Source: Pedobacter helvus (GTDB taxonomy: Bacteria > Bacteroidota > Bacteroidia > Sphingobacteriales > Sphingobacteriaceae). From it: a DNA stretch of 64,000 nt. A model generated the notes under the pieces. It was given only the letters and a program-made list of their open reading frames with translations. It was not told the origin of the DNA and did not search any database. The stretch covers positions 620,001 to 684,000 of the forward strand of contig NZ_SRMP01000001.1 in assembly GCF_005925325.1 (NCBI RefSeq), in the 5' to 3' direction. Numbering within the stretch: position 1 is the stretch's first letter; each line of letters opens with the position of its first letter. Below, in pieces: positions 1 to 64,000 of the stretch. Position numbers and translations under genes: made by a program.

Positions 1-1
1 T

Positions 2-1513
2 TCCGGAATTGGAAGCCCTGAGCTTGCTGTTGAAAATCTGTCAAAGGAATTAGGATTTGAGTACGAAAACGTCTTTGCCTGCGAAATTGACAAATTCGCA
101 AGGGCAAGCTATAGTGCAATCCACCGCTGCGGTACCATGTATGAAGATATGACCAAAGAACAATGGGACCAGCCAAACCAGTATGCTGATTTGTTTATCG
201 GTGGTATACCGTGCCAAGCGTTCAGTTTGGCAGGTAAAAGATTGGGAGAGAAAGATAAACGAGGTGTTTTGTTCTATGATTTCTATCGCTACGTTAAAAA
301 CCAACAACCTAAGGTTTTCATCATCGAAAATGTAAAGGGTTTACTAAGTGATGCTAAAGGTAGAACGTTTAAAAATTGGTGCGCATTATTAGGTCAGACA
401 GTCAACTACGCATACAACCTAATTAAACATCAAGACTGCCTCGATTACCATCTACACTATACCGTACTTAACACAAAAGATTTTGGGCTACCTCAAAACC
501 GTGAACGTGTATTTCTGATAGGCATACGTCCAGATTTAGGTTATGACTTTGAATTTCCAAAAGGATGGCCATTAACCAAAAGGCTAAAGGATGTTTTGGA
601 AAAAGAAGTTGATGAGAAGTATTATCTCAGTCAAAAGATGATTGAAGCTGTTTTTACGCCAGCTTCAGAAAAATGGAAAAGCGGAAAAATGCAAATCGAC
701 CTTGAAGTTGCTAGAACCATAAATGCTACAGTCTATAAAATGCACAGAGCTGATACCGATAACTATATTTCAGATAAAATCGAGATTGATGGAGAAATAA
801 CACCAAATAGCCAGGCTGGTAAAGTTTATTCACCTAACGGTATTTCACCTGCGGTATCAGCTGGTACGCATGGTTACGCATTAGGATATGTTACAGTACA
901 CGAAGCTACAAAAAAAGGCTTTTCTATAGCCGAACCGGGAGATAGTATCAATCTTAGCAATCCAAATAGCAAAACAAGGTGTGGCAGGGTTGGAAAGCAG
1001 TTAGCAAATACATTAGATACAGCATGTAATCAAGTTGTTGTAGAGCCTATCTGTGGTGCTATTAGAGGCAGAAATCCGGAAAACCCAAAATCACGTGTAG
1101 CTGGCGAACCAACTCAACAAATTCTTGAAGTAAATGACAATCCTTACATAACAAATGTGTTGTCTACAATACAAAAAGATAATGTTGTAGTTGAACCAAG
1201 TGTAAGACAGCTAAACCCTTCGGTAGAGAGTGGTAAAAAACAACCTTACAAACAAAACAGAATTTACGACGGCGACGCTATATCACCTGTTTTGGACACT
1301 GAGTGCGGGAGACCTAGTTACCTAATAAATAGTCGTATTCGCCGACTTACTCCTTTGGAAACCTGGAGACTGCAGGGATTTGCTGATGAAGCTTTTTATA
1401 AAGCAAAAGAAGTGAATAGTGATACACAGTTATACAAGCAATCTGGAAATTCCATAAGCGAGCCAGTTATACAAGCAATCATCAGAAACCTATTGCCAAT
1501 ACTTAACAAATAA
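2..1513 (+). CDS. Phage C5-cytosine DNA methyltransferase (5' end outside window)
   Basis: The frame is open from base 2, so the first ATG (137) is internal and the true start lies upstream. Before that ATG the frame carries GIGSPELA of SAM-binding motif I and the acidic CEID of motif II. After it come GGIPCQAFSLAG (motif IV, catalytic Cys at visible residue 71), ENV (motif VI, about 109-111), QNRERVFLIGIR (motif VIII), TPLETWRLQGF (motif IX) and QSGNS (motif X). This is the full ordered signature of enzymes that methylate carbon 5 of cytosine. The region between motifs VIII and IX, where the target-recognition domain lies, is long (about 250 residues) and rich in short degenerate repeats, as in multi-specific phage enzymes. 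Its likely role is protecting phage DNA from host restriction. No cognate nuclease is visible. Confidence 0.93.
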   Translation, partial: SGIGSPELAVENLSKELGFEYENVFACEIDKFARASYSAIHRCGTMYEDMTKEQWDQPNQYADLFIGGIPCQAFSLAGKRLGEKDKRGVLFYDFYRYVKNQQPKVFIIENVKGLLSDAKGRTFKNWCALLGQTVNYAYNLIKHQDCLDYHLHYTVLNTKDFGLPQNRERVFLIGIRPDLGYDFEFPKGWPLTKRLKDVLEKEVDEKYYLSQKMIEAVFTPASEKWKSGKMQIDLEVARTINATVYKMHRADTDNYISDKIEIDGEITPNSQAGKVYSPNGISPAVSAGTHGYALGYVTVHEATKKGFSIAEPGDSINLSNPNSKTRCGRVGKQLANTLDTACNQVVVEPICGAIRGRNPENPKSRVAGEPTQQILEVNDNPYITNVLSTIQKDNVVVEPSVRQLNPSVESGKKQPYKQNRIYDGDAISPVLDTECGRPSYLINSRIRRLTPLETWRLQGFADEAFYKAKEVNSDTQLYKQSGNSISEPVIQAIIRNLLPILNK

Positions 1514-1523
1514 ACCAAACGAA

Positions 1524-2510
1524 ATGGCCAGACCTACCAAGAACAATGCTGAATACTTTAGCCATGATGCCGGTATGCGTAATGACCCCAAGATACGGGC
1601 TTTAAGGAAGCGCTTTCCTGCGAGCTGCGGCACTTGTGGTTACAGCGTTTACAATATGCTTTTAGAAGTGCTCACAGATGCTGAATTCTTCTCTATAGAG
1701 ATCGATGAGGTACAGCTAGAATTATTGGCTGGAGACTTCGACACGGATGCTGAAATGCTTTCAAAAATCATTGAATTCTGTGTTAAGATTAAGCTATTTT
1801 CTCAAAAAAACAGCACAATTAGTTCCTGCGGATTAAATAAGCGTTTACAGGGGGTTATTGATAAGAGAAACCGTTCAAAAGAGAAGTTTGAGAAGCAGAA
1901 AATCGAAAAATCAAATGTTTCTGTGACAGAAACGACACAAAGTAAAGTAAAGTATAGTAAAGTAAAAGAAAGTAAAGATAATAATAGTCATTATTATCCT
2001 TCTACTGCTGGCGCAGGTGTAGGAGAAGAGGAAGGAATTTCTTTAAAAATTGAAAAAAAAATAAATCAAAATTTTGAAGAAAAAAAAGCTGCGGATTTTG
2101 AAGAAAAAACGGAGATAATTCCAATTGACGAACTGGAATTTCCGCAAGAAGAATTCAATATCGCTTGGAACGAGCTACAAAGGCAAAGGTTTTTCGAATT
2201 AATACAGATGCAGCACGAAAAGGACGTTGAAAAGATACAAGTCTATTTCAAAACCTTCTATCAGGAGAAGTGGGCTGAAAACAAGCTACAGTCCTATCCA
2301 AGCAAACTAGAATTTTTCAAAAATTTCTTTCGCTGGATACCCTACCACAAAAGCATAGTAAAAAACCAACAGAATACAGAGAGCAATGGAACTACAAATC
2401 TTAACAACGGACAATTTACCAGAAAAGCTTCAAATGCTAATGAAGCTAGAGCCGGACGTGATCAGCTTGATGCAATCGCCAACACAGTATTGCTCGGCGC
2501 TCAAGCTTAA
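1524..2510 (+). CDS. Phage replication-type protein with DUF4373 (Lin1244/Lin1753) N-terminal domain
   Basis: Residues 1-95 match the pattern I know for the Lin1244/Lin1753 (DUF4373) domain: YFSHDAGMRNDPKIRALRKR followed by GYSVYNMLLEVLTDAEFF. The domain is found in DnaD-like replication proteins of phages and mobile elements. The middle (about 110-200) is a charged, low-complexity A-rich linker. The C-terminal 90 residues (WNELQRQRFFELIQ onward) are helical and may contact the replicative helicase or DNA. The start lies 10 bases after the methyltransferase stop, implying one transcript. The 3' end overlaps the next gene by 125 bp in another frame, unusually long for this phage. The family assignment is recognition; the replication role is inference. 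Confidence 0.75.
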   Translation: MARPTKNNAEYFSHDAGMRNDPKIRALRKRFPASCGTCGYSVYNMLLEVLTDAEFFSIEIDEVQLELLAGDFDTDAEMLSKIIEFCVKIKLFSQKNSTISSCGLNKRLQGVIDKRNRSKEKFEKQKIEKSNVSVTETTQSKVKYSKVKESKDNNSHYYPSTAGAGVGEEEGISLKIEKKINQNFEEKKAADFEEKTEIIPIDELEFPQEEFNIAWNELQRQRFFELIQMQHEKDVEKIQVYFKTFYQEKWAENKLQSYPSKLEFFKNFFRWIPYHKSIVKNQQNTESNGTTNLNNGQFTRKASNANEARAGRDQLDAIANTVLLGAQA

Positions 2511-3210
2511 CAGCGAATTAGACAGCTGGCTGTCTGTTTCTCCAACACTGGCCCATATAGAGCGAAAAGGTGCAAAGCTTTGTATTGCATTGATGGTAAA
2601 ACTGATCAACGACCTTGCAAATTCGCTCAATGTTGGCAAAAACATGACTGCTCAACAAGTGATTGATGCTTCACAAATCCTATTTGACGAGTTTGGCCAG
2701 ATGAAATTAAACGATGTAGTGTTGTGTTTCAACAAAATAAAACGGGGCCACTACGGTGTAATTTACGACAGGTTGGATGTTCACGTGATCATGGAAAAGA
2801 TGCATCGCTTTCAAGCTGACCAATACGAGCAAATTGAACATTATCGCCAAAAAGAGAATAATGAACTAAAGAGACTGGATAAAGAAACCCCAATGTTAAG
2901 CGAAACGAATGCTGCGGACAATCCTACGGCACTAAAGCACATACGAGCGATACAGAACACCGTTTCGAAAGCATCGTCGCTTAAATCGCCTAAAATCAAT
3001 CGAATTGGCGTAATCCAGGATAGGTTTGCGAAGTACTACGCAATCTTTCATCAACATGCGGAAAGATATTGGTCAAAAGATGGTGGAATACCAGGCGGAA
3101 AAGTTTTTATCAAAAGATACGGAGCTATGCTAGATGTAACAGAATTTGTTAAACACAAAGCTTACCAGCTAGGACTGGCAAGGGAAAGGTTTCCGGATAT
3201 ATGGACCTAA
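2386..3210 (+). CDS. Phage protein of unknown function, possibly replication-associated
   Basis: A 274-residue soluble protein, mainly helical, with no catalytic motif I recognise. The middle (about 90-140: IDASQILFDEFGQMKLNDVVLCF, GHYGVIYDRLD) and the C-terminal basic segment (YWSKDGGIPGGKVFIKRYGA) look like a folded conserved core. It lies directly after the DUF4373 protein and overlaps its 3' end by 125 bp. Internal ATGs at 2434, 2440 and 2470 would shorten the overlap, so the true start may be later. Position suggests a partner of the replication protein, such as a helicase loader, but nothing in the sequence proves it. Confidence 0.6.
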   Translation: MELQILTTDNLPEKLQMLMKLEPDVISLMQSPTQYCSALKLNSELDSWLSVSPTLAHIERKGAKLCIALMVKLINDLANSLNVGKNMTAQQVIDASQILFDEFGQMKLNDVVLCFNKIKRGHYGVIYDRLDVHVIMEKMHRFQADQYEQIEHYRQKENNELKRLDKETPMLSETNAADNPTALKHIRAIQNTVSKASSLKSPKINRIGVIQDRFAKYYAIFHQHAERYWSKDGGIPGGKVFIKRYGAMLDVTEFVKHKAYQLGLARERFPDIWT

Positions 3211-3299
3211 GAATTCAAGCAATAATTATAGCAATTGGTTTGTGTGTCTTATTTGCCCGTGAACTATGGACCAAACGAAAAAATAAAACTTCAAAATGA
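3201..3299 (+). CDS. Very small membrane protein (32 residues), translationally coupled on both sides
   Basis: ATG at 3201 opens a 32-codon frame ending in TGA at 3297-3299. It begins 10 bp inside the end of the preceding gene, and its stop shares ATGA with the start of the following gene at 3296. The product has a polar start, a hydrophobic stretch of about 17 residues (IQAIIIAIGLCVLFA) and a basic tail (WTKRKNKTSK), the layout of a single-span membrane peptide with its C terminus inside. The exact fit between two genes, with overlaps at both ends and no gap, supports a real coding unit. No function is known. Confidence 0.6.
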   Translation: MDLRIQAIIIAIGLCVLFARELWTKRKNKTSK

Positions 3300-4390
3300 T
3301 GAAAGTAACACCTGAAGAATTAAAAATTAGACTTAACTGGCCATTACAACTTAAAATTAAGTGGGCTGTTAATCGGATAGCTGAATTTGTTATTGAATTG
3401 GATGGAGAGGTTTATAATACATTTTCTGGAGGCAAGGATAGTAGGACAGTGAAGGATATCATAGACAAGATCTGGGATGGTACATTTGCGGATTTTTTGC
3501 CAAAACACATTTATGTTAAATTGATGAAATACCCAAAACCTAATGATGTATTCTGCAACACTGGGCTCGAATTTCCAGAAATAGTAAAGTATGTCAAGTG
3601 TTTTGATGGAGTTACAATATTGAAACCTATAATGGGATTTACCCGAGTGATCAGAGAAGTTGGGGTAGCAATTGGCAGTAAAAAGATAGCAATGATGGTC
3701 AAAAGACTAAGGAATTACATAGCTAACCCCAGCGAAACCAATGCAGCTACTAAAAATTTGTACTTAAACGGAATTAAAAAAGATGGAACGATCTCAAAAG
3801 GCTCTATGTTACCAAAGTTGTGGCAAAAACTGATAAACGCACCTTTTCCTGTATCAGATGAGTGCTGCAATATATTTAAAAAAGAACCATTTAAACGCTA
3901 TCAATCTTCAACGGGGAAAAGGCCAATCATAGGAACTACTGTAGGTGAAAGTTCACAGAGAACAGTTTCTTATTACATTACCGGGTGTAACTCTTTTGAA
4001 GAAGGAAAAGAAAAATGTCGGCCGATTAGCATATTCACAGAGCAAGATATATGGAATTATGCATTTTATTACGGTTTAAGACATTGTGAAGTGTACTACG
4101 ATAGAACGGTAATGGTAGAACAATTGGATGGTACTACGATAGAACGGTTTTTGGTGGCTGAAAAAAGTACGGGTTGTCTATTCTGTCTTTTCGGGCTACA
4201 TCTTGAGAACAAGGAAGAAAATAACCGTATCCAAAGGTTAGCCCTATCCCACCCAAAACGTTGGGACATTGTAGTAAACAAATGTGGTCTCGGAGCTATT
4301 ATGAGATTTTGTGGATTAAAATATCTTCCTCTACCTGAGAAACCAATTCAGATGCATCTTTTTAATAACGAAGAATTAAATGTCAAATAA
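3296..4390 (+). CDS. Phage PP-loop ATPase, phosphoadenosine phosphosulfate reductase-like
   Basis: The N-terminal half carries the PP-loop signature FSGGKDSRT at about residue 43, which binds ATP and adenylates a substrate in the adenine nucleotide alpha-hydrolase fold. A CN pair lies near NTGLEFPE (about 85), a motif of PAPS reductase-like proteins, and a Cys pair (DECCNIFKKEP) lies near residue 190. The C-terminal STGCLFCLFGLHLE resembles the metal- or cluster-binding Cys motif of phage members. Such proteins recur in phage early regions; DndC, which acts in DNA phosphorothioation, belongs to the same superfamily. Whether this one reduces sulfate or modifies nucleic acid cannot be told. It sits between the 32-residue membrane protein and a Cys-rich protein that overlaps its end. 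Confidence 0.82.
   Translation: MMKVTPEELKIRLNWPLQLKIKWAVNRIAEFVIELDGEVYNTFSGGKDSRTVKDIIDKIWDGTFADFLPKHIYVKLMKYPKPNDVFCNTGLEFPEIVKYVKCFDGVTILKPIMGFTRVIREVGVAIGSKKIAMMVKRLRNYIANPSETNAATKNLYLNGIKKDGTISKGSMLPKLWQKLINAPFPVSDECCNIFKKEPFKRYQSSTGKRPIIGTTVGESSQRTVSYYITGCNSFEEGKEKCRPISIFTEQDIWNYAFYYGLRHCEVYYDRTVMVEQLDGTTIERFLVAEKSTGCLFCLFGLHLENKEENNRIQRLALSHPKRWDIVVNKCGLGAIMRFCGLKYLPLPEKPIQMHLFNNEELNVK
4093..4148 (+). repeat. 18-bp direct repeat read in two different frames
   Basis: The 18-mer GTACTACGATAGAACGGT occurs at 4093-4110 and again at 4131-4148. The offset of 38 bp is not a multiple of three, so the copies encode different residues: VYYDRT in the first and GTTIER in the second. Both lie just before the C-terminal Cys motif of the PP-loop gene. 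A slipped-strand event between them would remove 38 bp and shift the frame. Confidence 0.9.
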
Positions 4391-4703
4391 AAAACACTGC
4401 AGTTGTGATACCCCTTTCTTGGATTGTCCTCATGCCATGGAGACACCACACGGAGATAGGTGGTATTGCACGCTACTAGTAAAATCAATTAACAAAATGA
4501 TAGAACAAAAACACTGGGCAGAGGCCCTAAAATCTGGCGATAAAGTTCTAGGAACCATACGTCACGCAACAGATGGCAATCAAAACAGAATTAATGTAGA
4601 GTTGAGTGTAATTGAGAATTTCCCTACAGCGAGCAAGATAATCGCTAAAGAAGGAAAGACGGAAACAGTTGTGCCTTACAACGAATTAACTAAAATCAAG
4701 TAG
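4380..4703 (+). CDS. Small phage protein with Cys/His-rich N terminus, unknown function
   Basis: A 107-residue protein starting 11 bp inside the end of the PP-loop gene, so translation is probably coupled. The first 35 residues hold HCSCDTPFLDCPHA and WYCTLL, five Cys/His positions that could form a small zinc-binding site. The rest is mixed strand/helix, with a KSGDKVLGTIRHATDGN segment that looks like a small beta domain. I do not recognise the family. Coupling suggests a partner of the PP-loop protein, but this is inference. Confidence 0.6.
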   Translation: MSNKKHCSCDTPFLDCPHAMETPHGDRWYCTLLVKSINKMIEQKHWAEALKSGDKVLGTIRHATDGNQNRINVELSVIENFPTASKIIAKEGKTETVVPYNELTKIK

Positions 4704-4720
4704 GATCAAAATGAAATTAA

Positions 4721-5104
4721 ATGAAAAAATCAGATAGACAAAAGGTATTTGATAAGTACGATGGAAAGTGTGCTTATTGTGGTTGTGAATTGGTCAAAGG
4801 TTGGCATGTAGATGAGTTAGAACCTTTGGTTAGGAATTTTACTTACAATCGTGACAAGGGTAAGTATGTGCATGATGGAACTTGCAGGCATCCGGAAAGG
4901 CTTCACATCAACAATCAAAACCCAGCATGTGCCAGTTGTAACATCATGAAAAGCTCTGAAAGTTTGGAAGCATTCAGAAATAAGATTTCGGCTTTCGTGA
5001 ACTCATTGAACCAATACCATACGCAGTACAAATTCGCTAAGCGGTACGGACTGGTTGTAGAGACAGTAAAACCTGTGGTTTTTTACTTTGAAACTTTAAT
5101 TTAA
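4721..5104 (+). CDS. HNH endonuclease-like phage protein
   Basis: A 127-residue protein with an HNH-type arrangement: CAYCGCEL at residues 17-24, WHVDELEPLVR supplying the HxDE-like segment, then RLHINNQNPACASCNIMKSS, which gives the Asn and the second CxxC pair. The two CxxC knuckles would hold the structural zinc and the HVDE/HINN segments the metal-dependent nuclease site. It could be a free-standing homing-type or packaging-associated nuclease. It is one of two HNH proteins in this region; the other (6252-6773) is closer to the packaging genes. Confidence 0.82.
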   Translation: MKKSDRQKVFDKYDGKCAYCGCELVKGWHVDELEPLVRNFTYNRDKGKYVHDGTCRHPERLHINNQNPACASCNIMKSSESLEAFRNKISAFVNSLNQYHTQYKFAKRYGLVVETVKPVVFYFETLI

Positions 5105-5129
5105 TTAACCCTTAAAAACTAAAATAACA

Positions 5130-5342
5130 ATGAAAACTAAAAAACAGCTCCTTAATTGGGGATGGCTATTGCTTTGCGCAGGCTTACTGGTATTGGCCGC
5201 TACTGTACTCAGAATACATTACACGGAAATATTCGGGTATTTAGAGTTAACTGTCTGTATATTCTCTGTTCTGGCTATTCTCTACGGATACACATTTATT
5301 CATACATTAAAGTACTCAGAAGAATATGTAAATAAAGATTAG
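5130..5342 (+). CDS. Small phage membrane protein, two predicted spans
   Basis: A 70-residue protein with hydrophobic stretches at about 11-26 (WLLLCAGLLVLAATVL) and 36-57 (LELTVCIFSVLAILYGY), a basic N terminus and an acidic C-terminal tail. This is a two-span inner-membrane layout. It is the last plus-strand gene before a gene on the opposite strand, whose end lies 3 bp away. Function unknown; small membrane proteins in early phage regions can act in superinfection exclusion, but nothing here shows that. Confidence 0.55.
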   Translation: MKTKKQLLNWGWLLLCAGLLVLAATVLRIHYTEIFGYLELTVCIFSVLAILYGYTFIHTLKYSEEYVNKD

Positions 5343-5345
5343 TGT

Positions 5346-6011
5346 TTACTTGATATTTGATCCTATCGGATGATATTCTTCAAAATTTATATTGTTTTTT
5401 TTAAACTCTACGTTAATACGAGCATTTAAATCCTTAAATTTTTTAAGATTATTAATGCGGTTTAAATCACTGACAAAAATATCATATGACTTTTGAGAAA
5501 TATATGGTTTTAGTATAAGTATTCTTTTCTCCAGATTGTTATAAACACTTAAGGGCACTATCTTTTGCATAACCATATCCGTACATAAAATTGTAATAAA
5601 TGAAATAGCTGTAATAGCTATAATTTTTCCGGATGCTTTTTTTGTATCTAAAAGGTTTATGTATTTGGCAAACAATGAAGGTGTTTCAGAATTAAAATCT
5701 TTTTCAAACTCATTCGAATCTAGGTATTTGAAAATTGCAAAAAAATATATAGCAAAAAATGGGATAAAAACGGTAATTGCGAACAACACAACTAATGGAT
5801 AAGCATCGAAAATACTTGATCCGTTACACACATTTTCATACAACGTATCGACATAGTTTTTATAGAAAAGAGAAATCAGAGAAGCTACAGAATTACCTAA
5901 GAATAAAAACAAATCTCTTACAATCCATTCCCAGCAAGCATTTAATACGAACGCACCAATTGCGCTTCCAATCATAACATTTCTTTTTTGTTTTGATAGC
6001 GTTAAACCCAT
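5346..6011 (-). CDS. Membrane protein on the opposite strand, candidate moron gene
   Basis: This 221-residue protein is the only minus-strand gene between the methyltransferase and the lysis cassette. Hydrophobic regions occur at about 12-45 (GSAIGAFVLNACWEW and LFLFLGNSVASLI), 70-95 (PLVVLFAITVFIPFFAIYFF) and 128-150 (IIAITAISFITILC), followed by a soluble, charged, helical C-terminal domain of about 70 residues. Opposite orientation and an AT-rich sequence are typical of independently expressed cargo genes in prophages. Such membrane proteins often block superinfection or alter the host envelope, but I recognise no family. It is convergent with the small membrane gene before it and divergent from the gene at 6046. 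Confidence 0.7.
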   Translation of the reverse strand: MGLTLSKQKRNVMIGSAIGAFVLNACWEWIVRDLFLFLGNSVASLISLFYKNYVDTLYENVCNGSSIFDAYPLVVLFAITVFIPFFAIYFFAIFKYLDSNEFEKDFNSETPSLFAKYINLLDTKKASGKIIAITAISFITILCTDMVMQKIVPLSVYNNLEKRILILKPYISQKSYDIFVSDLNRINNLKKFKDLNARINVEFKKNNINFEEYHPIGSNIK

Positions 6012-6045
6012 ATGATAAATTTAAATACAGTAAAAAGTCAAAATT

Positions 6046-6255
6046 ATGAATTTCCTAACTAACAAAGAAAGAACTGTTTTAGGCTTGATTAATCGTGATC
6101 AAGCCATTCCAAATAGCGAAAAAGCTGCGGTGTCAGCACAAGTAAAACAAAACGCAAGGATGCGTTCAGACGGTTTTAGAGCAAAGGTTAAAATCGCATT
6201 ACATGTGATTGCTAACCATAATAATGAAAAAATTCTATCTAAATACATAAAATGA
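6046..6255 (+). CDS. Small phage protein, unknown function
   Basis: A 69-residue basic protein (MNFLTNKERTVLGLIN start) whose last four bases overlap the next gene as ATGA at 6252. It is predicted to be helical, with an NKERTVLGLI segment and a basic RMRSDGFRAKVKIAL segment that could bind nucleic acid. No recognised motif. The tight coupling to the following HNH gene supports that it is real. Confidence 0.55.
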   Translation: MNFLTNKERTVLGLINRDQAIPNSEKAAVSAQVKQNARMRSDGFRAKVKIALHVIANHNNEKILSKYIK

Positions 6256-6773
6256 GTATAAAACCTAAAACTGGGCCTTGTATAGATTGTGGTGATAATG
6301 AGCGTAAATATATCACTGCAGGTCGTTGCATAATAGCCCCTAATTTCCACTATCAGAAGCACAGAGCTAGTATTTCAGCTGAACGTAAAAAAAATAGAAA
6401 CAAAGAAAAGACGCTGCGGACAGTCGCCAAAGGCGGTATCACCTTAGGTAGATGGTTTAATGACCAAATATCAATGATGCCGAGAGAATGCGAAAATTGC
6501 GGTGATTACCTAAGCCCGTACAATGTGATTGGACAACGTGCGTACATTGCTCATATAGTTCCTAAGCGTCATATAGAGAGTGTAATGGTCCATCCGCTAA
6601 ACAGAATGTTCTTATGTGTAGATTGCCATACGAACTATGATAATTGGCTAAACAAGGACATTGTGAAGATGAGTTGCTGGCCTATTGCTGTCAGCAGGTT
6701 CGACAAGTTCAAGCATCTGATAGAGCGTGATGAGTATAAGCATTTACGCGAATGCTTCAAGGAACTGATGTAG
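6252..6773 (+). CDS. HNH endonuclease-like protein just upstream of the packaging genes
   Basis: A 173-residue protein with two zinc-binding parts. The N-terminal CIDCGDNERKYITAGRC suggests a zinc ribbon. The C-terminal half holds CENCG (about 77-81), AHIVPKRHIESVMVHPLNRM and FLCVDCH, the CxxC-AHxxP-H-N-CxxCH pattern of HNH nucleases. The gene ends directly before the non-coding segment that precedes the small terminase. In HK97 and relatives an HNH protein encoded next to the terminase stimulates cos cleavage, so the position fits a packaging role. NinG-like recombination proteins are a weaker alternative. Confidence 0.8.
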   Translation: MSIKPKTGPCIDCGDNERKYITAGRCIIAPNFHYQKHRASISAERKKNRNKEKTLRTVAKGGITLGRWFNDQISMMPRECENCGDYLSPYNVIGQRAYIAHIVPKRHIESVMVHPLNRMFLCVDCHTNYDNWLNKDIVKMSCWPIAVSRFDKFKHLIERDEYKHLRECFKELM

Positions 6774-6778
6774 TTTTT

Positions 6779-6804
6779 ATTTCACTTATCGAAATAACAG
6801 AGAT
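6779..6804 (+). promoter_or_regulatory. Phage box A (upstream of packaging genes)
   Basis: The first and most degenerate copy of a five-copy element: ATTTCACTTATCGAAAT followed after AACA by GAGAT. It lies just after the stop of the HNH gene and about 300 bp before the small terminase. Unlike copies B, C and E it lacks a clear TATATTT block downstream. Confidence 0.6.
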
Positions 6805-7089
6805 AAAAGCAGCACGAGGTTATCGATGATCGTTTGAAACACTAAAAAAACGCCTTACAGACGCATTAAAGGCAGTTTTCAGATAAAAAGGTACTGTGAC
6901 GTCCTGAAAATCGTCCTGCAATACGTTGCGCACCCCGATCTTTAAGCAGTCTCAGTTTTTTCAAGACTGTTATATAAATTGTTATATAACAAAAGTTGGT
7001 TGTTATAAAAAATAGATATATATTGCATTTAATACACTTTGAGGCGGTTTTTGTTATACACTGCCAAAATATAACAACGTAATATAACA
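6796..7089 (+). other. Non-coding segment before the small terminase, putative cos site
   Basis: This 294-bp gap has no plausible gene. It has a relatively GC-rich core (about 6896-6942) with CGTCCTG repeated at 6900-6906 and 6912-6918 and the segment TTGCGCACCCCGATC, then an AT-rich part with an array of TTGTTATA repeats reaching the small-terminase start codon. In phage lambda the cos site (cosN then cosB with gpNu1-binding sites) occupies exactly this place before the Nu1 gene. The head gene order downstream is also lambda-like, so I infer a cos site with the nick site in the GC-rich core. No cohesive ends can be read directly. Confidence 0.5.
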
Positions 7090-7090
7090 A
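6967..7090 (+). promoter_or_regulatory. Array of TTGTTATA half-sites, candidate terminase or repressor binding sites
   Basis: Half-sites: 6967-6974 (CTGTTATA, 7 of 8), the perfect 14-bp palindrome TTGTTATATAACAA at 6979-6992, 7000-7007, 7051-7058, and the inverted form TATAACAA at 7070-7077 and 7083-7090. The copies at 7051 and 7070 form an inverted pair with an 11-bp spacer, and the last copy ends on the A of the terminase ATG. Such an array fits cosB-type sites bound by the small terminase, or an operator that autoregulates its gene. Confidence 0.7.
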
Positions 7091-7794
7091 TGGCTATCGT
7101 ATCTCGTAAGGAATTTGCAGAGATGTGCGGGGATGACGTTAAAACACTTAACGTTTATATCAACCGGCGCAAGGTTATTATGCATGATCCTGAGGGGAAA
7201 AAGATCGACACCGAAAACCTGGTTAACCTTCTTTACAAAAAGAAGCGCCACGAAATCAACAAAGCGAAAAAAGAAGATGCTGAAATCGCAAAACAGATCA
7301 TCGCCAATCCTAGAAAAAACGTAACTGAAGAATCCAACAACGGAGACGACGATGACGAAGATAATTCTAGCGAGGCGGATTTCGTGTCTGAAATGATGAA
7401 GGGTTTTGCCGGAGAAAATGGTTTTTCTGGTGGACAAAGTCCGATGTTAAAAAAACTGATCAAAGATACGGAGCTGGTAGAGTTGAAAATTCAAAAGGAA
7501 AAGATTTTGCTTGATAAGGCTGCAGGTAAATTAATACCTATTGATGTTGCTGCAAACCTATTAAGAAGCCAAGCACGATTTATATTTTCTAATTTCGACA
7601 ACGCTATTGAGAATATCGCAGGTGTGTACTGTCAAATCATGGCAAACGGAGATATGTCTTTGTATGCTAGGATTGTGGAAGAGGGAAAAAAGCAGTTATC
7701 AGCAGCGATTGAACGTGCAGGTTCAGATGTAGATAGCGACTTAGAAAAAATAGTAAATGAATTTAGCCAACATTCTGCTACTAGAGTTTTATGA
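7090..7794 (+). CDS. Terminase small subunit, Nu1-like
   Basis: A 234-residue protein. Residues 1-50 (VSRKEFAEMCGDDVKTLNVYI, then KIDTENLVNLL) resemble the winged helix-turn-helix of lambda gpNu1, which binds cos DNA. An acidic linker (about 80-96, rich in D and E) leads to a helical C-terminal half (LKKLIKDTELVELKIQKEKI) likely to contact the large subunit. It is immediately followed by the large terminase with an ATGA overlap at 7791. The DNA just upstream carries the repeat array that would be its natural target. Assignment rests on position, domain layout and the start motif. Confidence 0.85.
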   Translation: MAIVSRKEFAEMCGDDVKTLNVYINRRKVIMHDPEGKKIDTENLVNLLYKKKRHEINKAKKEDAEIAKQIIANPRKNVTEESNNGDDDDEDNSSEADFVSEMMKGFAGENGFSGGQSPMLKKLIKDTELVELKIQKEKILLDKAAGKLIPIDVAANLLRSQARFIFSNFDNAIENIAGVYCQIMANGDMSLYARIVEEGKKQLSAAIERAGSDVDSDLEKIVNEFSQHSATRVL

Positions 7795-9860
7795 TAAACT
7801 ACACCGAAATCAATAATGCTAGGATCTCAGCTTTAAGAGAAATCAATGCCGATATTTTCGGGTTTAATTTGGTTAAGCCATTACCAGCAGATTGGATGGA
7901 AAAAACAATTTACATTCCCGCCTCTACTTCTGTTAGGCCAGGCTTATATAGTTTTGAATTTACCCCGTACATGAGGGAAATAGTGAATATTCTCCATCCT
8001 ACAGATATTACACGATTTGTTTCCATTATTAAAGATGGACAAAGCGGATTTACAACAGCTTTAGTCGTAGGTGGTATTTGCTACATCATTTCTGAAACTC
8101 CAGATGGTATTTTATTCACCGCATCTGATATACAACTAGCAGCAAAAACGGTTGAAGAAAGGTTGGATCCTGTAATTAGAAGTTCAAGTTTAAATCACTT
8201 GATTAGACCGAACGTAATCAAACGATCAAACAACAGATCAGGCGATACAAGTAAGAAAAAAGAATTTGCTGGCGGAACATTAACCAGTGCTGGCACAAAT
8301 AGTGCAAACACCTTTAGGATGTTTTCCGCTAAATACATTTTCGCCGATGATTACGATACATCACCTACAGAAATAGGAAAAGAAGGTTCGCCCAAAATGG
8401 TAATGAAAACCCGTCAAAACAGTTTTGGTGATAAAGCTAAAACATTCATGATCTCCACTCCTACCGTCACACAAACAAGTGCTACCTACAAGCAATATCT
8501 TTTGGGTACACAAGAAAAATGGAACTGGCCATGTCCGCATTGTGGCCAGTATTTTCCTGTTGAGTGGTTTGTCAAATTGGAAGATGGCAGTAAAAGTGGA
8601 GTAATTTACGATTTAGATGACGAAAAAAAACTTATACCAGATAGCATCAGGTATGTAACACCATGCTGTAAGGGCATAATTTTGGAAAAAGAAAAATATG
8701 ATTTAAACCTACTAGGCAAATGGATACCAACAGTAGAAAAACCTGTAGAACGAAATCATAGATCCTTTCAGAAAAATTCGATCTACAACCCACCTGGCTT
8801 TGATGGTTGGCGTACACTAGTTGAAGAATGGTTAGCCGCAAATCCACACGGAGAAAAAGCTAATACCTTACTATTAAAGGTATTCAACAACCTAAGGCTG
8901 GGTTTACCTTATGCCGAAGTAGGAGAAGCACCACGTGTAAACGAATTAATGGAAAATACACGAGAATATGTGCCTGGAGTTATACCTGATCTAACTTGTG
9001 AAAAGGACGGCAATGGCTCTATCATTATGCTTACGCTTTCATGTGATATCAACGGTATCATGGAAACTGATAATGAAGATGTTCGTTTGGATTGGGAGAT
9101 TTTAGCACATAGTAGTTCTGGTCCAACCTATTCTGTAGATCATGGATCTATTGGTACTTTCAAACGTTTAAGGGATAAATCTAAAGCTGAGCGTGAAAAT
9201 GACCACAATAGGGATAAGTATACTCTAAGCCATGGAATGAACTTCTCAGTTTGGCCTTTATTTGAGGAGCTAATTAGGAAATCTTATCCTATGGAAAGTA
9301 ACACTAGCGAAACCAGAAACATAGACATTACAGTTGTAGATACTGGATTTGGTGAAAAGTTAGCAATGCAATTTATTAAATCGTTGTATGCAGATGGAAT
9401 AATGATTTACGGTGTTAAAGGGCGTGTTGAAGACAGCTATACCAAAATAACTGTTGACAAAACTAAAATATCCAGAAGTAAAGAACACCCAAAACATCTA
9501 TATAATATTGAAGTTAATTTAGTTAAGGAAGATTTAGCTAGCTTCATGAAATTAAAAACTGGTGATGATGGAACGCAGCCGTCCGGTTTTATGAATTACC
9601 CTCAGCCTACCGACGGTAAGTATACCATGAAAAGTTATTTCATCCATTATGAAGGTGAACGGAAAACAGAAGTGAAAAAAAATAACGAGACTGTCGGTTT
9701 TCGCTGGGAGAAAAAAAACAACCAAAGTTTAAATCACTTTTGGGATGTTCGCATCTATAATCTTGTTGCGCCATTGGTTTATTTGGATATAGTAAAACAA
9801 TCTGATCCTAGTTTAAAAAATTTGACATGGGAAGAATTTGTTATGATGATTACACAATAA
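7791..9860 (+). CDS. Terminase large subunit, lambda gpA (GpA) family
   Basis: A 689-residue ATPase/nuclease that packages DNA. Features typical of the GpA family are seen in order: an N-terminal ATPase domain with DGQSGFTTAL (about 81-90) near the Walker-A position, an acidic ATPase segment FADDYDTSP (about 184-192), KTFMISTPTV as coupling motif, and the zinc-knuckle-like WPCPHCGQYF (about 246-255) with a partner CC further on. The C-terminal nuclease half contains VVDTGFG and conserved acidic residues. The length is close to the 640 residues of lambda gpA. The family generates cohesive ends, which supports a cos site upstream. Confidence 0.93.
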   Translation: MINYTEINNARISALREINADIFGFNLVKPLPADWMEKTIYIPASTSVRPGLYSFEFTPYMREIVNILHPTDITRFVSIIKDGQSGFTTALVVGGICYIISETPDGILFTASDIQLAAKTVEERLDPVIRSSSLNHLIRPNVIKRSNNRSGDTSKKKEFAGGTLTSAGTNSANTFRMFSAKYIFADDYDTSPTEIGKEGSPKMVMKTRQNSFGDKAKTFMISTPTVTQTSATYKQYLLGTQEKWNWPCPHCGQYFPVEWFVKLEDGSKSGVIYDLDDEKKLIPDSIRYVTPCCKGIILEKEKYDLNLLGKWIPTVEKPVERNHRSFQKNSIYNPPGFDGWRTLVEEWLAANPHGEKANTLLLKVFNNLRLGLPYAEVGEAPRVNELMENTREYVPGVIPDLTCEKDGNGSIIMLTLSCDINGIMETDNEDVRLDWEILAHSSSGPTYSVDHGSIGTFKRLRDKSKAERENDHNRDKYTLSHGMNFSVWPLFEELIRKSYPMESNTSETRNIDITVVDTGFGEKLAMQFIKSLYADGIMIYGVKGRVEDSYTKITVDKTKISRSKEHPKHLYNIEVNLVKEDLASFMKLKTGDDGTQPSGFMNYPQPTDGKYTMKSYFIHYEGERKTEVKKNNETVGFRWEKKNNQSLNHFWDVRIYNLVAPLVYLDIVKQSDPSLKNLTWEEFVMMITQ

Positions 9861-9870
9861 AATATTTTTT

Positions 9871-9910
9871 ATTTCATTTTACGAAATAAAAGAAATTTAA
9901 ATGTATATTT
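9871..9910 (+). promoter_or_regulatory. Phage box B (head module)
   Basis: ATTTCATTTTACGAAAT, AAAA, GAAAT, then TATATTT about 8 bases further (9904-9910). It lies 11 bp after the large-terminase stop and before the W-like/portal genes. Spacing is base-for-base identical to box C. Interpreted as a phage promoter or activator site. Confidence 0.75.
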
Positions 9911-9940
9911 CCATCCTTCATAAATAGGTTTGTTTGGTTT

Positions 9941-9976
9941 AACTGGTGCACGCATTCTGTGTGTGCCAGTTTTTTA
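9941..9976 (+). terminator. Terminator-like hairpin in the leader after box B
   Basis: The arm AACTGGTGCAC pairs with GTGTGTGCCAGTT (with G-U wobbles) around a short loop, followed by a run of T. It lies between box B and the W-like gene, so a transcript from box B would meet it before any coding sequence. It may attenuate that transcript or end the terminase transcript. Confidence 0.6.
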
Positions 9977-9986
9977 ACTTAAAATC

Positions 9987-10295
9987 ATGTCGTTAGATAA
10001 TTGTACGATCGTAGAATACTTGGAAAGTAAGCCGACGCTTGCGGCAAGGATTAGAGCTATAGATGTTTTGATTGACAAGGCTATTCTTTCGATGGCAGAA
10101 ACAGTTGAAGGTGTCGGGGGAAATATCAGCACCTATGAATTAGATGATGGACAAGTTAAGATTAAAACCGGATACCGAAGCATAAGCGAGGTAGAGGCAG
10201 GTATAAAATCGCTAGAAAGGATGAAAAACCTTTATAGTAATAAACTTTACGGTCGTAGTGTGCAATTGCGAGATATTAACACATTTGGTAGATAA
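9987..10295 (+). CDS. Head-tail connector, lambda gpW-like
   Basis: A 102-residue protein between the large terminase and portal, exactly where lambda gpW lies. The C-terminal part (YELDDGQVKIKTGYRSISEVEAGIKSLERM) has the beta-hairpin plus helix pattern of gpW-type connectors, in which a DG turn is followed by a helix. It is somewhat longer than lambda gpW (68 residues), with an extra N-terminal helix. The last base is shared with the portal start at 10295. gpW joins the filled head to the neck. Assignment is from position and pattern. Confidence 0.6.
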   Translation: MSLDNCTIVEYLESKPTLAARIRAIDVLIDKAILSMAETVEGVGGNISTYELDDGQVKIKTGYRSISEVEAGIKSLERMKNLYSNKLYGRSVQLRDINTFGR

Positions 10296-11923
10296 TGGCG
10301 TTTTGGAATAGCTGGTTTGGCAAGCCGTCAATTGATGAGCAAGTTGTAGAAAATATTTTACAGCAAGAGGTATCTGCAGTTAAGCAACAAAACACCTCAA
10401 ATTCTTTTTTCGATGGCGATTTCCATACAGGAAATTATATGGTTAACACCTTCGTTTTTAATGGCGAAAAGTCACATGGCGAGCTTGGAAATCCTATTAA
10501 TCTTTTACCCGACTATAAAGCTTTGCGACTTAGAGCATACGAAGCTGACTTTACCAATGATACGGTTAAAATCGTAACTGGTAAATTTTTTAAATGGGTA
10601 ATCGGAACCGGACTAAAACTCAGATCAGAACCAAACAAAGTAGTATTAGATATTGAGGGTATTAAAGAACCTTTAAAGCCTTTCCGCAATAACGTCGAAA
10701 GTTATTTTCACACATATGCTTCGAGCACAATGTCTGATTATTCTGGCAAACAAGATTTGCACGACAATGCAAGGGATGTTCTAAAGACTTCATTTTTGGG
10801 AGGCGATTGTTTAACGGTACTTCGTGTCGATAATGACTACAACCTCACAGTACAGGTTATAGACGGTCAACATATTTGCACTCCCATTCTCAGCAACGGC
10901 TATATCGAGGCTGCCAAACTAAGGGGCAATAAAATAAAGCACGGGGTAGAGATCGATAAGAGAGGTCAGCATGTTGCATTTTACTTCGTTACTCAAACGG
11001 ATAACGCCTTACCAACTTATGAGCGTATTGAAGCTAAAAGTAAATCAACAGGTTTGACTATGGCTTGGTTAACTTATGGAGATAAGCAGCGCATCGATCA
11101 TGTTAGAGGGGTATCAAATCTATCTGCTATACTTGAGAAGGTTAAAAAGCTAGATCGTTATACAGAAGCTTCGGTATCAGCTGCAGAGGAAAGAGCAAAA
11201 ATTCCATTTGCTATTGAGCACAGCCGATTTTCAGATGGCGAGAATCCTTTATTGGGAGCGCTAAAGAAAAATCAAGGGGTTGATGTCATGGAGAGTAGTT
11301 ATGCTACAGGTGCCAAATTAGCGCCGCAGATTGCTGCTACGGCGAATAAACAGGTTTGGAACATGCCTATTGACAGTAAACTAAAAGCTTTAGAAAGTAA
11401 TTCTGAAATAAATTACGAAACGTTTTTCAAAGCCATATTCGTTCAAATATGCGCCAGTATGGATTTACCTCCAGAGGTAGCTTTACAACAATATAATTCA
11501 AATTACTCGGCGTCTAGGGCTGCTATCAATGGTTTTTCTTTTATTTTAGAACAGTATCGAGATAAATACAGTAAATCATTTTATAAAAAAGTTTATGTAG
11601 TGTGGTTACACTTGCATATTCTCAAGAACAAAGTAAGTGCAAGCGGCTATCTGCCTGCTTTTTTAAATAAAAATAGATATGTGGTAGAAAGCTATGCGAA
11701 TTCACGGTTTATTGGTCAGCGCATACCTCACATAGATCCTAAAAAAGAAGCCGACGCTTTGCGTATTATGCTAGGAGATCCATCAAAAGGTGAACAACCA
11801 TTAATTACTCATGAAGACGCTACAGAACAGCTGGGTAATGGCGACTTTTTTGAGAACCATGATAAAGTAATTGAAGAAAGAGAATTAGCACCAAAACAAA
11901 ATGCAACTAAGCCCGAAAATTAA
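10295..11923 (+). CDS. Portal protein, lambda gpB family
   Basis: A 542-residue portal that would form the dodecameric vertex through which DNA enters. Signatures of the lambda-type family are visible: IDGQHICTP (about 188-197), HVRGVSNLSAIL (about 268-280), EERAKIPFAIEH, and LPPEVALQQYNSNYSASRAAI (about 394-414), the conserved segment near the clip/stem region. Length matches lambda gpB (533). It overlaps the W-like gene by one base and the following small gene by 23 bp. Confidence 0.92.
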   Translation: MAFWNSWFGKPSIDEQVVENILQQEVSAVKQQNTSNSFFDGDFHTGNYMVNTFVFNGEKSHGELGNPINLLPDYKALRLRAYEADFTNDTVKIVTGKFFKWVIGTGLKLRSEPNKVVLDIEGIKEPLKPFRNNVESYFHTYASSTMSDYSGKQDLHDNARDVLKTSFLGGDCLTVLRVDNDYNLTVQVIDGQHICTPILSNGYIEAAKLRGNKIKHGVEIDKRGQHVAFYFVTQTDNALPTYERIEAKSKSTGLTMAWLTYGDKQRIDHVRGVSNLSAILEKVKKLDRYTEASVSAAEERAKIPFAIEHSRFSDGENPLLGALKKNQGVDVMESSYATGAKLAPQIAATANKQVWNMPIDSKLKALESNSEINYETFFKAIFVQICASMDLPPEVALQQYNSNYSASRAAINGFSFILEQYRDKYSKSFYKKVYVVWLHLHILKNKVSASGYLPAFLNKNRYVVESYANSRFIGQRIPHIDPKKEADALRIMLGDPSKGEQPLITHEDATEQLGNGDFFENHDKVIEERELAPKQNATKPEN

Positions 11924-12320
11924 AAACAAATCATTGATTTGGTCGCTACTTTTAAAGGTGCGAGTTGGTACAGTGGTAAATGCTGGAGGTAACTACTATT
12001 TTAACACATCAGGAAAAAATTCTGCTGTTACTGATACTAACAATTGGTTCCAAATTTTCAGTAATCCAGGATCTGTCACCATTGAACTAAATAAAACGGC
12101 TGCTAATATTACTGGTAATGATCCTGATTATGGAATTAGCATAGCTAATGATAATGCACCTGTCTTCCCTACCATATTAAAATTGTATGTAGACATCTTA
12201 GGTAATGGAAGTTACCAACTAGTAGATCCAGTCATTTATGATCCAGCTACAAAGATGATTTCTGGTCTTTCAAGCCCAGCAGATTTTCCAAATCAAAAGA
12301 TTAAAATATTTTTTCAATAA
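11901..12320 (+). CDS. Small phage protein, possible surface or fibre-type domain
   Basis: A 139-residue frame beginning 23 bp inside the portal gene. The first 25 residues look like out-of-frame filler, and a compact domain seems to start at about residue 22 (VGTVVNAGGNYYFNTSG, TDTNNWFQI), resembling the small beta repeats of tail-fibre proteins. The rest (ILKLYVDILGNGSYQLVD) is beta-rich. It may be a remnant of a larger gene or a small capsid-surface protein. Box C starts 7 bp after its stop, so it belongs to the box B transcript. Confidence 0.5.
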   Translation: MQLSPKIKNKSLIWSLLLKVRVGTVVNAGGNYYFNTSGKNSAVTDTNNWFQIFSNPGSVTIELNKTAANITGNDPDYGISIANDNAPVFPTILKLYVDILGNGSYQLVDPVIYDPATKMISGLSSPADFPNQKIKIFFQ

Positions 12321-12326
12321 TTTTTT

Positions 12327-12366
12327 ATTTCATTTTATGAAATATAAGAAATATAAATGTATATTA
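12327..12366 (+). promoter_or_regulatory. Phage box C (protease/capsid block)
   Basis: ATTTCATTTTATGAAAT, ATAA, GAAAT, then TATATT at 12360-12365. Identical spacing to box B. It precedes the protease/scaffold, decoration and major capsid genes, which need very high expression. Confidence 0.75.
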
Positions 12367-12374
12367 GTTTCATG

Positions 12375-12403
12375 TGCTTCTAAATGCTAATAGAAGCAGT
12401 TTT
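12375..12403 (+). terminator. Hairpin with T-run in the leader after box C
   Basis: TGCTTCT pairs with AGAAGCA across a 10-base loop and is followed by GTTTT. As after box B, the hairpin sits between the box and the first start codon. The stem is short, so efficiency is uncertain. Confidence 0.45.
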
Positions 12404-12416
12404 AAACATCGAGTAA

Positions 12417-13682
12417 ATGAACTATTCTTTAGCTAGAGAAATTTATGGCGGTGCGCCATGGATGGTTGATGCTTCAACTTTTAGTGCATTAAGATCAATG
12501 CTTAATGACTTTCGTGCTGGCGTTAACTTTCATGCGAAAGAAGATAAGAATAACGCTATAGCGTTGGTTAAGATTTCGGCAGCAACCAAGATAATCAATA
12601 GAACTTGGCAGCTTAGTGATGATTACCAAGGAGATGATTTAGTTTATGTCATTAATCTTAACGGTGTAATTACCAAAGATGGTGGCGAAAGTACATTTGG
12701 CATGAAACAACTAGCTGCTCAAATGCAGAACTTTGATGCAGACAAGCGAGTTAAAGGCGGTGTTATCGTTGTTGATAGTGGCGGTGGTTCTACATCTGGA
12801 ATGGAAGTAATGACACACGCTATTGAAAAGCTCACTAAACCACTAGTGACATTAGTTGAAAGAGGTGGTGTAGCAGCGTCTGCAGCTTATGGAATTAGCT
12901 CAGCTACCGATTATGTTTTTTCAGAAAGCAAACACTCTGTAGTAGGGAGTATAGGCACGATGGTTTCTTTTGCTGGTATCCCTAATGGAGAGCGTGATGG
13001 CGATAACCAAAAGCACTTTGCGATATATGCCACGAAAAGCACTGCAAAAAACAAGATGTGGGAAGAGGCAATCAATAGCGACAATGTTGAATTGATTAGG
13101 AAAGAACTACTCGATCCTGTAAACGAAAAGTTTTTGGCTGATATAAAACGTAGAAGACCTCAAGTGCTAGAAACTCAACTTGACGGCTCTGTTTACGAAG
13201 CTGGAAAAGTAGTCGGCACTTTGGTAGATGCTATTGGAACTTTCGATGATGCGGTAAAAAAAGTGATGGACCTGTCAAAAGCGCAACCATCCAATTCAAT
13301 TAGTAACAAAAATTCAAAAAATAAAATAAATACTAAGGCTATGACAGCACAAGAATTAAAATCGTCACATCCAGAAACTTACAAAGAGATTTTCGGTGCT
13401 GGCGTAAAGCAAGGTATTGCAGCTGAAAAAGATCGTGTAGGCTCATGGATGGCCCATGCAAAAACTGATTTACCTGCAGTCCAAAAAGGAATTGAAGATG
13501 GTGGAAAGATTACAGCGACAGCTCGTGAAAATTTTCTAGTTAAAGCAGCTTCATTAAAACAACTGGGAGATTTGAAAGCAGAAAGTGCTAAAGATCTTAA
13601 TCCAGATGAAGCAACTAGCGAAGAAAAAGAGCTTAGCGAAGCGGATGCATTTTATAAATCAATTTTGGAGGACACTGAATAA
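12417..13682 (+). CDS. Head maturation protease, S49 family (lambda gpC-like), with C-terminal scaffold
   Basis: A 421-residue protein. Residues 70-270 form an SppA/S49 serine protease: YVINLNGVIT, IVVDSGGGSTSG, and GGVAASAAYGISSATDYVF with the predicted nucleophile Ser155, then VGSIGTMVSF. The general-base Lys is probably K208 or K212 in IYATKSTAKNK. After an N/K/S-rich linker (about 289-306) comes a helical charged scaffold domain. Lambda gpC has the same design, with the scaffold Nu3 made from an internal start in the same frame. It cleaves scaffold and portal during prohead assembly. Last base shared with the decoration gene. Confidence 0.9.
   Translation: MNYSLAREIYGGAPWMVDASTFSALRSMLNDFRAGVNFHAKEDKNNAIALVKISAATKIINRTWQLSDDYQGDDLVYVINLNGVITKDGGESTFGMKQLAAQMQNFDADKRVKGGVIVVDSGGGSTSGMEVMTHAIEKLTKPLVTLVERGGVAASAAYGISSATDYVFSESKHSVVGSIGTMVSFAGIPNGERDGDNQKHFAIYATKSTAKNKMWEEAINSDNVELIRKELLDPVNEKFLADIKRRRPQVLETQLDGSVYEAGKVVGTLVDAIGTFDDAVKKVMDLSKAQPSNSISNKNSKNKINTKAMTAQELKSSHPETYKEIFGAGVKQGIAAEKDRVGSWMAHAKTDLPAVQKGIEDGGKITATARENFLVKAASLKQLGDLKAESAKDLNPDEATSEEKELSEADAFYKSILEDTE
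13341..13682 (+). CDS. Nested capsid scaffold from internal start of the protease gene (predicted)
   Basis: ATG at 13341 is codon 309 of the protease frame and is preceded by AAGG with short spacing. Starting there would give a 113-residue acidic, helical protein (MTAQELKSSHPETYKEIF start) with the composition of a scaffold. It follows a flexible linker, so the domain boundary and start codon coincide. In lambda the scaffold Nu3 is produced in this way inside gene C. No other scaffold gene is visible. The start is predicted, not proven. Confidence 0.6.
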   Translation: MTAQELKSSHPETYKEIFGAGVKQGIAAEKDRVGSWMAHAKTDLPAVQKGIEDGGKITATARENFLVKAASLKQLGDLKAESAKDLNPDEATSEEKELSEADAFYKSILEDTE

Positions 13683-14122
13683 TGGACGTTACACAAAGAA
13701 ACGCAACCCGTAATCAGTCAACCGCTGATTACCAAAGCAAGAAGATTTTTATCTTCGATAACAGATACATTGAGGGTGTCTTTAAAAATAATTCAGGAGG
13801 TTCTTTTACACTTTCGCCGGGAATGTTGGCTGTTAGAGATATTGCAGTTGCTGGTGGTTTTTTACCAGCAACAGCTGATAATATTGCAGATGTGATCGGT
13901 GTAGTTGCCGTAGATGGTTCTGTAGTTTTAGCAAATGCTGCTACGGCAAATGTAAACGTCTGCACAAAAGGTGGTATCGATGGAAACATGTTGATTTTAC
14001 CAGCTACGGTAACGCTTAACACTGTACCTACGGATGCAGCAAAAACCGTGAGAGATATTTTAGAAGGCATCGGCTTACATATCGATACTTCATCAGTAGA
14101 AATGACAAAATTCGATAACTAA
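13682..14122 (+). CDS. Capsid decoration protein, lambda gpD-like
   Basis: A 146-residue protein between protease and major capsid, the gpD position. It has the small beta-rich, Gly/Ala-rich pattern of decoration proteins: SFTLSPGMLAVRDI, VIGVVAVDGSVVLANAA and KGGIDGNMLILPATV. Trimers of gpD clamp the expanded capsid against packed DNA pressure. It overlaps the protease gene by one base, and the capsid gene starts two bases after its stop. Confidence 0.72.
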   Translation: MDVTQRNATRNQSTADYQSKKIFIFDNRYIEGVFKNNSGGSFTLSPGMLAVRDIAVAGGFLPATADNIADVIGVVAVDGSVVLANAATANVNVCTKGGIDGNMLILPATVTLNTVPTDAAKTVRDILEGIGLHIDTSSVEMTKFDN

Positions 14123-14123
14123 A

Positions 14124-15191
14124 ATGGCGATTTCATTATCACAACACAGAGCTGGTATTACGCAAACTGCTATTACCAAATTCTCTGACAGAAGTAAACC
14201 TAAATCTGGTCTACTTTCTTTCTTTAAAACTAAAACTACAACTGCGAAGCAGGTATCTATTGAAGTTCGCCGTAACGGCCGTAAAATCTCTGTTGACGTA
14301 CAACGCTGTACGGATCCAGTTAGAAATATTTTCAGTAAATCTACTGAGAAGATTTTCGTACCACCGTTCCATAGCGAAAGTTTCGATTTCACAGCTTGTG
14401 AAGCTTACGAAAGAACTTTCGGCGCTGGTAATGCTCCAAGCAAATACGATGCAACTAGTATGGTTGGAGACGCTTCTGAAAATTTAGCGGCGATTGAAGA
14501 TAAAATCACTCGTGCTAAAATTAAACAGGTTGCGGATGTTTTGCAAACTGGTGTGGTTACTATTAAAAATGGTGATAGCATCGATTTTAAACGCAAAGCA
14601 GCGTCAATGAAGGTGCTCGCTGGTGGTGCTAAATGGGATGCTCCTTCTACGGCAGATCCGTTACAAGATTATTATGATGGTATGGAATTCTTGCGTACGC
14701 AAGGTTTATCATCTGGTGCTTCTGTGAATGCTATTCATGGTACAGCCGCAATGTCTAACGTGTTAAGTAATCCTAAAGTGCAGGCTTTATTGGATCTTAG
14801 AAATATTAAACGTGGGGATATCGGTATGCCGCAGTTTAATGATGTTACCGGTTTAGTGTTCCATGGTCAATTAGCTGCGAAAGACTATGTAATTAACCTT
14901 TGGACCTTCGTAGATAGTTATGAAGATGCAGCTGGCAATGATGTGAAATACATCGATACTAACAATGTGATTATGTTAGCCGATGATTTCGAAGGCGACT
15001 TGGTACACGCTGGAGTTCCTGCCATTAAAAAAGATGGCGAAGGTAATGCAGCTGTAGTTTCCGTAGCTGGTGAGATTGTGGTACATGATGTGGTTGATCA
15101 AGTAAAAAGAACTTGGCAGTTGATCGCTGAAAGTGCTCCTTTAGCTATTCCAGTATCAGTGGACAGAATTTACACTATTAAAACTGCTTAG
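14124..15191 (+). CDS. Major capsid protein, lambda gpE family
   Basis: A 355-residue protein (lambda gpE has 341) directly after the D-like gene. The N-terminal third contains a basic segment (SIEVRRNGRKISVDVQR) and FVPPFHSESFDFTACEAYERTF, the P-x-x-x pattern seen at the start of gpE-like capsid folds. The middle and C-terminal parts (IHGTAAMSNVLSNPKVQALLD, IGMPQFNDVTGLVF, NNVIMLADDFEGD) follow the same family layout. It forms the hexamers and pentamers of the head (HK97 fold). Strongly adapted codon use and location support high expression. Confidence 0.88.
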   Translation: MAISLSQHRAGITQTAITKFSDRSKPKSGLLSFFKTKTTTAKQVSIEVRRNGRKISVDVQRCTDPVRNIFSKSTEKIFVPPFHSESFDFTACEAYERTFGAGNAPSKYDATSMVGDASENLAAIEDKITRAKIKQVADVLQTGVVTIKNGDSIDFKRKAASMKVLAGGAKWDAPSTADPLQDYYDGMEFLRTQGLSSGASVNAIHGTAAMSNVLSNPKVQALLDLRNIKRGDIGMPQFNDVTGLVFHGQLAAKDYVINLWTFVDSYEDAAGNDVKYIDTNNVIMLADDFEGDLVHAGVPAIKKDGEGNAAVVSVAGEIVVHDVVDQVKRTWQLIAESAPLAIPVSVDRIYTIKTA

Positions 15192-15193
15192 TC

Positions 15194-15583
15194 ATGGTTA
15201 AGAGATTTAGAGTAGTAACCATTGCGTTGTTAGGAGCTAACAACGTAATGAAAAAACATGGTGAAATTGTTACCAAAGAAGATTTAACTGGTTCTATCGA
15301 TGAACTTTTAACCGAAGGTTTTATTGAAGAAGTTAAAGAAACATCCGCCGATAAAAAAGCTGAGGCCGAACGTTTAGAAAAAGAGCAAGCTGACAAAGAT
15401 GCTGCTGATGCAAGGGCAAAAGAAGAAGCTCAAAAGATTGAGGCCGATAAAAAAGCTGAGGCCGAACGTTTAGAAAAAGAGCAAGCTGACAAAGATGCTG
15501 CTGATGCAAAGGCAAAAGAAGGAGATAAAAAAGAAACTCCTGCTTCAAACCCTTTGGTTGATAAACTTAAAAACAATAAATAA
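15194..15583 (+). CDS. Charged repeat protein at the lambda FI position
   Basis: A 129-residue protein with an N-terminal beta-like segment (RFRVVTIALLGANNVMKKHGEIV) and a C-terminal half made of two copies of a 32-residue helical, K/E/A/D-rich unit (15347-15520), predicted to form a long coiled coil. It lies after the major capsid gene where lambda has FI, a packaging helper of 132 residues. No sequence match to FI is evident beyond size and charge, so the role is positional inference. The repeat number may vary between relatives. Confidence 0.6.
   Translation: MVKRFRVVTIALLGANNVMKKHGEIVTKEDLTGSIDELLTEGFIEEVKETSADKKAEAERLEKEQADKDAADARAKEEAQKIEADKKAEAERLEKEQADKDAADAKAKEGDKKETPASNPLVDKLKNNK
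15347..15520 (+). repeat. Two tandem copies of a 96-bp coding repeat
   Basis: Copy 1 begins at 15347 and copy 2 at 15443. The first 66-plus bases of each are identical, then a single change (AGG against AAG, Arg/Lys) is seen before the copies diverge. The 96-bp period keeps the reading frame. Near-identity means the duplication is recent or maintained by recombination. Confidence 0.95.
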
Positions 15584-15963
15584 TGTCTGGTAAACTTTTA
15601 CAGCAAGCTCGTAAAGATGCTGCGAAATTTGCTACTGCTGGGGGTTTTGAGGAAGATATCTTACTTAAAACCAAGGATGAAAGCATTGAGCTTGCTGTAA
15701 AAGGACTTACCTCGCATCACACACAACCATTTGATACTGATGGTAATCAAGTTGCTTCAAAGAGCGAACATATTACTATATCAGAATTGGACCTTATTGC
15801 TGGTGAATTTCCTTATACAAGTGGAAATACAGGCAAGATTAAATTAAATGGCTACAAAGTAGTTAAACCAGATAACACTGGCGAATTGAAAAACTACGTC
15901 ATTAACGAAACATTACCTAATAAAACTACAGGCTTAATTGTCTGCATTTTGGGAGACGCATAA
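15583..15963 (+). CDS. Head-tail joining protein, lambda FII position
   Basis: A 126-residue beta-rich protein following the FI-position gene, the place of lambda gpFII (117 residues). Segments such as ESIELAVKGLTSHH, HITISELDLIAGEF, GKIKLNGYKVVKP and TTGLIVCILGDA suggest a small beta barrel. gpFII provides the surface on the head to which the tail attaches. The assignment rests on position, size and secondary-structure pattern. It shares its last base with the next gene. Confidence 0.55.
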   Translation: MSGKLLQQARKDAAKFATAGGFEEDILLKTKDESIELAVKGLTSHHTQPFDTDGNQVASKSEHITISELDLIAGEFPYTSGNTGKIKLNGYKVVKPDNTGELKNYVINETLPNKTTGLIVCILGDA

Positions 15964-16565
15964 TGGGTGCTTTAATTACAACTCCAATAGGTCAACAAGG
16001 CTTTGAAAAAGTAAAAGACCGTATTGCATTAATCCTCCTTACAGAACTTTCTAAACAGAAAGAGCTGCAACAATTTGACGAAGACATAGAGGTGTTTAAT
16101 GAGCGTATTACGCCAATGGACACATCAGAAAACCTCTATTTCAATATACTGCTCGATAGTGCAAACTACGGCAACAGAAACCAAACCGACCAGGAAGGCA
16201 ACACGGTTTACTTTATTGACATATATACATGTGGTAAAGCTGGAGAACAAACTGGAACATCTGACAGTACACGATTAAGAGATAAGTTTTTAGGTATGTG
16301 CCGATACATTTTGAGCGATACCAGATACAAAACATTGGATTTTGATTATGGCTTTATTGCCGGAACGCAGGTCGACAGATTTTCAACGCTAGATCCGTCA
16401 CAAAAAGAAGATAGCAGTTTTACCGCTTTTGCAAGGTTGCAATTTTCGGTGAGAATTCTAGAAAACCAAACCCTTTGGGATGGCATAGAGATTTTAGGCA
16501 ACGAAACCAATGTGAAGTTGGCAGAGACCGAAAAAGGTTATAAATACGTATACGAAGAAGCTTAA
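15963..16565 (+). CDS. Tail completion/terminator-type protein
   Basis: A 200-residue protein between the head-joining gene and the tail sheath. The pattern (N-terminal helix with FEKVKDRIALILLTEL, then YFNILLDSANYG, NTVYFIDIYTCG and a long beta segment ARLQFSVRIL) fits tail-terminator proteins such as lambda gpU and Mu gp37, which cap the tail tube. It is the hinge between the lambda-like head genes and the Mu-like tail genes. Family assignment is by pattern only. Confidence 0.5.
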   Translation: MGALITTPIGQQGFEKVKDRIALILLTELSKQKELQQFDEDIEVFNERITPMDTSENLYFNILLDSANYGNRNQTDQEGNTVYFIDIYTCGKAGEQTGTSDSTRLRDKFLGMCRYILSDTRYKTLDFDYGFIAGTQVDRFSTLDPSQKEDSSFTAFARLQFSVRILENQTLWDGIEILGNETNVKLAETEKGYKYVYEEA

Positions 16566-16577
16566 TTCATTAACAAT

Positions 16578-18095
16578 ATGAGCATATCAACCGCCATTGG
16601 CACCGAACGCAGAAGCAGGGTTTCGGGTTACAAAATTAAAAAGGGGAACTTTGATAACAACACCCCTAACCTACCACAACAAGTGGTTATTTTGGCAGAG
16701 GCAAACTCAGCTAACCAAGCGAGTGTCACTACTGATAAGCGTGAAATCACATCTGCTGATGAAGCAGGTCGTATTTATGGTTACGGTTCACCAATCCATC
16801 AGATTATGCGTATTTTGCGACCTCAATCTGGTGATGGTATTGGTGGCATTCCTACCATTGTAATGCCACAAAAAGAAGAACCAGGCGCTACCGCTACGCA
16901 AATTGTTTGGACTGTAACTGGTACTGCTACAAAAAGCGTAACGCACAATTTAATAATTGCTGGCCGTGGTTCTTTAGATTTCAAAAATTATGCCGTCAAT
17001 ATCGTAACTGGTGATACTGCAACAATTATCGCTGGTAAGATAAAAGATGCTATCAATGCGGTTTTAGGTTGTCCTTTTAGTGCTGCCAATGCTTTAGGTG
17101 TAATGACAGCAACCTCAAAATGGAAAGGTGCAACAGCTGCTAACCTAAACTTACAAATCTCAAATAATGGCGATGCTGCAGGTATAACTTATGCTTTGAC
17201 TACAACAACCCCAGGAACTGGAGTTGCTGATATCAGCGATGCTTTAGCTCAATTTGAAGATAATTGGTATACTTCTATCATCAATAGTTACGGCGAAACC
17301 AAATTAGCCGACCTAGAAGCTTTTAATGGTTTTCCGGATGATGAAGCGCCTACTGGTCGTTACGAGGGTAGAATTTTTAAACCTTTCATGGCATTCTTCG
17401 GTAGCACATTGGCATCTAAAGATGATCTTACTGCAATTACCAATAATGCTGCACGTGTAAACCAATGTACAAATGTACTTTGTCCTGCACCTAGTAGCGA
17501 AGGTATGCCTTACGAAGCGGCAGCTAATATGGTGCGTTTATTCGCTAGGATTATGCAGGATAATCCAGAGCTAGATGTAAATGGTAAATCTTATCCGGAC
17601 ATGCCAGTACCAACTACGGGTGTAATTGGCGATATGTCTGATTACAACAATAGAGATTTGCTAATTAAAAATGGATGTTCTACGGTGATTTTGGCGCAAG
17701 GTGTTTATCAGGTCCAAGACTTAGTTACTACCTACCATCCAGAGGGAGAAGATCCTTTACAATACAATTATTGCCGTAATCTAAATTTAGATTGGAACGT
17801 TAAAGATGGTTATGCCATTTTAGAAACGCAAAATGTTAAGGATCATGTTCTAGTACGTGACGGTCAAGTTACTGATGTGCCTAAAGCGATCAAACCTAAA
17901 GAATGGAAAGCAATTTTATTTGCTTACCTAGACGATCTTGCTGAAAAAGCGTTAATCAATGATCCTGATTTTAGTAAGGCATCATTAAAAGTAGAAATTT
18001 CTACAACAAATCCTAACCGTTTCGAAACGTTTTTCCGCTACCGTCGTACAGGTATTGCTCGTATCGAAAGTACTGATGTAGAAGCAGGATTTTAA
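16578..18095 (+). CDS. Contractile tail sheath protein, Mu gpL-like
   Basis: A 505-residue protein. The N terminus (VSGYKIKKGNFD, LPQQVVILAEANSANQ), the middle domain containing DTATIIAGKIKDAINAVLG and VADISDALAQFEDNWYTSIIN, and the C-terminal NLDWNVKDGYAILETQNVKDHV with EISTTNPNRFETFFRYRRTG match the layout of Mu-type sheath subunits. The sheath contracts to drive the tube through the host envelope, so the phage has a myovirus tail. It follows the tail-completion gene by 12 bp. Confidence 0.9.
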   Translation: MSISTAIGTERRSRVSGYKIKKGNFDNNTPNLPQQVVILAEANSANQASVTTDKREITSADEAGRIYGYGSPIHQIMRILRPQSGDGIGGIPTIVMPQKEEPGATATQIVWTVTGTATKSVTHNLIIAGRGSLDFKNYAVNIVTGDTATIIAGKIKDAINAVLGCPFSAANALGVMTATSKWKGATAANLNLQISNNGDAAGITYALTTTTPGTGVADISDALAQFEDNWYTSIINSYGETKLADLEAFNGFPDDEAPTGRYEGRIFKPFMAFFGSTLASKDDLTAITNNAARVNQCTNVLCPAPSSEGMPYEAAANMVRLFARIMQDNPELDVNGKSYPDMPVPTTGVIGDMSDYNNRDLLIKNGCSTVILAQGVYQVQDLVTTYHPEGEDPLQYNYCRNLNLDWNVKDGYAILETQNVKDHVLVRDGQVTDVPKAIKPKEWKAILFAYLDDLAEKALINDPDFSKASLKVEISTTNPNRFETFFRYRRTGIARIESTDVEAGF

Positions 18096-18127
18096 TTTAC
18101 AGATTTTACAACCATTAAAAATAAGAT

Positions 18128-18535
18128 ATGGGATTTATAGGCGGTGATGTTACAGAGGTAGTTTGTAAGCATCCAGAATTAGGAGATTTTAGATTTTCAC
18201 CAAAGGCCAATGAAGCGTTTACGTTAGATCCTGGAGGTTTCCGGTCTAACGATGACAATAGCGGTATCACAGGTGATGGAAAAGTGATTGACCAAATTAA
18301 CCGTGTTCGCTGGAGTTTAGAAGGGCCAGTAGCCGTTGATTTAATGAGCACCAACGAAATTGATGCATTACCGGAACTGGCAGCTCATCCCCTACCTGGT
18401 GTTTGGACCATGACACACATTAGTGGCCGGATCTCTAAAGGAACGGGAAAACCAGTAGGCGATTTAAACATCGATACCAATGCTGCAACCATGACTTTAA
18501 AAGTTAGCGGTGGTGGTAAACTGGAAAAGATCTAA
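18128..18535 (+). CDS. Tail tube protein
   Basis: A 135-residue beta-rich protein directly after the sheath, the standard place of the tube subunit. Segments GDFRFSPKANEAFTLDPGG, VRWSLEGPVAVDLMS and GDLNIDTNAATMTLKVSGG give the alternating strand pattern of small tube proteins. It would stack in hexameric rings inside the sheath. A strong terminator follows it, as is usual after highly expressed structural genes. Confidence 0.7.
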   Translation: MGFIGGDVTEVVCKHPELGDFRFSPKANEAFTLDPGGFRSNDDNSGITGDGKVIDQINRVRWSLEGPVAVDLMSTNEIDALPELAAHPLPGVWTMTHISGRISKGTGKPVGDLNIDTNAATMTLKVSGGGKLEKI

Positions 18536-18550
18536 CTTAAATTTTAACCT

Positions 18551-18580
18551 AAAAGCCATCTATAAAAGGTGGCTTTTTTT
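18551..18580 (+). terminator. Intrinsic terminator after the tail tube gene
   Basis: AAAAGCCATC pairs with GGTGGCTTTTTTT around TATAAAA. Stem plus a T-run of seven. It probably reduces read-through from sheath and tube into the less abundant chaperone and tape-measure genes. Confidence 0.75.
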
Positions 18581-18594
18581 AAATCAAATAAATC

Positions 18595-19002
18595 ATGTAT
18601 AAAGTATCAGAAGAAGTAGCAGTAAAAGAAGTATTGGAATTTGTAGTCAAATACAATCGCAAAGCAAATGATGTAGATAAAGTATTAGATCTATATCCTG
18701 ATGTTGTAGAAGCTGTAAAATTAGGTAATCTAAACCTATCATCAGAAAATCCAGTCCTAAAGTTGCAGGATCCTATTAAAAACTCAGACGGTGATATAGC
18801 TGTTGAGGAAGTATCATTTAAAACAAGAATGAAGCCTAGCGATCATAGGCGTGTATCTAAAGGAATTGATGTATCCAAAGATCAATTATTATTTGGACAC
18901 AGATGTGTTGCTTTTATTATAGATCAAGAAGTTGCAATGCTTGATAAAATTGAAAGAGAAGATTATAAGGTGATTGATCAACTATCAACGCTTTTTATCT
19001 AG
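18595..19002 (+). CDS. Tail assembly chaperone, short form (G/gp41-like)
   Basis: A 135-residue protein between tube and tape measure, the place of tail assembly chaperones. It has a helical N-terminal part (EVAVKEVLEFVVKYN) and a segment VSFKTRMKPSDHRRVSKG typical of this protein class in contractile-tailed phages. It ends in LSTLFI followed by TAG. The DNA just before the stop holds a run of five T, and an open -1 frame continues to the tape-measure start, so a longer form is expected. Confidence 0.72.
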   Translation: MYKVSEEVAVKEVLEFVVKYNRKANDVDKVLDLYPDVVEAVKLGNLNLSSENPVLKLQDPIKNSDGDIAVEEVSFKTRMKPSDHRRVSKGIDVSKDQLLFGHRCVAFIIDQEVAMLDKIEREDYKVIDQLSTLFI

Positions 19003-19181
19003 GCTGGTCAGCTGATATCGAAGGCGTACTTGTTACGCTAAGCAGAAATTATGATTGGGCCAGCCCACAGATCCTAGAAGATCTTTATTGTGATGATTTA
19101 GATACACTGGGTATAATATACTGGTATAATGATGTATGCCAGCAACATAGAGAAATGGAAGCTAAATACGGTAAAAAGTAA
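18595..19181 (+). CDS. Tail assembly chaperone, -1 frameshift extended form (predicted)
   Basis: Slippage by one base at TTTTT (18992-18996) moves ribosomes from the short frame into a frame reading YLGWSADIEGVLVTL onward and ending in TAA at 19179-19181, overlapping the tape-measure ATG. It adds about 62 residues, including a W/Y-rich helical segment. The -1 frame is open only from a TGA about 20 bases before the T-run, so the shift must fall in that narrow window. Mu, P2 and lambda make an equivalent G-GT or E-E' pair in this place. Confidence 0.72.
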
Positions 19182-21088
19182 TGGCAGCAACGGTAAAGGT
19201 ACCAACTATATTTTCGGCTGTAGATAAAGTCAGCACTATTGTCAAGCGAATGAGCCGTAATGTACGCTCGTTCGCCAGCACGGTTAGTTCTGGTATAGCA
19301 AAAAGTAATCGCTGGTTTAAAAAACTAACTCCATCGATCAGCGAGGCTGGAAATGAACTTCTATCTTATGCAAAGTCGGCGGCAATAGCCGGTGGTATAA
19401 TAGCCGGAATTTCATTCTCGGCAAATGCCGTCACAGATTATGAGCAAAATGTTGCGTCTTTTCGAACGATCGTTTCGGATTTAAGCTCGAAAGATTTCTC
19501 TGTATATAAAAAAGAAGTTGGAGATGTAGCTACTGCAACAAAAGCTAGTACAATTGAAGTAGTTCAATCGTTCGAAAAAATCGCAGGATTAAATGCAAAA
19601 TTTGCTGAAACTTCTACTGGTATCGGTCAGGTATCCAAGGCTGCAATTACACTGGCAAAAGCTTCTGGTGATGAATTAGGAACGAGCGCTGAAAACTTGG
19701 TTGGTATCATGAACCAGTTTAGTTTAGGTGCAGACCAGGCAAATAGAACCATCAATGTTTTAGCTGCTGGTCAAGCAGTCGGTGCAGCTTCTATTTCACA
19801 AACCTCCGAAGCGTTTAAAAACTTTGGTTCTGTTGCGAGCGGAGCTAATATGAGCTTAGAGCAATCTGTAGGTTTAATCCAAACCCTCGGTAAGTTCTCG
19901 ATTTTTGGAGCCGAAGCAGGCACGAAATTACGTGGTGTAACTTTGAAACTTCAACAAGCTGGAGCTGGTTATGCTAGTGGTCAGTTTCAAATCAACGACG
20001 CTTTAGCGCAAGTAAGTAAAAAATACAACAAGCTAACAAGTCAGCGAGCAAAAGACGCCTTCATGTTAAAATTGTTTGGCGCTGAAAATATCTCAGTTGG
20101 TAAAACTCTTTTGAGTAACATAGCTTTGTTCAAAGAATATACTGATGGTGTATCTGGAACTACAGAAGCTCAGAAAGCAGCTGCCATCAACAGTGATACT
20201 GTCAACAAAAAGTTAGAGGAAATGAAAAATAAGTGGGTGAACATCATCACAACCTCTGACCAGGCTGAAAGCAGTCTGACAAATGCTAAAACTGCAATGG
20301 GATATGTTACCGACAACATGGAAGCCATCATTTCTATAGGCTCTAAAATATTATTATTTTTTGCCGCATGGAAAGCGATAATCATTGCTAATTCAATAGC
20401 AATGGGCGCTTACAATATAGCTTTAGGTATAAACGGTGCTGTTACTGGTATTGTTTCTATTGCTGTAGGCAAAAGTAATATAGCTTTGAAAGCTTACCAA
20501 ATCACAACTAAAGCAGTTACAGCTGCTCAATGGCTATGGAATGTAGCCATGACAGCAAACCCAATTGGATTAATAATAGTAGGTATAGCTGCATTAATTG
20601 CGATTGTAGTAGTAGTTATCCAAAAGTGGGATGAATGGGGCGCAGCTTTCTCGCTTGTTATGGGGCCTCTTGGCATCGTAATAAGTCTAATTCAATCTTT
20701 TAGACGTAATTGGGACATGATCACTAAAGCGTTCAAAGAAGGTGGAATTTTAGAGGGTTTAAAAGCAATAGGCAAAGTAATTCTTGATGCATTGTTACAA
20801 CCATTCGAGCAGTTACTCGGCATTATTGCAAAAGTAACGGGCTTTAAATGGGCTGAAAACGCCGCTGCAGGTTTAAATAAATTTCGTGCCGAGATGGGTG
20901 TGAGCATGGAAGCTAAACCAGCTTTAGGTACACCCCAACAAAAAGCGGAAGAACTTAAATCTCAAAACCCACAAACGAATACTTTAGACGTGAATTTCAA
21001 CGATCCTGACAATAGGGTAAAATCAACAAGTATGAAAGGTCCACTAGCAATTCCAGTAAAGGTTACTAGTACCAATGGTAAAAGATAA
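19181..21088 (+). CDS. Tail tape measure protein, TP901 family
   Basis: A 635-residue protein. Residues about 85-280 match the TP901 core: NVASFRTIVSDLSSKDFSVY, KASTIEVVQSFEKIAGLNA, TLAKASGDELGTSAENLVGI, LSVLAAGQ-like and FGSVASGANMSLEQSVGLI. The middle to C-terminal part has hydrophobic segments (ISIGSKILLFFAAWKAIIIA and GLIIVGIAALIAIVVVVIQ) expected to enter the host membrane during injection. Tape length sets tail length; 635 residues would give a tail of roughly 95 nm by the usual 0.15 nm per residue (inference). ATG overlaps the stop of the frameshifted chaperone. Confidence 0.9.
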   Translation: MAATVKVPTIFSAVDKVSTIVKRMSRNVRSFASTVSSGIAKSNRWFKKLTPSISEAGNELLSYAKSAAIAGGIIAGISFSANAVTDYEQNVASFRTIVSDLSSKDFSVYKKEVGDVATATKASTIEVVQSFEKIAGLNAKFAETSTGIGQVSKAAITLAKASGDELGTSAENLVGIMNQFSLGADQANRTINVLAAGQAVGAASISQTSEAFKNFGSVASGANMSLEQSVGLIQTLGKFSIFGAEAGTKLRGVTLKLQQAGAGYASGQFQINDALAQVSKKYNKLTSQRAKDAFMLKLFGAENISVGKTLLSNIALFKEYTDGVSGTTEAQKAAAINSDTVNKKLEEMKNKWVNIITTSDQAESSLTNAKTAMGYVTDNMEAIISIGSKILLFFAAWKAIIIANSIAMGAYNIALGINGAVTGIVSIAVGKSNIALKAYQITTKAVTAAQWLWNVAMTANPIGLIIVGIAALIAIVVVVIQKWDEWGAAFSLVMGPLGIVISLIQSFRRNWDMITKAFKEGGILEGLKAIGKVILDALLQPFEQLLGIIAKVTGFKWAENAAAGLNKFRAEMGVSMEAKPALGTPQQKAEELKSQNPQTNTLDVNFNDPDNRVKSTSMKGPLAIPVKVTSTNGKR

Positions 21089-21123
21089 TTTCATTTTATG
21101 AAATATATGAAATAATAATATTT
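21088..21123 (+). promoter_or_regulatory. Phage box D (gp46-47-48 block)
   Basis: ATTTCATTTTATGAAAT, ATAT, GAAAT, then a TATTTT block at about 21118-21123. The first base is the last base of the tape-measure stop codon. The next ATG is only 6 bp after the box, so a transcript would have almost no leader. Confidence 0.72.
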
Positions 21124-21129
21124 TCTCGT

Positions 21130-21609
21130 ATGTTTGAAACAAACGACATCCTGTTATATGAAAATGGGAATGGTGGTGAAATAGGTATTGAAGGCAACGA
21201 TATCGCCTTAAATGATCAGCTCTTGCAGCAACCTTATTTATGCCTTTTCGGTGGTAATGTGGAGGCAGTTACCAATGGTAATGAACCGCAAGGTTCTTTG
21301 CGTGAGGATTGGTGGGGAAATGCTTTATTTTTTGCTCAAGAAACTGGCAGGCAATTCAATTCCGTAACAGAAAAAGCATTAAAGGAAACCGCCTTTAACA
21401 GTGCTGGCAGAATTAAAATAATGAGAGCCGCAGAATTAGACTTAGAGCCTTTAAAGGTGTGGGCTGATATTGTGGTTGATGTTGTCATTTCTAAAGTTAA
21501 TGAAGTAATTATTTCTATTAGGTTGAAACAACCTAACAAACAAGAAAACACTGTCAACATCGTGTGGGATGGTGCAAAACAGCAGGTAGTAAAACAAATA
21601 ATAATTTAG
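21130..21609 (+). CDS. Baseplate protein, Mu gp46 family
   Basis: A 159-residue protein with the family landmarks: an N-terminal strand DILLYENGNGGE, then LCLFGGNVEAVTN and GSLREDWWGNALF, the W-W-G-N pattern typical of gp46. The C-terminal half is alternating strand (DIVVDVVISKVNEVIISIRL). gp46-like proteins form part of the inner baseplate next to the wedge. It follows box D directly and abuts the J-like gene without a gap. Confidence 0.82.
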   Translation: MFETNDILLYENGNGGEIGIEGNDIALNDQLLQQPYLCLFGGNVEAVTNGNEPQGSLREDWWGNALFFAQETGRQFNSVTEKALKETAFNSAGRIKIMRAAELDLEPLKVWADIVVDVVISKVNEVIISIRLKQPNKQENTVNIVWDGAKQQVVKQIII

Positions 21610-22785
21610 ATGAAGCCAATACCATCTACAGTAGAATTGCAGAACCGTTTAAGTGCAGATATAACGGCTCAACTAGAGATTAGTGATGTCGGTATGAAGC
21701 GGGTAATCGATACAATATCGGCGGTATTGGCTGGTGAACTTAAATTGGCTTACTTATACCTACAGGACATACAGAACAATGTCTTTCCAGATACTGCAGA
21801 TTTAGCGATAGATGGTGGAGAATTGAACAGGATTGGTCAAATACAGTTGAACCGACAGCCAAGGCCCGCAACTAGCGGAATTTACAAAGTTTCGGTTGAC
21901 GGTGAAGCAGCTTCTGTTTTAAAAGCTGGTCTTACATTCAAAAGTAATAGTGAGAGTAAAAGTCCTGGTAACCTCTACATCTTAGAACAGGATTATATTT
22001 TAACTGGCACTGATGATGAAATCATTTTAAGAAGTTTAGATGCTGGTCCGGATTTTATTTTGGAAGAAGAAGATACCTTAACAGCAACAGAGCCTTTGAT
22101 CGGCGTAGACCAGATTGCAACCATTTTAGAAGTTACAACACAGCCCACTGCAGCCGAAAGTATAGAATTATACCGTAAAAACGTAATTGATGCTATTAGA
22201 TTAGAAGCTCAAGGTGGTGCAAGAACAGATTACCGCTTATGGTCCGCTGATGCTCAGGGGGTAGAAAGAGTATTTCCTTACGTAAAAATTGGTGAAGCAG
22301 GTACAGTTCAAGTGTTTTTAGAAGCAACGGTAACAGATAGTATTGATGGTAATGGTACTCCTTCTGCTGCATTAATAAATGAAGTGATTGAGGTTATTAC
22401 ACAAGATCCTGATATCACTCTGCCAACAAATCAGCGTGGCAGATTGCCTATAGGTGTTGTTCTGGAAGTGCTGCCAGTGGTAACGAAACCTGTTGACATT
22501 GAAATTATTGGACTACAGAACGATACACCATCCGTCCGCTCATCGATCAGTTCCAATATGAAAGATTTCCTGTTTACAGTAAGGCCATACATAGCTGGAA
22601 CTGATTTGTCGAGAGATAAGAATGATGTATTAACAGCTGTAAAAGCTCAGGCTATTGTTAGCGACACGGTTGGCAATGCTAATACCTTTACGGATTTTAA
22701 GATTTATGTCGACGGTGTAGAACAAAATACCTACTCATTTTCAGGTGGCATCATACCATATTTACGTAATGTAACCTATCTATAA
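21610..22785 (+). CDS. Baseplate wedge protein J-like, Mu gp47 family
   Basis: A 391-residue protein starting on the base after the gp46-like stop. Family landmarks include the helical N terminus with LAYLYLQDIQNNVFPDTAD, GIYKVSVDGEAAS, then AIRLEAQGGARTDYRLWSADAQGVERVF (conserved G-G-x-D-Y segment), and LPTNQRGRLPIGV. J-like proteins connect the baseplate hub to tail fibres. The order gp46-gp47-gp48 is the same as in Mu. Confidence 0.9.
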   Translation: MKPIPSTVELQNRLSADITAQLEISDVGMKRVIDTISAVLAGELKLAYLYLQDIQNNVFPDTADLAIDGGELNRIGQIQLNRQPRPATSGIYKVSVDGEAASVLKAGLTFKSNSESKSPGNLYILEQDYILTGTDDEIILRSLDAGPDFILEEEDTLTATEPLIGVDQIATILEVTTQPTAAESIELYRKNVIDAIRLEAQGGARTDYRLWSADAQGVERVFPYVKIGEAGTVQVFLEATVTDSIDGNGTPSAALINEVIEVITQDPDITLPTNQRGRLPIGVVLEVLPVVTKPVDIEIIGLQNDTPSVRSSISSNMKDFLFTVRPYIAGTDLSRDKNDVLTAVKAQAIVSDTVGNANTFTDFKIYVDGVEQNTYSFSGGIIPYLRNVTYL

Positions 22786-23573
22786 TGTACCAAGTTAACA
22801 ACAATAGCACAATGCATGGCTTTAAAACCCCTCATGGTTTTAGAACACCGCACCGTTTTCCTGTAAAATCTGGTACAAAAGAAGAATTGATGGCGCTTGC
22901 TAATCAGCTCTACCCTACTGGCCGTGCTTGGAATTTATCGGAACGAAGCTTATTTAATAAGCTTCATGCTGCTATCAATAAAAGCATCTTGAGGTTAACA
23001 TCTCAAGCCTACTCTTTAATTGATGGATCATTCCCAGACAATAGCAATTTCACAGAAGACGATGCTATTATTTGGGAATATAGATTAGGGCTAGTAGCTG
23101 GCTCTTTAACTTTGGAGCAAAGAAAGGCAAACATCTATAGAAAGATGGCATTTCCTCAAAATATCAAAGCACGTCAAAGCTTAGGATATATCGAAAGTCA
23201 ACTAAACTTGGCTGGTTTTAACGTTCACCTGTATGAAAATATATTTTATGATGATCTTGGAAATCTATTTAGAAAACTTCCATCTGAAATATTGCAACTG
23301 CAGTCTTCAACCATACAACACGGGGGCGGTACTCAACACGGGGGCGGTACTCAACACGGGGGTGGTAATACCGAAGTGATTGCCAATGAAGCTACGTCTG
23401 AAAATTATAATATTGGCGGGGTTGACAAGTTGTACGCTACTTTTTTTATAGCAGGCGATACGATTGATCAGATTGCCACCGTGGAAAAGTCACGTGAAAG
23501 AGAATTTAGAGAATTGATTTTGAAATTGAAACCAGCCCATATGGTTGGATTTCTTTTTGTTAACTATATTTAA
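22785..23573 (+). CDS. Baseplate/tail protein, Mu gp48 (DUF2313) family
   Basis: A 262-residue protein overlapping the J-like gene by one base. The segment LMALANQLYPTGRAWNLSE (about 35-53) is the diagnostic start of this family, followed by LRLTSQAYSLIDGSFPDNSN and WEYRLGLV. The C terminus ends in LILKLKPAHMVGFLF, also typical. Within it, residues about 178-195 hold three QHGGG[TN] units encoded by an 18-bp tandem repeat. The N-terminal 25 residues are also repetitive (HGFKTPHGFRTPH). It likely links the wedge to fibres. Confidence 0.82.
   Translation: MYQVNNNSTMHGFKTPHGFRTPHRFPVKSGTKEELMALANQLYPTGRAWNLSERSLFNKLHAAINKSILRLTSQAYSLIDGSFPDNSNFTEDDAIIWEYRLGLVAGSLTLEQRKANIYRKMAFPQNIKARQSLGYIESQLNLAGFNVHLYENIFYDDLGNLFRKLPSEILQLQSSTIQHGGGTQHGGGTQHGGGNTEVIANEATSENYNIGGVDKLYATFFIAGDTIDQIATVEKSREREFRELILKLKPAHMVGFLFVNYI
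23316..23369 (+). repeat. Three tandem 18-bp units in the gp48-like gene
   Basis: Units at 23316-23333, 23334-23351 and 23352-23369. The first two are identical (CAACACGGGGGCGGTACT), the third differs at the third C-to-T position and the last codon. In-frame and Gly/His coding. Copy-number change would lengthen a flexible loop without breaking the frame. Confidence 0.95.
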
Positions 23574-23574
23574 G

Positions 23575-24633
23575 ATGGCTACCAATAAAAAGAATGCCCC
23601 AAACATTGACCTTTCGGATAATGAAAACTATCCAGATGGCAGGATCCAAGACAATACAGGTTCTGGAAATGGAACACCTGTAAATAGATTGCTCTATAGC
23701 GACATACATGAGTTTTTTGCTAAGTTAATGCGACTGGGTAATATCCCTTATAATGGACTTCCTGACAATGAAGCAAACACACATCAATTGGTTACTGCTG
23801 CAATAGCACTAGCTGGCAAAAATGATTTTATTTATTCATTGAGTGATATTGGTGGTGTAATAAATATTGCGACGGACCTATCTATAATTAAGGACGGTGA
23901 AATGCTTATGGCCAGAGCTGGTTTTAACTTTGCATCTCAAACAAATATCAAGGGAACCACCGCCACGTTGTATGGGACAATCATTCCTAGCAGTTTTAAA
24001 AATAACGATTATATCCTACTTATAAAGAGCGGTTCATCTGCTTTTATAATTCAACGGTTGGCAGATGCAAATAATATTGATACGCTTGTATCTGAATTTA
24101 ATTTCTTAAAGGGAGCGAATAGTGCCGAAGAATTTGCTGGAACGGCAACCAACAAGGCAACAACACCATATACAAATCAATTAGCTTTTGCAAGAAGAGT
24201 GATTGGGCTGGACAGTGGATTATTTTTAGCCAGCTCAGTTAGAAATGGCTTAATGTCGAAAGAAGATAAAGCAATCCTTGACGGTTTAAGCGATCCTGTT
24301 AAAAATAGAGGTTGGTTTAGTGGTTTAGATCCTGGTTCTGCAAGTCAAATAGGCTCGCAGTTACCTCGATCTGGAGATATTGTAAGCGCCACAGTTTTAT
24401 CACAAGTTGATACTATTGTTTCAAATGTCAGGGTGGTATTCGCTAATCCCATGGCGTCTGCAAATTATTATTGTCGGTTTTTTTTAGAATCGGAAGGAAG
24501 TCTACAGGCAGATAACAATATGCTTTCTCCAATTTTTAAAAAAGAAACAAATACACAGTTTTTATTTTCACTGGAAGAAAGAGTGGCAACCACAGCTAGC
24601 ATTAAAGTTCATATAGAGGTAGTACAAATATGA
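23575..24633 (+). CDS. Tail fibre-like protein 1 with shared N-terminal attachment module
   Basis: A 352-residue protein. I place the start at ATG 23575, two bases after the preceding stop, because the residues before it in the same frame overlap the gp48 gene and look random. Residues 10-75 (YPDGRIQDNT, NGTPVNRLLYSDIHEFFAKL, PDNEANTHQLVTAA) form a module found again at the start of the next protein. The middle is beta-rich and the C-terminal region (GDIVSATVLSQVDTIVSN onward) is strand-rich. Probably a fibre or fibre adaptor on the baseplate. Exact role unknown. Confidence 0.65.
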   Translation: MATNKKNAPNIDLSDNENYPDGRIQDNTGSGNGTPVNRLLYSDIHEFFAKLMRLGNIPYNGLPDNEANTHQLVTAAIALAGKNDFIYSLSDIGGVINIATDLSIIKDGEMLMARAGFNFASQTNIKGTTATLYGTIIPSSFKNNDYILLIKSGSSAFIIQRLADANNIDTLVSEFNFLKGANSAEEFAGTATNKATTPYTNQLAFARRVIGLDSGLFLASSVRNGLMSKEDKAILDGLSDPVKNRGWFSGLDPGSASQIGSQLPRSGDIVSATVLSQVDTIVSNVRVVFANPMASANYYCRFFLESEGSLQADNNMLSPIFKKETNTQFLFSLEERVATTASIKVHIEVVQI

Positions 24634-25808
24634 GGACCGTAAAACATTTGCCTAATGGCATAGAAAGAGAAACTGATCTTGTCAAATTCCCTGACAGTAC
24701 CGTTGTAAATGAAACCGAAAACAACGAAGGCACTCCGGTAGTTAGAGAGATTTATGGCGATGTACTCACCAATTTATACAAAATTCTTCGATTAACTAAA
24801 GAAACTGCAAACGGTTTCGAAGATAATGAAGTAAACGGTTACCAGTTGGTAAATGCTTTACGGAAGTTCACTAACGAACTGAATGACATTGAGCAACAGT
24901 TGAATTTGACCGGAACTCAATTCTCTATTAATATAGATCTAAGTATACTACCTAACAAATATGTTTGTTTTGCTAGAGCTGTAGAGACTTATGTTTCGAG
25001 TACTGTCTATACATTCAAAGGAACAAATAGTGACGTGTTTCCTTTTTCTGCACCTGTACCATTCAAAAGTGGGGATGTCGTTTTAGTAATAATTGATACT
25101 TCAGGTGTCAGGGCTTATAGTATAGTGCCTTCTGCAGCAGTCAGCATTCCAAAGGAAATTTACACACCGTTGGGATTGCCTGTAGCGTTTAATAATTCAG
25201 ATAAAATCTGGTATCAGGAAGAAGGCTATTTTTTGAGCGATCAACCAGAAAGTCATGACTTGCAGGCTGCTATAAGATTTGCTGCATCTGACGGCACTTT
25301 ACTAGTATATGAAATGCTAGTAGTTAATTCGTTTGTGTATTGTCTAGTATTTGCCCCTAATACTTTAGCTTACAGCATTCATAGGTTTTCTTTAACGGAT
25401 TTAAGTTCGCCATCGCTTGTAAATATAACAGGGGAAAGTTTCCCTATTGGAGTGGATAGAAGGCCAAATATTTACACTGATGGCGAGACGCTCTATATCA
25501 CAAATCAAACTGGTAACAGTGATAGTGATTTCGTGCTAAGCAAATATACTTTTGATCACATTTTGGGGACGTTGACAGCTGTTGGCAGTATTTCCCTTGA
25601 CAGCTCTTTCGCTAAGAGCACCAACTGTGTTGTCAAAAACAATCTGTTGTTTGAACTTATCAACGGCCAGCTTAATAAATACGATTTAGGAACTGGCGTA
25701 AAAACTCCAGGTTCATTTTTTGCCGGAAATGTTGGCTTGTTGTTTAACTATAAAAACAACTTTTACTACACAAACGGCGAAGTAGGTAAACTGTGGAATT
25801 TAAATTAA
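24630..25808 (+). CDS. Tail fibre-like protein 2, paralogous N terminus
   Basis: A 392-residue protein overlapping the previous gene by 4 bp. Its first 80 residues (FPDSTVVNETENN, GTPVVREIYGDVLTNLYKIL, FEDNEVNGYQLVNALRK) repeat the module of the preceding protein at about 35-40 percent identity by eye. The C-terminal half looks like repeated beta strands (YTDGETLYITNQTGNSDSD, LNKYDLGTGVKTPG), as in propeller or receptor-binding domains. Likely attached to the same place on the baseplate as protein 1, with a different tip. Box E starts on the base after its stop. Confidence 0.65.
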   Translation: MRTVKHLPNGIERETDLVKFPDSTVVNETENNEGTPVVREIYGDVLTNLYKILRLTKETANGFEDNEVNGYQLVNALRKFTNELNDIEQQLNLTGTQFSINIDLSILPNKYVCFARAVETYVSSTVYTFKGTNSDVFPFSAPVPFKSGDVVLVIIDTSGVRAYSIVPSAAVSIPKEIYTPLGLPVAFNNSDKIWYQEEGYFLSDQPESHDLQAAIRFAASDGTLLVYEMLVVNSFVYCLVFAPNTLAYSIHRFSLTDLSSPSLVNITGESFPIGVDRRPNIYTDGETLYITNQTGNSDSDFVLSKYTFDHILGTLTAVGSISLDSSFAKSTNCVVKNNLLFELINGQLNKYDLGTGVKTPGSFFAGNVGLLFNYKNNFYYTNGEVGKLWNLN

Positions 25809-25846
25809 ATTTCATATTTTGAAATAACCGAAATAAAAGTATATTT
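25809..25846 (+). promoter_or_regulatory. Phage box E (gp43-44-45 block)
   Basis: ATTTCATATTTTGAAAT, AACC, GAAAT, then TATATTT at 25840-25846. One base shorter than boxes B and C between the second GAAAT and TATATTT. It heads the block that holds the baseplate hub genes and the large fibre. Confidence 0.75.
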
Positions 25847-25862
25847 ACAAAACAGCTGGACT

Positions 25863-26594
25863 ATGGCGCACTTAGATGTCAATACAAGTGCTGTAATAAG
25901 GCATACTGAAAGGTTGGAACGGTTAAATCGATCTGCTTTTCCTGTTGCTGTAAGGCAGACCTTAAATGACGCTGCATTTGATGTAAAAAATAGGACTTTA
26001 AATAAATCTGCTGATAAGAATTTTACTAGGAGAAGCCCTAACTTTTTTAAAACCTTTAGCAAGGTTGAGAAAGCTATAGGCTTTAATGTAAATTCTATGC
26101 GATCTATCGTTGGTATGAGCGCCAACGGCAAGCAAAGTGCCAAAACTGCTATCAATAATATGGAAAAGCAGGAACAGGGCGGTAGAATTAAAGAAGGTGC
26201 TGCGTACCTCAAAGATACAAGAGGTGGCAATAATGCAAAAACGGTACGAAAGTCTGCATATTTTGCAAGTGGTAGAAAGTTGAAGAAGCCTAGAGGCGGT
26301 AGAAACGCTAAAAGCCAATTTATTGCAAATGCCTTTATGAGCAAGAAGCAGGGGGCAAAGTTCTCTGTAAAAACGAATGAAGGCCGATACTTAATTCAAA
26401 TCACGAGTATTAGAAGATCTAAGAACGGTGAGATAAAGATAAAATCTAGGGCTTTAATGAAGGAAAGGCGTTTAAAGCCAGCTAATATTAAAGCAACAAG
26501 ATTTATGAGTGAAGCTGCTGACATGAGCAGTAAAATGATTGAAACCTTTTATGTAAGAAATGCAAACAAGCAGTTTGCTAGAGTGCTGCGATGA
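25863..26594 (+). CDS. Basic tail protein, possibly gpZ-like minor tail protein
   Basis: A 243-residue strongly basic protein whose end overlaps the next gene by four bases (ATGA). The segment FPVAVRQTLNDAAFDVKNRT (about 26-45) resembles the start of minor tail proteins such as lambda gpZ, where an AVRxALNxxA helix is followed by a basic, partly disordered body. Gly/Lys/Arg-rich segments follow. It sits between the fibre genes and the gp43-like gene, where Mu has no equivalent. Function inferred weakly. Confidence 0.5.
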   Translation: MAHLDVNTSAVIRHTERLERLNRSAFPVAVRQTLNDAAFDVKNRTLNKSADKNFTRRSPNFFKTFSKVEKAIGFNVNSMRSIVGMSANGKQSAKTAINNMEKQEQGGRIKEGAAYLKDTRGGNNAKTVRKSAYFASGRKLKKPRGGRNAKSQFIANAFMSKKQGAKFSVKTNEGRYLIQITSIRRSKNGEIKIKSRALMKERRLKPANIKATRFMSEAADMSSKMIETFYVRNANKQFARVLR

Positions 26595-27814
26595 GCTGGA
26601 TAGATAAGTTAGAAAATAGTGTTTTTACAATTACAACTGGCGATGGTCGGGTGTACACTCCTCTATTGCGTATTAGCGAAACAACGAAGGAGTTTAATGC
26701 TGCTGTTTTCGATTTCATCAATAAAGAAGGTTCATTTATTGACAGAAGAAAAGTGAAAGCTAGGCAATTCCCTTTGACATTCTATTTTCAGGGATCGAAC
26801 AACATTACAGAAGCGGCCGAATTTGACCTATCAGCAAATGATCCACGTGCGTGGATGGTGGTACACCCTTTTTATGGTAATATCAAGGGCCAACCTATCA
26901 GCATTTCTAGAAATGACAGCAATTTTAATGTTACCGAGTTCAACGTCGATTATTGGGAAACGATATCTGACAGTTTACCAAAATCCGTAACAAGCCTGCC
27001 GGATGTCATCAAAACTAGGCAGATAGAAATGAAGACTATCGCTCCTATCGATTATGCGAATAAGGTGATATTAAAACCTGCAGATATTACAAATGTGAAA
27101 TCTGTTAGCGATCAGTTGAATGCTACTATTAGCAACGCCTTAGATGCAACGAGCTATAATGATTTTCAGCAAATAAAAAACTCATCCGCTTCCTCGATAG
27201 ACAATATGATAACGTCTCCAGTCGCTGCTATGCAGAGTATCATGGATGTTATAAATATGCCTGGCAAACTAACGTCATCTACATCATTAAGAGTGATATT
27301 AGCGCAAACGGTATACAGTAACATAAAAGCAATTCTGGGCAAATTCACCAGCAATAATAAAGCGTTTTTTGAAGCTGCCGGTGGTGCCGCTATTGTATCA
27401 ATGGCAAATATTGTAGCGAACCCTACAGATGGTGATATCGTAACCCGTAATGATTTAATGGTAATATCAGATGCTTTAACACAGCTTTTTGATGACTACC
27501 AAAGTGCCATAGACAGTAGTTATGTACCAGATACAGACAGTATCAACAGGTTTTCTGCCAGTATGCAAACACAAAATCTGATTAGGGAAACAGTTGTTCA
27601 AACTGTAGCCGGCTTATCACTACATGCAATAGATGCAAAACAGGAAAGATTGGTTCTTCTTGAAAAAGATAGCAATCTGATAGTGCTATGCCATAAGTAT
27701 ATGGGATTGGATCAAGCAGATGAAAATCTGCAAAGGTTCAGGCAGATCAACAATATCAAAAACAAGAAACTATTCTCCATAAAAAAGGGAACTACGTTGC
27801 GATACTACGTATAA
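26591..27814 (+). CDS. Baseplate hub-associated protein, Mu gpN (gp43, DNA circularisation N-terminal) family
   Basis: A 407-residue protein. The N-terminal 110 residues (SWIDKLENSVFTITTGDGR, FNAAVFDFINKEGSFIDRR, ARQFPLTFYFQG, NDPRAWMVVHPFYG) match the so-called DNA circulation N-terminal domain of Mu gpN, a tail protein in practice. The rest is helical with a long central region. It is directly followed by the gp44-like gene, as in Mu. It probably joins hub and tape measure. Confidence 0.78.
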   Translation: MSWIDKLENSVFTITTGDGRVYTPLLRISETTKEFNAAVFDFINKEGSFIDRRKVKARQFPLTFYFQGSNNITEAAEFDLSANDPRAWMVVHPFYGNIKGQPISISRNDSNFNVTEFNVDYWETISDSLPKSVTSLPDVIKTRQIEMKTIAPIDYANKVILKPADITNVKSVSDQLNATISNALDATSYNDFQQIKNSSASSIDNMITSPVAAMQSIMDVINMPGKLTSSTSLRVILAQTVYSNIKAILGKFTSNNKAFFEAAGGAAIVSMANIVANPTDGDIVTRNDLMVISDALTQLFDDYQSAIDSSYVPDTDSINRFSASMQTQNLIRETVVQTVAGLSLHAIDAKQERLVLLEKDSNLIVLCHKYMGLDQADENLQRFRQINNIKNKKLFSIKKGTTLRYYV

Positions 27815-28944
27815 TGAAAATTAAGATTGCAGGCCAGTATTTTGAACACTTTAACGATGTGACCATAGACACGTCCCTAGATGCTGTTGCCAGTACTTTT
27901 TCATTTACCGCTAAATTCGATCCACAGAACGAACTCCATAAAAAGATATTTAAGCCGCTTTCATATCTAAGGATAGAATTTTTGAACGATGACGGAAAGC
28001 CGATATCGACAGGAACTATTACCAATCATTCTTTTAAAAGTAAGGCCAATCCAGAATTGGCGCAAATATCAGGATACAGTCTACCTGGAGTTTTGGAAGA
28101 CTGCAACATTCCATTTGACTTGTACCCTTTGGAGAGCAACAATCGTAGTTTAAAACAGATAGCCGAAAGGTTACTTAATTATTTTGAACTAAAGTTGATA
28201 ATTTATCCAGAAGTGGAAAAAGAGTGCAATCAGATCATTCCAAAATCTGTTGCGGATCCTGAAGAAACTATTAAGGACTATCTGTCAAAAGTAGCGGCGC
28301 AAAAGAAGGTTATTCTAGGCCACGATGTCTATGGTAATGTGATCATGTTTAGGCCAAAACTAAATGCTCCTTCCAAATTCCTATACGTTAGGGAAAATTG
28401 TGAAGAACTTACTTTGGATGTAGATGGCCAGTCTATGCATAGTTCGATAACCACATTGAGACAGCCGGCAAAACCAAAAAAAGGCAGTACAGATATTCTT
28501 TCAGATGATTATGACCCTTTAGATGGCAGCGATGACGGTGTATTGGATGATGATTACGATCCATTAGCTGGAAATTCTACATCAAAAAAGAAAAGGATAT
28601 TACTTCCCGTAGATACGGTAACTAATCCAATGATCAAAGCAAAGCGGCCTAAAGTTGACAAGCTTTCTTCTGGTGACGAAACAGATACTTTAAAAGGCGC
28701 TCAAAACACTATTGCCAATGAACTCAAAAGCATAGGTATCAGTTTCAATGTACCAAGATGGGATCAGTTAAGTGTTGGCGATATCATTGAGGTTAAAGAC
28801 GAAACACAGTACATATACGATCCGCTTAGGGTTTTGGTGGCCAATACTGTACTGAGCGAAAGTGCTGGACAGAAAACTATGTCGGTAGTATGTGTACTAC
28901 CCGAAACTTTTACCGGCGAAATGCCTAAACCTTTATTTACATGA
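27814..28944 (+). CDS. Baseplate hub protein, Mu gpP (gp44)-like
   Basis: A 376-residue protein sharing one base with the preceding gene. It begins KIKIAGQYFEHFNDVTIDTSLDAVASTF, then has GYSLPGVLEDCNIPF and SLKQIAERLLNYFELKLII, the layout of gpD/gpP hub proteins that form the trimeric hub ring. A low-complexity acidic insert at about 227-250 carries DDYDPLDGS and DDYDPLAGN. The C terminus (RWDQLSVGDIIEVKDETQYIY) is the beta domain shared with other hub proteins. Confidence 0.8.
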   Translation: MKIKIAGQYFEHFNDVTIDTSLDAVASTFSFTAKFDPQNELHKKIFKPLSYLRIEFLNDDGKPISTGTITNHSFKSKANPELAQISGYSLPGVLEDCNIPFDLYPLESNNRSLKQIAERLLNYFELKLIIYPEVEKECNQIIPKSVADPEETIKDYLSKVAAQKKVILGHDVYGNVIMFRPKLNAPSKFLYVRENCEELTLDVDGQSMHSSITTLRQPAKPKKGSTDILSDDYDPLDGSDDGVLDDDYDPLAGNSTSKKKRILLPVDTVTNPMIKAKRPKVDKLSSGDETDTLKGAQNTIANELKSIGISFNVPRWDQLSVGDIIEVKDETQYIYDPLRVLVANTVLSESAGQKTMSVVCVLPETFTGEMPKPLFT

Positions 28945-29429
28945 TTTCTTTAGCAAGAATTATCGGTGTGGCCCTTAAAAGTGGATCAAGGATTCTGAAG
29001 GTGATCCAGTTTGGCGCAAAAACGGCGGATGAAAGCGCTCCCTTTGGGGATGACAGCTCGCCCCTATCAAACATGATCGCTGTTTATGCCGATACAGGGG
29101 AGATAGGTGAACCTGTGATTATCGGATATCTCAACGAAATGCAGCTGGCAAAACCTGGCGAAAAAAGGCTATACAGTTTAAAATCTGATGGCTCACTATC
29201 TTTCTATGCGTGGCTACATAATGACGGTACAATGGAGCTGGGCGGCAAGGTTGACAATTTGGTGAGATATATACCGCTCAGTACTGGACTGGCTAAGCAC
29301 AATACAGAATTATCTGCAGAATTGGCAAAGATATCACTGGCCATAGGTTCGTTGGGCGGCTCTTACACTCCTGGAGCTGTAACGATGGACGTAAGCGGTA
29401 GTAAAATCAATGAAATTAAAACGTTATAA
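28941..29429 (+). CDS. Central spike / baseplate assembly protein, Mu gp45-like
   Basis: A 162-residue protein overlapping the hub gene by four bases. The first 90 residues form an OB-like pattern (FGDDSSPLSNMIAVYADTG, PVIIGYLNEMQLAKPGEK), and the C terminus is Gly-rich short repeats (WLHNDGTMELGGKVDNLV, GSLGGSYTPGAV) as in the beta-helix tip of gpV/gp45 spikes. It would form the membrane-piercing needle under the hub. The order hub then spike matches Mu gp44-gp45. Confidence 0.75.
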   Translation: MISLARIIGVALKSGSRILKVIQFGAKTADESAPFGDDSSPLSNMIAVYADTGEIGEPVIIGYLNEMQLAKPGEKRLYSLKSDGSLSFYAWLHNDGTMELGGKVDNLVRYIPLSTGLAKHNTELSAELAKISLAIGSLGGSYTPGAVTMDVSGSKINEIKTL

Positions 29430-29431
29430 TC

Positions 29432-32275
29432 ATGAATAAATCATTAATTTTTTCACTGTTGCTATTGATTGCAACAAATGCGTTTGGACAGTTCCAGAAC
29501 GTCACGGGCACAGCCCAAAAAAACAGCACTACCGGTCAATACCGATGGAATTTTGGCGCAAATGGTGTATTCAATGCTGCCAAGATTGAAGATATACTGT
29601 CAGTAGATGCGGGCGCCCTACATAAAGTTGGCAATGAGGTAAAAGACGGAAACTTCGGTATTTTGGGTACATTATTCGTGAGAGGATCTGGTGTAATAAA
29701 CAGAGAGGCTAGATTGAATTATTATAGTATTGGTGTACAATCTCAACAATACCAGGGTAATTTGTTTCATAGAAGTCTTCAGTTCGCAGATACCGCTAGA
29801 GTTCAACATGTTACCATTTATCCTCAAGAATTAGATTGCAATACTTGCGGTATAAGTTTGTTGCTGCCAAAAGGAGGTGGTACTCTTGCTAGGGTTGAAG
29901 ACTTGCCAGATATTAGCGGCAAGGCTAACCTTAAAACTATTAATGTATTAGCTGTCGGGAGTTCTACTATAAGAGATGTTATGAGTTACTTCCCTATTTT
30001 CGCCAAATCGATAGCTCCGGATGTAAGGGTTAGTTTAACAATAATGTATAGGTCAAGCGCAACGTTAAAGATGCTAGATAGCTTGGTAACCTATAATATA
30101 GATGGTTTCAGTGCTGAGACTTACAATTATAACAGTACATCATATACAATAGTCCCAAATTCGGCTATAAACCCTACGTTAAGCTCTAAGAAATGGGATT
30201 TGGTCATGTTTACCTCGTCTAAGGACGATGTTATGTTTTATGAAACATACTTCCCCTATCTTCCAAATTTACAAAAGACGATATCTAGCAGATTGGGTTA
30301 CAATGTAAAGTTTGGATATATTACCCCGCCTAGTTATGCCAATGACTACTGGCAGTTAGATCCTTTGAATATGAATTCGGAGGAAATGGCCAACAAAACC
30401 ATTGCCCAAAGTGAAAGATTAATTAAGGATGGAGTTGTAAGCTTCGTTATGCCTTTAAGTACTGCTATACAAAATGCAAGAACCCATCCCGATTTGGACA
30501 AGTTAGGTGATTATGGAAATTTAACGTTTGAGGGCAATCATTTACAGGAGGGCTTACCTTGTACAATCGCCGCATACGTGGCTAGCCTGACCATATTAAA
30601 ACAATTTGGTTATGATAACAAAGGGGTTTTAGGTGACAGAACCAAAGCCTTGCAATCTTGGGTTATCAATAACAATATACCAGGCCAACACGGAGAGAGT
30701 GTTGGAGTAACTGACGAAAATTTATATTTAGCTCAGTTAGCGGCAACATATGCGACAAACAATCCTTTTAAGGTTACACCAATAATTAAGACAAGTTTTT
30801 CAACCAAAGCCGAAAGGGATGCCTATAATGTTACGACATTGCCCTTTTATTCATTGGTTAAAAATGACGGCTCAGGTAAATGGCTTGTATCCAAAGCGAC
30901 TTCAACTGGCGTTGGCGCTAAGTATGTTACTATTAATACAGATTATAACGAAAAAAATTATAATGTTTTTAAAGAAGGTTTAGTAGATACTGTTGGTTTT
31001 TATTCAAATAATTCAATAACTGTAAGCGATTTTAATTGGACATTACCGATTAACGGCATATCTACAGTAGTAGGGAATGACAAACCTGTTACTTTAACAG
31101 GAATGACATACGCCCCTATTTCATTTCAGAAATACCATGTCATTTATGGAGATAGTTTAGGTAATATTAATTATGTAACGACAGCTCCTAGAAGAGATTA
31201 TTTGTTTATTCAACCAACTCTACCAACTAATGTGGCCGTTTTAAAGGTTATACTTGTTAGAGGTAGTATACACGAAATATACATCTCTACAAACTTTAAA
31301 TTCGATGGAAAAGATTTAACAATTCAATCTTTCTCTACATGGGAAACACCCAGTAAGACACCTACTAGTGTAGCGTTTAAGATGTTCGCAAATAATGTTT
31401 TTGCGAGTACAGGAATTGGTATCGGTAGGCGTGATGGATTAGGTACAAATGAAGTTCTTTTAAGAGTTTTTGATAGAAGCAGCACTGGCACCCCTGATTT
31501 CACTGTAGTTGATAATGCTGGAAACTACATGAGTACTGCAACCATAGGACGGGAAAATCAAGTTTGGGACTTTAAAGCAAGCCCTACCATTAACGGGTTG
31601 CCGTTATCAAGTTCTCTGGGACTTCAAAACAAAGCTAATACGGATGCTTCGAATATTAACGTAGCTAATTATAAAACAGCTTTAAACATTTCTGACGGTT
31701 CAACATTGAACAATAATATTAGCGGTACAGCAGCGGGAGCCACAACTTGGGGTCAGGTTAATAATAATTTCAATTTGACAGGAACTACACTGGACTATTT
31801 AGCTGGTATGGATCTTAGTGTAGGTCAGTTTAGGAAATTTTACGCACCACAGTTAAAGACATATTTAAGCCTGCCAGCCACAGGAGGTTATGATTTACAA
31901 AGTGTATCTACTAGAAATAATATGGTTAATACAACCTTATTTTTAACCGGAGATGTTAGACCATTAGGCAATCCACCATCAGGTTTTGCTGGTGTTGCTG
32001 AATTAAGAGATGATGGTGCCGGTGGCAAGGTTGCCTTATATGGTACTTATGATTATTCTAACGCTAGGTTCGCAAATACTGCTATAGGAACAATTAACCC
32101 CAATTTTGGTATGGTAGGGATTGGTACACATATACCCACTTCAAAGCTGGCGGTGAATGGAGGTGATATTGAAGTCATGTCTCAGGAAAAAGGTTTGATT
32201 CTAAAATCTCCTAACGGTACAAGGTGGCGTATTACCGTTAACGACAGCGGTTCACTCGTTTCAACAGCGCTATAG
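29432..32275 (+). CDS. Large tail fibre with signal peptide and SGNH-like (DUF4886-like) domain
   Basis: A 947-residue protein. The first 20 residues (MNKSLIFSLLLLIATNAFGQ) look like a Sec signal peptide with FGQ cleavage site, odd for a virion protein. Residues 21-165 form a repetitive fibre-like part ending in GKANLKT. From about 169 an SGNH-hydrolase-like domain follows: INVLAVGSSTIRDVM as block I (GSS instead of GNS), KWDLVMFTSSKDD, and EGNHLQEGLPCTIAAYVASL with the terminal His block. The rest (to 947) is beta-rich fibre with GIGRRDGLGTNEVLLRV-type trimer repeats. It could deacetylate or cleave a surface glycan. Placed after the spike, in the usual fibre position. Confidence 0.8.
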   Translation: MNKSLIFSLLLLIATNAFGQFQNVTGTAQKNSTTGQYRWNFGANGVFNAAKIEDILSVDAGALHKVGNEVKDGNFGILGTLFVRGSGVINREARLNYYSIGVQSQQYQGNLFHRSLQFADTARVQHVTIYPQELDCNTCGISLLLPKGGGTLARVEDLPDISGKANLKTINVLAVGSSTIRDVMSYFPIFAKSIAPDVRVSLTIMYRSSATLKMLDSLVTYNIDGFSAETYNYNSTSYTIVPNSAINPTLSSKKWDLVMFTSSKDDVMFYETYFPYLPNLQKTISSRLGYNVKFGYITPPSYANDYWQLDPLNMNSEEMANKTIAQSERLIKDGVVSFVMPLSTAIQNARTHPDLDKLGDYGNLTFEGNHLQEGLPCTIAAYVASLTILKQFGYDNKGVLGDRTKALQSWVINNNIPGQHGESVGVTDENLYLAQLAATYATNNPFKVTPIIKTSFSTKAERDAYNVTTLPFYSLVKNDGSGKWLVSKATSTGVGAKYVTINTDYNEKNYNVFKEGLVDTVGFYSNNSITVSDFNWTLPINGISTVVGNDKPVTLTGMTYAPISFQKYHVIYGDSLGNINYVTTAPRRDYLFIQPTLPTNVAVLKVILVRGSIHEIYISTNFKFDGKDLTIQSFSTWETPSKTPTSVAFKMFANNVFASTGIGIGRRDGLGTNEVLLRVFDRSSTGTPDFTVVDNAGNYMSTATIGRENQVWDFKASPTINGLPLSSSLGLQNKANTDASNINVANYKTALNISDGSTLNNNISGTAAGATTWGQVNNNFNLTGTTLDYLAGMDLSVGQFRKFYAPQLKTYLSLPATGGYDLQSVSTRNNMVNTTLFLTGDVRPLGNPPSGFAGVAELRDDGAGGKVALYGTYDYSNARFANTAIGTINPNFGMVGIGTHIPTSKLAVNGGDIEVMSQEKGLILKSPNGTRWRITVNDSGSLVSTAL

Positions 32276-32325
32276 AACTAGTTCATTCTCAAATTAATCA
32301 AGTCATTAACTAAAAGAAATAAACA

Positions 32326-32670
32326 ATGCACCACTCAATTTTAATGTTCATGATGGGGGTACTAGGTATTCTCATTTACAATTTATACAAAATTTTACCC
32401 CACCTCAGCAACGACACCTTCTCGCTGTCGTTTTTCATCAAAGAAAATTTGAAACATTTAATTTGGACGTTTTCGGTAATGATTGTGGCTATGGCTATTA
32501 TAAACCTAGATCCAACAGCAAATGATATCCTAAAAGAATGGACCGGCTTAGATCTGGCCAATAATACTAAGGGTTGGCTATTATTCGGTGCTGGATTATC
32601 CGGCGCAATCAGGAACAGATCTAAGATATCACCAAAAGGGAAACGGGTAAAAAAGCCGATAATTAAATAA
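32326..32670 (+). CDS. Small membrane protein before the endolysin, candidate holin
   Basis: A 114-residue protein with two clear hydrophobic spans (SILMFMMGVLGILIYNLYKI, LIWTFSVMIVAMAIINL) and a third weak one (GWLLFGAGLSGAI), ending in a basic tail (KISPKGKRVKKP). Two or three spans with a charged C terminus and a location directly upstream of the muramidase fit a class I or II holin. I cannot name the family. It begins the lysis cassette after the fibre gene. Confidence 0.6.
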   Translation: MHHSILMFMMGVLGILIYNLYKILPHLSNDTFSLSFFIKENLKHLIWTFSVMIVAMAIINLDPTANDILKEWTGLDLANNTKGWLLFGAGLSGAIRNRSKISPKGKRVKKPIIK

Positions 32671-32678
32671 TTCATAAA

Positions 32679-33224
32679 ATGTCAAAGAAACTAACAGCAG
32701 CTCAGATTGTAGCTAAAGCTGCGGCAAATGGCTACACTTTCGAAAATCTTAATGCGGTTATTAAAGTAGAAAGCGGCGGCATTGGCTTTGCCGCAGACAC
32801 TGGTAAAATTATTATCCAGTTTGAGCCATCATGGTTTAGGCGTAAAGCTCCCTATACACCGAGCGGCAAATGGTCTCAAAATGGTGTAGAAAGACAGTCG
32901 CAAGAATGGAAAGCTTTCAATGATGCATTTTCCAAAAACCCCAATGCCGCAATGGAAAGTACTTCCATTGGGTTAATGCAGGTAATGGGCTTCCATTACA
33001 AGATGCTAGGTTTTAAGACCGTTGGCGAAATGTGGGACTTTGCCAAAGTTAGCGAAGAAAACCAACTGGAATTAGCTATAAGATTTATCAAATCTAATGC
33101 GAAACTAGATAAAGCACTTAAAGAAGGTGATGCTGCAACTTTCGCCTATTATTACAATGGATCAGCTTACAAGCAATTTAAGTATGATACTAGGCTCATT
33201 GCGGCAGGAATGAAGAAGAAGTAA
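32679..33224 (+). CDS. Endolysin, N-acetylmuramidase family
   Basis: A 181-residue protein matching the phage N-acetylmuramidase family (DUF3380): NLNAVIKVESGGIGF with predicted catalytic Glu31, IIQFEPSWFRRKAP, STSIGLMQVMGFHYKMLGF, and FAYYYNGSAYKQFKYDTRL. These enzymes cleave the MurNAc-GlcNAc bond. No signal peptide is present, so release would depend on a holin. It lies 8 bp after the putative holin. Confidence 0.92.
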   Translation: MSKKLTAAQIVAKAAANGYTFENLNAVIKVESGGIGFAADTGKIIIQFEPSWFRRKAPYTPSGKWSQNGVERQSQEWKAFNDAFSKNPNAAMESTSIGLMQVMGFHYKMLGFKTVGEMWDFAKVSEENQLELAIRFIKSNAKLDKALKEGDAATFAYYYNGSAYKQFKYDTRLIAAGMKKK

Positions 33225-33239
33225 TTACACAGAGCAAGA

Positions 33240-33632
33240 ATGGAAGATCCTAAAACTGATTTGATTGACGAGACCAAAGTAAATCTTTGGCAAAAATTCG
33301 GCTTGGCGGTGCTGGCCATTCTTGCCACTTCGCTTGCATGGTGGTTGTTACCCAAGTTTACCAATAGTAAGGATGAAACAATCAAAAAGCAGCAGGAAAG
33401 TATCGAACGGCTTAAAAGTACGGTAGAATATTATAGGAAGAACAAAGATTTCGCAGACAGTACACTTCGTGTAGAGAACAAGGAATTGAAGATGGAGAAC
33501 AAGGATTTGAGGCGTGAAAACGATAGTATCAGAGACCTACGCTTCAATGATAATACCAAAGGACTGGAGCGCGTGATCAGTATCATACAGAACGGCAAGA
33601 GTGCCGTTGTCATAAAACCGAAAAAAAGATGA
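33240..33632 (+). CDS. Rz-like inner-membrane spanin candidate
   Basis: A 130-residue protein with one N-terminal membrane span (LWQKFGLAVLAILATSLAWW, about 17-36) and a long coiled coil (ESIERLKSTVEYYRKNKDF, ENKELKMENKDLRREN, about 50-105). This is the topology of Rz-type i-spanins, which bridge the periplasm at lysis. It follows the endolysin and overlaps the next, lipoprotein-bearing gene by four bases (ATGA), as Rz/Rz1 pairs do. Function by topology and position. Confidence 0.62.
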   Translation: MEDPKTDLIDETKVNLWQKFGLAVLAILATSLAWWLLPKFTNSKDETIKKQQESIERLKSTVEYYRKNKDFADSTLRVENKELKMENKDLRRENDSIRDLRFNDNTKGLERVISIIQNGKSAVVIKPKKR

Positions 33633-34285
33633 AAAATTTATTTGCGGTAGTTGTTTTAGCTGGATTGCTATTGACTACCAATGGTTGTGGCGTTCTCAAA
33701 AATAAACACCTGGAAAAGCATAAATTAAGGGAAAATGTCAAAAACGATATTGCTGTGAGCACGGTAAAGATCGATAGCTCAAAGGCAAATGTTGTTGTGT
33801 CCAAAGCAGCCGATAAAAAGTACTACAGTGAGGAGATAAACATCAAACGTACTGATCCGCTGCATAATATCGAGTTGGTTGCCAATTTTAAAGTTGATAC
33901 GAATGCAACTCTTTCTGGTGATACTGCCTTGAAATTAGTTGACATGAAGAATAATGGTGTTAGTCTATCAATTTATCAAAATAAAAAGACAAACCAGCTG
34001 ATGGCAAAGGTTACCACTCCGAACGGAACGCAAACTACTTCCTTTAGCGAAATTAATATCAAGCGCAATTACGCCGAGGATAAATCAACCTCAGATAGCA
34101 GCTACGCATTTGAAAACCACTCGGAGCTAAAGAGGGATAGTTTGGATAAAACAGAAACAAGGCGTGAAGAAAAGCACATAGTTGATAAGAAAGAAAAGCA
34201 AACTAAAATTGATTGGAAGGTATGGATTGGCGCAATCGCTGTAGTCTGTTTTTTTATTTGGCTTGGATTTAGAAAGAAGAAGTAG
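33629..34285 (+). CDS. Lipoprotein with C-terminal membrane span, u-spanin-like
   Basis: A 218-residue protein with an N-terminal lipoprotein signal (LAGLLLTTNGC, predicted lipidated Cys20) and a C-terminal transmembrane helix (WIGAIAVVCFFIWLGF, about 197-212) followed by RKKK. A single chain anchored in the outer membrane by lipid and in the inner membrane by a C-terminal helix is the defining design of unimolecular spanins (as T1 gp11). The periplasmic part is strand-rich then helical. It lies after the Rz-like protein, so the phage seems to carry both types. The lipobox is slightly atypical (Asn at -2). Confidence 0.65.
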   Translation: MKNLFAVVVLAGLLLTTNGCGVLKNKHLEKHKLRENVKNDIAVSTVKIDSSKANVVVSKAADKKYYSEEINIKRTDPLHNIELVANFKVDTNATLSGDTALKLVDMKNNGVSLSIYQNKKTNQLMAKVTTPNGTQTTSFSEINIKRNYAEDKSTSDSSYAFENHSELKRDSLDKTETRREEKHIVDKKEKQTKIDWKVWIGAIAVVCFFIWLGFRKKK

Positions 34286-34300
34286 TTATATTTGGGGGTA

Positions 34301-34660
34301 ATGCCTCGCAAACCAAAAACAGACGACAGAGAACCACTTGAACGATTAAAGGATTTAATCGGTTTTAAATGGTCCTATGTAATAACCGCTCTAATAGGTC
34401 TATATGTTCCTGTTTTCGGTATAGGTTATTTTTTCGGCGGTATTAACGCCAGATCTGAGGCAAAAGAAACTACCAGCGCAAACAACAATACTAGTACCGA
34501 AGAAATAACAAGTGTTGTTAGAGGTTATGAGCGTATTGTCGGCGAATATATTAAGGAACAGAAGAGAATGAGAGATAGCATTGATAATCTAGAGAATACT
34601 GTACACTTGTATCAAAGAATTTCAAACAGCAAAAACAATGGACGAAAAACAAAGAAGTAA
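34301..34660 (+). CDS. Membrane-anchored coiled-coil protein in the lysis region
   Basis: A 119-residue protein. I chose ATG 34301, preceded by GGGGGTA, over TTG 34292 three codons earlier. One span near residue 30 (SYVITALIGLYVPVFGIGYF) is followed by an S/T/N-rich linker and a coiled coil (ERIVGEYIKEQKRMRDSIDN). The topology resembles the Rz-like protein at 33240. It overlaps the next gene by 23 bp. Not recognised as a family. Confidence 0.55.
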   Translation: MPRKPKTDDREPLERLKDLIGFKWSYVITALIGLYVPVFGIGYFFGGINARSEAKETTSANNNTSTEEITSVVRGYERIVGEYIKEQKRMRDSIDNLENTVHLYQRISNSKNNGRKTKK

Positions 34661-35243
34661 GACAGGCAATATAATTCTCTTAATGATTTATTTGGCTTTA
34701 GTATTCGGTTTGGGATACATGTTTATTTTAAACGAACAACTTTCTACTAAGTTAGACAGACAAAGTTCTGTTTTACGGGAGTTTAATGTTTCTGAAAATT
34801 CGATTAAAAATGATACTGAACGCCTCAGAAATGACCTTAACAGAATATCAAAAAGTTTTAAGTATATAGTAGATGGGAAAGAGCTGTCTGGAGATAAATT
34901 AATTGCATATATTGAAAAAATAGAAAAAGAAAGAGATAGTATAAAGAACGTGTATGATTATGCTAAGGGTTCATACGGATTTAAAATAAAAGTTGACATT
35001 GTAAAGAGTGGTAATACCACAACGACGACTACTTCTACTGTATCAGGAACCAGGGCTGATTCTGCGAAAGTAACTTACTATTTCTTTAAAGACAGAATTT
35101 TTAAGAAAAAAGGGTATTGGTATGCAGACGGAACAAGTAAAAAAGACCTCGAAAAAATAGAAAAAGTTATCAACGAAGAGTTGATGCCACAAGCGAGAGA
35201 AATTTTAAAAAAACATGGAGATACGTCTAAAAAAAATAATTAG
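34638..35243 (+). CDS. Membrane-anchored coiled-coil protein, second
   Basis: A 201-residue protein overlapping the preceding gene by 23 bp. One span (IILLMIYLALVFGLGYMFIL, about 12-31) is followed by a long helical region (KLDRQSSVLREFNVSEN, RLRNDLNRISKSFKYI, AYIEKIEKERDSIKN) and a small soluble C-terminal domain with a Thr-rich strand (SGNTTTTTTSTVSG). It may act in the envelope at lysis or superinfection. Not recognised. Confidence 0.55.
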   Translation: MDEKQRSKTGNIILLMIYLALVFGLGYMFILNEQLSTKLDRQSSVLREFNVSENSIKNDTERLRNDLNRISKSFKYIVDGKELSGDKLIAYIEKIEKERDSIKNVYDYAKGSYGFKIKVDIVKSGNTTTTTTSTVSGTRADSAKVTYYFFKDRIFKKKGYWYADGTSKKDLEKIEKVINEELMPQAREILKKHGDTSKKNN

Positions 35244-35249
35244 TAGAAT

Positions 35250-35280
35250 TACGGAAACCCGTAAAAAATTGTTTTTTTTT
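35250..35280 (+). terminator. Hairpin with T-rich tail after the coiled-coil genes
   Basis: TACGG pairs with CCGTA around AAAC (35250-35263), followed after an A-run by nine Ts (35272-35280). The stem is short, so it may be a weak terminator. Confidence 0.4.
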
Positions 35281-35297
35281 CTATTTATGTTTGCTTC

Positions 35298-35489
35298 ATG
35301 AGAATTAACGAAGCAGATTGGATCAGAATTCTTCCAGATGGGAGCAACCTACCAGCTGATAATGATTGGTTGCCATACGACAGTTACAACGAGGAGTTAG
35401 ATTTTGTATTTCCGAGGTATAAATCTGGCTGGTTTATCAGATTGATGTGGCTGCATAAAGAAGCTACACACTTTCGCTCTCATATTTAA
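35298..35489 (+). CDS. Small phage protein, unknown
   Basis: A 63-residue protein rich in W, P, D and Y (EADWIRILPDGSNLPADN), with a hydrophobic C-terminal part (WFIRLMWLHKE). The W-x-x-I-L-P-D-G-S-x-L-P pattern suggests a folded domain rather than a chance frame. It is the last plus-strand gene before the accessory pocket and is followed by a strong terminator. Function unknown. Confidence 0.45.
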   Translation: MRINEADWIRILPDGSNLPADNDWLPYDSYNEELDFVFPRYKSGWFIRLMWLHKEATHFRSHI

Positions 35490-35539
35490 AAACGACCCAT
35501 AGGGTAAACATCAATAAATTTTTAGAATTGCTTAATGAA

Positions 35540-35569
35540 AAAGCCCCTCTGATCAAGGGGCTTTTTTTT
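35540..35569. terminator. Strong terminator between convergent genes
   Basis: AAAAGCCCC pairs with GGGGCTTTT around TCTGATCAA, with a T-run of eight on the plus strand and an A-run before it that gives Ts on the minus strand. It serves the plus-strand gene at 35298 and the minus-strand pair at 35568-36292. Confidence 0.85.
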
Positions 35570-35861
35570 AATCTTCGCCGTTTTCAATCTCCGAATTGGC
35601 AAGCTTGTCTCTTTCTTCTTTATATCTATCTAAAAAGCCAGGATAGATCCTTTCAACATATTCAGATAATCCTAATTGCACCAAATACGCAGAACCTAGT
35701 TTTTCAGGCATATATTCCAAAGAGGATTGTATTTGAACAAACTTCTCACTTGGACCAGTAAAAAAAGTAGATATTATTCCGTTTTTTTCTGAAACATATA
35801 ATTGCAGAGCTCCGATATCTGATAATGTTTCTAAAAATTGAGTCGTTAATACTTCATTCAT
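35568..35861 (-). CDS. Accessory phage protein, unknown, second of a minus-strand pair
   Basis: A 97-residue acidic protein, predicted helical with a short strand region (GALQLYVSEKNGIISTFF). It starts two bases after the stop of the gene before it, so the two are cotranscribed and probably coupled. Its orientation is opposite to the lysis genes. No family recognised. Small paired genes in this pocket of a prophage are often lysogeny-expressed cargo. Confidence 0.55.
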   Translation of the reverse strand: MNEVLTTQFLETLSDIGALQLYVSEKNGIISTFFTGPSEKFVQIQSSLEYMPEKLGSAYLVQLGLSEYVERIYPGFLDRYKEERDKLANSEIENGED

Positions 35862-35863
35862 AA

Positions 35864-36292
35864 TTATACAGCTACCGCAAAATCAGCTTCAACGTTAAAC
35901 TTTTGTGCAGATGCATATTCTGATGGAATATTATCTCTCAATAATTTAAATTTTGTTTTTTTAATGTTTCTAGAGTTAAGAAGGCTTTGCATAGCAAAAT
36001 TATGGTTTTGAGTTCTAAAGCCAATTCTGTTTAAATGTAACAAAAATGATTTTTGTCCTTGTTCTTTTACCCAAAAGTCAAAAAAAGAATGTGTCATAGC
36101 GTTTGCTATTGTAGTTCTTTCTTCTTCTGATGTAGCAAAAAAATGAATATCAAAACCTGGTATGTAGCAGTACAATCCTTCTTCAGACTCGTTGTAAAGA
36201 GTAGTAAACGAGTAATTGATTGTAAGCTTGCTCACCTCTGGCTTCGGTATGAAGCTAATAGATGTGTTGATTTTTGGAATGTTGGTCTCCAT
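35864..36292 (-). CDS. Accessory phage protein, unknown, first of a minus-strand pair
   Basis: A 142-residue protein. The central part (GLYCYIPGFDIHFFATSEEE, then AMTHSFFDFWV) has a strand-strand-helix pattern reminiscent of the HicB partial RNase-H fold, but no HicA-like partner is adjacent and the C-terminal DNA-binding part is not obvious. The following gene is coupled to it. It is divergent from the gene at 36449 across a 156-bp AT-rich gap, which would hold both promoters. Function unknown. Confidence 0.55.
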   Translation of the reverse strand: METNIPKINTSISFIPKPEVSKLTINYSFTTLYNESEEGLYCYIPGFDIHFFATSEEERTTIANAMTHSFFDFWVKEQGQKSFLLHLNRIGFRTQNHNFAMQSLLNSRNIKKTKFKLLRDNIPSEYASAQKFNVEADFAVAV

Positions 36293-36436
36293 TTTATTTA
36301 TCTAATTTTAAGCGTAACAAATTTAGAACTAATAAGTTTAAGTTTGATAGCAATGATAACGAAAAAAAACAACAAACCAATCTTTTTTACATTACCATGC
36401 AAATTAAAGCTAAATAAATTTTGCTATTTTTTTTAG

Positions 36437-36444
36437 TAATTTTG
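36437..36444 (+). promoter_or_regulatory. TAnnTTTG -7 box directly before the gene at 36449
   Basis: TAATTTTG matches the Bacteroidota -7 consensus and ends four bases before the ATG. A transcript from it would be leaderless or nearly so. The -33 element is not clear. Confidence 0.4.
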
Positions 36445-36448
36445 TTTA

Positions 36449-36898
36449 ATGGTAAGACCCAATAAAGACGAAATTACTTTCTTAACTTCCAAAGGTGTTA
36501 TAGAAATATCAAAAAATGGAGGGTTTGACACTTATTCGGTATACTTAGAGAGATATTACATTGGAAGCATTTTAAGAAGCGGTGACTTTAGCCATCAAAA
36601 TGAAGATAACCCCATCTTTAATAAAAAGGAAAAACAATTACTGATCGATATAGCTTACAAAAGAATAACACCAAAATCTTTGATTAAACCAATGCCGTTG
36701 AGTGTAAACTCGGAGCGATGGTCGGTTGAACGCTACACCAAGCGAAAATATAGGGTTAAAAGTATACAAGATGCAGATGTAGGTTTTATCTGGCAAGAGA
36801 TAATAAAAGGCAGATTGATGTGGGTGTCGGATCGTATAGACGCAGGTATTCTTTCGCAGATAGCACCACAAATGCTGACCTTAATTAAGAAAACCTAA
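36449..36898 (+). CDS. Accessory phage protein, unknown function
   Basis: A 149-residue basic protein with no motif I recognise. The N-terminal half is mixed strand and helix (TFLTSKGVIEISKNGGF, VYLERYYIGSILR), the C-terminal half basic and helical (RYTKRKYRVKSIQDADVGF). A -7 promoter box lies just before its start, so it is probably expressed alone, possibly in the lysogen. Its 3' end overlaps the end of a convergent small gene by four bases. Confidence 0.6.
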   Translation: MVRPNKDEITFLTSKGVIEISKNGGFDTYSVYLERYYIGSILRSGDFSHQNEDNPIFNKKEKQLLIDIAYKRITPKSLIKPMPLSVNSERWSVERYTKRKYRVKSIQDADVGFIWQEIIKGRLMWVSDRIDAGILSQIAPQMLTLIKKT

Positions 36899-37104
36899 CT
36901 ACCTGCTTCGATAATTAGCTTCATTTCTAATAACCGTTTAATTAATGGCGCTTTAATAAAATCGTTTGGTGCTGCTCGCAAGCCCTCAAAATGAGCGCTT
37001 ACAAAAAGTGGATAATCGGTCACTTTTATAGCTTCATTCAAATATACTGGCATTTCTGGTGCTGGAGCTGTACGGTACCAGTCCTCTAATTCGTCTATAG
37101 TCAT
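36895..37104 (-). CDS. Small protein coupled to the integrase, DUF6965-like
   Basis: A 69-residue protein starting one base after the integrase stop on the same strand, hence coexpressed with it. The pattern LPVYLNEAIKVTDYPLFVSAHF (from position about 18) resembles small Bacteroidota proteins of the DUF6965 type, where P-x-x-x-x-L-N-x-x-x-x-I-T-D is followed by F-V-x-x-H. It may modulate integration or excision, but no excisionase helix-turn-helix is evident. Family named from memory with low certainty. Confidence 0.55.
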   Translation of the reverse strand: MTIDELEDWYRTAPAPEMPVYLNEAIKVTDYPLFVSAHFEGLRAAPNDFIKAPLIKRLLEMKLIIEAGS

Positions 37105-37105
37105 G

Positions 37106-38344
37106 TTAAAATGTTAAATCTTTAGGTTCATAAACCTTTTTCAGATTGATATCAAAGTCTCTTAAATATATCTCGGTAGTTTTAAAGTCGCTATGTCTGG
37201 CCAAATAGGAAATATCCGTTAAGGCAGTTCCCTTCATAAGTTCATGAACCATTCTAGTATGCTTCCATCCGTATATGGTGTAATCATCAGAAAGGTATAA
37301 TTTATCCTTTACAGCTTTGAACTGCTTAGAAAAGAAGTTATGTCCACATCTCGTTGGACCAGGTGAACCATCACCTCCACCGAACACAAAATAGTTCTTT
37401 GGATATTTTTCCAACTTCATTTCCTTTATGATCAGCGAAAATTCTTCAGGATATGGGCGGTATTGCTCCTTTCTATTCTTTGATAGCTCGGAGGAAAAAC
37501 GTATCCGTTGCAGATCAGTATCAATATCGGCAATCTTTAATTTCCTTATCTCATCCTTACTTCTGATGCAAAGCCAGTAAACAAATTGCATAGCCCTATA
37601 AAGAGATAGCTTTTTTTGCAATAAAACTTCTTCCTTAACTTTTGCGGCCAGCTCCCTATCATACCATTTATGCTTTTTGGTTTCGACAGGAAGCGACATA
37701 AACTTATTTTTTGAAGGATTCTTAACTATGTAGTCCTCTATCTCTAACCAGTTTAAAATTGCCATCAGAAACCCAACCTGTTTATTTATGGTGGTAGCCG
37801 ACCATTTTCGTTCATCAGCGGCAAAATTAAGCGCCGCCGAAAGATGTATGTGCTTGAGCTTACCCACCGGCACATCGAAATTGTTAGTGCCGATCAAACC
37901 TTGTGTAATCCAATCGACAGAATTCTGATAGGAAACAATACTTTTAGGATTTAACTTCCGCTGCCTCCTGCTTTCCATGAAAGCGCCAAGCGCCCTTTTG
38001 ATGTGATGATTTTGGCGGTTCTTATCGTTTATTTCTTCCTTTACTTCTTCTATCTGCGTTTCTACGTATGCTATTTCGGTGGTGAGGCCGGTCAGCTTCG
38101 CAAGTTCAGCCTCGAAAGGATTATAGAGGCCATTGCCTACTGCATATTGCCAGATCCTTAAACGTGCGGCTGCGTACTTCTCTCTGTCAACACCGGAATA
38201 TCTATTGATATTATCGTACACCTTGATCCTGATACGTCTTCGGGGATAATATTTCCAAAGTGGAAAGGGCACATCATGGTTCCATGTAATGTACCAGGTC
38301 TTATCGTTGTTTGTATTCAGTTCGGGCTTTGATGGCGGTCGCAT
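37106..38344 (-). CDS. int: Tyrosine recombinase (phage integrase)
   Basis: A 412-residue protein: an N-terminal arm/SAM-like region with a coiled-coil stretch (IAYVETQIEEVKEEINDK), a core-binding domain (about 125-215, SIVSYQNSVDWITQGLIG), then the catalytic domain. Catalytic residues are visible: Arg in WLCIRSKDEIRKLKIADID, the box-II Lys-His-Thr-Arg of YGWKHTRMVHELM (KHT replaces the usual HxLR, as in many Bacteroidota recombinases), His in YLARHSDFKTTE and nucleophile Tyr in TEIYLRDFD. It lies 85 bp from the tRNA-Leu 3' end with the start codon toward the tRNA. This supports site-specific integration there. Confidence 0.93.
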   Translation of the reverse strand: MRPPSKPELNTNNDKTWYITWNHDVPFPLWKYYPRRRIRIKVYDNINRYSGVDREKYAAARLRIWQYAVGNGLYNPFEAELAKLTGLTTEIAYVETQIEEVKEEINDKNRQNHHIKRALGAFMESRRQRKLNPKSIVSYQNSVDWITQGLIGTNNFDVPVGKLKHIHLSAALNFAADERKWSATTINKQVGFLMAILNWLEIEDYIVKNPSKNKFMSLPVETKKHKWYDRELAAKVKEEVLLQKKLSLYRAMQFVYWLCIRSKDEIRKLKIADIDTDLQRIRFSSELSKNRKEQYRPYPEEFSLIIKEMKLEKYPKNYFVFGGGDGSPGPTRCGHNFFSKQFKAVKDKLYLSDDYTIYGWKHTRMVHELMKGTALTDISYLARHSDFKTTEIYLRDFDINLKKVYEPKDLTF

Positions 38345-38395
38345 CTTAGAGAGGGCTTTGGTTAAAAGTGTGTCCGTTTTGTGTCCATCTAAAGC

Positions 38396-38420
38396 AAAAC
38401 AGCCCGAAATGGGCTGTTTT
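38396..38420 (-). terminator. Terminator hairpin downstream of the tRNA
   Basis: AAAACAGCCC and GGGCTGTTTT form a perfect 10-bp stem around a five-base loop, ending in Ts on either strand. It lies 9 bp beyond the tRNA 3' end and ends tRNA transcription before the integrase. Confidence 0.75.
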
Positions 38421-38429
38421 GGATGGTTG

Positions 38430-38511
38430 TGCGGAAGAAGGGACTCGAACCCCCACGCCGTGAAGCGCCAGATCCTAAGTCTGGTGCGGCTACCAATTAC
38501 GCCACTTCCGC
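38430..38511 (-). tRNA. tRNA-Leu (anticodon TAG)
   Basis: On the minus strand the acceptor arms GCGGAAG and CTTCCGC pair perfectly, with discriminator A at 38430. The anticodon stem is CCAGA/TCTGG around CTTAGGA, giving anticodon TAG for CUA codons. A long variable arm and the T-loop TTCGAGT confirm a class II leucine tRNA. CCA is not encoded. The gene is intact although the prophage lies against its 3' side, so the phage must restore the tRNA end on integration. Confidence 0.93.
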
Positions 38512-38635
38512 AGTTAGGATGTATTTAGGACTGCAAAGATAGAAATTACATTGACTATTTCGCAACATTTGAAGAAAAATTTTCATTTTATTTCTTCAAA
38601 AAACCTAACACATTCATATTCAGCAGAAATAATTT

Positions 38636-39505
38636 CTAACGATAAGAAACGCCACTAATAGACAATACTTCCGCTCCTTTGGCTATCTGGTTTGAATTAG
38701 CCTTTACCTCGAAATTGTTCGCAGCTGGGCACATCATTTCCGTATATCTTGTTTTCTTAAAAGGAATAGCTACTATTTCATTTTCAATTAACCTGAACAA
38801 GTTGGTTTCTTTCCATTCTGCATTTAACACTTTGGTTTTTGTAGCTTGTACCGGCTTTCCCTCATTAGCTACTTGATCTATTGCATTTACTCTTTTAAAT
38901 TCTCCAACAGCACTCAGCAAATAACCATCACAAGCAAAATCTCTTTCAAATTTCTTACCTGCACCTTCTACTACAAAGCGTACTTTTTTATCGGCAATAA
39001 GTAGTAAAGACATTTTCACCTCCTCTCCCGGATACCAATAATATTCCTTTTGAGCCGGTGCATTTTCGAAGATCGATTTTTGGCCGCTTTCATGTCCTGT
39101 TCTACGCAAAAATGGCCTAAATGCTTTTCTCGATTTCGACACTTGGCCATTCTCCTCCCTAATCACTTCCCAAGTTAAACCGATGTCCGTTTCTTGATTG
39201 CCCATGCTACCACCTAAATAAATCGATGGATTATCAAGATACTGGCCGGTTTTTTTAATGTGTTTACGATTTTCATCAAAAACAATAGTTGGTAGCACAA
39301 CGGTTCCTTCTATACCTCGCCAATAATCGTGACTAGAAACCAATTTACGATAATATGCTCCAGCGAAACAAGGTTTTTGTGCTTCTGGCAAAACCTCATT
39401 TGCAATAATAATATCTTTTTTACCACTTGAAATTTGACTTTTATTGATGCTGCAAGCACTTAAACCAATAATCCCTAATGCAAATCCTAATCTTAAACGA
39501 CGCAT
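38636..39505 (-). CDS. Putative lipoprotein, unknown function
   Basis: A 289-residue protein with a lipoprotein signal MRRLRLGFALGIIGLSAC (predicted lipidated Cys18), so it is probably anchored on the periplasmic or surface side. The body is beta-rich and holds PCFAGAYYRKLVSSHDYWRG and TGQYLDNPSIYLGGSMGNQE; a paired Cys motif (CDGY, MMCPAANNFEV) occurs in the C-terminal part. I do not recognise a family. It is the first chromosomal gene beyond the prophage target. Confidence 0.7.
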   Translation of the reverse strand: MRRLRLGFALGIIGLSACSINKSQISSGKKDIIIANEVLPEAQKPCFAGAYYRKLVSSHDYWRGIEGTVVLPTIVFDENRKHIKKTGQYLDNPSIYLGGSMGNQETDIGLTWEVIREENGQVSKSRKAFRPFLRRTGHESGQKSIFENAPAQKEYYWYPGEEVKMSLLLIADKKVRFVVEGAGKKFERDFACDGYLLSAVGEFKRVNAIDQVANEGKPVQATKTKVLNAEWKETNLFRLIENEIVAIPFKKTRYTEMMCPAANNFEVKANSNQIAKGAEVLSISGVSYR

Positions 39506-39570
39506 AATTTTTCAAAAATTTAAAAACTAAATTATAATTTTTAAATTATTTTAAAAATATATTGCTCAAC

Positions 39571-40374
39571 TTATTTTCCAATCAGCTGATTTTGAAACTC
39601 GAAAAAGTATTGAACAGCCTTTACCAACCGACTTCCGTACCAAGAGAACATCTCACCATCAACCAACATCACATTAGTATTTGGCAAAGCCAATTGAAGT
39701 TCCTTGATATGCTTCTCTTTAAAAGGATAAGGTTCTGAAGACAGGAAGATAAGTTTGCAGTTTCTAGTTTTCAGTTGAGATAATTCAATTTCTGGATATC
39801 GACTTTCAGTAACAACATTGCGTAGACCAATTTTTTGAAGTATATCATTGATGAAGGTATCTCGTCCAGCTAGCATGTAGGGATCTTTCCAAATCACATA
39901 CGCCACAGATTGATCAATCGCTTTTTCTAAGGCCAAAGTTTGCAAATCTCTAAAACCGGCATTAATTAAATGATTGAGGTAAGTAGCCTCTGGTTCTCGA
40001 TCCACTAAAGTTCCAATTGCGGTAATGGTTTGCATGGCATCTTCTAAGTTGTAGATATCACTCATCCAAACTGGAAACTCCTGTTGCAATAACTCAATAT
40101 CAGCTTTGCTGTTTTCTTCTTTATTGCCGATAATCAAATCTGGCTTCAAATCTCTAATTTTCTCAATCAAAAGCTTCTTTGTTCCACCAACTTTAGCTTT
40201 CGCTGCAAATTTTTCTATCGGATGTATGCAGAATTTTGTTAATCCCACTACTTCTGCATCCAAACCTAAATCGAAAAGCAATTCGGTTTGAGAAGGCACT
40301 AAGGACACAATCCTTTTAGGTGGATAGTTAATAGAAATTTCGTTACCAAGCTGATCTGTGAAGGATTTCTGCAT
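39571..40374 (-). CDS. BtuF-like helical-backbone metal receptor without signal peptide
   Basis: A 267-residue protein. ATG 40374 is chosen over an upstream TTG because a -7 box lies only 3 bases before it. The sequence shows the family layout: KRIVSLVPSQTELLFDLGLD, VVGLTKFCIHP, VGGTKKLLIEKIRDLKPDLIIG and the C-terminal lobe with YVIWKDPYMLAGRDTFINDIL. Family members bind cobalamin or metal chelates for ABC import. Unlike true BtuF there is no signal peptide or lipobox, so it should be cytoplasmic. Its role is uncertain. Confidence 0.8.
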   Translation of the reverse strand: MQKSFTDQLGNEISINYPPKRIVSLVPSQTELLFDLGLDAEVVGLTKFCIHPIEKFAAKAKVGGTKKLLIEKIRDLKPDLIIGNKEENSKADIELLQQEFPVWMSDIYNLEDAMQTITAIGTLVDREPEATYLNHLINAGFRDLQTLALEKAIDQSVAYVIWKDPYMLAGRDTFINDILQKIGLRNVVTESRYPEIELSQLKTRNCKLIFLSSEPYPFKEKHIKELQLALPNTNVMLVDGEMFSWYGSRLVKAVQYFFEFQNQLIGK

Positions 40375-40377
40375 ACG

Positions 40378-40385
40378 CAAAGATA
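40378..40385 (-). promoter_or_regulatory. TATCTTTG -7 box, leaderless configuration
   Basis: On the minus strand TATCTTTG is followed by CGT and then the ATG at 40374. It matches the Bacteroidota TAnnTTTG consensus. The start of transcription should fall at or next to the start codon. Confidence 0.55.
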
Positions 40386-40499
40386 TGCTTAATTTGAAAG
40401 TGAAGATGCAGTAGTGCTTTCAATCCGCAGCCTCGCCATCCCATCGCCTCGATGAACAATCGATATTTTCTGCTTTTGGCATATTTTACAACGCCAACA

Positions 40500-41102
40500 T
40501 CAACTGTTTAAGTATTTGCTTTTTTTGAATGCAACACCCTTTCTAATTAATATAGCATGGTAAAAACTCGGAATATCATGCGTCCACTTTGGCAAAAACA
40601 AGATGATCAAAATTACATCAAGCTGAGAAATCAGACCTAGAATAATACAAGATTTCAATACCCAACCGCCGTAACCAAAACCTAACATACTCGCAAAAGC
40701 AGCCAAAAGTGTCAATCCCCACATTTTCGACAAAAAAGCATGTGTGCAAGTTTCTTTCCCAAATTTAACAAAACTGGTGAGGTAACAAGCCGCCTCCATT
40801 ACCAACAAAGCTATTACTCCAATTAAGTTTTCTTTAATTAAATGTGGATAGATCAGATAACAGCTCCAGGCTACACAAAGCCAAAAAACCAAATCAGTTT
40901 GGCTATCTAACCTTCGCATCCTTTCTGTGTCTATCTTCAACTTTCTCGCAATAATTCCATCAAAAATATCAGAAATCAGTCCTAAAAACATTAAAACGAG
41001 CACCCAATAAGCGGCTCTTTCTCCTATAAAAAAAGATAGGGCTACTACGGTTGGCGCCAACAAAAATCTGAAGAGGATTAATAGATATGGAACATTCATC
41101 AT
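40500..41102 (-). CDS. CDP-alcohol phosphatidyltransferase family membrane protein
   Basis: A 200-residue protein with about six hydrophobic segments. The catalytic signature is seen at about 45-67 as DIFDGIIARKLKIDTERM followed by RRLDSQTD: the D-G-x2-A-R and the two downstream Asp of the D-G-AR-G-D-D motif are kept, with Met in place of the central Gly. The same variation (T-x-x-L/M-R-x-x-D-S-x-x-D) occurs in a subgroup of the family. It transfers a phosphatidyl group from CDP-diacylglycerol to an alcohol; the acceptor is unknown. Confidence 0.85.
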   Translation of the reverse strand: MMNVPYLLILFRFLLAPTVVALSFFIGERAAYWVLVLMFLGLISDIFDGIIARKLKIDTERMRRLDSQTDLVFWLCVAWSCYLIYPHLIKENLIGVIALLVMEAACYLTSFVKFGKETCTHAFLSKMWGLTLLAAFASMLGFGYGGWVLKSCIILGLISQLDVILIILFLPKWTHDIPSFYHAILIRKGVAFKKSKYLNS

Positions 41103-41219
41103 CTCTAAGATAAATCATTTTAATCTACAAAATCGAGAATTAAGACCTCAAATCTGTTCTTCAAACAAACAAAAAGCTCGTTTATCCCTTTTTATATACA
41201 AGATACTTAAGACAAAAGC

Positions 41220-43397
41220 ATGAGCAGAACAATTATTATTTCGAACAGACTACCCGTTAAGATCAGTAAAAACAATGGAAAATACGTTCTTAAAAAGAGT
41301 GAAGGCGGCTTAGCTACCGGGCTTGGAGACGTATACAAAAATGGCAGTATGCTATGGGTCGGTTGGCCTGGCATCGATATCCCTGAAAAAGATCAGCCAG
41401 AGATAACCAAACAATTAGCTTCACTTAATCTCATACCGGTCTTTCTAACTCAAGAAGAAATCAATCTTTTTTATGAGGGCTTCTCTAACGAAGTACTTTG
41501 GCCAGTTTTTCACTACTTAGTTACTTACGCTCGTTTTGAGCAAGTCTATTGGGATAGCTATGTCTCCGTAAATGAAAAATTTGCAGCAGCTACTCAGCAT
41601 GCTTTTAACGAAGGCGACAAAATATGGATACAAGACTACCAACTTTTATGCCTGCCATCTCTTTTGAGAGAAAAGCTAAGCAATACCACCATTGGATTTT
41701 TCCAACACATCCCATTTCCTTCTTTCGAGATTTTTAGGTTAATCCCTTGGCGAGATAAGTTGATTGAAGGGATGCTTGGAGCAGACCTGATTGGTTTTCA
41801 TACTTACGATGACGTACGCCATTTTTTAAGTGCAGCCTCGCGACTTACACCGGTAACCTTTTCATCAAATATCATTTCTATGGGAAACCGACAGATTATA
41901 GTTGAGCCTTTCCCAATGGGAATTGATTATGATAAATTTGAAAAACTGCCCCTTAAACGACAAGTACTCGCAGAAATAGATAATCTTAATAGCGAAAAAC
42001 GAGGCCGGATTGCCCTTTCCATAGACAGGTTAGATTACAGTAAAGGAATTTTAGAACGTATTAGAGCCATCGAACTTTTATTTCAACTTCACCCAAAATT
42101 TATTGGCGAAATCAGCTTGCTTATGGTTGTAGTGCCTTCTAGAGATACCGTACCGCAATATAAAGAGCTTAAAGAAAAAATCGACCAGCTGGTTGGCAAT
42201 ATCAATGCGAAATACAGAACCTTAGACTGGGTTCCTATCAATTATTTTTACCGTTCTTTTTCAATGGAAACACTTTCTGCAATGTATAGCGTAGCTGATA
42301 TTTGTTTAGTGACGCCGATGAGAGATGGTATGAACTTGGTAAGTAAGGAATATGTAGCAAGTAGAACGGATGAAACTGGCGTATTGATTTTAAGCGAAAT
42401 GGCAGGGGCTTCGAAAGAGCTAAACGACGCAATTATCGTTAATCCCAATAACATTGGCGATATTATGAATGCCATTGTAGAAGCATTGTTGATGCCAGTA
42501 GAAGAGCAGAGAAGAAGAATGCAGATTATGCGATCCTTGGTAAGCAAATTCAACGTCAAAAGATGGGTAAGCAACTTCTTAAGTCGCATGGATGATGCGA
42601 AATTGTTGCAGCATTCTTTGAAGACAAAACACGCTGTTAACAAGGTTAGCCAAGGCATTATCAGTAGATATGCATCTACTCAAAAACGTATTATATTTTT
42701 AGATTATGACGGCACTTTAGTAGGCTTCAAAGCTAATATTGATGACGCTAGTCCAGACAACGAGTTAATTAAATTACTAGATGAATTTTCTCAGGATGAA
42801 AATAATACCGTTGTAATTATCAGTGGCAGAAAGCATGAAACATTAGAAAAATGGTTTGGCAACTTAAATATTGGCATTATCGCAGAACATGGCGCTTGGC
42901 AAAAAAGACAAAATGAAGAATGGCATTCGCTTCCTTTACTAAATGATCAGTGGAAAAGTGAAATTAAGAGTATTTTAGAGACTTACACAGATCGTACTCC
43001 TGGCGCATTCATTGAGGAAAAAAGCTTCTCATTGGTTTGGCATTACCGAAAAACTGAAAGTGGCTTAGGCGAGTTAAGAGCAAACGAAATTATCAATAAT
43101 CTAAGAGTTTTGGCAGCCGACAAAGGCTTGCAGATTATGCCAGGCAACAAGGTGATTGAGTTTAGAAACATGGAAGTAAATAAAGGAAAAGCTGCCATGA
43201 ACTGGATGCACGAAACGGAATATGATTTTATTTTAGCCATGGGCGATGATCATACTGACGAAGATATCTTCAAAGCAATGCCAAGCAATGGGATTACCAT
43301 AAAAGTGGGCAGTGAAGTTTCAGAAGCAAAGTTTTACTTAAACGATCATTTAGAAGTAAGGGAATTACTACATTCAATATTAGAAGAAGGTAAATAA
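41220..43397 (+). CDS. otsAB: Bifunctional trehalose-6-phosphate synthase/phosphatase
   Basis: A 725-residue fusion. Residues 1-470 are the OtsA glycosyltransferase (GT20): IIISNRLPVKI at the start, GGLATGLGDV, WIQDYQLLCLPSLLRE (Gln for His in DYH), FFQHIPFPSFEIFR, SIDRLDYSKGILERI and TPMRDGMNLVSKEYVA. The C-terminal 240 residues are an OtsB HAD phosphatase: IIFLDYDGTLVGF with nucleophile Asp, VVIISGRKHETLEKWF, and AMGDDHTDEDIFKAM. It makes trehalose-6-phosphate from UDP-glucose and glucose-6-phosphate and then trehalose, an osmoprotectant. Convergent with the GH15 gene. Confidence 0.95.
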   Translation: MSRTIIISNRLPVKISKNNGKYVLKKSEGGLATGLGDVYKNGSMLWVGWPGIDIPEKDQPEITKQLASLNLIPVFLTQEEINLFYEGFSNEVLWPVFHYLVTYARFEQVYWDSYVSVNEKFAAATQHAFNEGDKIWIQDYQLLCLPSLLREKLSNTTIGFFQHIPFPSFEIFRLIPWRDKLIEGMLGADLIGFHTYDDVRHFLSAASRLTPVTFSSNIISMGNRQIIVEPFPMGIDYDKFEKLPLKRQVLAEIDNLNSEKRGRIALSIDRLDYSKGILERIRAIELLFQLHPKFIGEISLLMVVVPSRDTVPQYKELKEKIDQLVGNINAKYRTLDWVPINYFYRSFSMETLSAMYSVADICLVTPMRDGMNLVSKEYVASRTDETGVLILSEMAGASKELNDAIIVNPNNIGDIMNAIVEALLMPVEEQRRRMQIMRSLVSKFNVKRWVSNFLSRMDDAKLLQHSLKTKHAVNKVSQGIISRYASTQKRIIFLDYDGTLVGFKANIDDASPDNELIKLLDEFSQDENNTVVIISGRKHETLEKWFGNLNIGIIAEHGAWQKRQNEEWHSLPLLNDQWKSEIKSILETYTDRTPGAFIEEKSFSLVWHYRKTESGLGELRANEIINNLRVLAADKGLQIMPGNKVIEFRNMEVNKGKAAMNWMHETEYDFILAMGDDHTDEDIFKAMPSNGITIKVGSEVSEAKFYLNDHLEVRELLHSILEEGK

Positions 43398-43401
43398 TTC
43401 A

Positions 43402-43487
43402 TCATTTTGAACATAGTAGAGAAATCTTTGAACTTCGAATAAACATCTTCAAAGATTTCTCCTCTCGCTACATTTCGGTCGAAATGA
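43402..43487. repeat. Palindromic intergenic repeat between otsAB and the GH15 gene
   Basis: Ends TCATTTTGA and TCGAAATGA are inverted (one mismatch). Inside, GAAATCTTTGAA (43421-43432) and TTCAAAGATTTC (43448-43459) form a perfect 12-bp stem. A related element is at 61543-61621. It may also act as a terminator or RNA-processing site for both convergent genes. Confidence 0.7.
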
Positions 43488-43497
43488 CGGGCATGTT

Positions 43498-45282
43498 TTA
43501 CAAAAACACGGGTCTATCCAACTTCGTTGCAATTCGGTAAGCTGCATTCATTAAACCTACATGGCTATAAGCTTGCGGAAAATTACCCCACTGACTTCCT
43601 GATTTAGCGTCTACATCTTCACTAAACAACATCAAATGGTTGCAATAACGAATAATGTTTTCAAAAGCTTCTATCGCCTCATCTACCCTACCCACACAAG
43701 CTAAAGCTTCTACATACCAAAAAGCACAGATTAAAAAGGTAGTCTTTGGCTTTCCAAAATCATCGGCGTGCAAATAACGATAAAACAGACCATCTTCTGT
43801 TTTCAATTCTTTTTCTAAGCCAATCAAATGATCTTTGGCTCTTTGCGAAGAAGGATCCAGATAATTCATCATGATCAGTTGAAGTGTACTTGCGTCTAAA
43901 TGTTTACTCCCAACAGCATTAGTATACACCTTTCGTTCCTCATCATAACAAGCTTCGATATGCGCCGCAGCTTTATCAATTAACACCTGCGCCCGCTGCT
44001 GTAAAGATTGATTTCCAGTAGTTTTTGCCATTTTAAGCGCAGCATTTGCCCCAGCCCACTGAAATAGGTTACTGTAGCAATGTGTATTGGCAATGTTCCT
44101 AAATTCCCAAATTCCTGCGTCTTTTTCATCAATGGTCATCTCAATTTTTTCCAACACACTTTCTATCCAACGCACCGAGTCGCCCCTTTCTGAAAAAACA
44201 AAACGGTGGTCTGTGTAAAGTGGTAACATAGAAATTAGCACCTGGCCGTTAATGTCGTTTTGGATATGTTCATAAGCTTGATTACCTACACGAATAGGCT
44301 TTTCGCCCATATACCCGTTCAGGTGATCTAAGGTAACTTCTACTATATTTCGCTTACCGGTAATCCCGTATAAAGGTTGATAGCGCTTATCAGTGTCGAA
44401 ACTGATATCGGAAATGTAGTTGAAATACTTTTCCATTTCCTCGAAATGACCAATATGGTTAAGCGAAGTGAGTACGTAGAACGAATCTCTTAGCCAACAG
44501 TAACGGTAATCCCAATTTCGGGTACTTCCCGGCGATTCGGGTAAACTTGTGGTACTTGCTGCAATGATTGCACCCGTATCTTCATACTGATGAATTTTCA
44601 AAACCAACGCTGAGCGAATCACCTGTGGCTGATAAAAGCCTGCTATAGACGAATGTTTGATCCAAGTGCGCCAATATGCTGTGGTTTCTCTCAAAAATTG
44701 TTCAGCTGTAGCCACTATTGGCGCATCTAAATTGTAACCGTAGGTAAAGATTAGATATTTGGCGTCATTGAGCACGAAATCTTGCTCATCTAAAATATAA
44801 TTTAGCGATACGTTTGTGGTTAAGCGCATATCTTCATCACAACCAAAATAATCGATGTGGTTACTGCCTAGCGCCGCTCGCATCTTTCCTTTTCCATAAT
44901 CGCAAACAGGCTCGCAGGCTACTCTAATACGTGGGCTCCCCTCTAAAGGCTCGATTTTTCTTATCAGCATTAAGGGCTTAAAATAACGTTCGTGCAAATG
45001 GAAACGAGGTGCAAAATCGGTGATGCGATATTTGCCGTCGGCAGCCGTAATCTCGGTCCTTAAAACATTGGTATTTTCTATATAGTATTGATGCGATGTG
45101 TAATCGGTAGTTGGTAGAATAGTGCATTTGCCGCCTTTTTGCTCGTCTAGCATGCTGCCAAAAACAAATGAGCTGTCGAATTTTGGCCAGCAGAGCCAAC
45201 TGATATTTGTGTTTTTATGAATATGAGCGATGTAAGAGCAGTTTCCAATAATTCCTGTTTGATATAAATGTGTAGCTGTCAT
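43498..45282 (-). CDS. GH15 family glycoside hydrolase (glucoamylase/trehalase-like)
   Basis: A 594-residue protein of the GH15 family with a trehalase-like N-terminal domain (IGNCSYIAHIHKNTNISWLCWPKFDSS). The catalytic (alpha/alpha)6 barrel shows SPGSTRNWDYRYCWLRDSFY, then HCYSNLFQWAGANAALKM near the general acid, and the C-terminal GNFPQAYSHVGLMNAAYR. No signal peptide, so it acts inside the cell on trehalose, maltose or glucans. Opposite to the otsAB fusion and near glgA-glgC, so it may be the trehalase that balances otsAB. Substrate not decided. Confidence 0.9.
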   Translation of the reverse strand: MTATHLYQTGIIGNCSYIAHIHKNTNISWLCWPKFDSSFVFGSMLDEQKGGKCTILPTTDYTSHQYYIENTNVLRTEITAADGKYRITDFAPRFHLHERYFKPLMLIRKIEPLEGSPRIRVACEPVCDYGKGKMRAALGSNHIDYFGCDEDMRLTTNVSLNYILDEQDFVLNDAKYLIFTYGYNLDAPIVATAEQFLRETTAYWRTWIKHSSIAGFYQPQVIRSALVLKIHQYEDTGAIIAASTTSLPESPGSTRNWDYRYCWLRDSFYVLTSLNHIGHFEEMEKYFNYISDISFDTDKRYQPLYGITGKRNIVEVTLDHLNGYMGEKPIRVGNQAYEHIQNDINGQVLISMLPLYTDHRFVFSERGDSVRWIESVLEKIEMTIDEKDAGIWEFRNIANTHCYSNLFQWAGANAALKMAKTTGNQSLQQRAQVLIDKAAAHIEACYDEERKVYTNAVGSKHLDASTLQLIMMNYLDPSSQRAKDHLIGLEKELKTEDGLFYRYLHADDFGKPKTTFLICAFWYVEALACVGRVDEAIEAFENIIRYCNHLMLFSEDVDAKSGSQWGNFPQAYSHVGLMNAAYRIATKLDRPVFL

Positions 45283-45353
45283 AAAAAATGGGATGTTTTT
45301 AATTACAACAGTAAAAACTAGGGATAGTTTAGAAAACCCTCATTTCATCACAC

Positions 45354-45387
45354 AAAAAAGCCTTTCAGGCAGTCCTGAAAGGCTTTT
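45354..45387 (-). terminator. Terminator of glgC
   Basis: AAAAAAGCCTTTCAGG and CCTGAAAGGCTTTT form a long, nearly perfect stem, ending in a T-run on the minus strand directly after the glgC stop. Confidence 0.85.
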
Positions 45388-45406
45388 AATTTAGTATTCG
45401 TGAGAA

Positions 45407-46678
45407 TTAAATCACTGTTCCATTAGGCACTACAGCGCCTTTTTTCACTACTACAATTCCATCTTTTACTACATAGAAACCAAAATCGCCCTCAGCAAGG
45501 TGGCTACCACCATTAATACGCACGTCATTCCCTATTTTAGAGTTTTTATCGATAATCGCATTATTGATATAACATCTATCGCCAATACCTAATAAGGGTG
45601 TTCCAATTCTATTTGCCTCGTTTATTTCATCGAGTGTTTGGTAACGATCGCTACCCATTACATAACAATTTGCAATGGTTGTTCCTCTTCCAATACGAGC
45701 TCTGATCCCTAAAACAGAATGCTCTACCCTACTCGCTTGCACAATACAACCTTCTGCTATAATTGCTTTTTCTAAGGTAGTACCCGAAATTTTTGACGGC
45801 GGCAACATCCTAGATCTGGTGAAAATGGTATGCGCCGTATCAAACATATTAAATTTCGGCAAATCATCTGTTAAGCCCAAGTTCGCCTCAAAAAATGATG
45901 AAATATTACCTATATCTGTCCAATAACCTTCGTACTGATAGCTCAATACTTTGTTATTTTCTAAAGCTCTTGGAATAATTTCTTTGCCAAAATCCTTTTC
46001 CTCTGGATTTTCATTCAACATCTTGATCAAGACATCTCTATTGAAAACGTAGATACCCATAGAAGCTAAGAAATGCTTACCTTCTCGTTGCATCTCTTCA
46101 CCAGTATCTGAAGTCCAGTCTGGCAACAACTCATCTTTTGGTTTCTCGATAAACGATGTGATTACGTTTTGCTCATCCGTTTTCATGATCCCAAAATCGT
46201 TCGCATCTTTTGCAGTTACCGGAATAGTTGCAATAGAAATTTCGGCTTCGGCCTCAATATGCGCCTGCAACATATCCTTAAAGTCCATTTGATACAGCTG
46301 ATCTCCAGATAAGATCAAGATATAGTCAAATTCGTGGCTCACAATATGATGCATACACTGGCGCACCGCATCTGCAGTACCCTGAAACCATGCTGGATTG
46401 TCTGGTGTTTGCTCTGCAGCCAGAATATCAACAAAAGCCTTAGAAAAATGACTGAAATGGTAAGTATTTTTGATGTGTTTATTCAGTGACGCCGAGTTAA
46501 ACTGCGTAAGCACGAACATACGATGAATGCCCGAGTTTAAACAGTTGGAAATAGGTATATCCACTAAACGATACTTCCCCGCAATTGGCACTGCCGGTTT
46601 AGATCTCGTTAGTGTTAACGGTGCCAACCTCGACCCTTGACCACCTCCTAAAATAACTCCTAATACTTTATCCGTCAT
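45407..46678 (-). CDS. glgC: Glucose-1-phosphate adenylyltransferase
   Basis: A 423-residue protein (usual length about 420). Motifs: GVILGGGQGSRLAPLTLTR with the nucleotide loop, KPAVPIAGKYRLVDIPISNC, LILSGDQLYQMDF, SIATIPVTAKDANDFGIM, and SFIEKP. The C-terminal part (RARIGRGTTIANCYVMGSD onward) is the left-handed beta helix that carries allosteric control. It makes ADP-glucose, the donor for glycogen synthase. It lies 14 bp after glgA on the same strand, so they form one operon. Confidence 0.95.
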   Translation of the reverse strand: MTDKVLGVILGGGQGSRLAPLTLTRSKPAVPIAGKYRLVDIPISNCLNSGIHRMFVLTQFNSASLNKHIKNTYHFSHFSKAFVDILAAEQTPDNPAWFQGTADAVRQCMHHIVSHEFDYILILSGDQLYQMDFKDMLQAHIEAEAEISIATIPVTAKDANDFGIMKTDEQNVITSFIEKPKDELLPDWTSDTGEEMQREGKHFLASMGIYVFNRDVLIKMLNENPEEKDFGKEIIPRALENNKVLSYQYEGYWTDIGNISSFFEANLGLTDDLPKFNMFDTAHTIFTRSRMLPPSKISGTTLEKAIIAEGCIVQASRVEHSVLGIRARIGRGTTIANCYVMGSDRYQTLDEINEANRIGTPLLGIGDRCYINNAIIDKNSKIGNDVRINGGSHLAEGDFGFYVVKDGIVVVKKGAVVPNGTVI

Positions 46679-46692
46679 AGTTTTTTATTGTT

Positions 46693-48099
46693 TTACATTT
46701 GGTATATATCTATGTATTGCTGCGCCGAGTTATCCCATGAGTGGTCTATCGACATCATATATTTTCTTATTTCTTTAACTTTATTCTGATCAAGGTATAA
46801 TTCGTATGCCCTACCAATAGCATGCCCTACGTCCCATACGCTCGTTTGATCGTGGCAAATTCCAAAGCCGCCATCGCCTATGTCAATCACTGTATCTTTT
46901 AATCCGCCAATCCTTCTCACAATTGGAATGGTTCCATACCTTAAAGCATACATTTGGTTTAATCCGCAAGGTTCTACCCTCGATGGCATCAACAAGAAAT
47001 CTGCACCCGCATAAATCTGGTGAGACAGCGCCTCATTGTAACCAATGTAAGCATTGTAATTACCAGGATATCTGTGTGTAATTTCACTCAAACGATCTTC
47101 TACCTGCGGATCTCCCGAACCTAAAACTAAAATATTGATATCACCGTTACTTTGTGCTAAGGCATTGTAAAAAATATCAGGCAATAAATCCGCTCCTTTT
47201 TCTCCTACCAAACGCCCAATAAATGTATAGAGTGGTTTAGTTGAATCGAGGTTAAAAACACGACAAAGCTCTTCTTTGTTTGCTTTTTTTCCACTTTCTA
47301 TCGTCCTTGCAGTATAGCCTTTTACTATCATCTTGTCTTTCTGTGGATTCCATACTTCAGTATCGATCCCATTAAGTACACCAATAGATTTTCCTCGCTC
47401 TTGCGAAAGCAAGCTCTCTAGTCCGTTGGCTACATGACTAATCTCTTCTAAATAACTAGGAGACACTGTAGTTACACGCCAAGCACATTTAATGGCCGAA
47501 GCCAAAGGGTTAATGGCACTATTCCAATCCAACTTACTTGTATTAATTAAATCGAACGGTGGCAGGTAAAGAAGCTTATCCCAACCAAACTGCCCCTGAT
47601 ATTGCGCATTATGGATAGTTAAGACAGTTGGCACCTGATTTAAATGGCGATATTGATCACAGTTGCTCACCATAAATGGAATTAAACCTGCATGATGATC
47701 GTGTACATGGATTACATCTGGGCGGTGTTCCCACTGTGCTATCCAGTCTAATGTTGCAACCTGAAATGCAATAAAGCGTTCGGTATCATCTCCGTAACCA
47801 TACACGCCACCCCTATCAAATAAACCAGCAACATGCACCAAAAAAATATCAAAACCTAGTTTATTAGTTTTCTCTCTTAATATTCTAGCTTGGTAATTGG
47901 TCGATGCAACTTTTACCCAACCATCATATACTGTTTCGAACTCGTTTTCATATAAAAACTTAGAATTGTAAGCGGGCATAACCACCTTGGCCACATGACC
48001 TAGTTTGTTCTGATACTTGGGTAAAGCCCCAACAACATCGCCCAAACCACCTACTTTAGCAACGGGATAGCATTCTGCACTTAGATGTATGATCTCCAT
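46693..48099 (-). CDS. glgA: Glycogen synthase (ADP-glucose type)
   Basis: A 468-residue GT5 enzyme. Motifs: SAECYPVAKVGGLGDVVGALPK with the KVGGLGDV ADP-glucose loop, HVHDHHAGLIPFMV, LTIHNAQYQGQF, GVLNGIDTEVWNP, and the C-terminal LLMPSRVEPCGLNQMYALRY. It elongates alpha-1,4-glucan using ADP-glucose from glgC, its downstream operon partner. No branching enzyme or phosphorylase is in the window. Confidence 0.95.
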   Translation of the reverse strand: MEIIHLSAECYPVAKVGGLGDVVGALPKYQNKLGHVAKVVMPAYNSKFLYENEFETVYDGWVKVASTNYQARILREKTNKLGFDIFLVHVAGLFDRGGVYGYGDDTERFIAFQVATLDWIAQWEHRPDVIHVHDHHAGLIPFMVSNCDQYRHLNQVPTVLTIHNAQYQGQFGWDKLLYLPPFDLINTSKLDWNSAINPLASAIKCAWRVTTVSPSYLEEISHVANGLESLLSQERGKSIGVLNGIDTEVWNPQKDKMIVKGYTARTIESGKKANKEELCRVFNLDSTKPLYTFIGRLVGEKGADLLPDIFYNALAQSNGDINILVLGSGDPQVEDRLSEITHRYPGNYNAYIGYNEALSHQIYAGADFLLMPSRVEPCGLNQMYALRYGTIPIVRRIGGLKDTVIDIGDGGFGICHDQTSVWDVGHAIGRAYELYLDQNKVKEIRKYMMSIDHSWDNSAQQYIDIYQM

Positions 48100-48258
48100 A
48101 AAATGATACTCGGATAGAAATTGTTTTAAATTACCTAAATCATCGAGTATTGCAAACTTTTACTCCAAATTAATTTAGAAAACTAAGAAACATCAGATTT
48201 AGCGAATAGGTTTGCCAAATTTCAAGATACTTTTGAGTAATCTGAAACCCTAGAAAAC

Positions 48259-48284
48259 GAAAAAGCTGGGCGCAGGGCCCAGCT
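48259..48284 (-). terminator. Terminator after the SUMT gene
   Basis: AGCTGGGC and GCCCAGCT form a perfect 8-bp stem around five bases, followed on the minus strand by a T-run. It lies about 40 bp past the methyltransferase stop. Confidence 0.8.
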
Positions 48285-48325
48285 AATCACAACCAAACAA
48301 AAATATTACTCTAAGTAATAAGTCT

Positions 48326-49123
48326 TTAATATTGTTCTTGCGCCATTATCGCATAAAACTCGTGGATGGAATTAAATTGCGGATGCAGAGACACCACATT
48401 TCCAAACACCAATAAAGCGGGCGAACTTAATTTCTTCTCTTCAATTAATTCTTCAATCGTATCTACAATTCCGACCACAACATTCTCTTCGGTAGACGAT
48501 CCATTTTCGATCACTGCTACGGGCAAATTAGCTTTGCCTTCCGATTTAAAGATCGAAGCAATTTCCTTGATTTTTTCAATGCCCATTAATACCACGATAG
48601 TTGCATTAGATTTAGCAGCTACGTACAAATCTGGAGAAATTTGCCCTTGGGCGTTGGTTCCAGTTACCACCCAGAAACTTTCGCTCATGTTGCCATAAAC
48701 CATCGGGATTTTTTGCAAGCCCGGTACACCTAGTGCACTAGAAACACCTGGTACGATTTCGGTAGGGATGTTATATGATTCCGCTACATGAACTTCCTCG
48801 TAACCACGAGCAAATACAAATGGATCTCCACTTTTTAACCTCACTACATGACCATAGTTCAAAGCGTAATCGATCATTAACTTGTTGACTAATTTTTGAG
48901 AGAACGACTCATCATCAGAACGCTTACCTACGTAAACTTTGATGGCATTTTCTGGCGCATGATTTAGCAAAGCTTCATTTACAAGTGCATCGTATAAAAC
49001 TACATCTGCAGTTGCCAATGCTTTCACTCCTTTCAAAGTCAACAAATCTGGATCACCAGGACCTGCACCTACCAAAGTAATTTTAGGCTCAACCGTGTTT
49101 CTTTCTACTTTTTCTAAAATCAT
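48326..49123 (-). CDS. cobA: Uroporphyrinogen-III C-methyltransferase
   Basis: A 265-residue SUMT. Motifs: TLVGAGPGDPDLLTLKGVKAL near the N terminus, VVLYDALVNEALL, VRLKSGDPFVFARGYEEV, VPGVSSALGVPGLQKIPM and the C-terminal VVGIVDTIEELI. It transfers two methyl groups from SAM to uroporphyrinogen III to give precorrin-2, the entry to siroheme and cobalamin. No fused CysG domain, so dehydrogenase and chelatase must be elsewhere. A clear TAnnTTTG box precedes it. Confidence 0.93.
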   Translation of the reverse strand: MILEKVERNTVEPKITLVGAGPGDPDLLTLKGVKALATADVVLYDALVNEALLNHAPENAIKVYVGKRSDDESFSQKLVNKLMIDYALNYGHVVRLKSGDPFVFARGYEEVHVAESYNIPTEIVPGVSSALGVPGLQKIPMVYGNMSESFWVVTGTNAQGQISPDLYVAAKSNATIVVLMGIEKIKEIASIFKSEGKANLPVAVIENGSSTEENVVVGIVDTIEELIEEKKLSSPALLVFGNVVSLHPQFNSIHEFYAIMAQEQY

Positions 49124-49147
49124 CGTTCTGTATTTTAATCAACAATA

Positions 49148-49155
49148 CAAATGTA
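49148..49155 (-). promoter_or_regulatory. TACATTTG -7 box upstream of the SUMT gene
   Basis: Perfect match to TAnnTTTG on the minus strand, about 25 bp before the ATG. No obvious -33 TTTG partner. Confidence 0.5.
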
Positions 49156-49433
49156 TATAATTCCTACCTATTTAGTAGTATTTATTTGAAATAAAATATA
49201 ATCAACTAATAATGAGACAGATAATTTTTGAATTTTCTGAGATTTAAATAAATTCTTTTGAAGCGCAATGTGCAGTATCTCATCGGTCCCGATAGTCCTG
49301 CACTGCGTTTCAAGTCCTCTCTCGAGACAAGCTCGGAATGCGGGCTTTCCACTTCGTTCAGGGCTATTTAACTTTGGTAAGTGCTGTTATTATGGAATAT
49401 AGCATGCGTTCTCTGGGTCGTCATACTCGCGTA

Positions 49434-49481
49434 GGCGGGTATCGGAATGCAACAAATGAAATAGCTATAACTTTAAGATCC
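49434..49481. repeat. Dispersed repeat, copy 1
   Basis: Begins GGCGGGTATCGGAATGC and ends AGCTATAACTTTAAGATCC. Aligns with 49620-49663 with small gaps. The bases just upstream form part of a CGCG-TAGGCGGG palindrome. Confidence 0.7.
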
Positions 49482-49619
49482 AGCCTGTAGCAAAGCGAAA
49501 AACTACGAAATAAAATAAATTCAGCATGACGAAATGCTTAAAATACCGTCACCCTGACCATGCAATAGCTGCGAAGCAAATTTATTTAAGGGTCAGTTAA
49601 ACAATTAAACTAGTGCAGT

Positions 49620-49677
49620 GGCGGTATCATAATGCATAAACAATAGCTATCGCTTTAAGATCCCCGCTTTCACGGGG
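49620..49677. repeat. Dispersed repeat, copy 2, with terminal hairpin
   Basis: Begins GGCGGTATCATAATGC and continues AGCTATCGCTTTAAGATCC as in copy 1, ending in the hairpin CCCCG-CTTTCA-CGGGG. The palindromic end is typical of REP-type intergenic elements. Confidence 0.7.
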
Positions 49678-49704
49678 ATGACGAGCGATGAACATTCTGA
49701 TGTA

Positions 49705-50298
49705 TTACGTCAAATTTCTATCTCTAAACCAAACCTCGTCTGGCGTAGCGGAGAAACACTGCATTTTTTCAATTAAAATGCTGGCATCACTTTCGTTAAT
49801 TACCAAATCTCTGTTGGTTTGCTTTAAAAAACGGTGTTGCACCATAACATCCATTTGAGCAAAAAGTAGATCATAGAAACCCCCAACATTTAACACGGCA
49901 ATAGGTTTAGCATGTAAACCCAATTGTAGCCAAGTGAGTACTTCAAAAAATTCTTCTAATGTTCCAAAACCGCCAGGTAAAATCACAAAACCATCAGATA
50001 AATCAGCCATTTTCTGCTTACGCTGGTGCATATTCTCGGTAATAATCATCTGCGTAATACCTTTATGCCCTACCTCCTTATCCATCAAAAACTGCGGAAT
50101 TACACCAGTAACTGTTCCGCCTAATGCCATTACTTCGTTAGCAATCACTCCCATTACACCGACACTTCCACCGCCATACACCAAGTTAATTTCTTGCGCA
50201 ACCATTGTTTTTGCCAAATCTACTATAGCTTGTTTAAGTGTTTCATCGCCATTAAAATTTGAGCCGCAGTAAACACAAAGTGATTTTATCTTTTCCAT
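49705..50298 (-). CDS. LOG family protein (Rossmann fold nucleotide hydrolase)
   Basis: A 197-residue protein with start at ATG 50298; a longer frame to 50364 is unlikely since it would cross a terminator hairpin. Motifs: SLCVYCGSNFNGDETLKQA, VYGGGSVGVMGVIANEV, and the family signature PGGFGTLEEFFEVLTW. These proteins hydrolyse nucleoside monophosphates to base plus ribose 5-phosphate; plant homologues activate cytokinins. The conserved R/E residues are present. Precise bacterial role unknown. Confidence 0.9.
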   Translation of the reverse strand: MEKIKSLCVYCGSNFNGDETLKQAIVDLAKTMVAQEINLVYGGGSVGVMGVIANEVMALGGTVTGVIPQFLMDKEVGHKGITQMIITENMHQRKQKMADLSDGFVILPGGFGTLEEFFEVLTWLQLGLHAKPIAVLNVGGFYDLLFAQMDVMVQHRFLKQTNRDLVINESDASILIEKMQCFSATPDEVWFRDRNLT

Positions 50299-50344
50299 AC
50301 TATAAAATTGTGCAACGAAGATAAAACTCTTTTCTATGAAATAA

Positions 50345-50376
50345 GAAAAGGCCAACGTCAACACACCGGCCTTTTT
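50345..50376 (-). terminator. Terminator hairpin downstream of the TonB receptor gene
   Basis: AAAAGGCC and GGCCTTTTTT pair around a 13- to 14-base loop. T-run on the minus strand follows. It separates the receptor gene from the LOG gene. Confidence 0.65.
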
Positions 50377-50516
50377 TAATTATTACGATAACTATACTAT
50401 ATCAAGCCCTTTGAAACATTTCTTAGTTTTTTGGCGGGCTGTCCGATTACTAGAAAGCTTAGACTTACGAAGTTTTAGAAACTTGGTAAGTCTAAATCCC
50501 CTGTAGGGACTAAGAG

Positions 50517-53147
50517 TTAAAATCCAAATCTTAACGTAGCTCCGTAAGTTCTTGGATCTCCCAATACACCTGCATACAAACCAGAATTCCCGGCCGCTGC
50601 TTGCAATTGTTCGAAATAATTAGTTCCGCCTAAGTTTCTGCTCCAAACAAATAAAGAGAACTTCTCTGATCTAAAACCTAGCCTAGCATTTAACAAGGTG
50701 TAACCATCGATTACTAAAACTCTAGATGGTGTTGGGTTCGAAGAATATGATGAACGATAAGAAACATCGCCAGCAATGAAGAACCTACCTTCTTTCTCGA
50801 TCAAACTTCCTGCGGTACTCAATTCCGCACCTCCAGAGATGTTCCACTTAGAAATACCAGGCAATCTGCCTCCCGAAGCATCTTTGAAAGCTACCTGAGT
50901 ATTAGGAACACCATTTACGGTTTCTGTATGTCCCGTTTCCTCCAGAGGAAGTGGCGCATTGGTAAAACTCACATATTTACCATCTAAGTAAGAAGCGGCA
51001 GCATTCAATGTTAAAAACCTTCCTGCTTGATAACTACCGTCAATCTCTAAACCCTGTACCCTTACTTTTTCAGCATTTGCCAAATATCCTCTATTAACAC
51101 CTAATTGTGGAGATTGTACCTGTGTTTGGTAATCTTTAATGTCTGTTCTAAAAGTGGTAATATTTAATATAGCCCCTGCTGCCGGTTTGGTTTTTACACC
51201 TAGCTCATAATGCTGTACGTATTCTGGTTTTACCCTTGCCAAATCTGTATCTGCAGATCCGTCTGTTCTGGTTGGCAAACCGCCTACGTTAACACCCACG
51301 GGCTTATAACCTGTAGAATAAGTAGCAAAAGTATTCAGCTTATCACTTGGGCGATAAGATACAGTAAGGTTACCAGAGAGGTTATTGTTATTGGTGCTAA
51401 AACTAAAATTTTGGTTCGCATAAACTGCGGCTTTCAATCTACGTAAGGCTGCAGCATTCGGATCTGCATTATCAATAGTACCACCTCCGTAAGTCTGCCT
51501 ATCATAATCTACGTCCTTTTTATCATAAGTAAACCTGATACCCGGCAATACATGCAACTTATCTACAACCTCCCAATCTACTTGTGCAAAAACGGCAGCA
51601 CTTAATGATTTGATGGTCGAATTCGTGGTAATACCGTAACCAGTCAGTAAATCGCGATAAGTATTGTATAAAGCTTGCTCGCCTGTAGCACTGGTTTGTA
51701 CAAATCTCCATTGATCTTTTCCAACTTCTTCTGTTTGACCTAAGCCTTGTAAATTCTGTCCCAACACGAAAACCCCTACTACACCACTCAATTTTTCGGT
51801 AAGATCTCCAGCATATCTTATTTCTTGTGAATATTGATCGTGGCGGGTGTTACCCTGTGATTTTGTCAATGCTGAAAATTGGGTAAAATCTCTATCATTG
51901 GTTGGGTCCCAATTCCAGAACCTCCAGGCTGTAGTAGAAGTTAATTTACCGTTGCCAATTTTATAATCAGCATTTAAGGAAATCCCTCCGATAGATTGGT
52001 TATGTCTCCAAGGGGTATTGGTGTAAATTTCCCTAGAAAACGGATCGATTTTCGGTTGAGAATAACCTAAACCACTCACAATAGCAGCATACTGACGGAA
52101 AGCACTTCTTTCTGTAGCAGTTACACCAGCAACCACTAAAGGATAACCTGCCGGATGTTGGATACTCACATCTCCACTCAATAACAACTCTAATTTTTCG
52201 TTTGGTGTAAACAACAACTGGCCTTTTGCACCTAAGTTATTTTGTCCGCTGTATTTGCGTTCTTCTAATACGTTCCAGATAGTACCATCACGTTGTGTAC
52301 CAGAAACAGAAAGCTTTGCAGCAAGATTTTTAGCTACGCCTCCAGTAACTGTGGCTTTAGCTTGAATAAAGTTATAGTTACCAAAGCTTAGCTCTACTTT
52401 ACCACCTGGCACCTGACTAGGTTTTCTGGTAGTGATATTAAAAGCACCGGCAGTGGTATTTTTACCGAACAACGTACCTTGCGGTCCTCTAATTACTTCA
52501 ATTTGATCGATATCGATAAAGTCTGTTGAAGTAGCTGCTGGACGAGCGTGGTAAACACCATCTACATAGAAACCAACACCTGGATCGATACCATCGTTAG
52601 TTAAACCAAAAGTAGAGCCTAAACCACGAATATTTAAAGTGGTATTTCTAGCATTTGAGGCATACAGTTGCACAGAAGGCACTAACTCTTTTAATCGATT
52701 TACGTTGAAAGCGCCTGCATTTTCAGCTGCTTGTCCGCCGATAACGGTAATTGGAATGGGAACTTCTTGTAATACTTCAGAACGACGTCTAGAAGTTACG
52801 ACGATCTGATCTAGTTGCGATGCTTCCAGCAAAACAAGCTCTAAAGGTGTAGCAGAAATAGTGATGATTTGAAAGTCTTGAGGTTTAAAACCTACTGAAC
52901 TTACTTGGATATAAAATGGCACCTCTGGAACCGAGGTTAGGCGAAATTCGCCTTTTTCGTTAGCGCTGGTAGAAATGTTTGCTCCTCTAACTTTAACAGT
53001 GGCATGAGGGACCGCCGATCCGTCGTTGCGCTTGACTACGCCAGTAAGTACATTTTGAGCAAAAGCGGCATTACTAGAAAGCGAAAATATGATAGTTAAT
53101 GAAGTTAGGTAAATATAATTTCTTAGTTGGTATAGTTTGATTTTCAT
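50517..53147 (-). CDS. TonB-dependent outer-membrane receptor
   Basis: An 876-residue receptor. Signal peptide at 1-30 (ends NAAFAQ), then a carboxypeptidase-like regulatory domain (VLTGVVKRNDGSAVPHATVKV), a TonB-box region DQIVVTSRRR, plug domain (EVPIPITVIGGQAAENAG, LKELVPSVQLYAS, VEVIRGPQGTLFGKNTT), and a 22-strand barrel ending in phenylalanine (GATLRFGF). It imports a ligand using TonB energy, perhaps an iron complex or vitamin; no SusD partner is adjacent, so it is not a clear glycan system. It has a single-gene transcription unit. Confidence 0.92.
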   Translation of the reverse strand: MKIKLYQLRNYIYLTSLTIIFSLSSNAAFAQNVLTGVVKRNDGSAVPHATVKVRGANISTSANEKGEFRLTSVPEVPFYIQVSSVGFKPQDFQIITISATPLELVLLEASQLDQIVVTSRRRSEVLQEVPIPITVIGGQAAENAGAFNVNRLKELVPSVQLYASNARNTTLNIRGLGSTFGLTNDGIDPGVGFYVDGVYHARPAATSTDFIDIDQIEVIRGPQGTLFGKNTTAGAFNITTRKPSQVPGGKVELSFGNYNFIQAKATVTGGVAKNLAAKLSVSGTQRDGTIWNVLEERKYSGQNNLGAKGQLLFTPNEKLELLLSGDVSIQHPAGYPLVVAGVTATERSAFRQYAAIVSGLGYSQPKIDPFSREIYTNTPWRHNQSIGGISLNADYKIGNGKLTSTTAWRFWNWDPTNDRDFTQFSALTKSQGNTRHDQYSQEIRYAGDLTEKLSGVVGVFVLGQNLQGLGQTEEVGKDQWRFVQTSATGEQALYNTYRDLLTGYGITTNSTIKSLSAAVFAQVDWEVVDKLHVLPGIRFTYDKKDVDYDRQTYGGGTIDNADPNAAALRRLKAAVYANQNFSFSTNNNNLSGNLTVSYRPSDKLNTFATYSTGYKPVGVNVGGLPTRTDGSADTDLARVKPEYVQHYELGVKTKPAAGAILNITTFRTDIKDYQTQVQSPQLGVNRGYLANAEKVRVQGLEIDGSYQAGRFLTLNAAASYLDGKYVSFTNAPLPLEETGHTETVNGVPNTQVAFKDASGGRLPGISKWNISGGAELSTAGSLIEKEGRFFIAGDVSYRSSYSSNPTPSRVLVIDGYTLLNARLGFRSEKFSLFVWSRNLGGTNYFEQLQAAAGNSGLYAGVLGDPRTYGATLRFGF

Positions 53148-53368
53148 TGTTTAACTGAATATTAAAATGTTTGCTGTATGGGTATTTTGAAGGCGCTCCT
53201 ACGAGCGTTCAGATAGGTGAATGATTTGTTTACGCAACAGCAACACATGGAATTAAGGTTATTTTTCATCTTTTAATTTGTTTTAATTGTGATGAAACTA
53301 TCTCGATGCATCAAGATTGTTCCATTAGAAAATTTTAAAATTTATATAAAATCTATAGAATTAGTAGA

Positions 53369-53376
53369 CAAATATA
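53369..53376 (-). promoter_or_regulatory. TATATTTG -7 box, possible receptor-gene promoter
   Basis: Perfect TAnnTTTG match on the minus strand, 222 bp before the receptor start. The long leader would leave room for regulation. -33 element unclear. Confidence 0.35.
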
Positions 53377-53490
53377 TTAAAGTTTTTACAATCAGAAATT
53401 TTATTTTGAAAAATTAGAAATGAAGTCTCTCAAAAACTGAAATCAAATTCAGCAACTTTCGGATTTAATACTGCTATTCCGTTCTCAATC

Positions 53491-53519
53491 TTTGTACTGT
53501 AAAACTTAGGATAACATTG
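53491..53519 (+). promoter_or_regulatory. Candidate promoter of the SDR gene
   Basis: TTTG, 17 bases, then TAACATTG, close to the Bacteroidota TTTG/TAnnTTTG pair (one mismatch in the -7 box). About 40 bp before the ATG. Confidence 0.4.
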
Positions 53520-53558
53520 TCCAAATAGGTTAGTAACAGTAAATAATTACACATCACA

Positions 53559-54311
53559 ATGCAAAGATTTAAAGACAAATTCGCACTCATCACCGGTGGC
53601 ACCAATGGAATGGGTTTCGCTACTGCAAAACAATTTATCAACGAAGGTGGATACGCCATCATTACAGGCCGAAGCGCTAAAACTGTAAACGACGCTCTGG
53701 AAAGGTTGGGCCAAAATGCTTACGGAATTGTTTCCAATGCAGGTAAAATGGAAGATATTTGGGAACTACCAACAGCGGTAAGGCAATACACAAACTCCAT
53801 TCACCTCCTTTTTGTAAATGCGGGCTATGGAAAGTTTTCTGGTATCACTACTGTTAGCGAAGAACATTTTGACGAACTATTTGATATGCTAGTAAAAGGA
53901 ACCTTTTTTACTGCTCAACAAATGCTCCCACTAATGAAAAGAGGAAGCGCCCTTGTATTTAATACTTCGTTTGTCACCGAAATTGGTACTCCTAATTTTT
54001 CTATTTATTCCGCAGCAAAATCGGCAGTAGCTTCTTTCATCAAAACGTTTTCGGCAGAACTTGCGGATCATGGAATACGGGTAAATGGAATAAGCCCGGG
54101 ACATATCAAAACCAACATTTTCAATAACACTGGTTTAAACACCGATGCCATTAACACTGCGATAGAAAATATCATCCCTACTATTCCTTTCAAAAGGTTG
54201 GGAGAACCAGAAGAAATAGCCAAAGCCGTACTATTTCTAGCTTCTCCAGATGCCTCTTACATTCACGGTGAAGAATTAAGGGTAGACGCTGGTATCTCTC
54301 AAATCCGTTAA
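53559..54311 (+). CDS. Short-chain dehydrogenase/reductase (SDR)
   Basis: A 250-residue classical SDR. Motifs in order: TGGTNGMGFATAKQF (TGxxxGxG cofactor loop), LFVNAGYGKF (NAG), Ser in FNTSFVTEIG, the YSAAKSAVASF catalytic YxxxK, and NGISPGHIKTNIF. It would oxidise or reduce an alcohol or carbonyl using NAD(P); the R at TGRSAK suggests NADPH preference (inference). Substrate unknown. Confidence 0.93.
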   Translation: MQRFKDKFALITGGTNGMGFATAKQFINEGGYAIITGRSAKTVNDALERLGQNAYGIVSNAGKMEDIWELPTAVRQYTNSIHLLFVNAGYGKFSGITTVSEEHFDELFDMLVKGTFFTAQQMLPLMKRGSALVFNTSFVTEIGTPNFSIYSAAKSAVASFIKTFSAELADHGIRVNGISPGHIKTNIFNNTGLNTDAINTAIENIIPTIPFKRLGEPEEIAKAVLFLASPDASYIHGEELRVDAGISQIR

Positions 54312-54317
54312 TACAAA

Positions 54318-54346
54318 AGCGGGGCTATCGCAACCGACGCCCCGCT
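54318..54346. terminator. Terminator hairpin between SDR and guaB
   Basis: AGCGGGGC and GCCCCGCT form an 8-bp perfect stem with a 13-base loop. A T-run follows on the minus strand, fewer Ts on the plus. It serves the convergent genes. Confidence 0.7.
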
Positions 54347-54393
54347 GTATTTGCTTTTCAAAAAGTCTTCCGGACTTCCTGACTATCTACTTC

Positions 54394-55866
54394 TTATTTA
54401 CTTGTATAATTTGGTGCTTCTTTAGTAATAGTGATATCGTGTGGATGACTCTCACGCATACCAGCAGCAGTAATTTGTACAAATTGTGCTTCTTGCAATT
54501 TATCGATACTAGCCGCACCGCAGTAACCCATACTTGCACGCAAACCGCCAATATATTGGTACATTACTTCTGCCAAAGTTCCTTTGTATGGCACGCGACC
54601 TACAATTCCTTCTGGTACTAATTTCTTGATATCGTCTTCTACATCTTGGAAATAACGGTCTTTAGAACCTTGCTCCATCGCTTCGATAGAACCCATACCA
54701 CGATAAGATTTGAACTTACGACCTTCGTAAATGATCGTTTCGCCTGGGCTTTCCTCTACACCAGCAAATAACGAACCCGCCATTACGGTACTTGCTCCAG
54801 CTGCAATTGCTTTGGCAATATCACCAGTGTGTTTAATACCACCATCGGCAATAACCGGAACACCAGTACCTTTTAATGCTTTAGCACATTCGAAAACTGC
54901 ATACAACTGAGGCACCCCTACCCCTGCGATAATTCTTGTAGTACAAATTGAACCTGGACCAATACCAACTTTAACAGCATCAGCACCTGCTTCAGCTAAA
55001 AACTTAGCAGCCGCACCAGTAGCAATGTTACCTACAATTACCTGTAGATCTGGATATTTAGCTTTTACTTCTTTTAACTTGTCTACCACACCTTTTGAGT
55101 GACCGTGAGCCGTATCGATAGTGATTACATCTACACCAGCTTTTACCAAAGCGTCAACACGTTGAATCGTATCTGGAGTTACACCAACTGCAGCACCTAC
55201 ACGTAAACGACCTTTTTCGTCTTTGCAAGCTAATGGATAATGTTTCACTTTCAGGATATCTCTAAAAGTAATTAGACCGATAAGAACACCTTCTGGAGTT
55301 ACCACTGGCAATTTTTCGATCTTATGGTCTTGAAGAATTTCTTCCGCCGCCTTTAAAGTGGTACCTTCTGGAGCGGTAATCAAATTCTCTTTAGTCATTA
55401 CCTGAGCGATTGGCCTGCTCATATCTTTCTGGAAACGCAAATCGCGGTTAGTAATAATACCAACCAATTTGTTATCTGCAGTTACTACCGGAATACCACC
55501 AATTTTGTGCTCTTTCATTATTTTAAAAGCATCTGCAACTACAGCAGTTTCCAATAAAGTAACCGGATCTTGGATCATTCCACTTTCCGAACGCTTTACC
55601 TTGCGAACTTCTTCCGCTTGCCTATCGATACTCATGTTCTTATGCAACATACCGATGCCACCGTTTTGAGCAATGGCTATAGCCAACTCAGCTTCCGTTA
55701 CTGTATCCATAGCAGCAGAAACCAATGGCACATTTAATTGGATTTTCTTAGTTAAAAAGGTGCTTGTACTAACCTCACGAGGTAAAATCTCAGAGTAAGA
55801 CGGTACTAAAAGTACATCATCATAGGTTAAACCTAAAGCAATAAATTTTTGGGGATCGAGTTGCAT
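54394..55866 (-). CDS. guaB: Inosine-5'-monophosphate dehydrogenase
   Basis: A 490-residue enzyme of guanine nucleotide synthesis, IMP to XMP with NAD. Motifs: [20 protein letters not shown] at the N terminus, two CBS domains at about 95-205 ([18 protein letters not shown] and [15 protein letters not shown]), catalytic loop [20 protein letters not shown] with the active Cys, [20 protein letters not shown], and [13 protein letters not shown]. Standard length. A -7 box lies upstream. Confidence 0.96.
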
Positions 55867-55898
55867 AGCAAATAAATTACGAATTCTTATTTGCCGGG

Positions 55899-55906
55899 CA
55901 AAGATA
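55899..55906 (-). promoter_or_regulatory. TATCTTTG -7 box for guaB
   Basis: Perfect TAnnTTTG match on the minus strand, about 32 bp before the ATG. The same octamer precedes the genes at 40374 and 61136. Confidence 0.55.
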
Positions 55907-56029
55907 CAATATTCCCGGTTAAAATGAAATACCGATTGTTATATTTAAGTAAAGCTATTGTTGTATTTCATCGGTAGTGGTAGTCCTGCTTTCCGCTTTA
56001 AATCTTTTTGTTGGCATTGCTCCTCACGT

Positions 56030-56095
56030 TGTCATGCTGAGCTTGTCGAAGCATCTGCTAGTCACGAACAATCTTTCGACAGGCTCAAGATGACA
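56030..56095. repeat. REP-like imperfect palindrome
   Basis: The left arm TGTCATGCTGAGCTTGTCGA and right arm TCGACAGGCTCAAGATGACA are imperfect inverted copies around a 26-base centre. The GTCATGCTGAGC / TTCGACAGGCTC pattern is a common Bacteroidota intergenic repeat. Confidence 0.75.
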
Positions 56096-56212
56096 AAGAA
56101 CAAAAAGGATTTTCACTTCAATCAGGTTTATTTGAATAAAAACACTGCAACTATTTGCGTTCCCTGTAGCGTTTATCAAAGACTCTGCGTATAGGCAAAC
56201 AAACCTAAATCA

Positions 56213-56602
56213 ATGAACAGACCAAACTTATTCTTTTACTCGGTAATTCTATGTGCTACGCTTTTTACAAGTAGCTGTAAAAAAGAAGATAAGCAAAACA
56301 AAGAGCGAGAAGAATTAGAGCAACTATATAATCAAATTAAAGACATTGCAGAAAGCAGTACATGTGGGCAAAATCAAGAACTTAAACATATAGCTGTTGG
56401 AGCAAAAGCCTGCGGCGGACCAACTAGTTATTTGGTTTACAGCACAAGTATTAATGTAACAGAATTCGAAACCTTAGTACTACAATACAATGAAAAGCAG
56501 AAAAATTACAATAACAAATGGGGAGCGATTTCAGATTGCACCATTGTTGGCCCGCCCAAATCTATAGTCTGCGAAAATGGAAAGCCTAAAATAAATAACT
56601 AA
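56213..56602 (+). CDS. Small lipoprotein, unknown function
   Basis: A 129-residue protein with signal peptide and lipobox FTSSC (predicted lipidated Cys22), followed by a charged helical segment (KKEDKQNKEREELEQLYNQI) and a Cys-containing domain (STCGQNQELKHIAVGAKACGG, and ISDCTIVGPPKSIVC) with four Cys that could form two disulfides. Probably on the outer membrane, facing the periplasm or surface. No family recognised. It is on its own, with no shared operon. Confidence 0.75.
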   Translation: MNRPNLFFYSVILCATLFTSSCKKEDKQNKEREELEQLYNQIKDIAESSTCGQNQELKHIAVGAKACGGPTSYLVYSTSINVTEFETLVLQYNEKQKNYNNKWGAISDCTIVGPPKSIVCENGKPKINN

Positions 56603-56715
56603 TCTTAAATAATGCATAATGGAAAACCTAATCATTTACGTCAAAATTTCATTGGAATTCTTCTACGAAAGATATTTATCCTAACTTCATTCCAACTATT
56701 AGGAATAATTACACG

Positions 56716-58551
56716 ATGAAGAATTTCTTTATTGCAATCTTATTAATGATTGCAAATTTAAGCTATGCGCAAAATTTCAAATATGCTTTTGTAACCGATA
56801 CCCACGTTGGCACCGCCACCGGCGAAGAAGACTTACGAAGAACTGTCGCTGATATCAACGCTCAAAAAGATATCGACTTTGTTTTGGTAACTGGCGATAT
56901 TACCGAAATGGGAACTAATGAGGAGCTGAAACTTGCTAAAGAAATCCTTTCGAGCTTAAACAAAAAATTCTACGTTATCCCGGGTAACCACGATACTGGT
57001 TGGTCTGAGTCTGGTGGTGTTTCTTTCATTAAAGAATTTGGCTACGATAAATTTACTTTCGATCATAACGGCTTCCGTTTTATCGCTTGTGCTTCGGGAC
57101 CGTATGTTCGCATGAGCGATGGACATATCCCTCGTGATGCCACTGTTTGGATGGATAGTGTATTGAATAAAACGCCGAAGAGTATGCCCATCGTTTACAT
57201 CAATCATTACCCTTTAGATAATAGCTTAGATAACTGGTACGAAGCAACCGATCGTTTAAAAAAGAAAAACATCCAATATGCAATTTGTGGTCATGGTCAC
57301 CAAAACAAAGCTTACAATTTTGAAGGTATTGAAGGTACCATGGGGAGATCGAACCTTAGAGCAAAAGACAGCATCGGTGGTTACAACATCGTAACGATGA
57401 ATAAAGACACGGTCTACTTTGCGACTAAAAAACCTACAGAGCAAATTCAACAAGCTTGGAGAAAAATTGCGCTCAAAACTTTCGTTAACGATGGCAAGAA
57501 TTACGAAAGACCCGATTTTTTCATCAATCAGAAATACAATAGTGTGAAGCCAGTTTGGACTTACCATTCTAACGCCAACGTAGTAAACACGCCTGCTTAC
57601 ACTGATAATTTAGTGATTTTTGGAAATAGTATTGGGCTAATTGAAGCCTTAAATAGAAGTACTGGAAAGCCCGTTTGGACCTATAAAACTCAAGGTGCAA
57701 TTTATTCTTCACCATTAATCGCTTGGAACAAGCTTGTTATTTTTGGCTCTGGAGATGGCAACATATATGCACTGAATGTAAAAGATGGTAAACTCGTTTG
57801 GAAAACAGCAGCAGGAAAATCTGTACTGGGTTCGCCTGTTATTCAGGGCGATGTTATATTTATAGGAGCCAGCGATAACACTTTCAAAGCACTCCACGTT
57901 AAAACTGGAAAACTGAAATGGCAATTTAACGAAGTAGAAGGCACCATAGTTGGAAAGCCAGTAATTCAAGATAACAAAATCATTTTCGGTTCATGGGGCC
58001 GTCATTTATATGCCTTAGATATTTATCAGGGCACACTTTTATGGAAATGGAACAACGGCAGTGCCAACAGAATGTTTTCTCCAGCTATGGCTACGCCAGT
58101 AATTTCAAATGGAATTGTATTTATTGCGGCTCCCGATAGGTTTTTAACTGCAATTGACATCAATACTGGCGAAACTTTATGGAGAAATAATCAGGCTAGA
58201 GTTAGAGAATCTATTGGTTTATCTACTGATGGTGCATTGGTTTATGGCAAAACTATGCAAGACGAAATTGTTGCGTACAAAACATCCCGTACCGACGAAG
58301 GTTTAGCATGGAAATATAACGCAGGTTATGGTTATGAGCATACCCCATCAGATTTGATTGAAAAAAACGGAAAACTATTTTTCGGCACCAAAAATGGCAC
58401 AGTATATTGCATTAACCCTAAGGAAAATAAAACCTTATGGGCGCACAAGATAGACAACTCCATGGTAAACACCTTTAAAGTAATTGATGATAAAACTTTA
58501 GTGGTAAGTACGATGGATGGAAAGGTGACTTTGTTGAAAGCGAATTATTGA
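56716..58551 (+). CDS. Secreted metallophosphoesterase fused to a PQQ-like beta propeller
   Basis: A 611-residue protein with a signal peptide (ends YAQ, residue 19). The N-terminal half is a calcineurin-like phosphoesterase: FVTDTHVGT, LVTGDITEMGTNE, VIPGNHDTGWSE, INHYPLDNS and CGHGHQNKAYN, all metal-binding motifs. From about residue 270 the protein has repeated PQQ-like blades (TGKPVWTYKTQGAIYSSPL, DGKLVWKTAAGKSVLGSPVI, TGKLKWQFNEVEGTIVGKP, TGETLWRNNQARVRES), about six to eight copies. The propeller may bind a polymer or partner. It probably cleaves phosphate esters in the periplasm. Substrate unknown. Confidence 0.9.
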   Translation: MKNFFIAILLMIANLSYAQNFKYAFVTDTHVGTATGEEDLRRTVADINAQKDIDFVLVTGDITEMGTNEELKLAKEILSSLNKKFYVIPGNHDTGWSESGGVSFIKEFGYDKFTFDHNGFRFIACASGPYVRMSDGHIPRDATVWMDSVLNKTPKSMPIVYINHYPLDNSLDNWYEATDRLKKKNIQYAICGHGHQNKAYNFEGIEGTMGRSNLRAKDSIGGYNIVTMNKDTVYFATKKPTEQIQQAWRKIALKTFVNDGKNYERPDFFINQKYNSVKPVWTYHSNANVVNTPAYTDNLVIFGNSIGLIEALNRSTGKPVWTYKTQGAIYSSPLIAWNKLVIFGSGDGNIYALNVKDGKLVWKTAAGKSVLGSPVIQGDVIFIGASDNTFKALHVKTGKLKWQFNEVEGTIVGKPVIQDNKIIFGSWGRHLYALDIYQGTLLWKWNNGSANRMFSPAMATPVISNGIVFIAAPDRFLTAIDINTGETLWRNNQARVRESIGLSTDGALVYGKTMQDEIVAYKTSRTDEGLAWKYNAGYGYEHTPSDLIEKNGKLFFGTKNGTVYCINPKENKTLWAHKIDNSMVNTFKVIDDKTLVVSTMDGKVTLLKANY

Positions 58552-58562
58552 TTACTCCAGAA

Positions 58563-58604
58563 TAGACAAAAATCCCTGATGAATTTATCAGGGATTTTTG
58601 TCTA
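58563..58604. terminator. Strong bidirectional terminator
   Basis: TAGACAAAAATCCCTGAT and its exact inverted copy form an 18-bp stem around GAATTT. Stem bases near the middle include T-runs on both strands. Between convergent genes. Confidence 0.9.
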
Positions 58605-58630
58605 TGAATGTCGAAATAATGAAAGTTTTA

Positions 58631-59905
58631 CTATTTCTTACCAACCACTACCCTAGTCATGGCATTCCAATCTAGATATTGGTTAGCGACAGCTTTTAAG
58701 CGTTCGGCAGTAATATTTTTAACCGTGTGGATGTAGTTATCGTAGTAATCATAACCCAATCCAGCGAAGTGAATGCTCTTGAATTTATCCGCATGAGAGA
58801 AAGCATTCTCTAAACTTCCCAAAAGTGAGCCTAGCATAAAATTACGAACTAAATTAAGTTCTTCATCAGCAATTAAATCGCTTCTTAAAATATTGATTTC
58901 CTTCTCTATCTCGGTCAGTGCGCTAGCACAAACATCAGCACCAACTTCGGTGGCTAAGAAGAAATAGCCTGCATGTTTTAGCGACGCAATTCCAGAACCG
59001 ATACCGTAAGTATAACCTTTATCTTCACGAATATTCGCCATTAAACGCGAACCAAAATATCCTCCGAAAACACAGTTCAGAATTTGTAACGCAGGAAAAT
59101 CTTCGTGAGTACGACTAATACTCAAATTGCCCATCCTAATTGCAGACTGTAATGCTTCGGGCTTTTCGATGTACAAATCTTTACCTTCTTGCTCCGAAAA
59201 CTGGAAACTGTTTTTAACTGCTGTTCCTGCATTTTCCCAAGCACCTCCAAAAACTTCATCCAAAACATCAAAATCCTTATCCAAAAACTTACCAGCTATA
59301 ATAATGGTACAGTTCTTCGGCTGAAAAGCAGCCTTAAAATAATCCAGCAAATCGCTTTGCTGCAATTGGTCATAATCAGTTAAACTGATATCAGAACCAT
59401 ACGGTGTTTGACCAAAAATTGAGTTGGCAAAGTTCTTACGAGCTAGGAAATCGTTCTTCTGCAGGCTTACTTGTAATTTTTGCTTTTGATTTTGCTTGTA
59501 AATATCCAGCTCGTGCTGCGGAAATATGCTTTCATTTAGTACCGACCACAAAATTGGCAATACCGATGGCAAGTGTTTAGTTAACGAATAAAGTGTGATA
59601 GTCGTTAAATCTGCTCCATATTCTGTTTGCAAAAATGCCCCGTAATAATCTACTTTTTCTGCAATCTCTTTAGCAGTTAAGTTTTTCGTTCCGTTATTAA
59701 TTAAACCGTTCACAGCAATAGCTTGCAAAGGCTTTTGTGCATCCCAATTTACGTTTTCGAAAATAAATTCTATACGTACAAGCTCTTGGTCGCCAGCGTT
59801 AACAACATAAACAGGCAAGCCATTTTTCAATTGCTTTGCTGTTGGTTTAATAAAATTGATATCATTTACCTGCTTAAAGGCAGGAGCAACTGTTCTGTTA
59901 AGCAT
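58631..59905 (-). CDS. M16 family peptidase subunit lacking the zinc motif
   Basis: A 424-residue protein of M16 architecture: an N-terminal domain where HxxEH should occur reads VNGLINNGTKNLTAKEIAEK with no H..EH, and a C-terminal domain with FPALQILNCVFGGYFGSRLM and IREDKGYTYGIGSG, the substrate-binding R/Y segment. Inactive-partner subunits of two-chain M16 peptidases look exactly like this. The upstream gene (HLFEH) is the active partner. It starts 8 bp inside that gene, so the pair is coupled. It could degrade short peptides in the periplasm or cytoplasm. Confidence 0.88.
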   Translation of the reverse strand: MLNRTVAPAFKQVNDINFIKPTAKQLKNGLPVYVVNAGDQELVRIEFIFENVNWDAQKPLQAIAVNGLINNGTKNLTAKEIAEKVDYYGAFLQTEYGADLTTITLYSLTKHLPSVLPILWSVLNESIFPQHELDIYKQNQKQKLQVSLQKNDFLARKNFANSIFGQTPYGSDISLTDYDQLQQSDLLDYFKAAFQPKNCTIIIAGKFLDKDFDVLDEVFGGAWENAGTAVKNSFQFSEQEGKDLYIEKPEALQSAIRMGNLSISRTHEDFPALQILNCVFGGYFGSRLMANIREDKGYTYGIGSGIASLKHAGYFFLATEVGADVCASALTEIEKEINILRSDLIADEELNLVRNFMLGSLLGSLENAFSHADKFKSIHFAGLGYDYYDNYIHTVKNITAERLKAVANQYLDWNAMTRVVVGKK

Positions 59906-61136
59906 TGGCTAAATAATATAAGGTTGATGATTTTTCTTTCTTAAACGTTTCTTGCGCAACTTGTTGGATTTGTTCGGCAGTAATGCTCAAATACTTATTG
60001 ATTTCTACATTCAATAAAGCAGCATCACCTAAAAGCTCGTAGTAAGCCAAATTCATGGCTTTATCCAGCAAGCTCATTTCAGCAAATACCATAATCGATT
60101 CCGATTTGTTCTTCACTTTCGTCAGTTCGTTTTCACTCACCAATTCCGCAGCTATTTTATCCAACTCTTGCCAAATGGCAGTTTCAGCTTGCTCCATAGT
60201 TACACCTTCTACCAATTTACCATCAACAATAAACAAACCTTCATCTAAACTACTAGTGATATATGCATTAATTTCGCTGAACAATTTCTGTTCTTTCAAC
60301 AAACTATTGAACAAACGAGAAGACTGTCCTTGCGATAAAATATCCGACAACAAATCGAAAACTTGATAATTTGCATCTAACCTTGCAGGCATTTTAAAAG
60401 CCATGTAGATTGCATTTAGAGGTACATCAGCGTTTACCGTTAAACTTCTAACTGCGGTTTGTTCTGGTTCTTTCGGTAGATTTCTTACATATTTATCTCC
60501 CGCCGGAATTGGCTCAAACCATTTTTCGGCCAGTTCTTTTACTTCTTCAGTCTTTACATTTCCGCCCACTACCAAAATCGCATTTTGTGGATTGTAATGC
60601 TTCTTAAAAAAAGCCTTCACGTCTTCCATTTTAGCATTTTCTATCTGAGCCAAATCTTGCCCAATGGTTGCCCAACGATATGGATGATTTTGGTAAGCCA
60701 AGGGACGCAACTTCAACCAAACATCGCCATAAGGCTGGTTCAGATAACGTTGCTTAAATTCTTCACAAACTACATTTCGTTGTGTTTCCAAACTTTTTTC
60801 AGAGAAAGCCAAACTCAGCATCCTATCACTTTCTAGCCAAAATGCAGTTTCTATGTTGGCCGCTGGCAAAGTGATGTAATAGTTGGTAATATCGTTACTC
60901 GTAAAAGCGTTATTTTCGCCACCAACACGTTGTAGAGGCTCATCATAGCTCGGAATGTTGATAGAACCACCAAACATCAGATGCTCAAATAGATGCGCAA
61001 AACCCGTTCTTCCCTCCTCCTCATCCCTAGCGCCAACATCGTACAATATATTTAAAACAGCCATTGGCGTTGTTGGATCTTCGTGAACCAAAACTTTTAA
61101 ACCGTTGGCTAATGTAAAACGATTAAAATTTATCAT
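59898..61136 (-). CDS. M16 family zinc metallopeptidase, catalytic subunit
   Basis: A 412-residue protein with start at ATG 61136; the longer frame to 61274 is rejected because the extra 46 residues are unlike the family and the -7 box lies within it. The active site HLFEHLMFGG (HxxEH) at about 51-55 is followed about 75 residues later by the Glu of NVVCEEFKQRY, the third zinc ligand. Its partner is the degenerate subunit downstream. Together they form an M16 heterodimer. No signal peptide. Confidence 0.92.
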   Translation of the reverse strand: MINFNRFTLANGLKVLVHEDPTTPMAVLNILYDVGARDEEEGRTGFAHLFEHLMFGGSINIPSYDEPLQRVGGENNAFTSNDITNYYITLPAANIETAFWLESDRMLSLAFSEKSLETQRNVVCEEFKQRYLNQPYGDVWLKLRPLAYQNHPYRWATIGQDLAQIENAKMEDVKAFFKKHYNPQNAILVVGGNVKTEEVKELAEKWFEPIPAGDKYVRNLPKEPEQTAVRSLTVNADVPLNAIYMAFKMPARLDANYQVFDLLSDILSQGQSSRLFNSLLKEQKLFSEINAYITSSLDEGLFIVDGKLVEGVTMEQAETAIWQELDKIAAELVSENELTKVKNKSESIMVFAEMSLLDKAMNLAYYELLGDAALLNVEINKYLSITAEQIQQVAQETFKKEKSSTLYYLANA

Positions 61137-61142
61137 AGGGTG

Positions 61143-61150
61143 CAAAGATA
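61143..61150 (-). promoter_or_regulatory. TATCTTTG -7 box before the M16 operon
   Basis: Minus-strand TATCTTTG, six bases before ATG 61136, so transcription should begin at the start codon or just before. No -33 TTTG partner is obvious. Confidence 0.5.
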
Positions 61151-61542
61151 GATTAATTGCCTTATTGTTAAATTGTTTTATTGTTGAGTAAGTGTAAAGA
61201 TGGAAAACCTTTACGTGTAGTGGGTTATTTTTTTGAAAATGTTCGGCTGTATTGCATGGCTTCTGTAGCCCCACTATCCGCTATAGTCCCTTGTTGCACA
61301 TCGGGCGCTGCCGCTCCTATTGGGTTTATTTAACTTCAACTTGTGCAAAAAACTTCCAAGCAAAGCGCAGAACCAACCGGATGCACATATAAAAAGTATT
61401 ATTTTTCTTGTCAGGTTATGCGAGATGCTTAAGCACCTAGTGTCCCCCTTTGGAGGAGATTAAGGGGGAGGAAGCAAGATGGAATATCAGCAATGTTTTT
61501 CGTTAATTAAACCCGATGGCAGCGGATATACTTTTTGTTGGG

Positions 61543-61621
61543 TCATTTCGACGAGGAACGAGGAAAAATCTGTTACCTAGTAGCATTAAACTTTGAGATT
61601 TATCTCTGCGTTCGAAATGAC
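61543..61621. repeat. Palindromic repeat related to the one at 43402
   Basis: Ends TCATTTCGA and TCGAAATGA are perfect inverted copies. The interior GAGGAAAAATCTG and CAT-TAAACTTTGAGATTT arms are degenerate relatives of the GAAATCTTTGAA stem at 43421. Confidence 0.65.
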
Positions 61622-61747
61622 GGAGGAACGGGACAAAAAGATAACAGCGTACAGCGGGGCTACCACAACGATGAAACCGAACAAATCCTTTTCACATAAG
61701 TCACATTATAATTTAGAAGTTAAATTTTGTTAATCAACATTGCAAGC

Positions 61748-61776
61748 AAGTCCCCTTTAGGGGATTTAGGGGTTTA
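61748..61776. repeat. Left arm of a repeat flanking mqnC
   Basis: 29 bp: starts AAGTCCCCTTTAGGGG, ends AGGGGTTTA. Its inverted copy lies across the mqnC stop codon at 62916-62943. It lies 17 bp before the mqnC ATG. Confidence 0.85.
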
Positions 61777-61793
61777 TTTTTTACCTTTACACC

Positions 61794-62918
61794 ATGAATA
61801 CAGGAGAATTACTGCAAAGAGCCTTAAACTTCGATTTTTTAACTAAAGAAGAGGGTATTTTTTTATATCACAATGCTAGCACTGCCGAGTTGGCTTACGT
61901 GGCAAATGAGCTCAGAAAAATACAGGTTCCGAGTGGTAAAGTAACTTGGCAAATTGACCGTAATGTGAATACAACGAACGTTTGTATTGCCAACTGTAAA
62001 TTCTGTAACTTTTTCCGTCGCCCAGGGCATGAGGAAAGTTACATTACCGATATTGAGACCTATAAAGTTAAAATTGAAGAGACTTTTCGATATGGTGGCG
62101 ACCAGCTGTTGTTACAAGGTGGGCACCATCCAGATTTAGGTTTAGAGTTTTACACCAACCTTTTCAAACAACTGAAAGAGCTTTACCCTGATTTAAAATT
62201 GCACGCTTTAGGTCCGCCAGAGATTGCTCACGTAGCCAAATTGGAAGGCTTATCTCATACTGAAGTATTAAAAGCTTTGAAAGAAGCTGGATTGGATTCG
62301 CTTCCTGGTGCTGGTGCAGAAATACTGAACGACCGTGTAAGGAGACTAATTTCTAAGGGAAAATGTGGTGGCCAAGAATGGTTAGATGTAATGCGTGCTT
62401 GTCATCAGTTAGACATTACCACTTCTGCTACGATGATGTTTGGTCACGTAGAAACCATTGAGGAACGTTTTGAGCATTTAGTTTGGATCCGTGAGGTACA
62501 GAGCGAAAAACCTGCGGATGCGAATGGTTTCCTAGCGTTTATTCCTTGGCCTTTCCAAGATGATGGCACCTTATTGAAACGTTTGCGTGGAATTAGCAAC
62601 AATGTAACTGGCGATGAATATGTACGTATGATCGCCTTGAGCCGTATCATGTTGCCAAACGTAAAGAATATTCAAGCAAGTTGGTTAACCGTAGGTAAAG
62701 CTGTTGCACAACTTTGTTTACATGCTGGGGCTAACGATTTTGGCTCGATCATGATTGAAGAAAACGTAGTTTCTGCTGCTGGTGCACCTCATCGTTTTAC
62801 TGCAAAAGGTATACAAACAGCTATTAAAGAAGCGGGTTTCGAACCACAATTACGTGGGCAAAAATACAACTACAGAGAATTGCCGGCTGAATTGGAAGAG
62901 CAAGTAATTACTTACTAA
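61794..62918 (+). CDS. mqnC: Cyclic dehypoxanthinyl futalosine synthase (menaquinone synthesis)
   Basis: A 374-residue radical SAM enzyme. The cluster motif is NVCIANCKFCNFFRRPGHEE (CxxxCxxC). Other landmarks: YGGDQLLLQGGHHPDLG, LDSLPGAGAEILNDRVR, ATMMFGHVETIEERFEH, FIPWPFQDDGTLL and NIQASWLTVGKAVAQL. These are diagnostic of MqnC, which closes the dehypoxanthinyl futalosine ring in the futalosine route. This implies the host makes menaquinone by this pathway. The gene appears alone, with inverted repeats at both ends. Confidence 0.96.
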   Translation: MNTGELLQRALNFDFLTKEEGIFLYHNASTAELAYVANELRKIQVPSGKVTWQIDRNVNTTNVCIANCKFCNFFRRPGHEESYITDIETYKVKIEETFRYGGDQLLLQGGHHPDLGLEFYTNLFKQLKELYPDLKLHALGPPEIAHVAKLEGLSHTEVLKALKEAGLDSLPGAGAEILNDRVRRLISKGKCGGQEWLDVMRACHQLDITTSATMMFGHVETIEERFEHLVWIREVQSEKPADANGFLAFIPWPFQDDGTLLKRLRGISNNVTGDEYVRMIALSRIMLPNVKNIQASWLTVGKAVAQLCLHAGANDFGSIMIEENVVSAAGAPHRFTAKGIQTAIKEAGFEPQLRGQKYNYRELPAELEEQVITY

Positions 62919-62943
62919 ACCCCTAATCTCCTAAAGGGGACTT
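62916..62943. repeat. Right arm of the repeat flanking mqnC, terminator-like
   Basis: 28 bp beginning with the TAA stop of mqnC. It is the inverted copy of 61748-61776 with one substitution and one deletion. CCCCTAATC and AAAGGGG followed by CTTTTTT also make it a likely terminator. Confidence 0.85.
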
Positions 62944-62952
62944 TTTTAGCCG

Positions 62953-63456
62953 ATGAAAAGAGCGACTTTAATCTGTTTTTTATTATTTATTTCAGTTTTT
63001 GCATTTGCGCAAAAAAATTGGGTAAAGCAGAAACTAACTAATCGTGTTACGGTTTCTTTTCCGACAGCTCCGAGTAAAACTGCGGGTACGACTTTTGCGA
63101 TAAAAGACACTACAAATACCGTATACACGGTTACGTATAGCTTTATCGCCCAAAACTTAAAGATAGATGAAAAGGCATTTAGCAAATTAGTAACGACAGA
63201 GGAGTTTGCTAGTGAGTTTCAAAATAGTCTACATGCTACCTTGAGTGGCTATAATCTGGAGCCAATAAAAATAAAGCAAAATAAAAACTACGTTAGTTAT
63301 ATCACCGAAGGCAAAAATGAGGATGAAAAAAAATCTATTTTCATGCACATCATTTTCGTAGATGGCATCTATTACAGTCTTTCCGTAGTCATCCCCGAGG
63401 GAAAAAGTTTTAACAACAAAGACATTTTCCTTCATAACTTTCAAATCACCAAGTAA
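62953..63456 (+). CDS. Small secreted protein, unknown function
   Basis: A 167-residue protein with a signal peptide (MKRATLICFLLFISVFAFAQ, cleavage after AFAQ). The mature part is beta-rich and resembles a small lipocalin- or PsbP-like domain (VTVSFPTAPSKTAGTTFAIK, YTVTYSFIAQNLKIDEKAF, SIFMHIIFVDGIYYSLSVVI). I do not recognise a family. It lies 34 bp after mqnC, across the repeat. Confidence 0.7.
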   Translation: MKRATLICFLLFISVFAFAQKNWVKQKLTNRVTVSFPTAPSKTAGTTFAIKDTTNTVYTVTYSFIAQNLKIDEKAFSKLVTTEEFASEFQNSLHATLSGYNLEPIKIKQNKNYVSYITEGKNEDEKKSIFMHIIFVDGIYYSLSVVIPEGKSFNNKDIFLHNFQITK

Positions 63457-63546
63457 TAAACAAAAATCCCCTACTATTTTAGAGAAACACAGCTGCGAGT
63501 TTCTTTTCAAATAATAAGGGAATATAAAGGTTCGATTTCTAAGCGA

Positions 63547-64000
63547 TTACAACTTAAAGCCTGTTTTAAGGAATAGGTTGGCAATAGTAACTACCTCAGC
63601 TTTAGTTAAAAATTCATCAAATGATTCTGCTGCTGCAGCTTTAGTAACTGCTGTACCATTAATTGCGGTAATCTCTACACCAGCTTGTAATGTCGTATTT
63701 TCACGAGCATACACAGGATCTACCGCAGCAATACCTGTATCATTTGAAACACCGCCAGTACCCAAACTGATCCAAGGTTTCAATCCCGCAGCACCGTTTG
63801 CAGCCAACATTTGACGGATGTGTGAAGCGTGTCTGGCCTCTACCGAGTGGATTTGCAAAGCGGTGGTTAAAACAGCATTGCCTTTTAGCACTGGTGCTTG
63901 TCCTTTGTAAGCTCTCACGCCCGTATCTTCAAAGGCAGTTGCCACTTTTAAAAAGGTTGGGTAATCCGAATACACCGCATTAAAGGTTCCACCGGCGGTA
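63547..64000 (-). CDS. Ferritin-like domain protein (N-terminal part outside window)
   Basis: A frame open to the right edge of the window; the GTG at 63975 is internal, since TAGGTFNA precedes it in frame. The segment FEDTGVRAYKGQAPVLKGNA and IHSVEARHASHIRQML show the E-x-x-x-R-x-x-Y and E-A-R-H-x-x-x-I-R helices of ferritin-like (DUF4439/PF13668-type) proteins, in which Glu and His bind a di-iron site. The C-terminal tail (ESFDEFLTKAEVVTIANLFL) is typical. Function as an iron or oxidative-stress protein is inference. Confidence 0.75.
   Translation of the reverse strand, partial: TAGGTFNAVYSDYPTFLKVATAFEDTGVRAYKGQAPVLKGNAVLTTALQIHSVEARHASHIRQMLAANGAAGLKPWISLGTGGVSNDTGIAAVDPVYARENTTLQAGVEITAINGTAVTKAAAAESFDEFLTKAEVVTIANLFLKTGFKL

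Follow-up and report, generated by a model that had tools for sequence, protein, structure and literature searches.

The virion genes of the prophage in our window (the whole 64,000-nucleotide stretch of Pedobacter helvus DNA analysed here) raise the question of what switches them on. This virus, dormant in Pedobacter, carries one three-part signal before each particle-building block, and related viruses carry private versions of the signal at the same blocks. As argued below from comparison of sequences, the signals are probably activator sites of the late promoters of a temperate phage, a reading to which we give a probability of roughly three in four. A search of the open-licence literature turned up no late promoter or late activator described for any Bacteroidota phage, which is weak evidence of absence. 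If the reading is correct, it yields a testable rule for these promoters, predicted RNA starts and a named activator candidate, together with a series of matched boxes that traces their evolution; it would also offer a route to reading the operons of many uncharacterised Bacteroidota prophages, and the set of boxes could supply mutually independent expression switches for Bacteroidota.

The repeated box and its distribution

The window contains five boxes, all on the plus strand, with the half-site plan ATTTC-N7-GAAAT-N4-GAAAT (5-7-5-4-5), which combines an inverted repeat with a third half-site in direct repeat (Table 1). The initial annotation had listed the same five copies and had placed them at the heads of virion blocks, and both observations hold: the blocks are those of TerS/TerL, portal, protease/capsid, baseplate wedge/J and minor tail/hub. 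Boxes B, C, D and E match the pattern exactly, and box A has one mismatch. Each box begins between 0 and 10 nt past the preceding gene's stop codon, and box D overlaps the last base of that gene. Several late operons of the phage thus have a dyad site in common upstream, as is characteristic of activator-dependent late promoters of the Mu C and P2 Ogr kind.

Table 1. Positions of the boxes, predicted promoter elements and nearby genes (window coordinates unless given otherwise).
Feature	Position	Strand	Remarks
69-aa protein, conserved, unannotated	6046..6255	+	early/late junction
HNH-type protein	6252..6773	+	directly 5' of box A
Box A	6779..6804	+	before TerS/TerL block; GAGAT as third half-site; no clear -7 element
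terS (7090-7794), terL (7791-9860)	7090..9860	+	3' of box A
Box B	9871..9896	+	3' of terL, before portal block
-7 element of predicted promoter B, TATATTTC	9904..9911	+	predicted RNA start about 9916-9917
Intrinsic terminator, 12-bp stem, T6	9943..9975	+	between promoter B and portal block
Box C	12327..12352	+	before S49 protease / head decoration / capsid E
-7 element of predicted promoter C, TATATTAG	12360..12367	+	predicted RNA start about 12372-12373; orthologous site in V31: TATATTTG, equal spacing
Box D	21088..21113	+	before baseplate wedge and J
Weak -7-like element of predicted promoter D, TATTTTCT	21119..21126	+	RNA would be nearly leaderless at ATG 21130
Box E	25809..25834	+	before minor tail protein and baseplate hub
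-7 element of predicted promoter E, TATATTTA	25840..25847	+	box-to-element distance +5; predicted RNA start about 25852-25853
Early GerE/LuxR-type protein	G000:C1:612149-612745		just left of window; PF00196, E=9.7e-8

With up to two mismatches the window yields six matches, the sixth being the other-strand overlap of box B, compared with a mean of 0.65 and a maximum of 2 in 100 dinucleotide shuffles of the window. The prophage alone has four exact matches, against none in 200 shuffles. All four exact matches in the 4.6-Mb genome fall in the prophage; at up to one mismatch the genome has 13 matches, comprising these four, box A and eight one-mismatch matches elsewhere. A reversed-pattern control on the same genome at the same threshold also gave eight matches, so the rest of the host genome is background for the box, and the concern that the motif might be equally common in host intergenic DNA is not borne out. 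The composite of box plus TATATTT was found in six stretches of viral contigs (two in the record of the window prophage, two in V31, and single matches inside genes in two other phages, L158 and L159), with no copies in host DNA. A host regulon is ruled out by this absence and by the background level of host matches.

The box is AT-rich, as would be expected if it were a chance repeat or part of an ordinary host promoter that uses no phage factor. We give this explanation a negligible probability: the shuffles of window and prophage rule out a chance origin, and the host-genome background, the identity of boxes within a phage, the enrichment of -7 elements and the conserved positions with concerted sequence change (both described below) are all contrary to it. 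A search of Rfam with positions 6600-12500 gave no match at E up to 1.

Host-type -7 elements and the predicted promoters

Bacteroidota primary-sigma promoters consist of TTTG and TAnnTTTG, with a consensus -7 element of TAHHTTTG, and in F. johnsoniae the -7 element lies at -12 to -5 relative to the RNA start, according to PMC6847099. A host-type -7 element (TAHHTT) stands 5-9 nt 3' of 12 of the 15 late boxes of the main clade, compared with a control rate of 10.8% at noncoding AT-rich positions. These 15 sites lack mutual independence, and two early boxes of G154, both lacking a -7 element, are excluded from them. The exceptions among the 15, where no TAHHTT element was found, are window A, V31 A and V31 D. 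Boxes B, C and E of the window have TATATT(T/A)N in the -7 place, and perfect TATATTTG occurs at several orthologous sites of relatives. The earlier statement that the sites lack the host TAnnTTTG box was therefore wrong, while the TATATTT reported downstream of the box is more or less present in B (+7), C (+7) and E (+5), is only TATTTT in D (+5) and has no counterpart in A. At the -33 position, inspection shows that window E and the majority of the G154 sites have a TTTG overlapping the first GAAAT, and that window B, C and D have TACG/TATG.

A reference-free scan for inverted-plus-direct triples followed by a -7 element gave 7 plus-strand and 1 minus-strand matches in the window phage, 8 and 1 in G154, and 5 and 0 in V31; the scan counts neighbouring registers separately, and its registers miss the spacing of L173. 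Elsewhere it gave single plus-strand matches in G188, G320 and G406 and two minus-strand matches in G191. The -7 elements of L173 were seen by eye; the boxes of L171 have no -7 element.

The best reading of this arrangement is that the host -7 element has been kept and that an operator of three half-sites, specific to the phage and bound by its activator, may have replaced the -33 region. On F. johnsoniae spacing and a 7-nt spacer, the half-sites would lie at about -45 to -41, -33 to -29 and -24 to -20, positions at which the box would stand in for the -33 element. From this site a dimeric activator made by the phage would recruit host RNA polymerase with its ordinary primary sigma factor, either by class II-like activation or by sigma appropriation; if the activator is made early, the late blocks would be switched on together after induction. 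The initial annotation had the box probably read by a phage activator or a sigma-like factor. A phage factor still fits, since the box differs between related phages and agrees within each; a separate sigma factor is unneeded with host -7 elements in place, and it is simpler to suppose an activator that cooperates with the sigma factor of the host.

An alternative sigma factor, of phage or host, that read box and -7 element together as its own promoter would suit the narrow distance between the two, and the candidate GerE protein discussed below weakly matches a PHROG named sigma factor (phrog_3282, E 2e-5). We nevertheless regard it as very improbable, given that the -7 elements fit the primary sigma consensus, that the dyad symmetry suggests a dimer, that the composite has no host copies, and that no sigma-factor domain was found in the 29 distinct prophage proteins scanned with Pfam (part of the ORFs). 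It is improbable, to a lesser degree, that the box is an operator at which a repressor of the lysogenic state keeps the late promoters silent until induction. The inverted repeat does cover the -33 region, palindromes overlap the -7 element in L175, and in G154 and L171's phage a matching box, followed by no -7 element, directly adjoins the start codon of an early gene of phrog_2113 type, which is operator-like; against this, most sites have a degenerate -33 element, the main-clade box lies upstream of the -7 element in the position of an activator, and temperate phages normally control their late genes positively.

Simple activation leaves unexplained the terminator between promoter B and its gene. 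A hairpin with T6, differing in sequence, is found at B in the window phage and in all five close relatives (L016, V31, V18, G154 and L030). A second box follows it in V18 and G154 and in none of the window phage, L016, V31 and L030, so that the portal block needs read-through in four of the six phages. Both facts would suit antitermination of the lambda Q type, in which a phage antiterminator would bind promoter DNA, load at the box and carry transcription past downstream terminators; the half-sites also extend between -33 and -7, the position of lambda's Q element, and lambda Q at pR' resembles the present case in having a promoter-bound phage factor and a terminator close 3' of the promoter. 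The Pedobacter phage differs in having multiple promoters and a strong terminator close behind only one of them, B. In the four phages folded, no hairpin with a T run follows D, E or E', and one follows C in the window phage only; this hairpin and one after V31 A, the latter in the candidate cos region, are weaker than that at B. Five separate promoters would make single-promoter antitermination needless, and V18 and G154 have their second box past the terminator. We rate antitermination as improbable.

Activation by a phage factor at several late promoters has a parallel in phage Mu, whose late promoters are activated by C (Mor/C family). As in Mu, each of several late promoters heads a virion block and a dyad activator site would replace the -35 region; unlike Mu, the Pedobacter phage has three half-sites and a Bacteroidota-type -7 element, and no Mor/C-type HTH protein was found among the 29 proteins scanned. 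The middle promoters of T4, with a MotA box and sigma appropriation, likewise pair a phage box near -30 with a host -10-type element, whereas the box described here is a dyad plus direct repeat and serves the late genes of a temperate phage. Bacteroidota primary-sigma promoters, as described in PMC6847099, resemble those of the phage in the -7 element and in how far it probably lies from the RNA start; they differ from them in that the phage has its own repeated box in the -33 region.

Boxes in related phages

In V31 a box occurs at all five orthologous positions, including A (8111, with two mismatches), D (22296) and E (27025). G154 has boxes at A (21408, two mismatches), at B (two), at C, and at E one gene further on, and L016 has an orthologous box at B. 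V18 has a different box, GAAAC-N4-TATAC, at B (two), at C and weakly at E', one gene past the E position (five mismatches to its own pattern), and none was found at its A position. No box was found at D in G154 or V18, where the two genes abut or overlap. L030 and G219 have a box of other sequence at B, and in G219 a GATAG-type box was seen by eye at three late gaps, one of them one gene past the E position.

Box identity is 21.2/26 within a phage and 15.5 between phages (0/5000 label permutations); boxes of the same phage at different positions share 22.1 (n=13), compared with 15.9 (n=26) for the same position in different phages. In these statistics the registers of V18 and G219 were set by hand, and L016 and L030 are left out. 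The box does not simply follow descent of TerL: the TerL of V18 (72% identical) is nearer to that of the window phage than those of V31 (61%) and G154 (55%), yet V18 has the other box. In L171, where TerL identity is down to 24%, the 5-7-5-4-5 design recurs with another half-site, TATTC/GAATA.

Some single sites were also noted. The L171 record has two further one-mismatch copies, one within a gene and one early. By eye, a GAAAC-N4-TATAC site lies before terS in L030, and L156 (the same prophage type as G305) has one unrepeated 5-7-5-4-5-like site after the HNH gene; neither was counted. Among 14 more distant loci, relatives by tail sheath, many have TAnnTTT(G/A/C) in late gaps (L123 has none), and repeat detection in 6 of the 14 found at most two copies, as did a control on four host stretches and six related phages. 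A self-repeat scan of viral loci L030-L107 of at least 5 kb found a box in L031 only, other repeats being of other kinds.

Candidate readers of the box

The most likely reader is an early GerE/LuxR-type protein encoded just left of the window, an assignment that we make tentatively. The protein matches PHROG 10300, transcriptional regulator (9.5e-22), and the phage itself thus encodes a GerE HTH protein, as regulation of the GerE/ComA type requires. ComA, a GerE-type activator of Bacillus subtilis, recognises a single element that is repeated near promoters in both inverted and direct orientation; as described in PMC4797271, it resembles the present case in using a single element in both orientations near a promoter, with type I and type II activation, and differs in being a host quorum regulator with spacers of 4 nt (inverted) and 5 nt (direct) and four elements. 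The GerE gene is present in all three phages with GAA-type boxes whose early region is present (the window phage, G154 and L171's phage). A search of nine records found it in G154 and the window's own record, with no match in V18, V31, L030, L033, L034, L039 and L040; several of these are fragments, and V31, V18 and L030 end before the early region. The link between protein and box is one of co-occurrence, and the protein is a candidate. G219, a decayed prophage, has boxes and no GerE gene in its early region. The GerE proteins of G154 and the window phage are 25% identical with different recognition helices, yet the GAAAT half-site is common to both phages.

The same promoters could instead be read by the 69-aa junction protein, a phrog_2113-type protein or the HNH protein, which we think rather unlikely. 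At the early/late junction, all four syntenic phages retain the genes for the 69-aa and HNH proteins, as does L156, which has another virion module, and the phrog_2113-type gene has the matching box at its start codon in the two phages named above. However, L171 and L173 have repeated boxes without a 69-aa homologue beside HNH, for which reason we down-weighted that protein as the favoured reader, and the early box is absent from the window phage. The 69-aa family has no consistent Pfam or solved-structure match (no solved-structure relatives at E up to 1). The HNH-type gene is also conserved in phages with unrelated virion genes.

Eight other Pedobacter prophages bear a GerE gene. Repeated boxes of their own were found in G013, G406, G209 and G320, and none in G305, G191 and G182; when each phage was letter-shuffled five times, no more than two copies arose, except three in G188, which we therefore grade as borderline because its repeat count is at this control. 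The repeats of G209 and G320 are only one copy above control. G406 has the exact three-part design in four copies, all on the plus strand, at the heads of the terminase block, the next block, and the tail and minor-tail blocks. One exact minus-strand match to the three-part pattern occurs in each of G209 and G320, and a replication gene of G209 is preceded by a box, so not all of these regulons are purely late.

It is possible, though on balance doubtful, that temperate phages of Pedobacter and its relatives share one design, in which an early GerE protein would read a private three-half-site operator on the -33 region of host-sigma promoters. The half-site 'password' (GAAAT, GAATA, GAAAC/TATAC, GATAG, GTAAT, GTTAT) would be rewritten repeatedly between phages, whatever virion genes they carry, and phages resident in one host would thereby avoid activating one another's late genes. 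We give this proposal lower weight because of the minus-strand matches and the missing -7 elements outside the main clade. In the GerE prophages few boxes are followed by a strict TAHHTT (one site in G406, one in G320, none in G209); by eye, TAnnTTTG stands 5 nt past the box at all three sites in G209.

The three-part box and its promoters

The box ATTTC-N7-GAAAT-N4-GAAAT consists of an inverted repeat followed by a third half-site in direct repeat (a 5-7-5-4-5 design), and all five copies, A to E, lie where the initial annotation placed them. In the whole 4.6-Mb genome the exact pattern was found four times within the prophage and nowhere else, box A being a fifth copy with one mismatch; none occurred in 200 shufflings of the 46.5-kb prophage. 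One-mismatch matches outside the prophage number eight, the same as for the reversed pattern, which upholds the suggestion that the box is specific to the phage. Genome-wide, the composite GAAAT-N4-GAAAT-N4..12-TATATT has three matches (B, C and E), and its reversed control has one.

Promoters of F. johnsoniae carry TAHHTTTG at -12 to -5, with the RNA start 4-5 nt further on and a weak -33 element, according to excerpts of PMC6847099. The sites had been described as lacking this host element; it is in fact present, since TAHHTT follows the box by 4-10 nt (seen at 5, 6, 7 or 9) in 12 of the 15 late sites of three phages, compared with 10.8% of AT-rich noncoding positions and 5.6% of all noncoding positions. 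The individual figures are 4/5 in the window phage, 3/5 in V31 (the phage of record L031) and 5/5 in the prophage of the same-genus genome G154, where two early boxes without a -7 element were left out of the 15. With a 7-nt spacer, the half-sites would lie at about -45, -33 and -24. We conclude that the boxes are genuine and mark a set of probable late promoters with a phage-specific three-part site, predicted to bind an activator. Phage-made activators of late promoters are already known as a kind; what is new here is the three-part design and the phylum.

Features of the window phage and of phages with related boxes
Feature	Location	Strand	Content
Boxes A, B, C, D, E	window 6779, 9871, 12327, 21088, 25809	+	
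Late block 1			TerS/TerL
Late block 2			portal
Late block 3			S49 protease, decoration, capsid E, tail sheath, tape measure
Late block 4			baseplate wedge and J
Late block 5			minor tail and baseplate hub
PAPS-reductase-domain protein	window 3296-4390		
69-aa protein	window 6046-6255		conserved NARLRxDGYRKPVK
Candidate cos site	window 6917-6937, within 6890-7090		AAGGTACTGTG ... TGCAATACGTTGCGCACCCCG
Promoter B with its leader and terminator	window 9904-9975		ATAGGTTTR..TTTGGTTTA-like sequence (by eye), then terminator
Integrase-like gene	window 37106-38344		
DNA polymerase sliding clamp (beta)	L014:17833-18981		
G154 prophage ORF	6373-7515, reverse complement of L024+L025+L026		long AHANTAG-type repeat, partly masked
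Box at phrog_2113-type gene start, G154 prophage	L026:12035-12060	-	
Box at phrog_2113-type gene start	L181:5506-5531	-	
Palindromes	L175:13395-13415 and 16138-16158		TGTAACA-N4-TGTTACATTT

Boxes in syntenic and more distant phages

Four syntenic phages were compared: the window phage, G154 (TerL 56%), V31 (61%) and V18 (record L018, 72%). V31 has a box at each of the five orthologous positions, its A copy with two mismatches. In G154 there is one at A, a pair at B and one at C, the counterpart of E lies one gene further along, and two more are in the early region. In the relative L016, from Pedobacter sp. UBA1951 (TerL 83%, 5.3 kb of sequence), a copy with a single mismatch stands at B. V18 carries a different box, GAAAC-N4-TATAC, twice at B, once at C and, in weak form, one gene beyond E, and the same type was read by eye at B in L030; a third, GATAG type was seen by eye at three late gaps of a decayed prophage in another genus (G219). 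Boxes within one phage are far more alike (22.1/26) than boxes that occupy corresponding positions in different phages (15.9/26; 0/5000 permutations). Such change in concert at fixed places is the trace that would be expected of a trans-acting factor with a shifting target.

A search with the HNH protein encoded directly before box A led to phages with unrelated virion genes. In L171 (TerL 24%), TATTC-N7-GAATA-N4-GAATA stands after the HNH gene and again after TerL, there with GAATC as the middle half-site: the same design with another half-site. No -7 element was found at the usual distance from these two boxes. L173 has three copies of ATTAC-N4-GGAAT-N4-GTAAT, two of them followed 6 nt behind by TATATTTG (by eye). 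In L175 the palindromes overlap a TACATTT(G/A) -7 element; they precede late-side genes and are perhaps a repressor-type version. Two phages that differ in half-site each carry their own box against, or touching, the start codon of the same early gene (phrog_2113 type), possibly as an operator; none was found at this gene in the window phage.

Several other features of these phages were recorded. The sliding clamp is phage-encoded and is retained in the related phages and in decayed G219. The early-region PAPS-reductase-domain protein has no homologue in the available parts of the three other syntenic phages. The 69-aa protein belongs to an unannotated family of 36, itself included, encoded where the early and late regions meet in phages whose virion modules differ. 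The candidate cos sequence, before terS, is kept in the window phage, V31, V18, L030 and L016 (cut by the contig end), less well in G154; the TGTTATA-type iterons after it could be TerS binding sites.

A GerE-type candidate reader

The prophage extends left of the window (L014) through repressor-like HTH genes, a small ORF, a GerE-type (LuxR-type HTH) gene and early genes; its right end is the integrase-like gene, named by eye, with homologues at the same end in the three other syntenic phages. Every phage with GAAAT or GAATA half-sites whose early region is available, three in all, encodes a GerE-type protein: the window phage, G154 and that of L171, where the record end cuts the gene. ComA, an activator of this type, provides a parallel: at promoters it uses a single element repeated both in inverted and in direct orientation (PMC4797271).

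Homologues at E<=1e-12 occur in 16 of 145 genus genomes, the window's included; that of G154 misses this limit. Eight of the remaining 15 were examined for boxes. In G013, G406, G209 and G320 a box of the phage's own recurs more often than in the shuffled control, with an excess of just one copy in G209 and G320; G188 is at control level, and G305, G191 and G182 have no repeated box. In G406 the sequence ATAAC-N5-GTTAT-N4-GTTAT stands at four places, each time in forward orientation: ahead of the terminase block, the gene that follows, a tail block and a minor-tail block. Exact copies of ATTAC-N6-GTAAT-N5-GTAAT number two in G209 and three in G320 on the plus strand, and one in each on the minus strand; one G209 box lies upstream of a DnaD-like replication gene. 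By eye, the recognition helix loosely tracks the half-site (HxQNI/HxQNM with GTAAT/GTTAT, K[DN]xI with GAAAT/GAATA), G154 being an exception. Because of this exception, the mixed co-occurrence and the absence of a GerE-type gene from G219, we put the chance that this protein reads the boxes at somewhat under one half.

The terminator behind promoter B

The portal block is separated from promoter B by an intrinsic terminator, its hairpin and T6 kept in the window phage and all five close relatives with differing stem sequences. Among 55 TerL loci scanned, one of which (L017) is a second record of the prophage studied here, 17 have a terminator within 260 nt. V18 and G154 have a second box behind the terminator; the window phage, L016, V31 and L030 have none. 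Transcription from promoter B may therefore either stop there, giving a short RNA of roughly 60 nt, or be helped onward by a read-through mechanism. Possible read-through past a terminator so placed keeps alive, for B, a model of antitermination like that of lambda Q, in which the box would be the loading site of the antiterminator. In more distant phages (L052, L056, L068 and L069), terL is followed by a -7-like element, a terminator and a second -7-like element.
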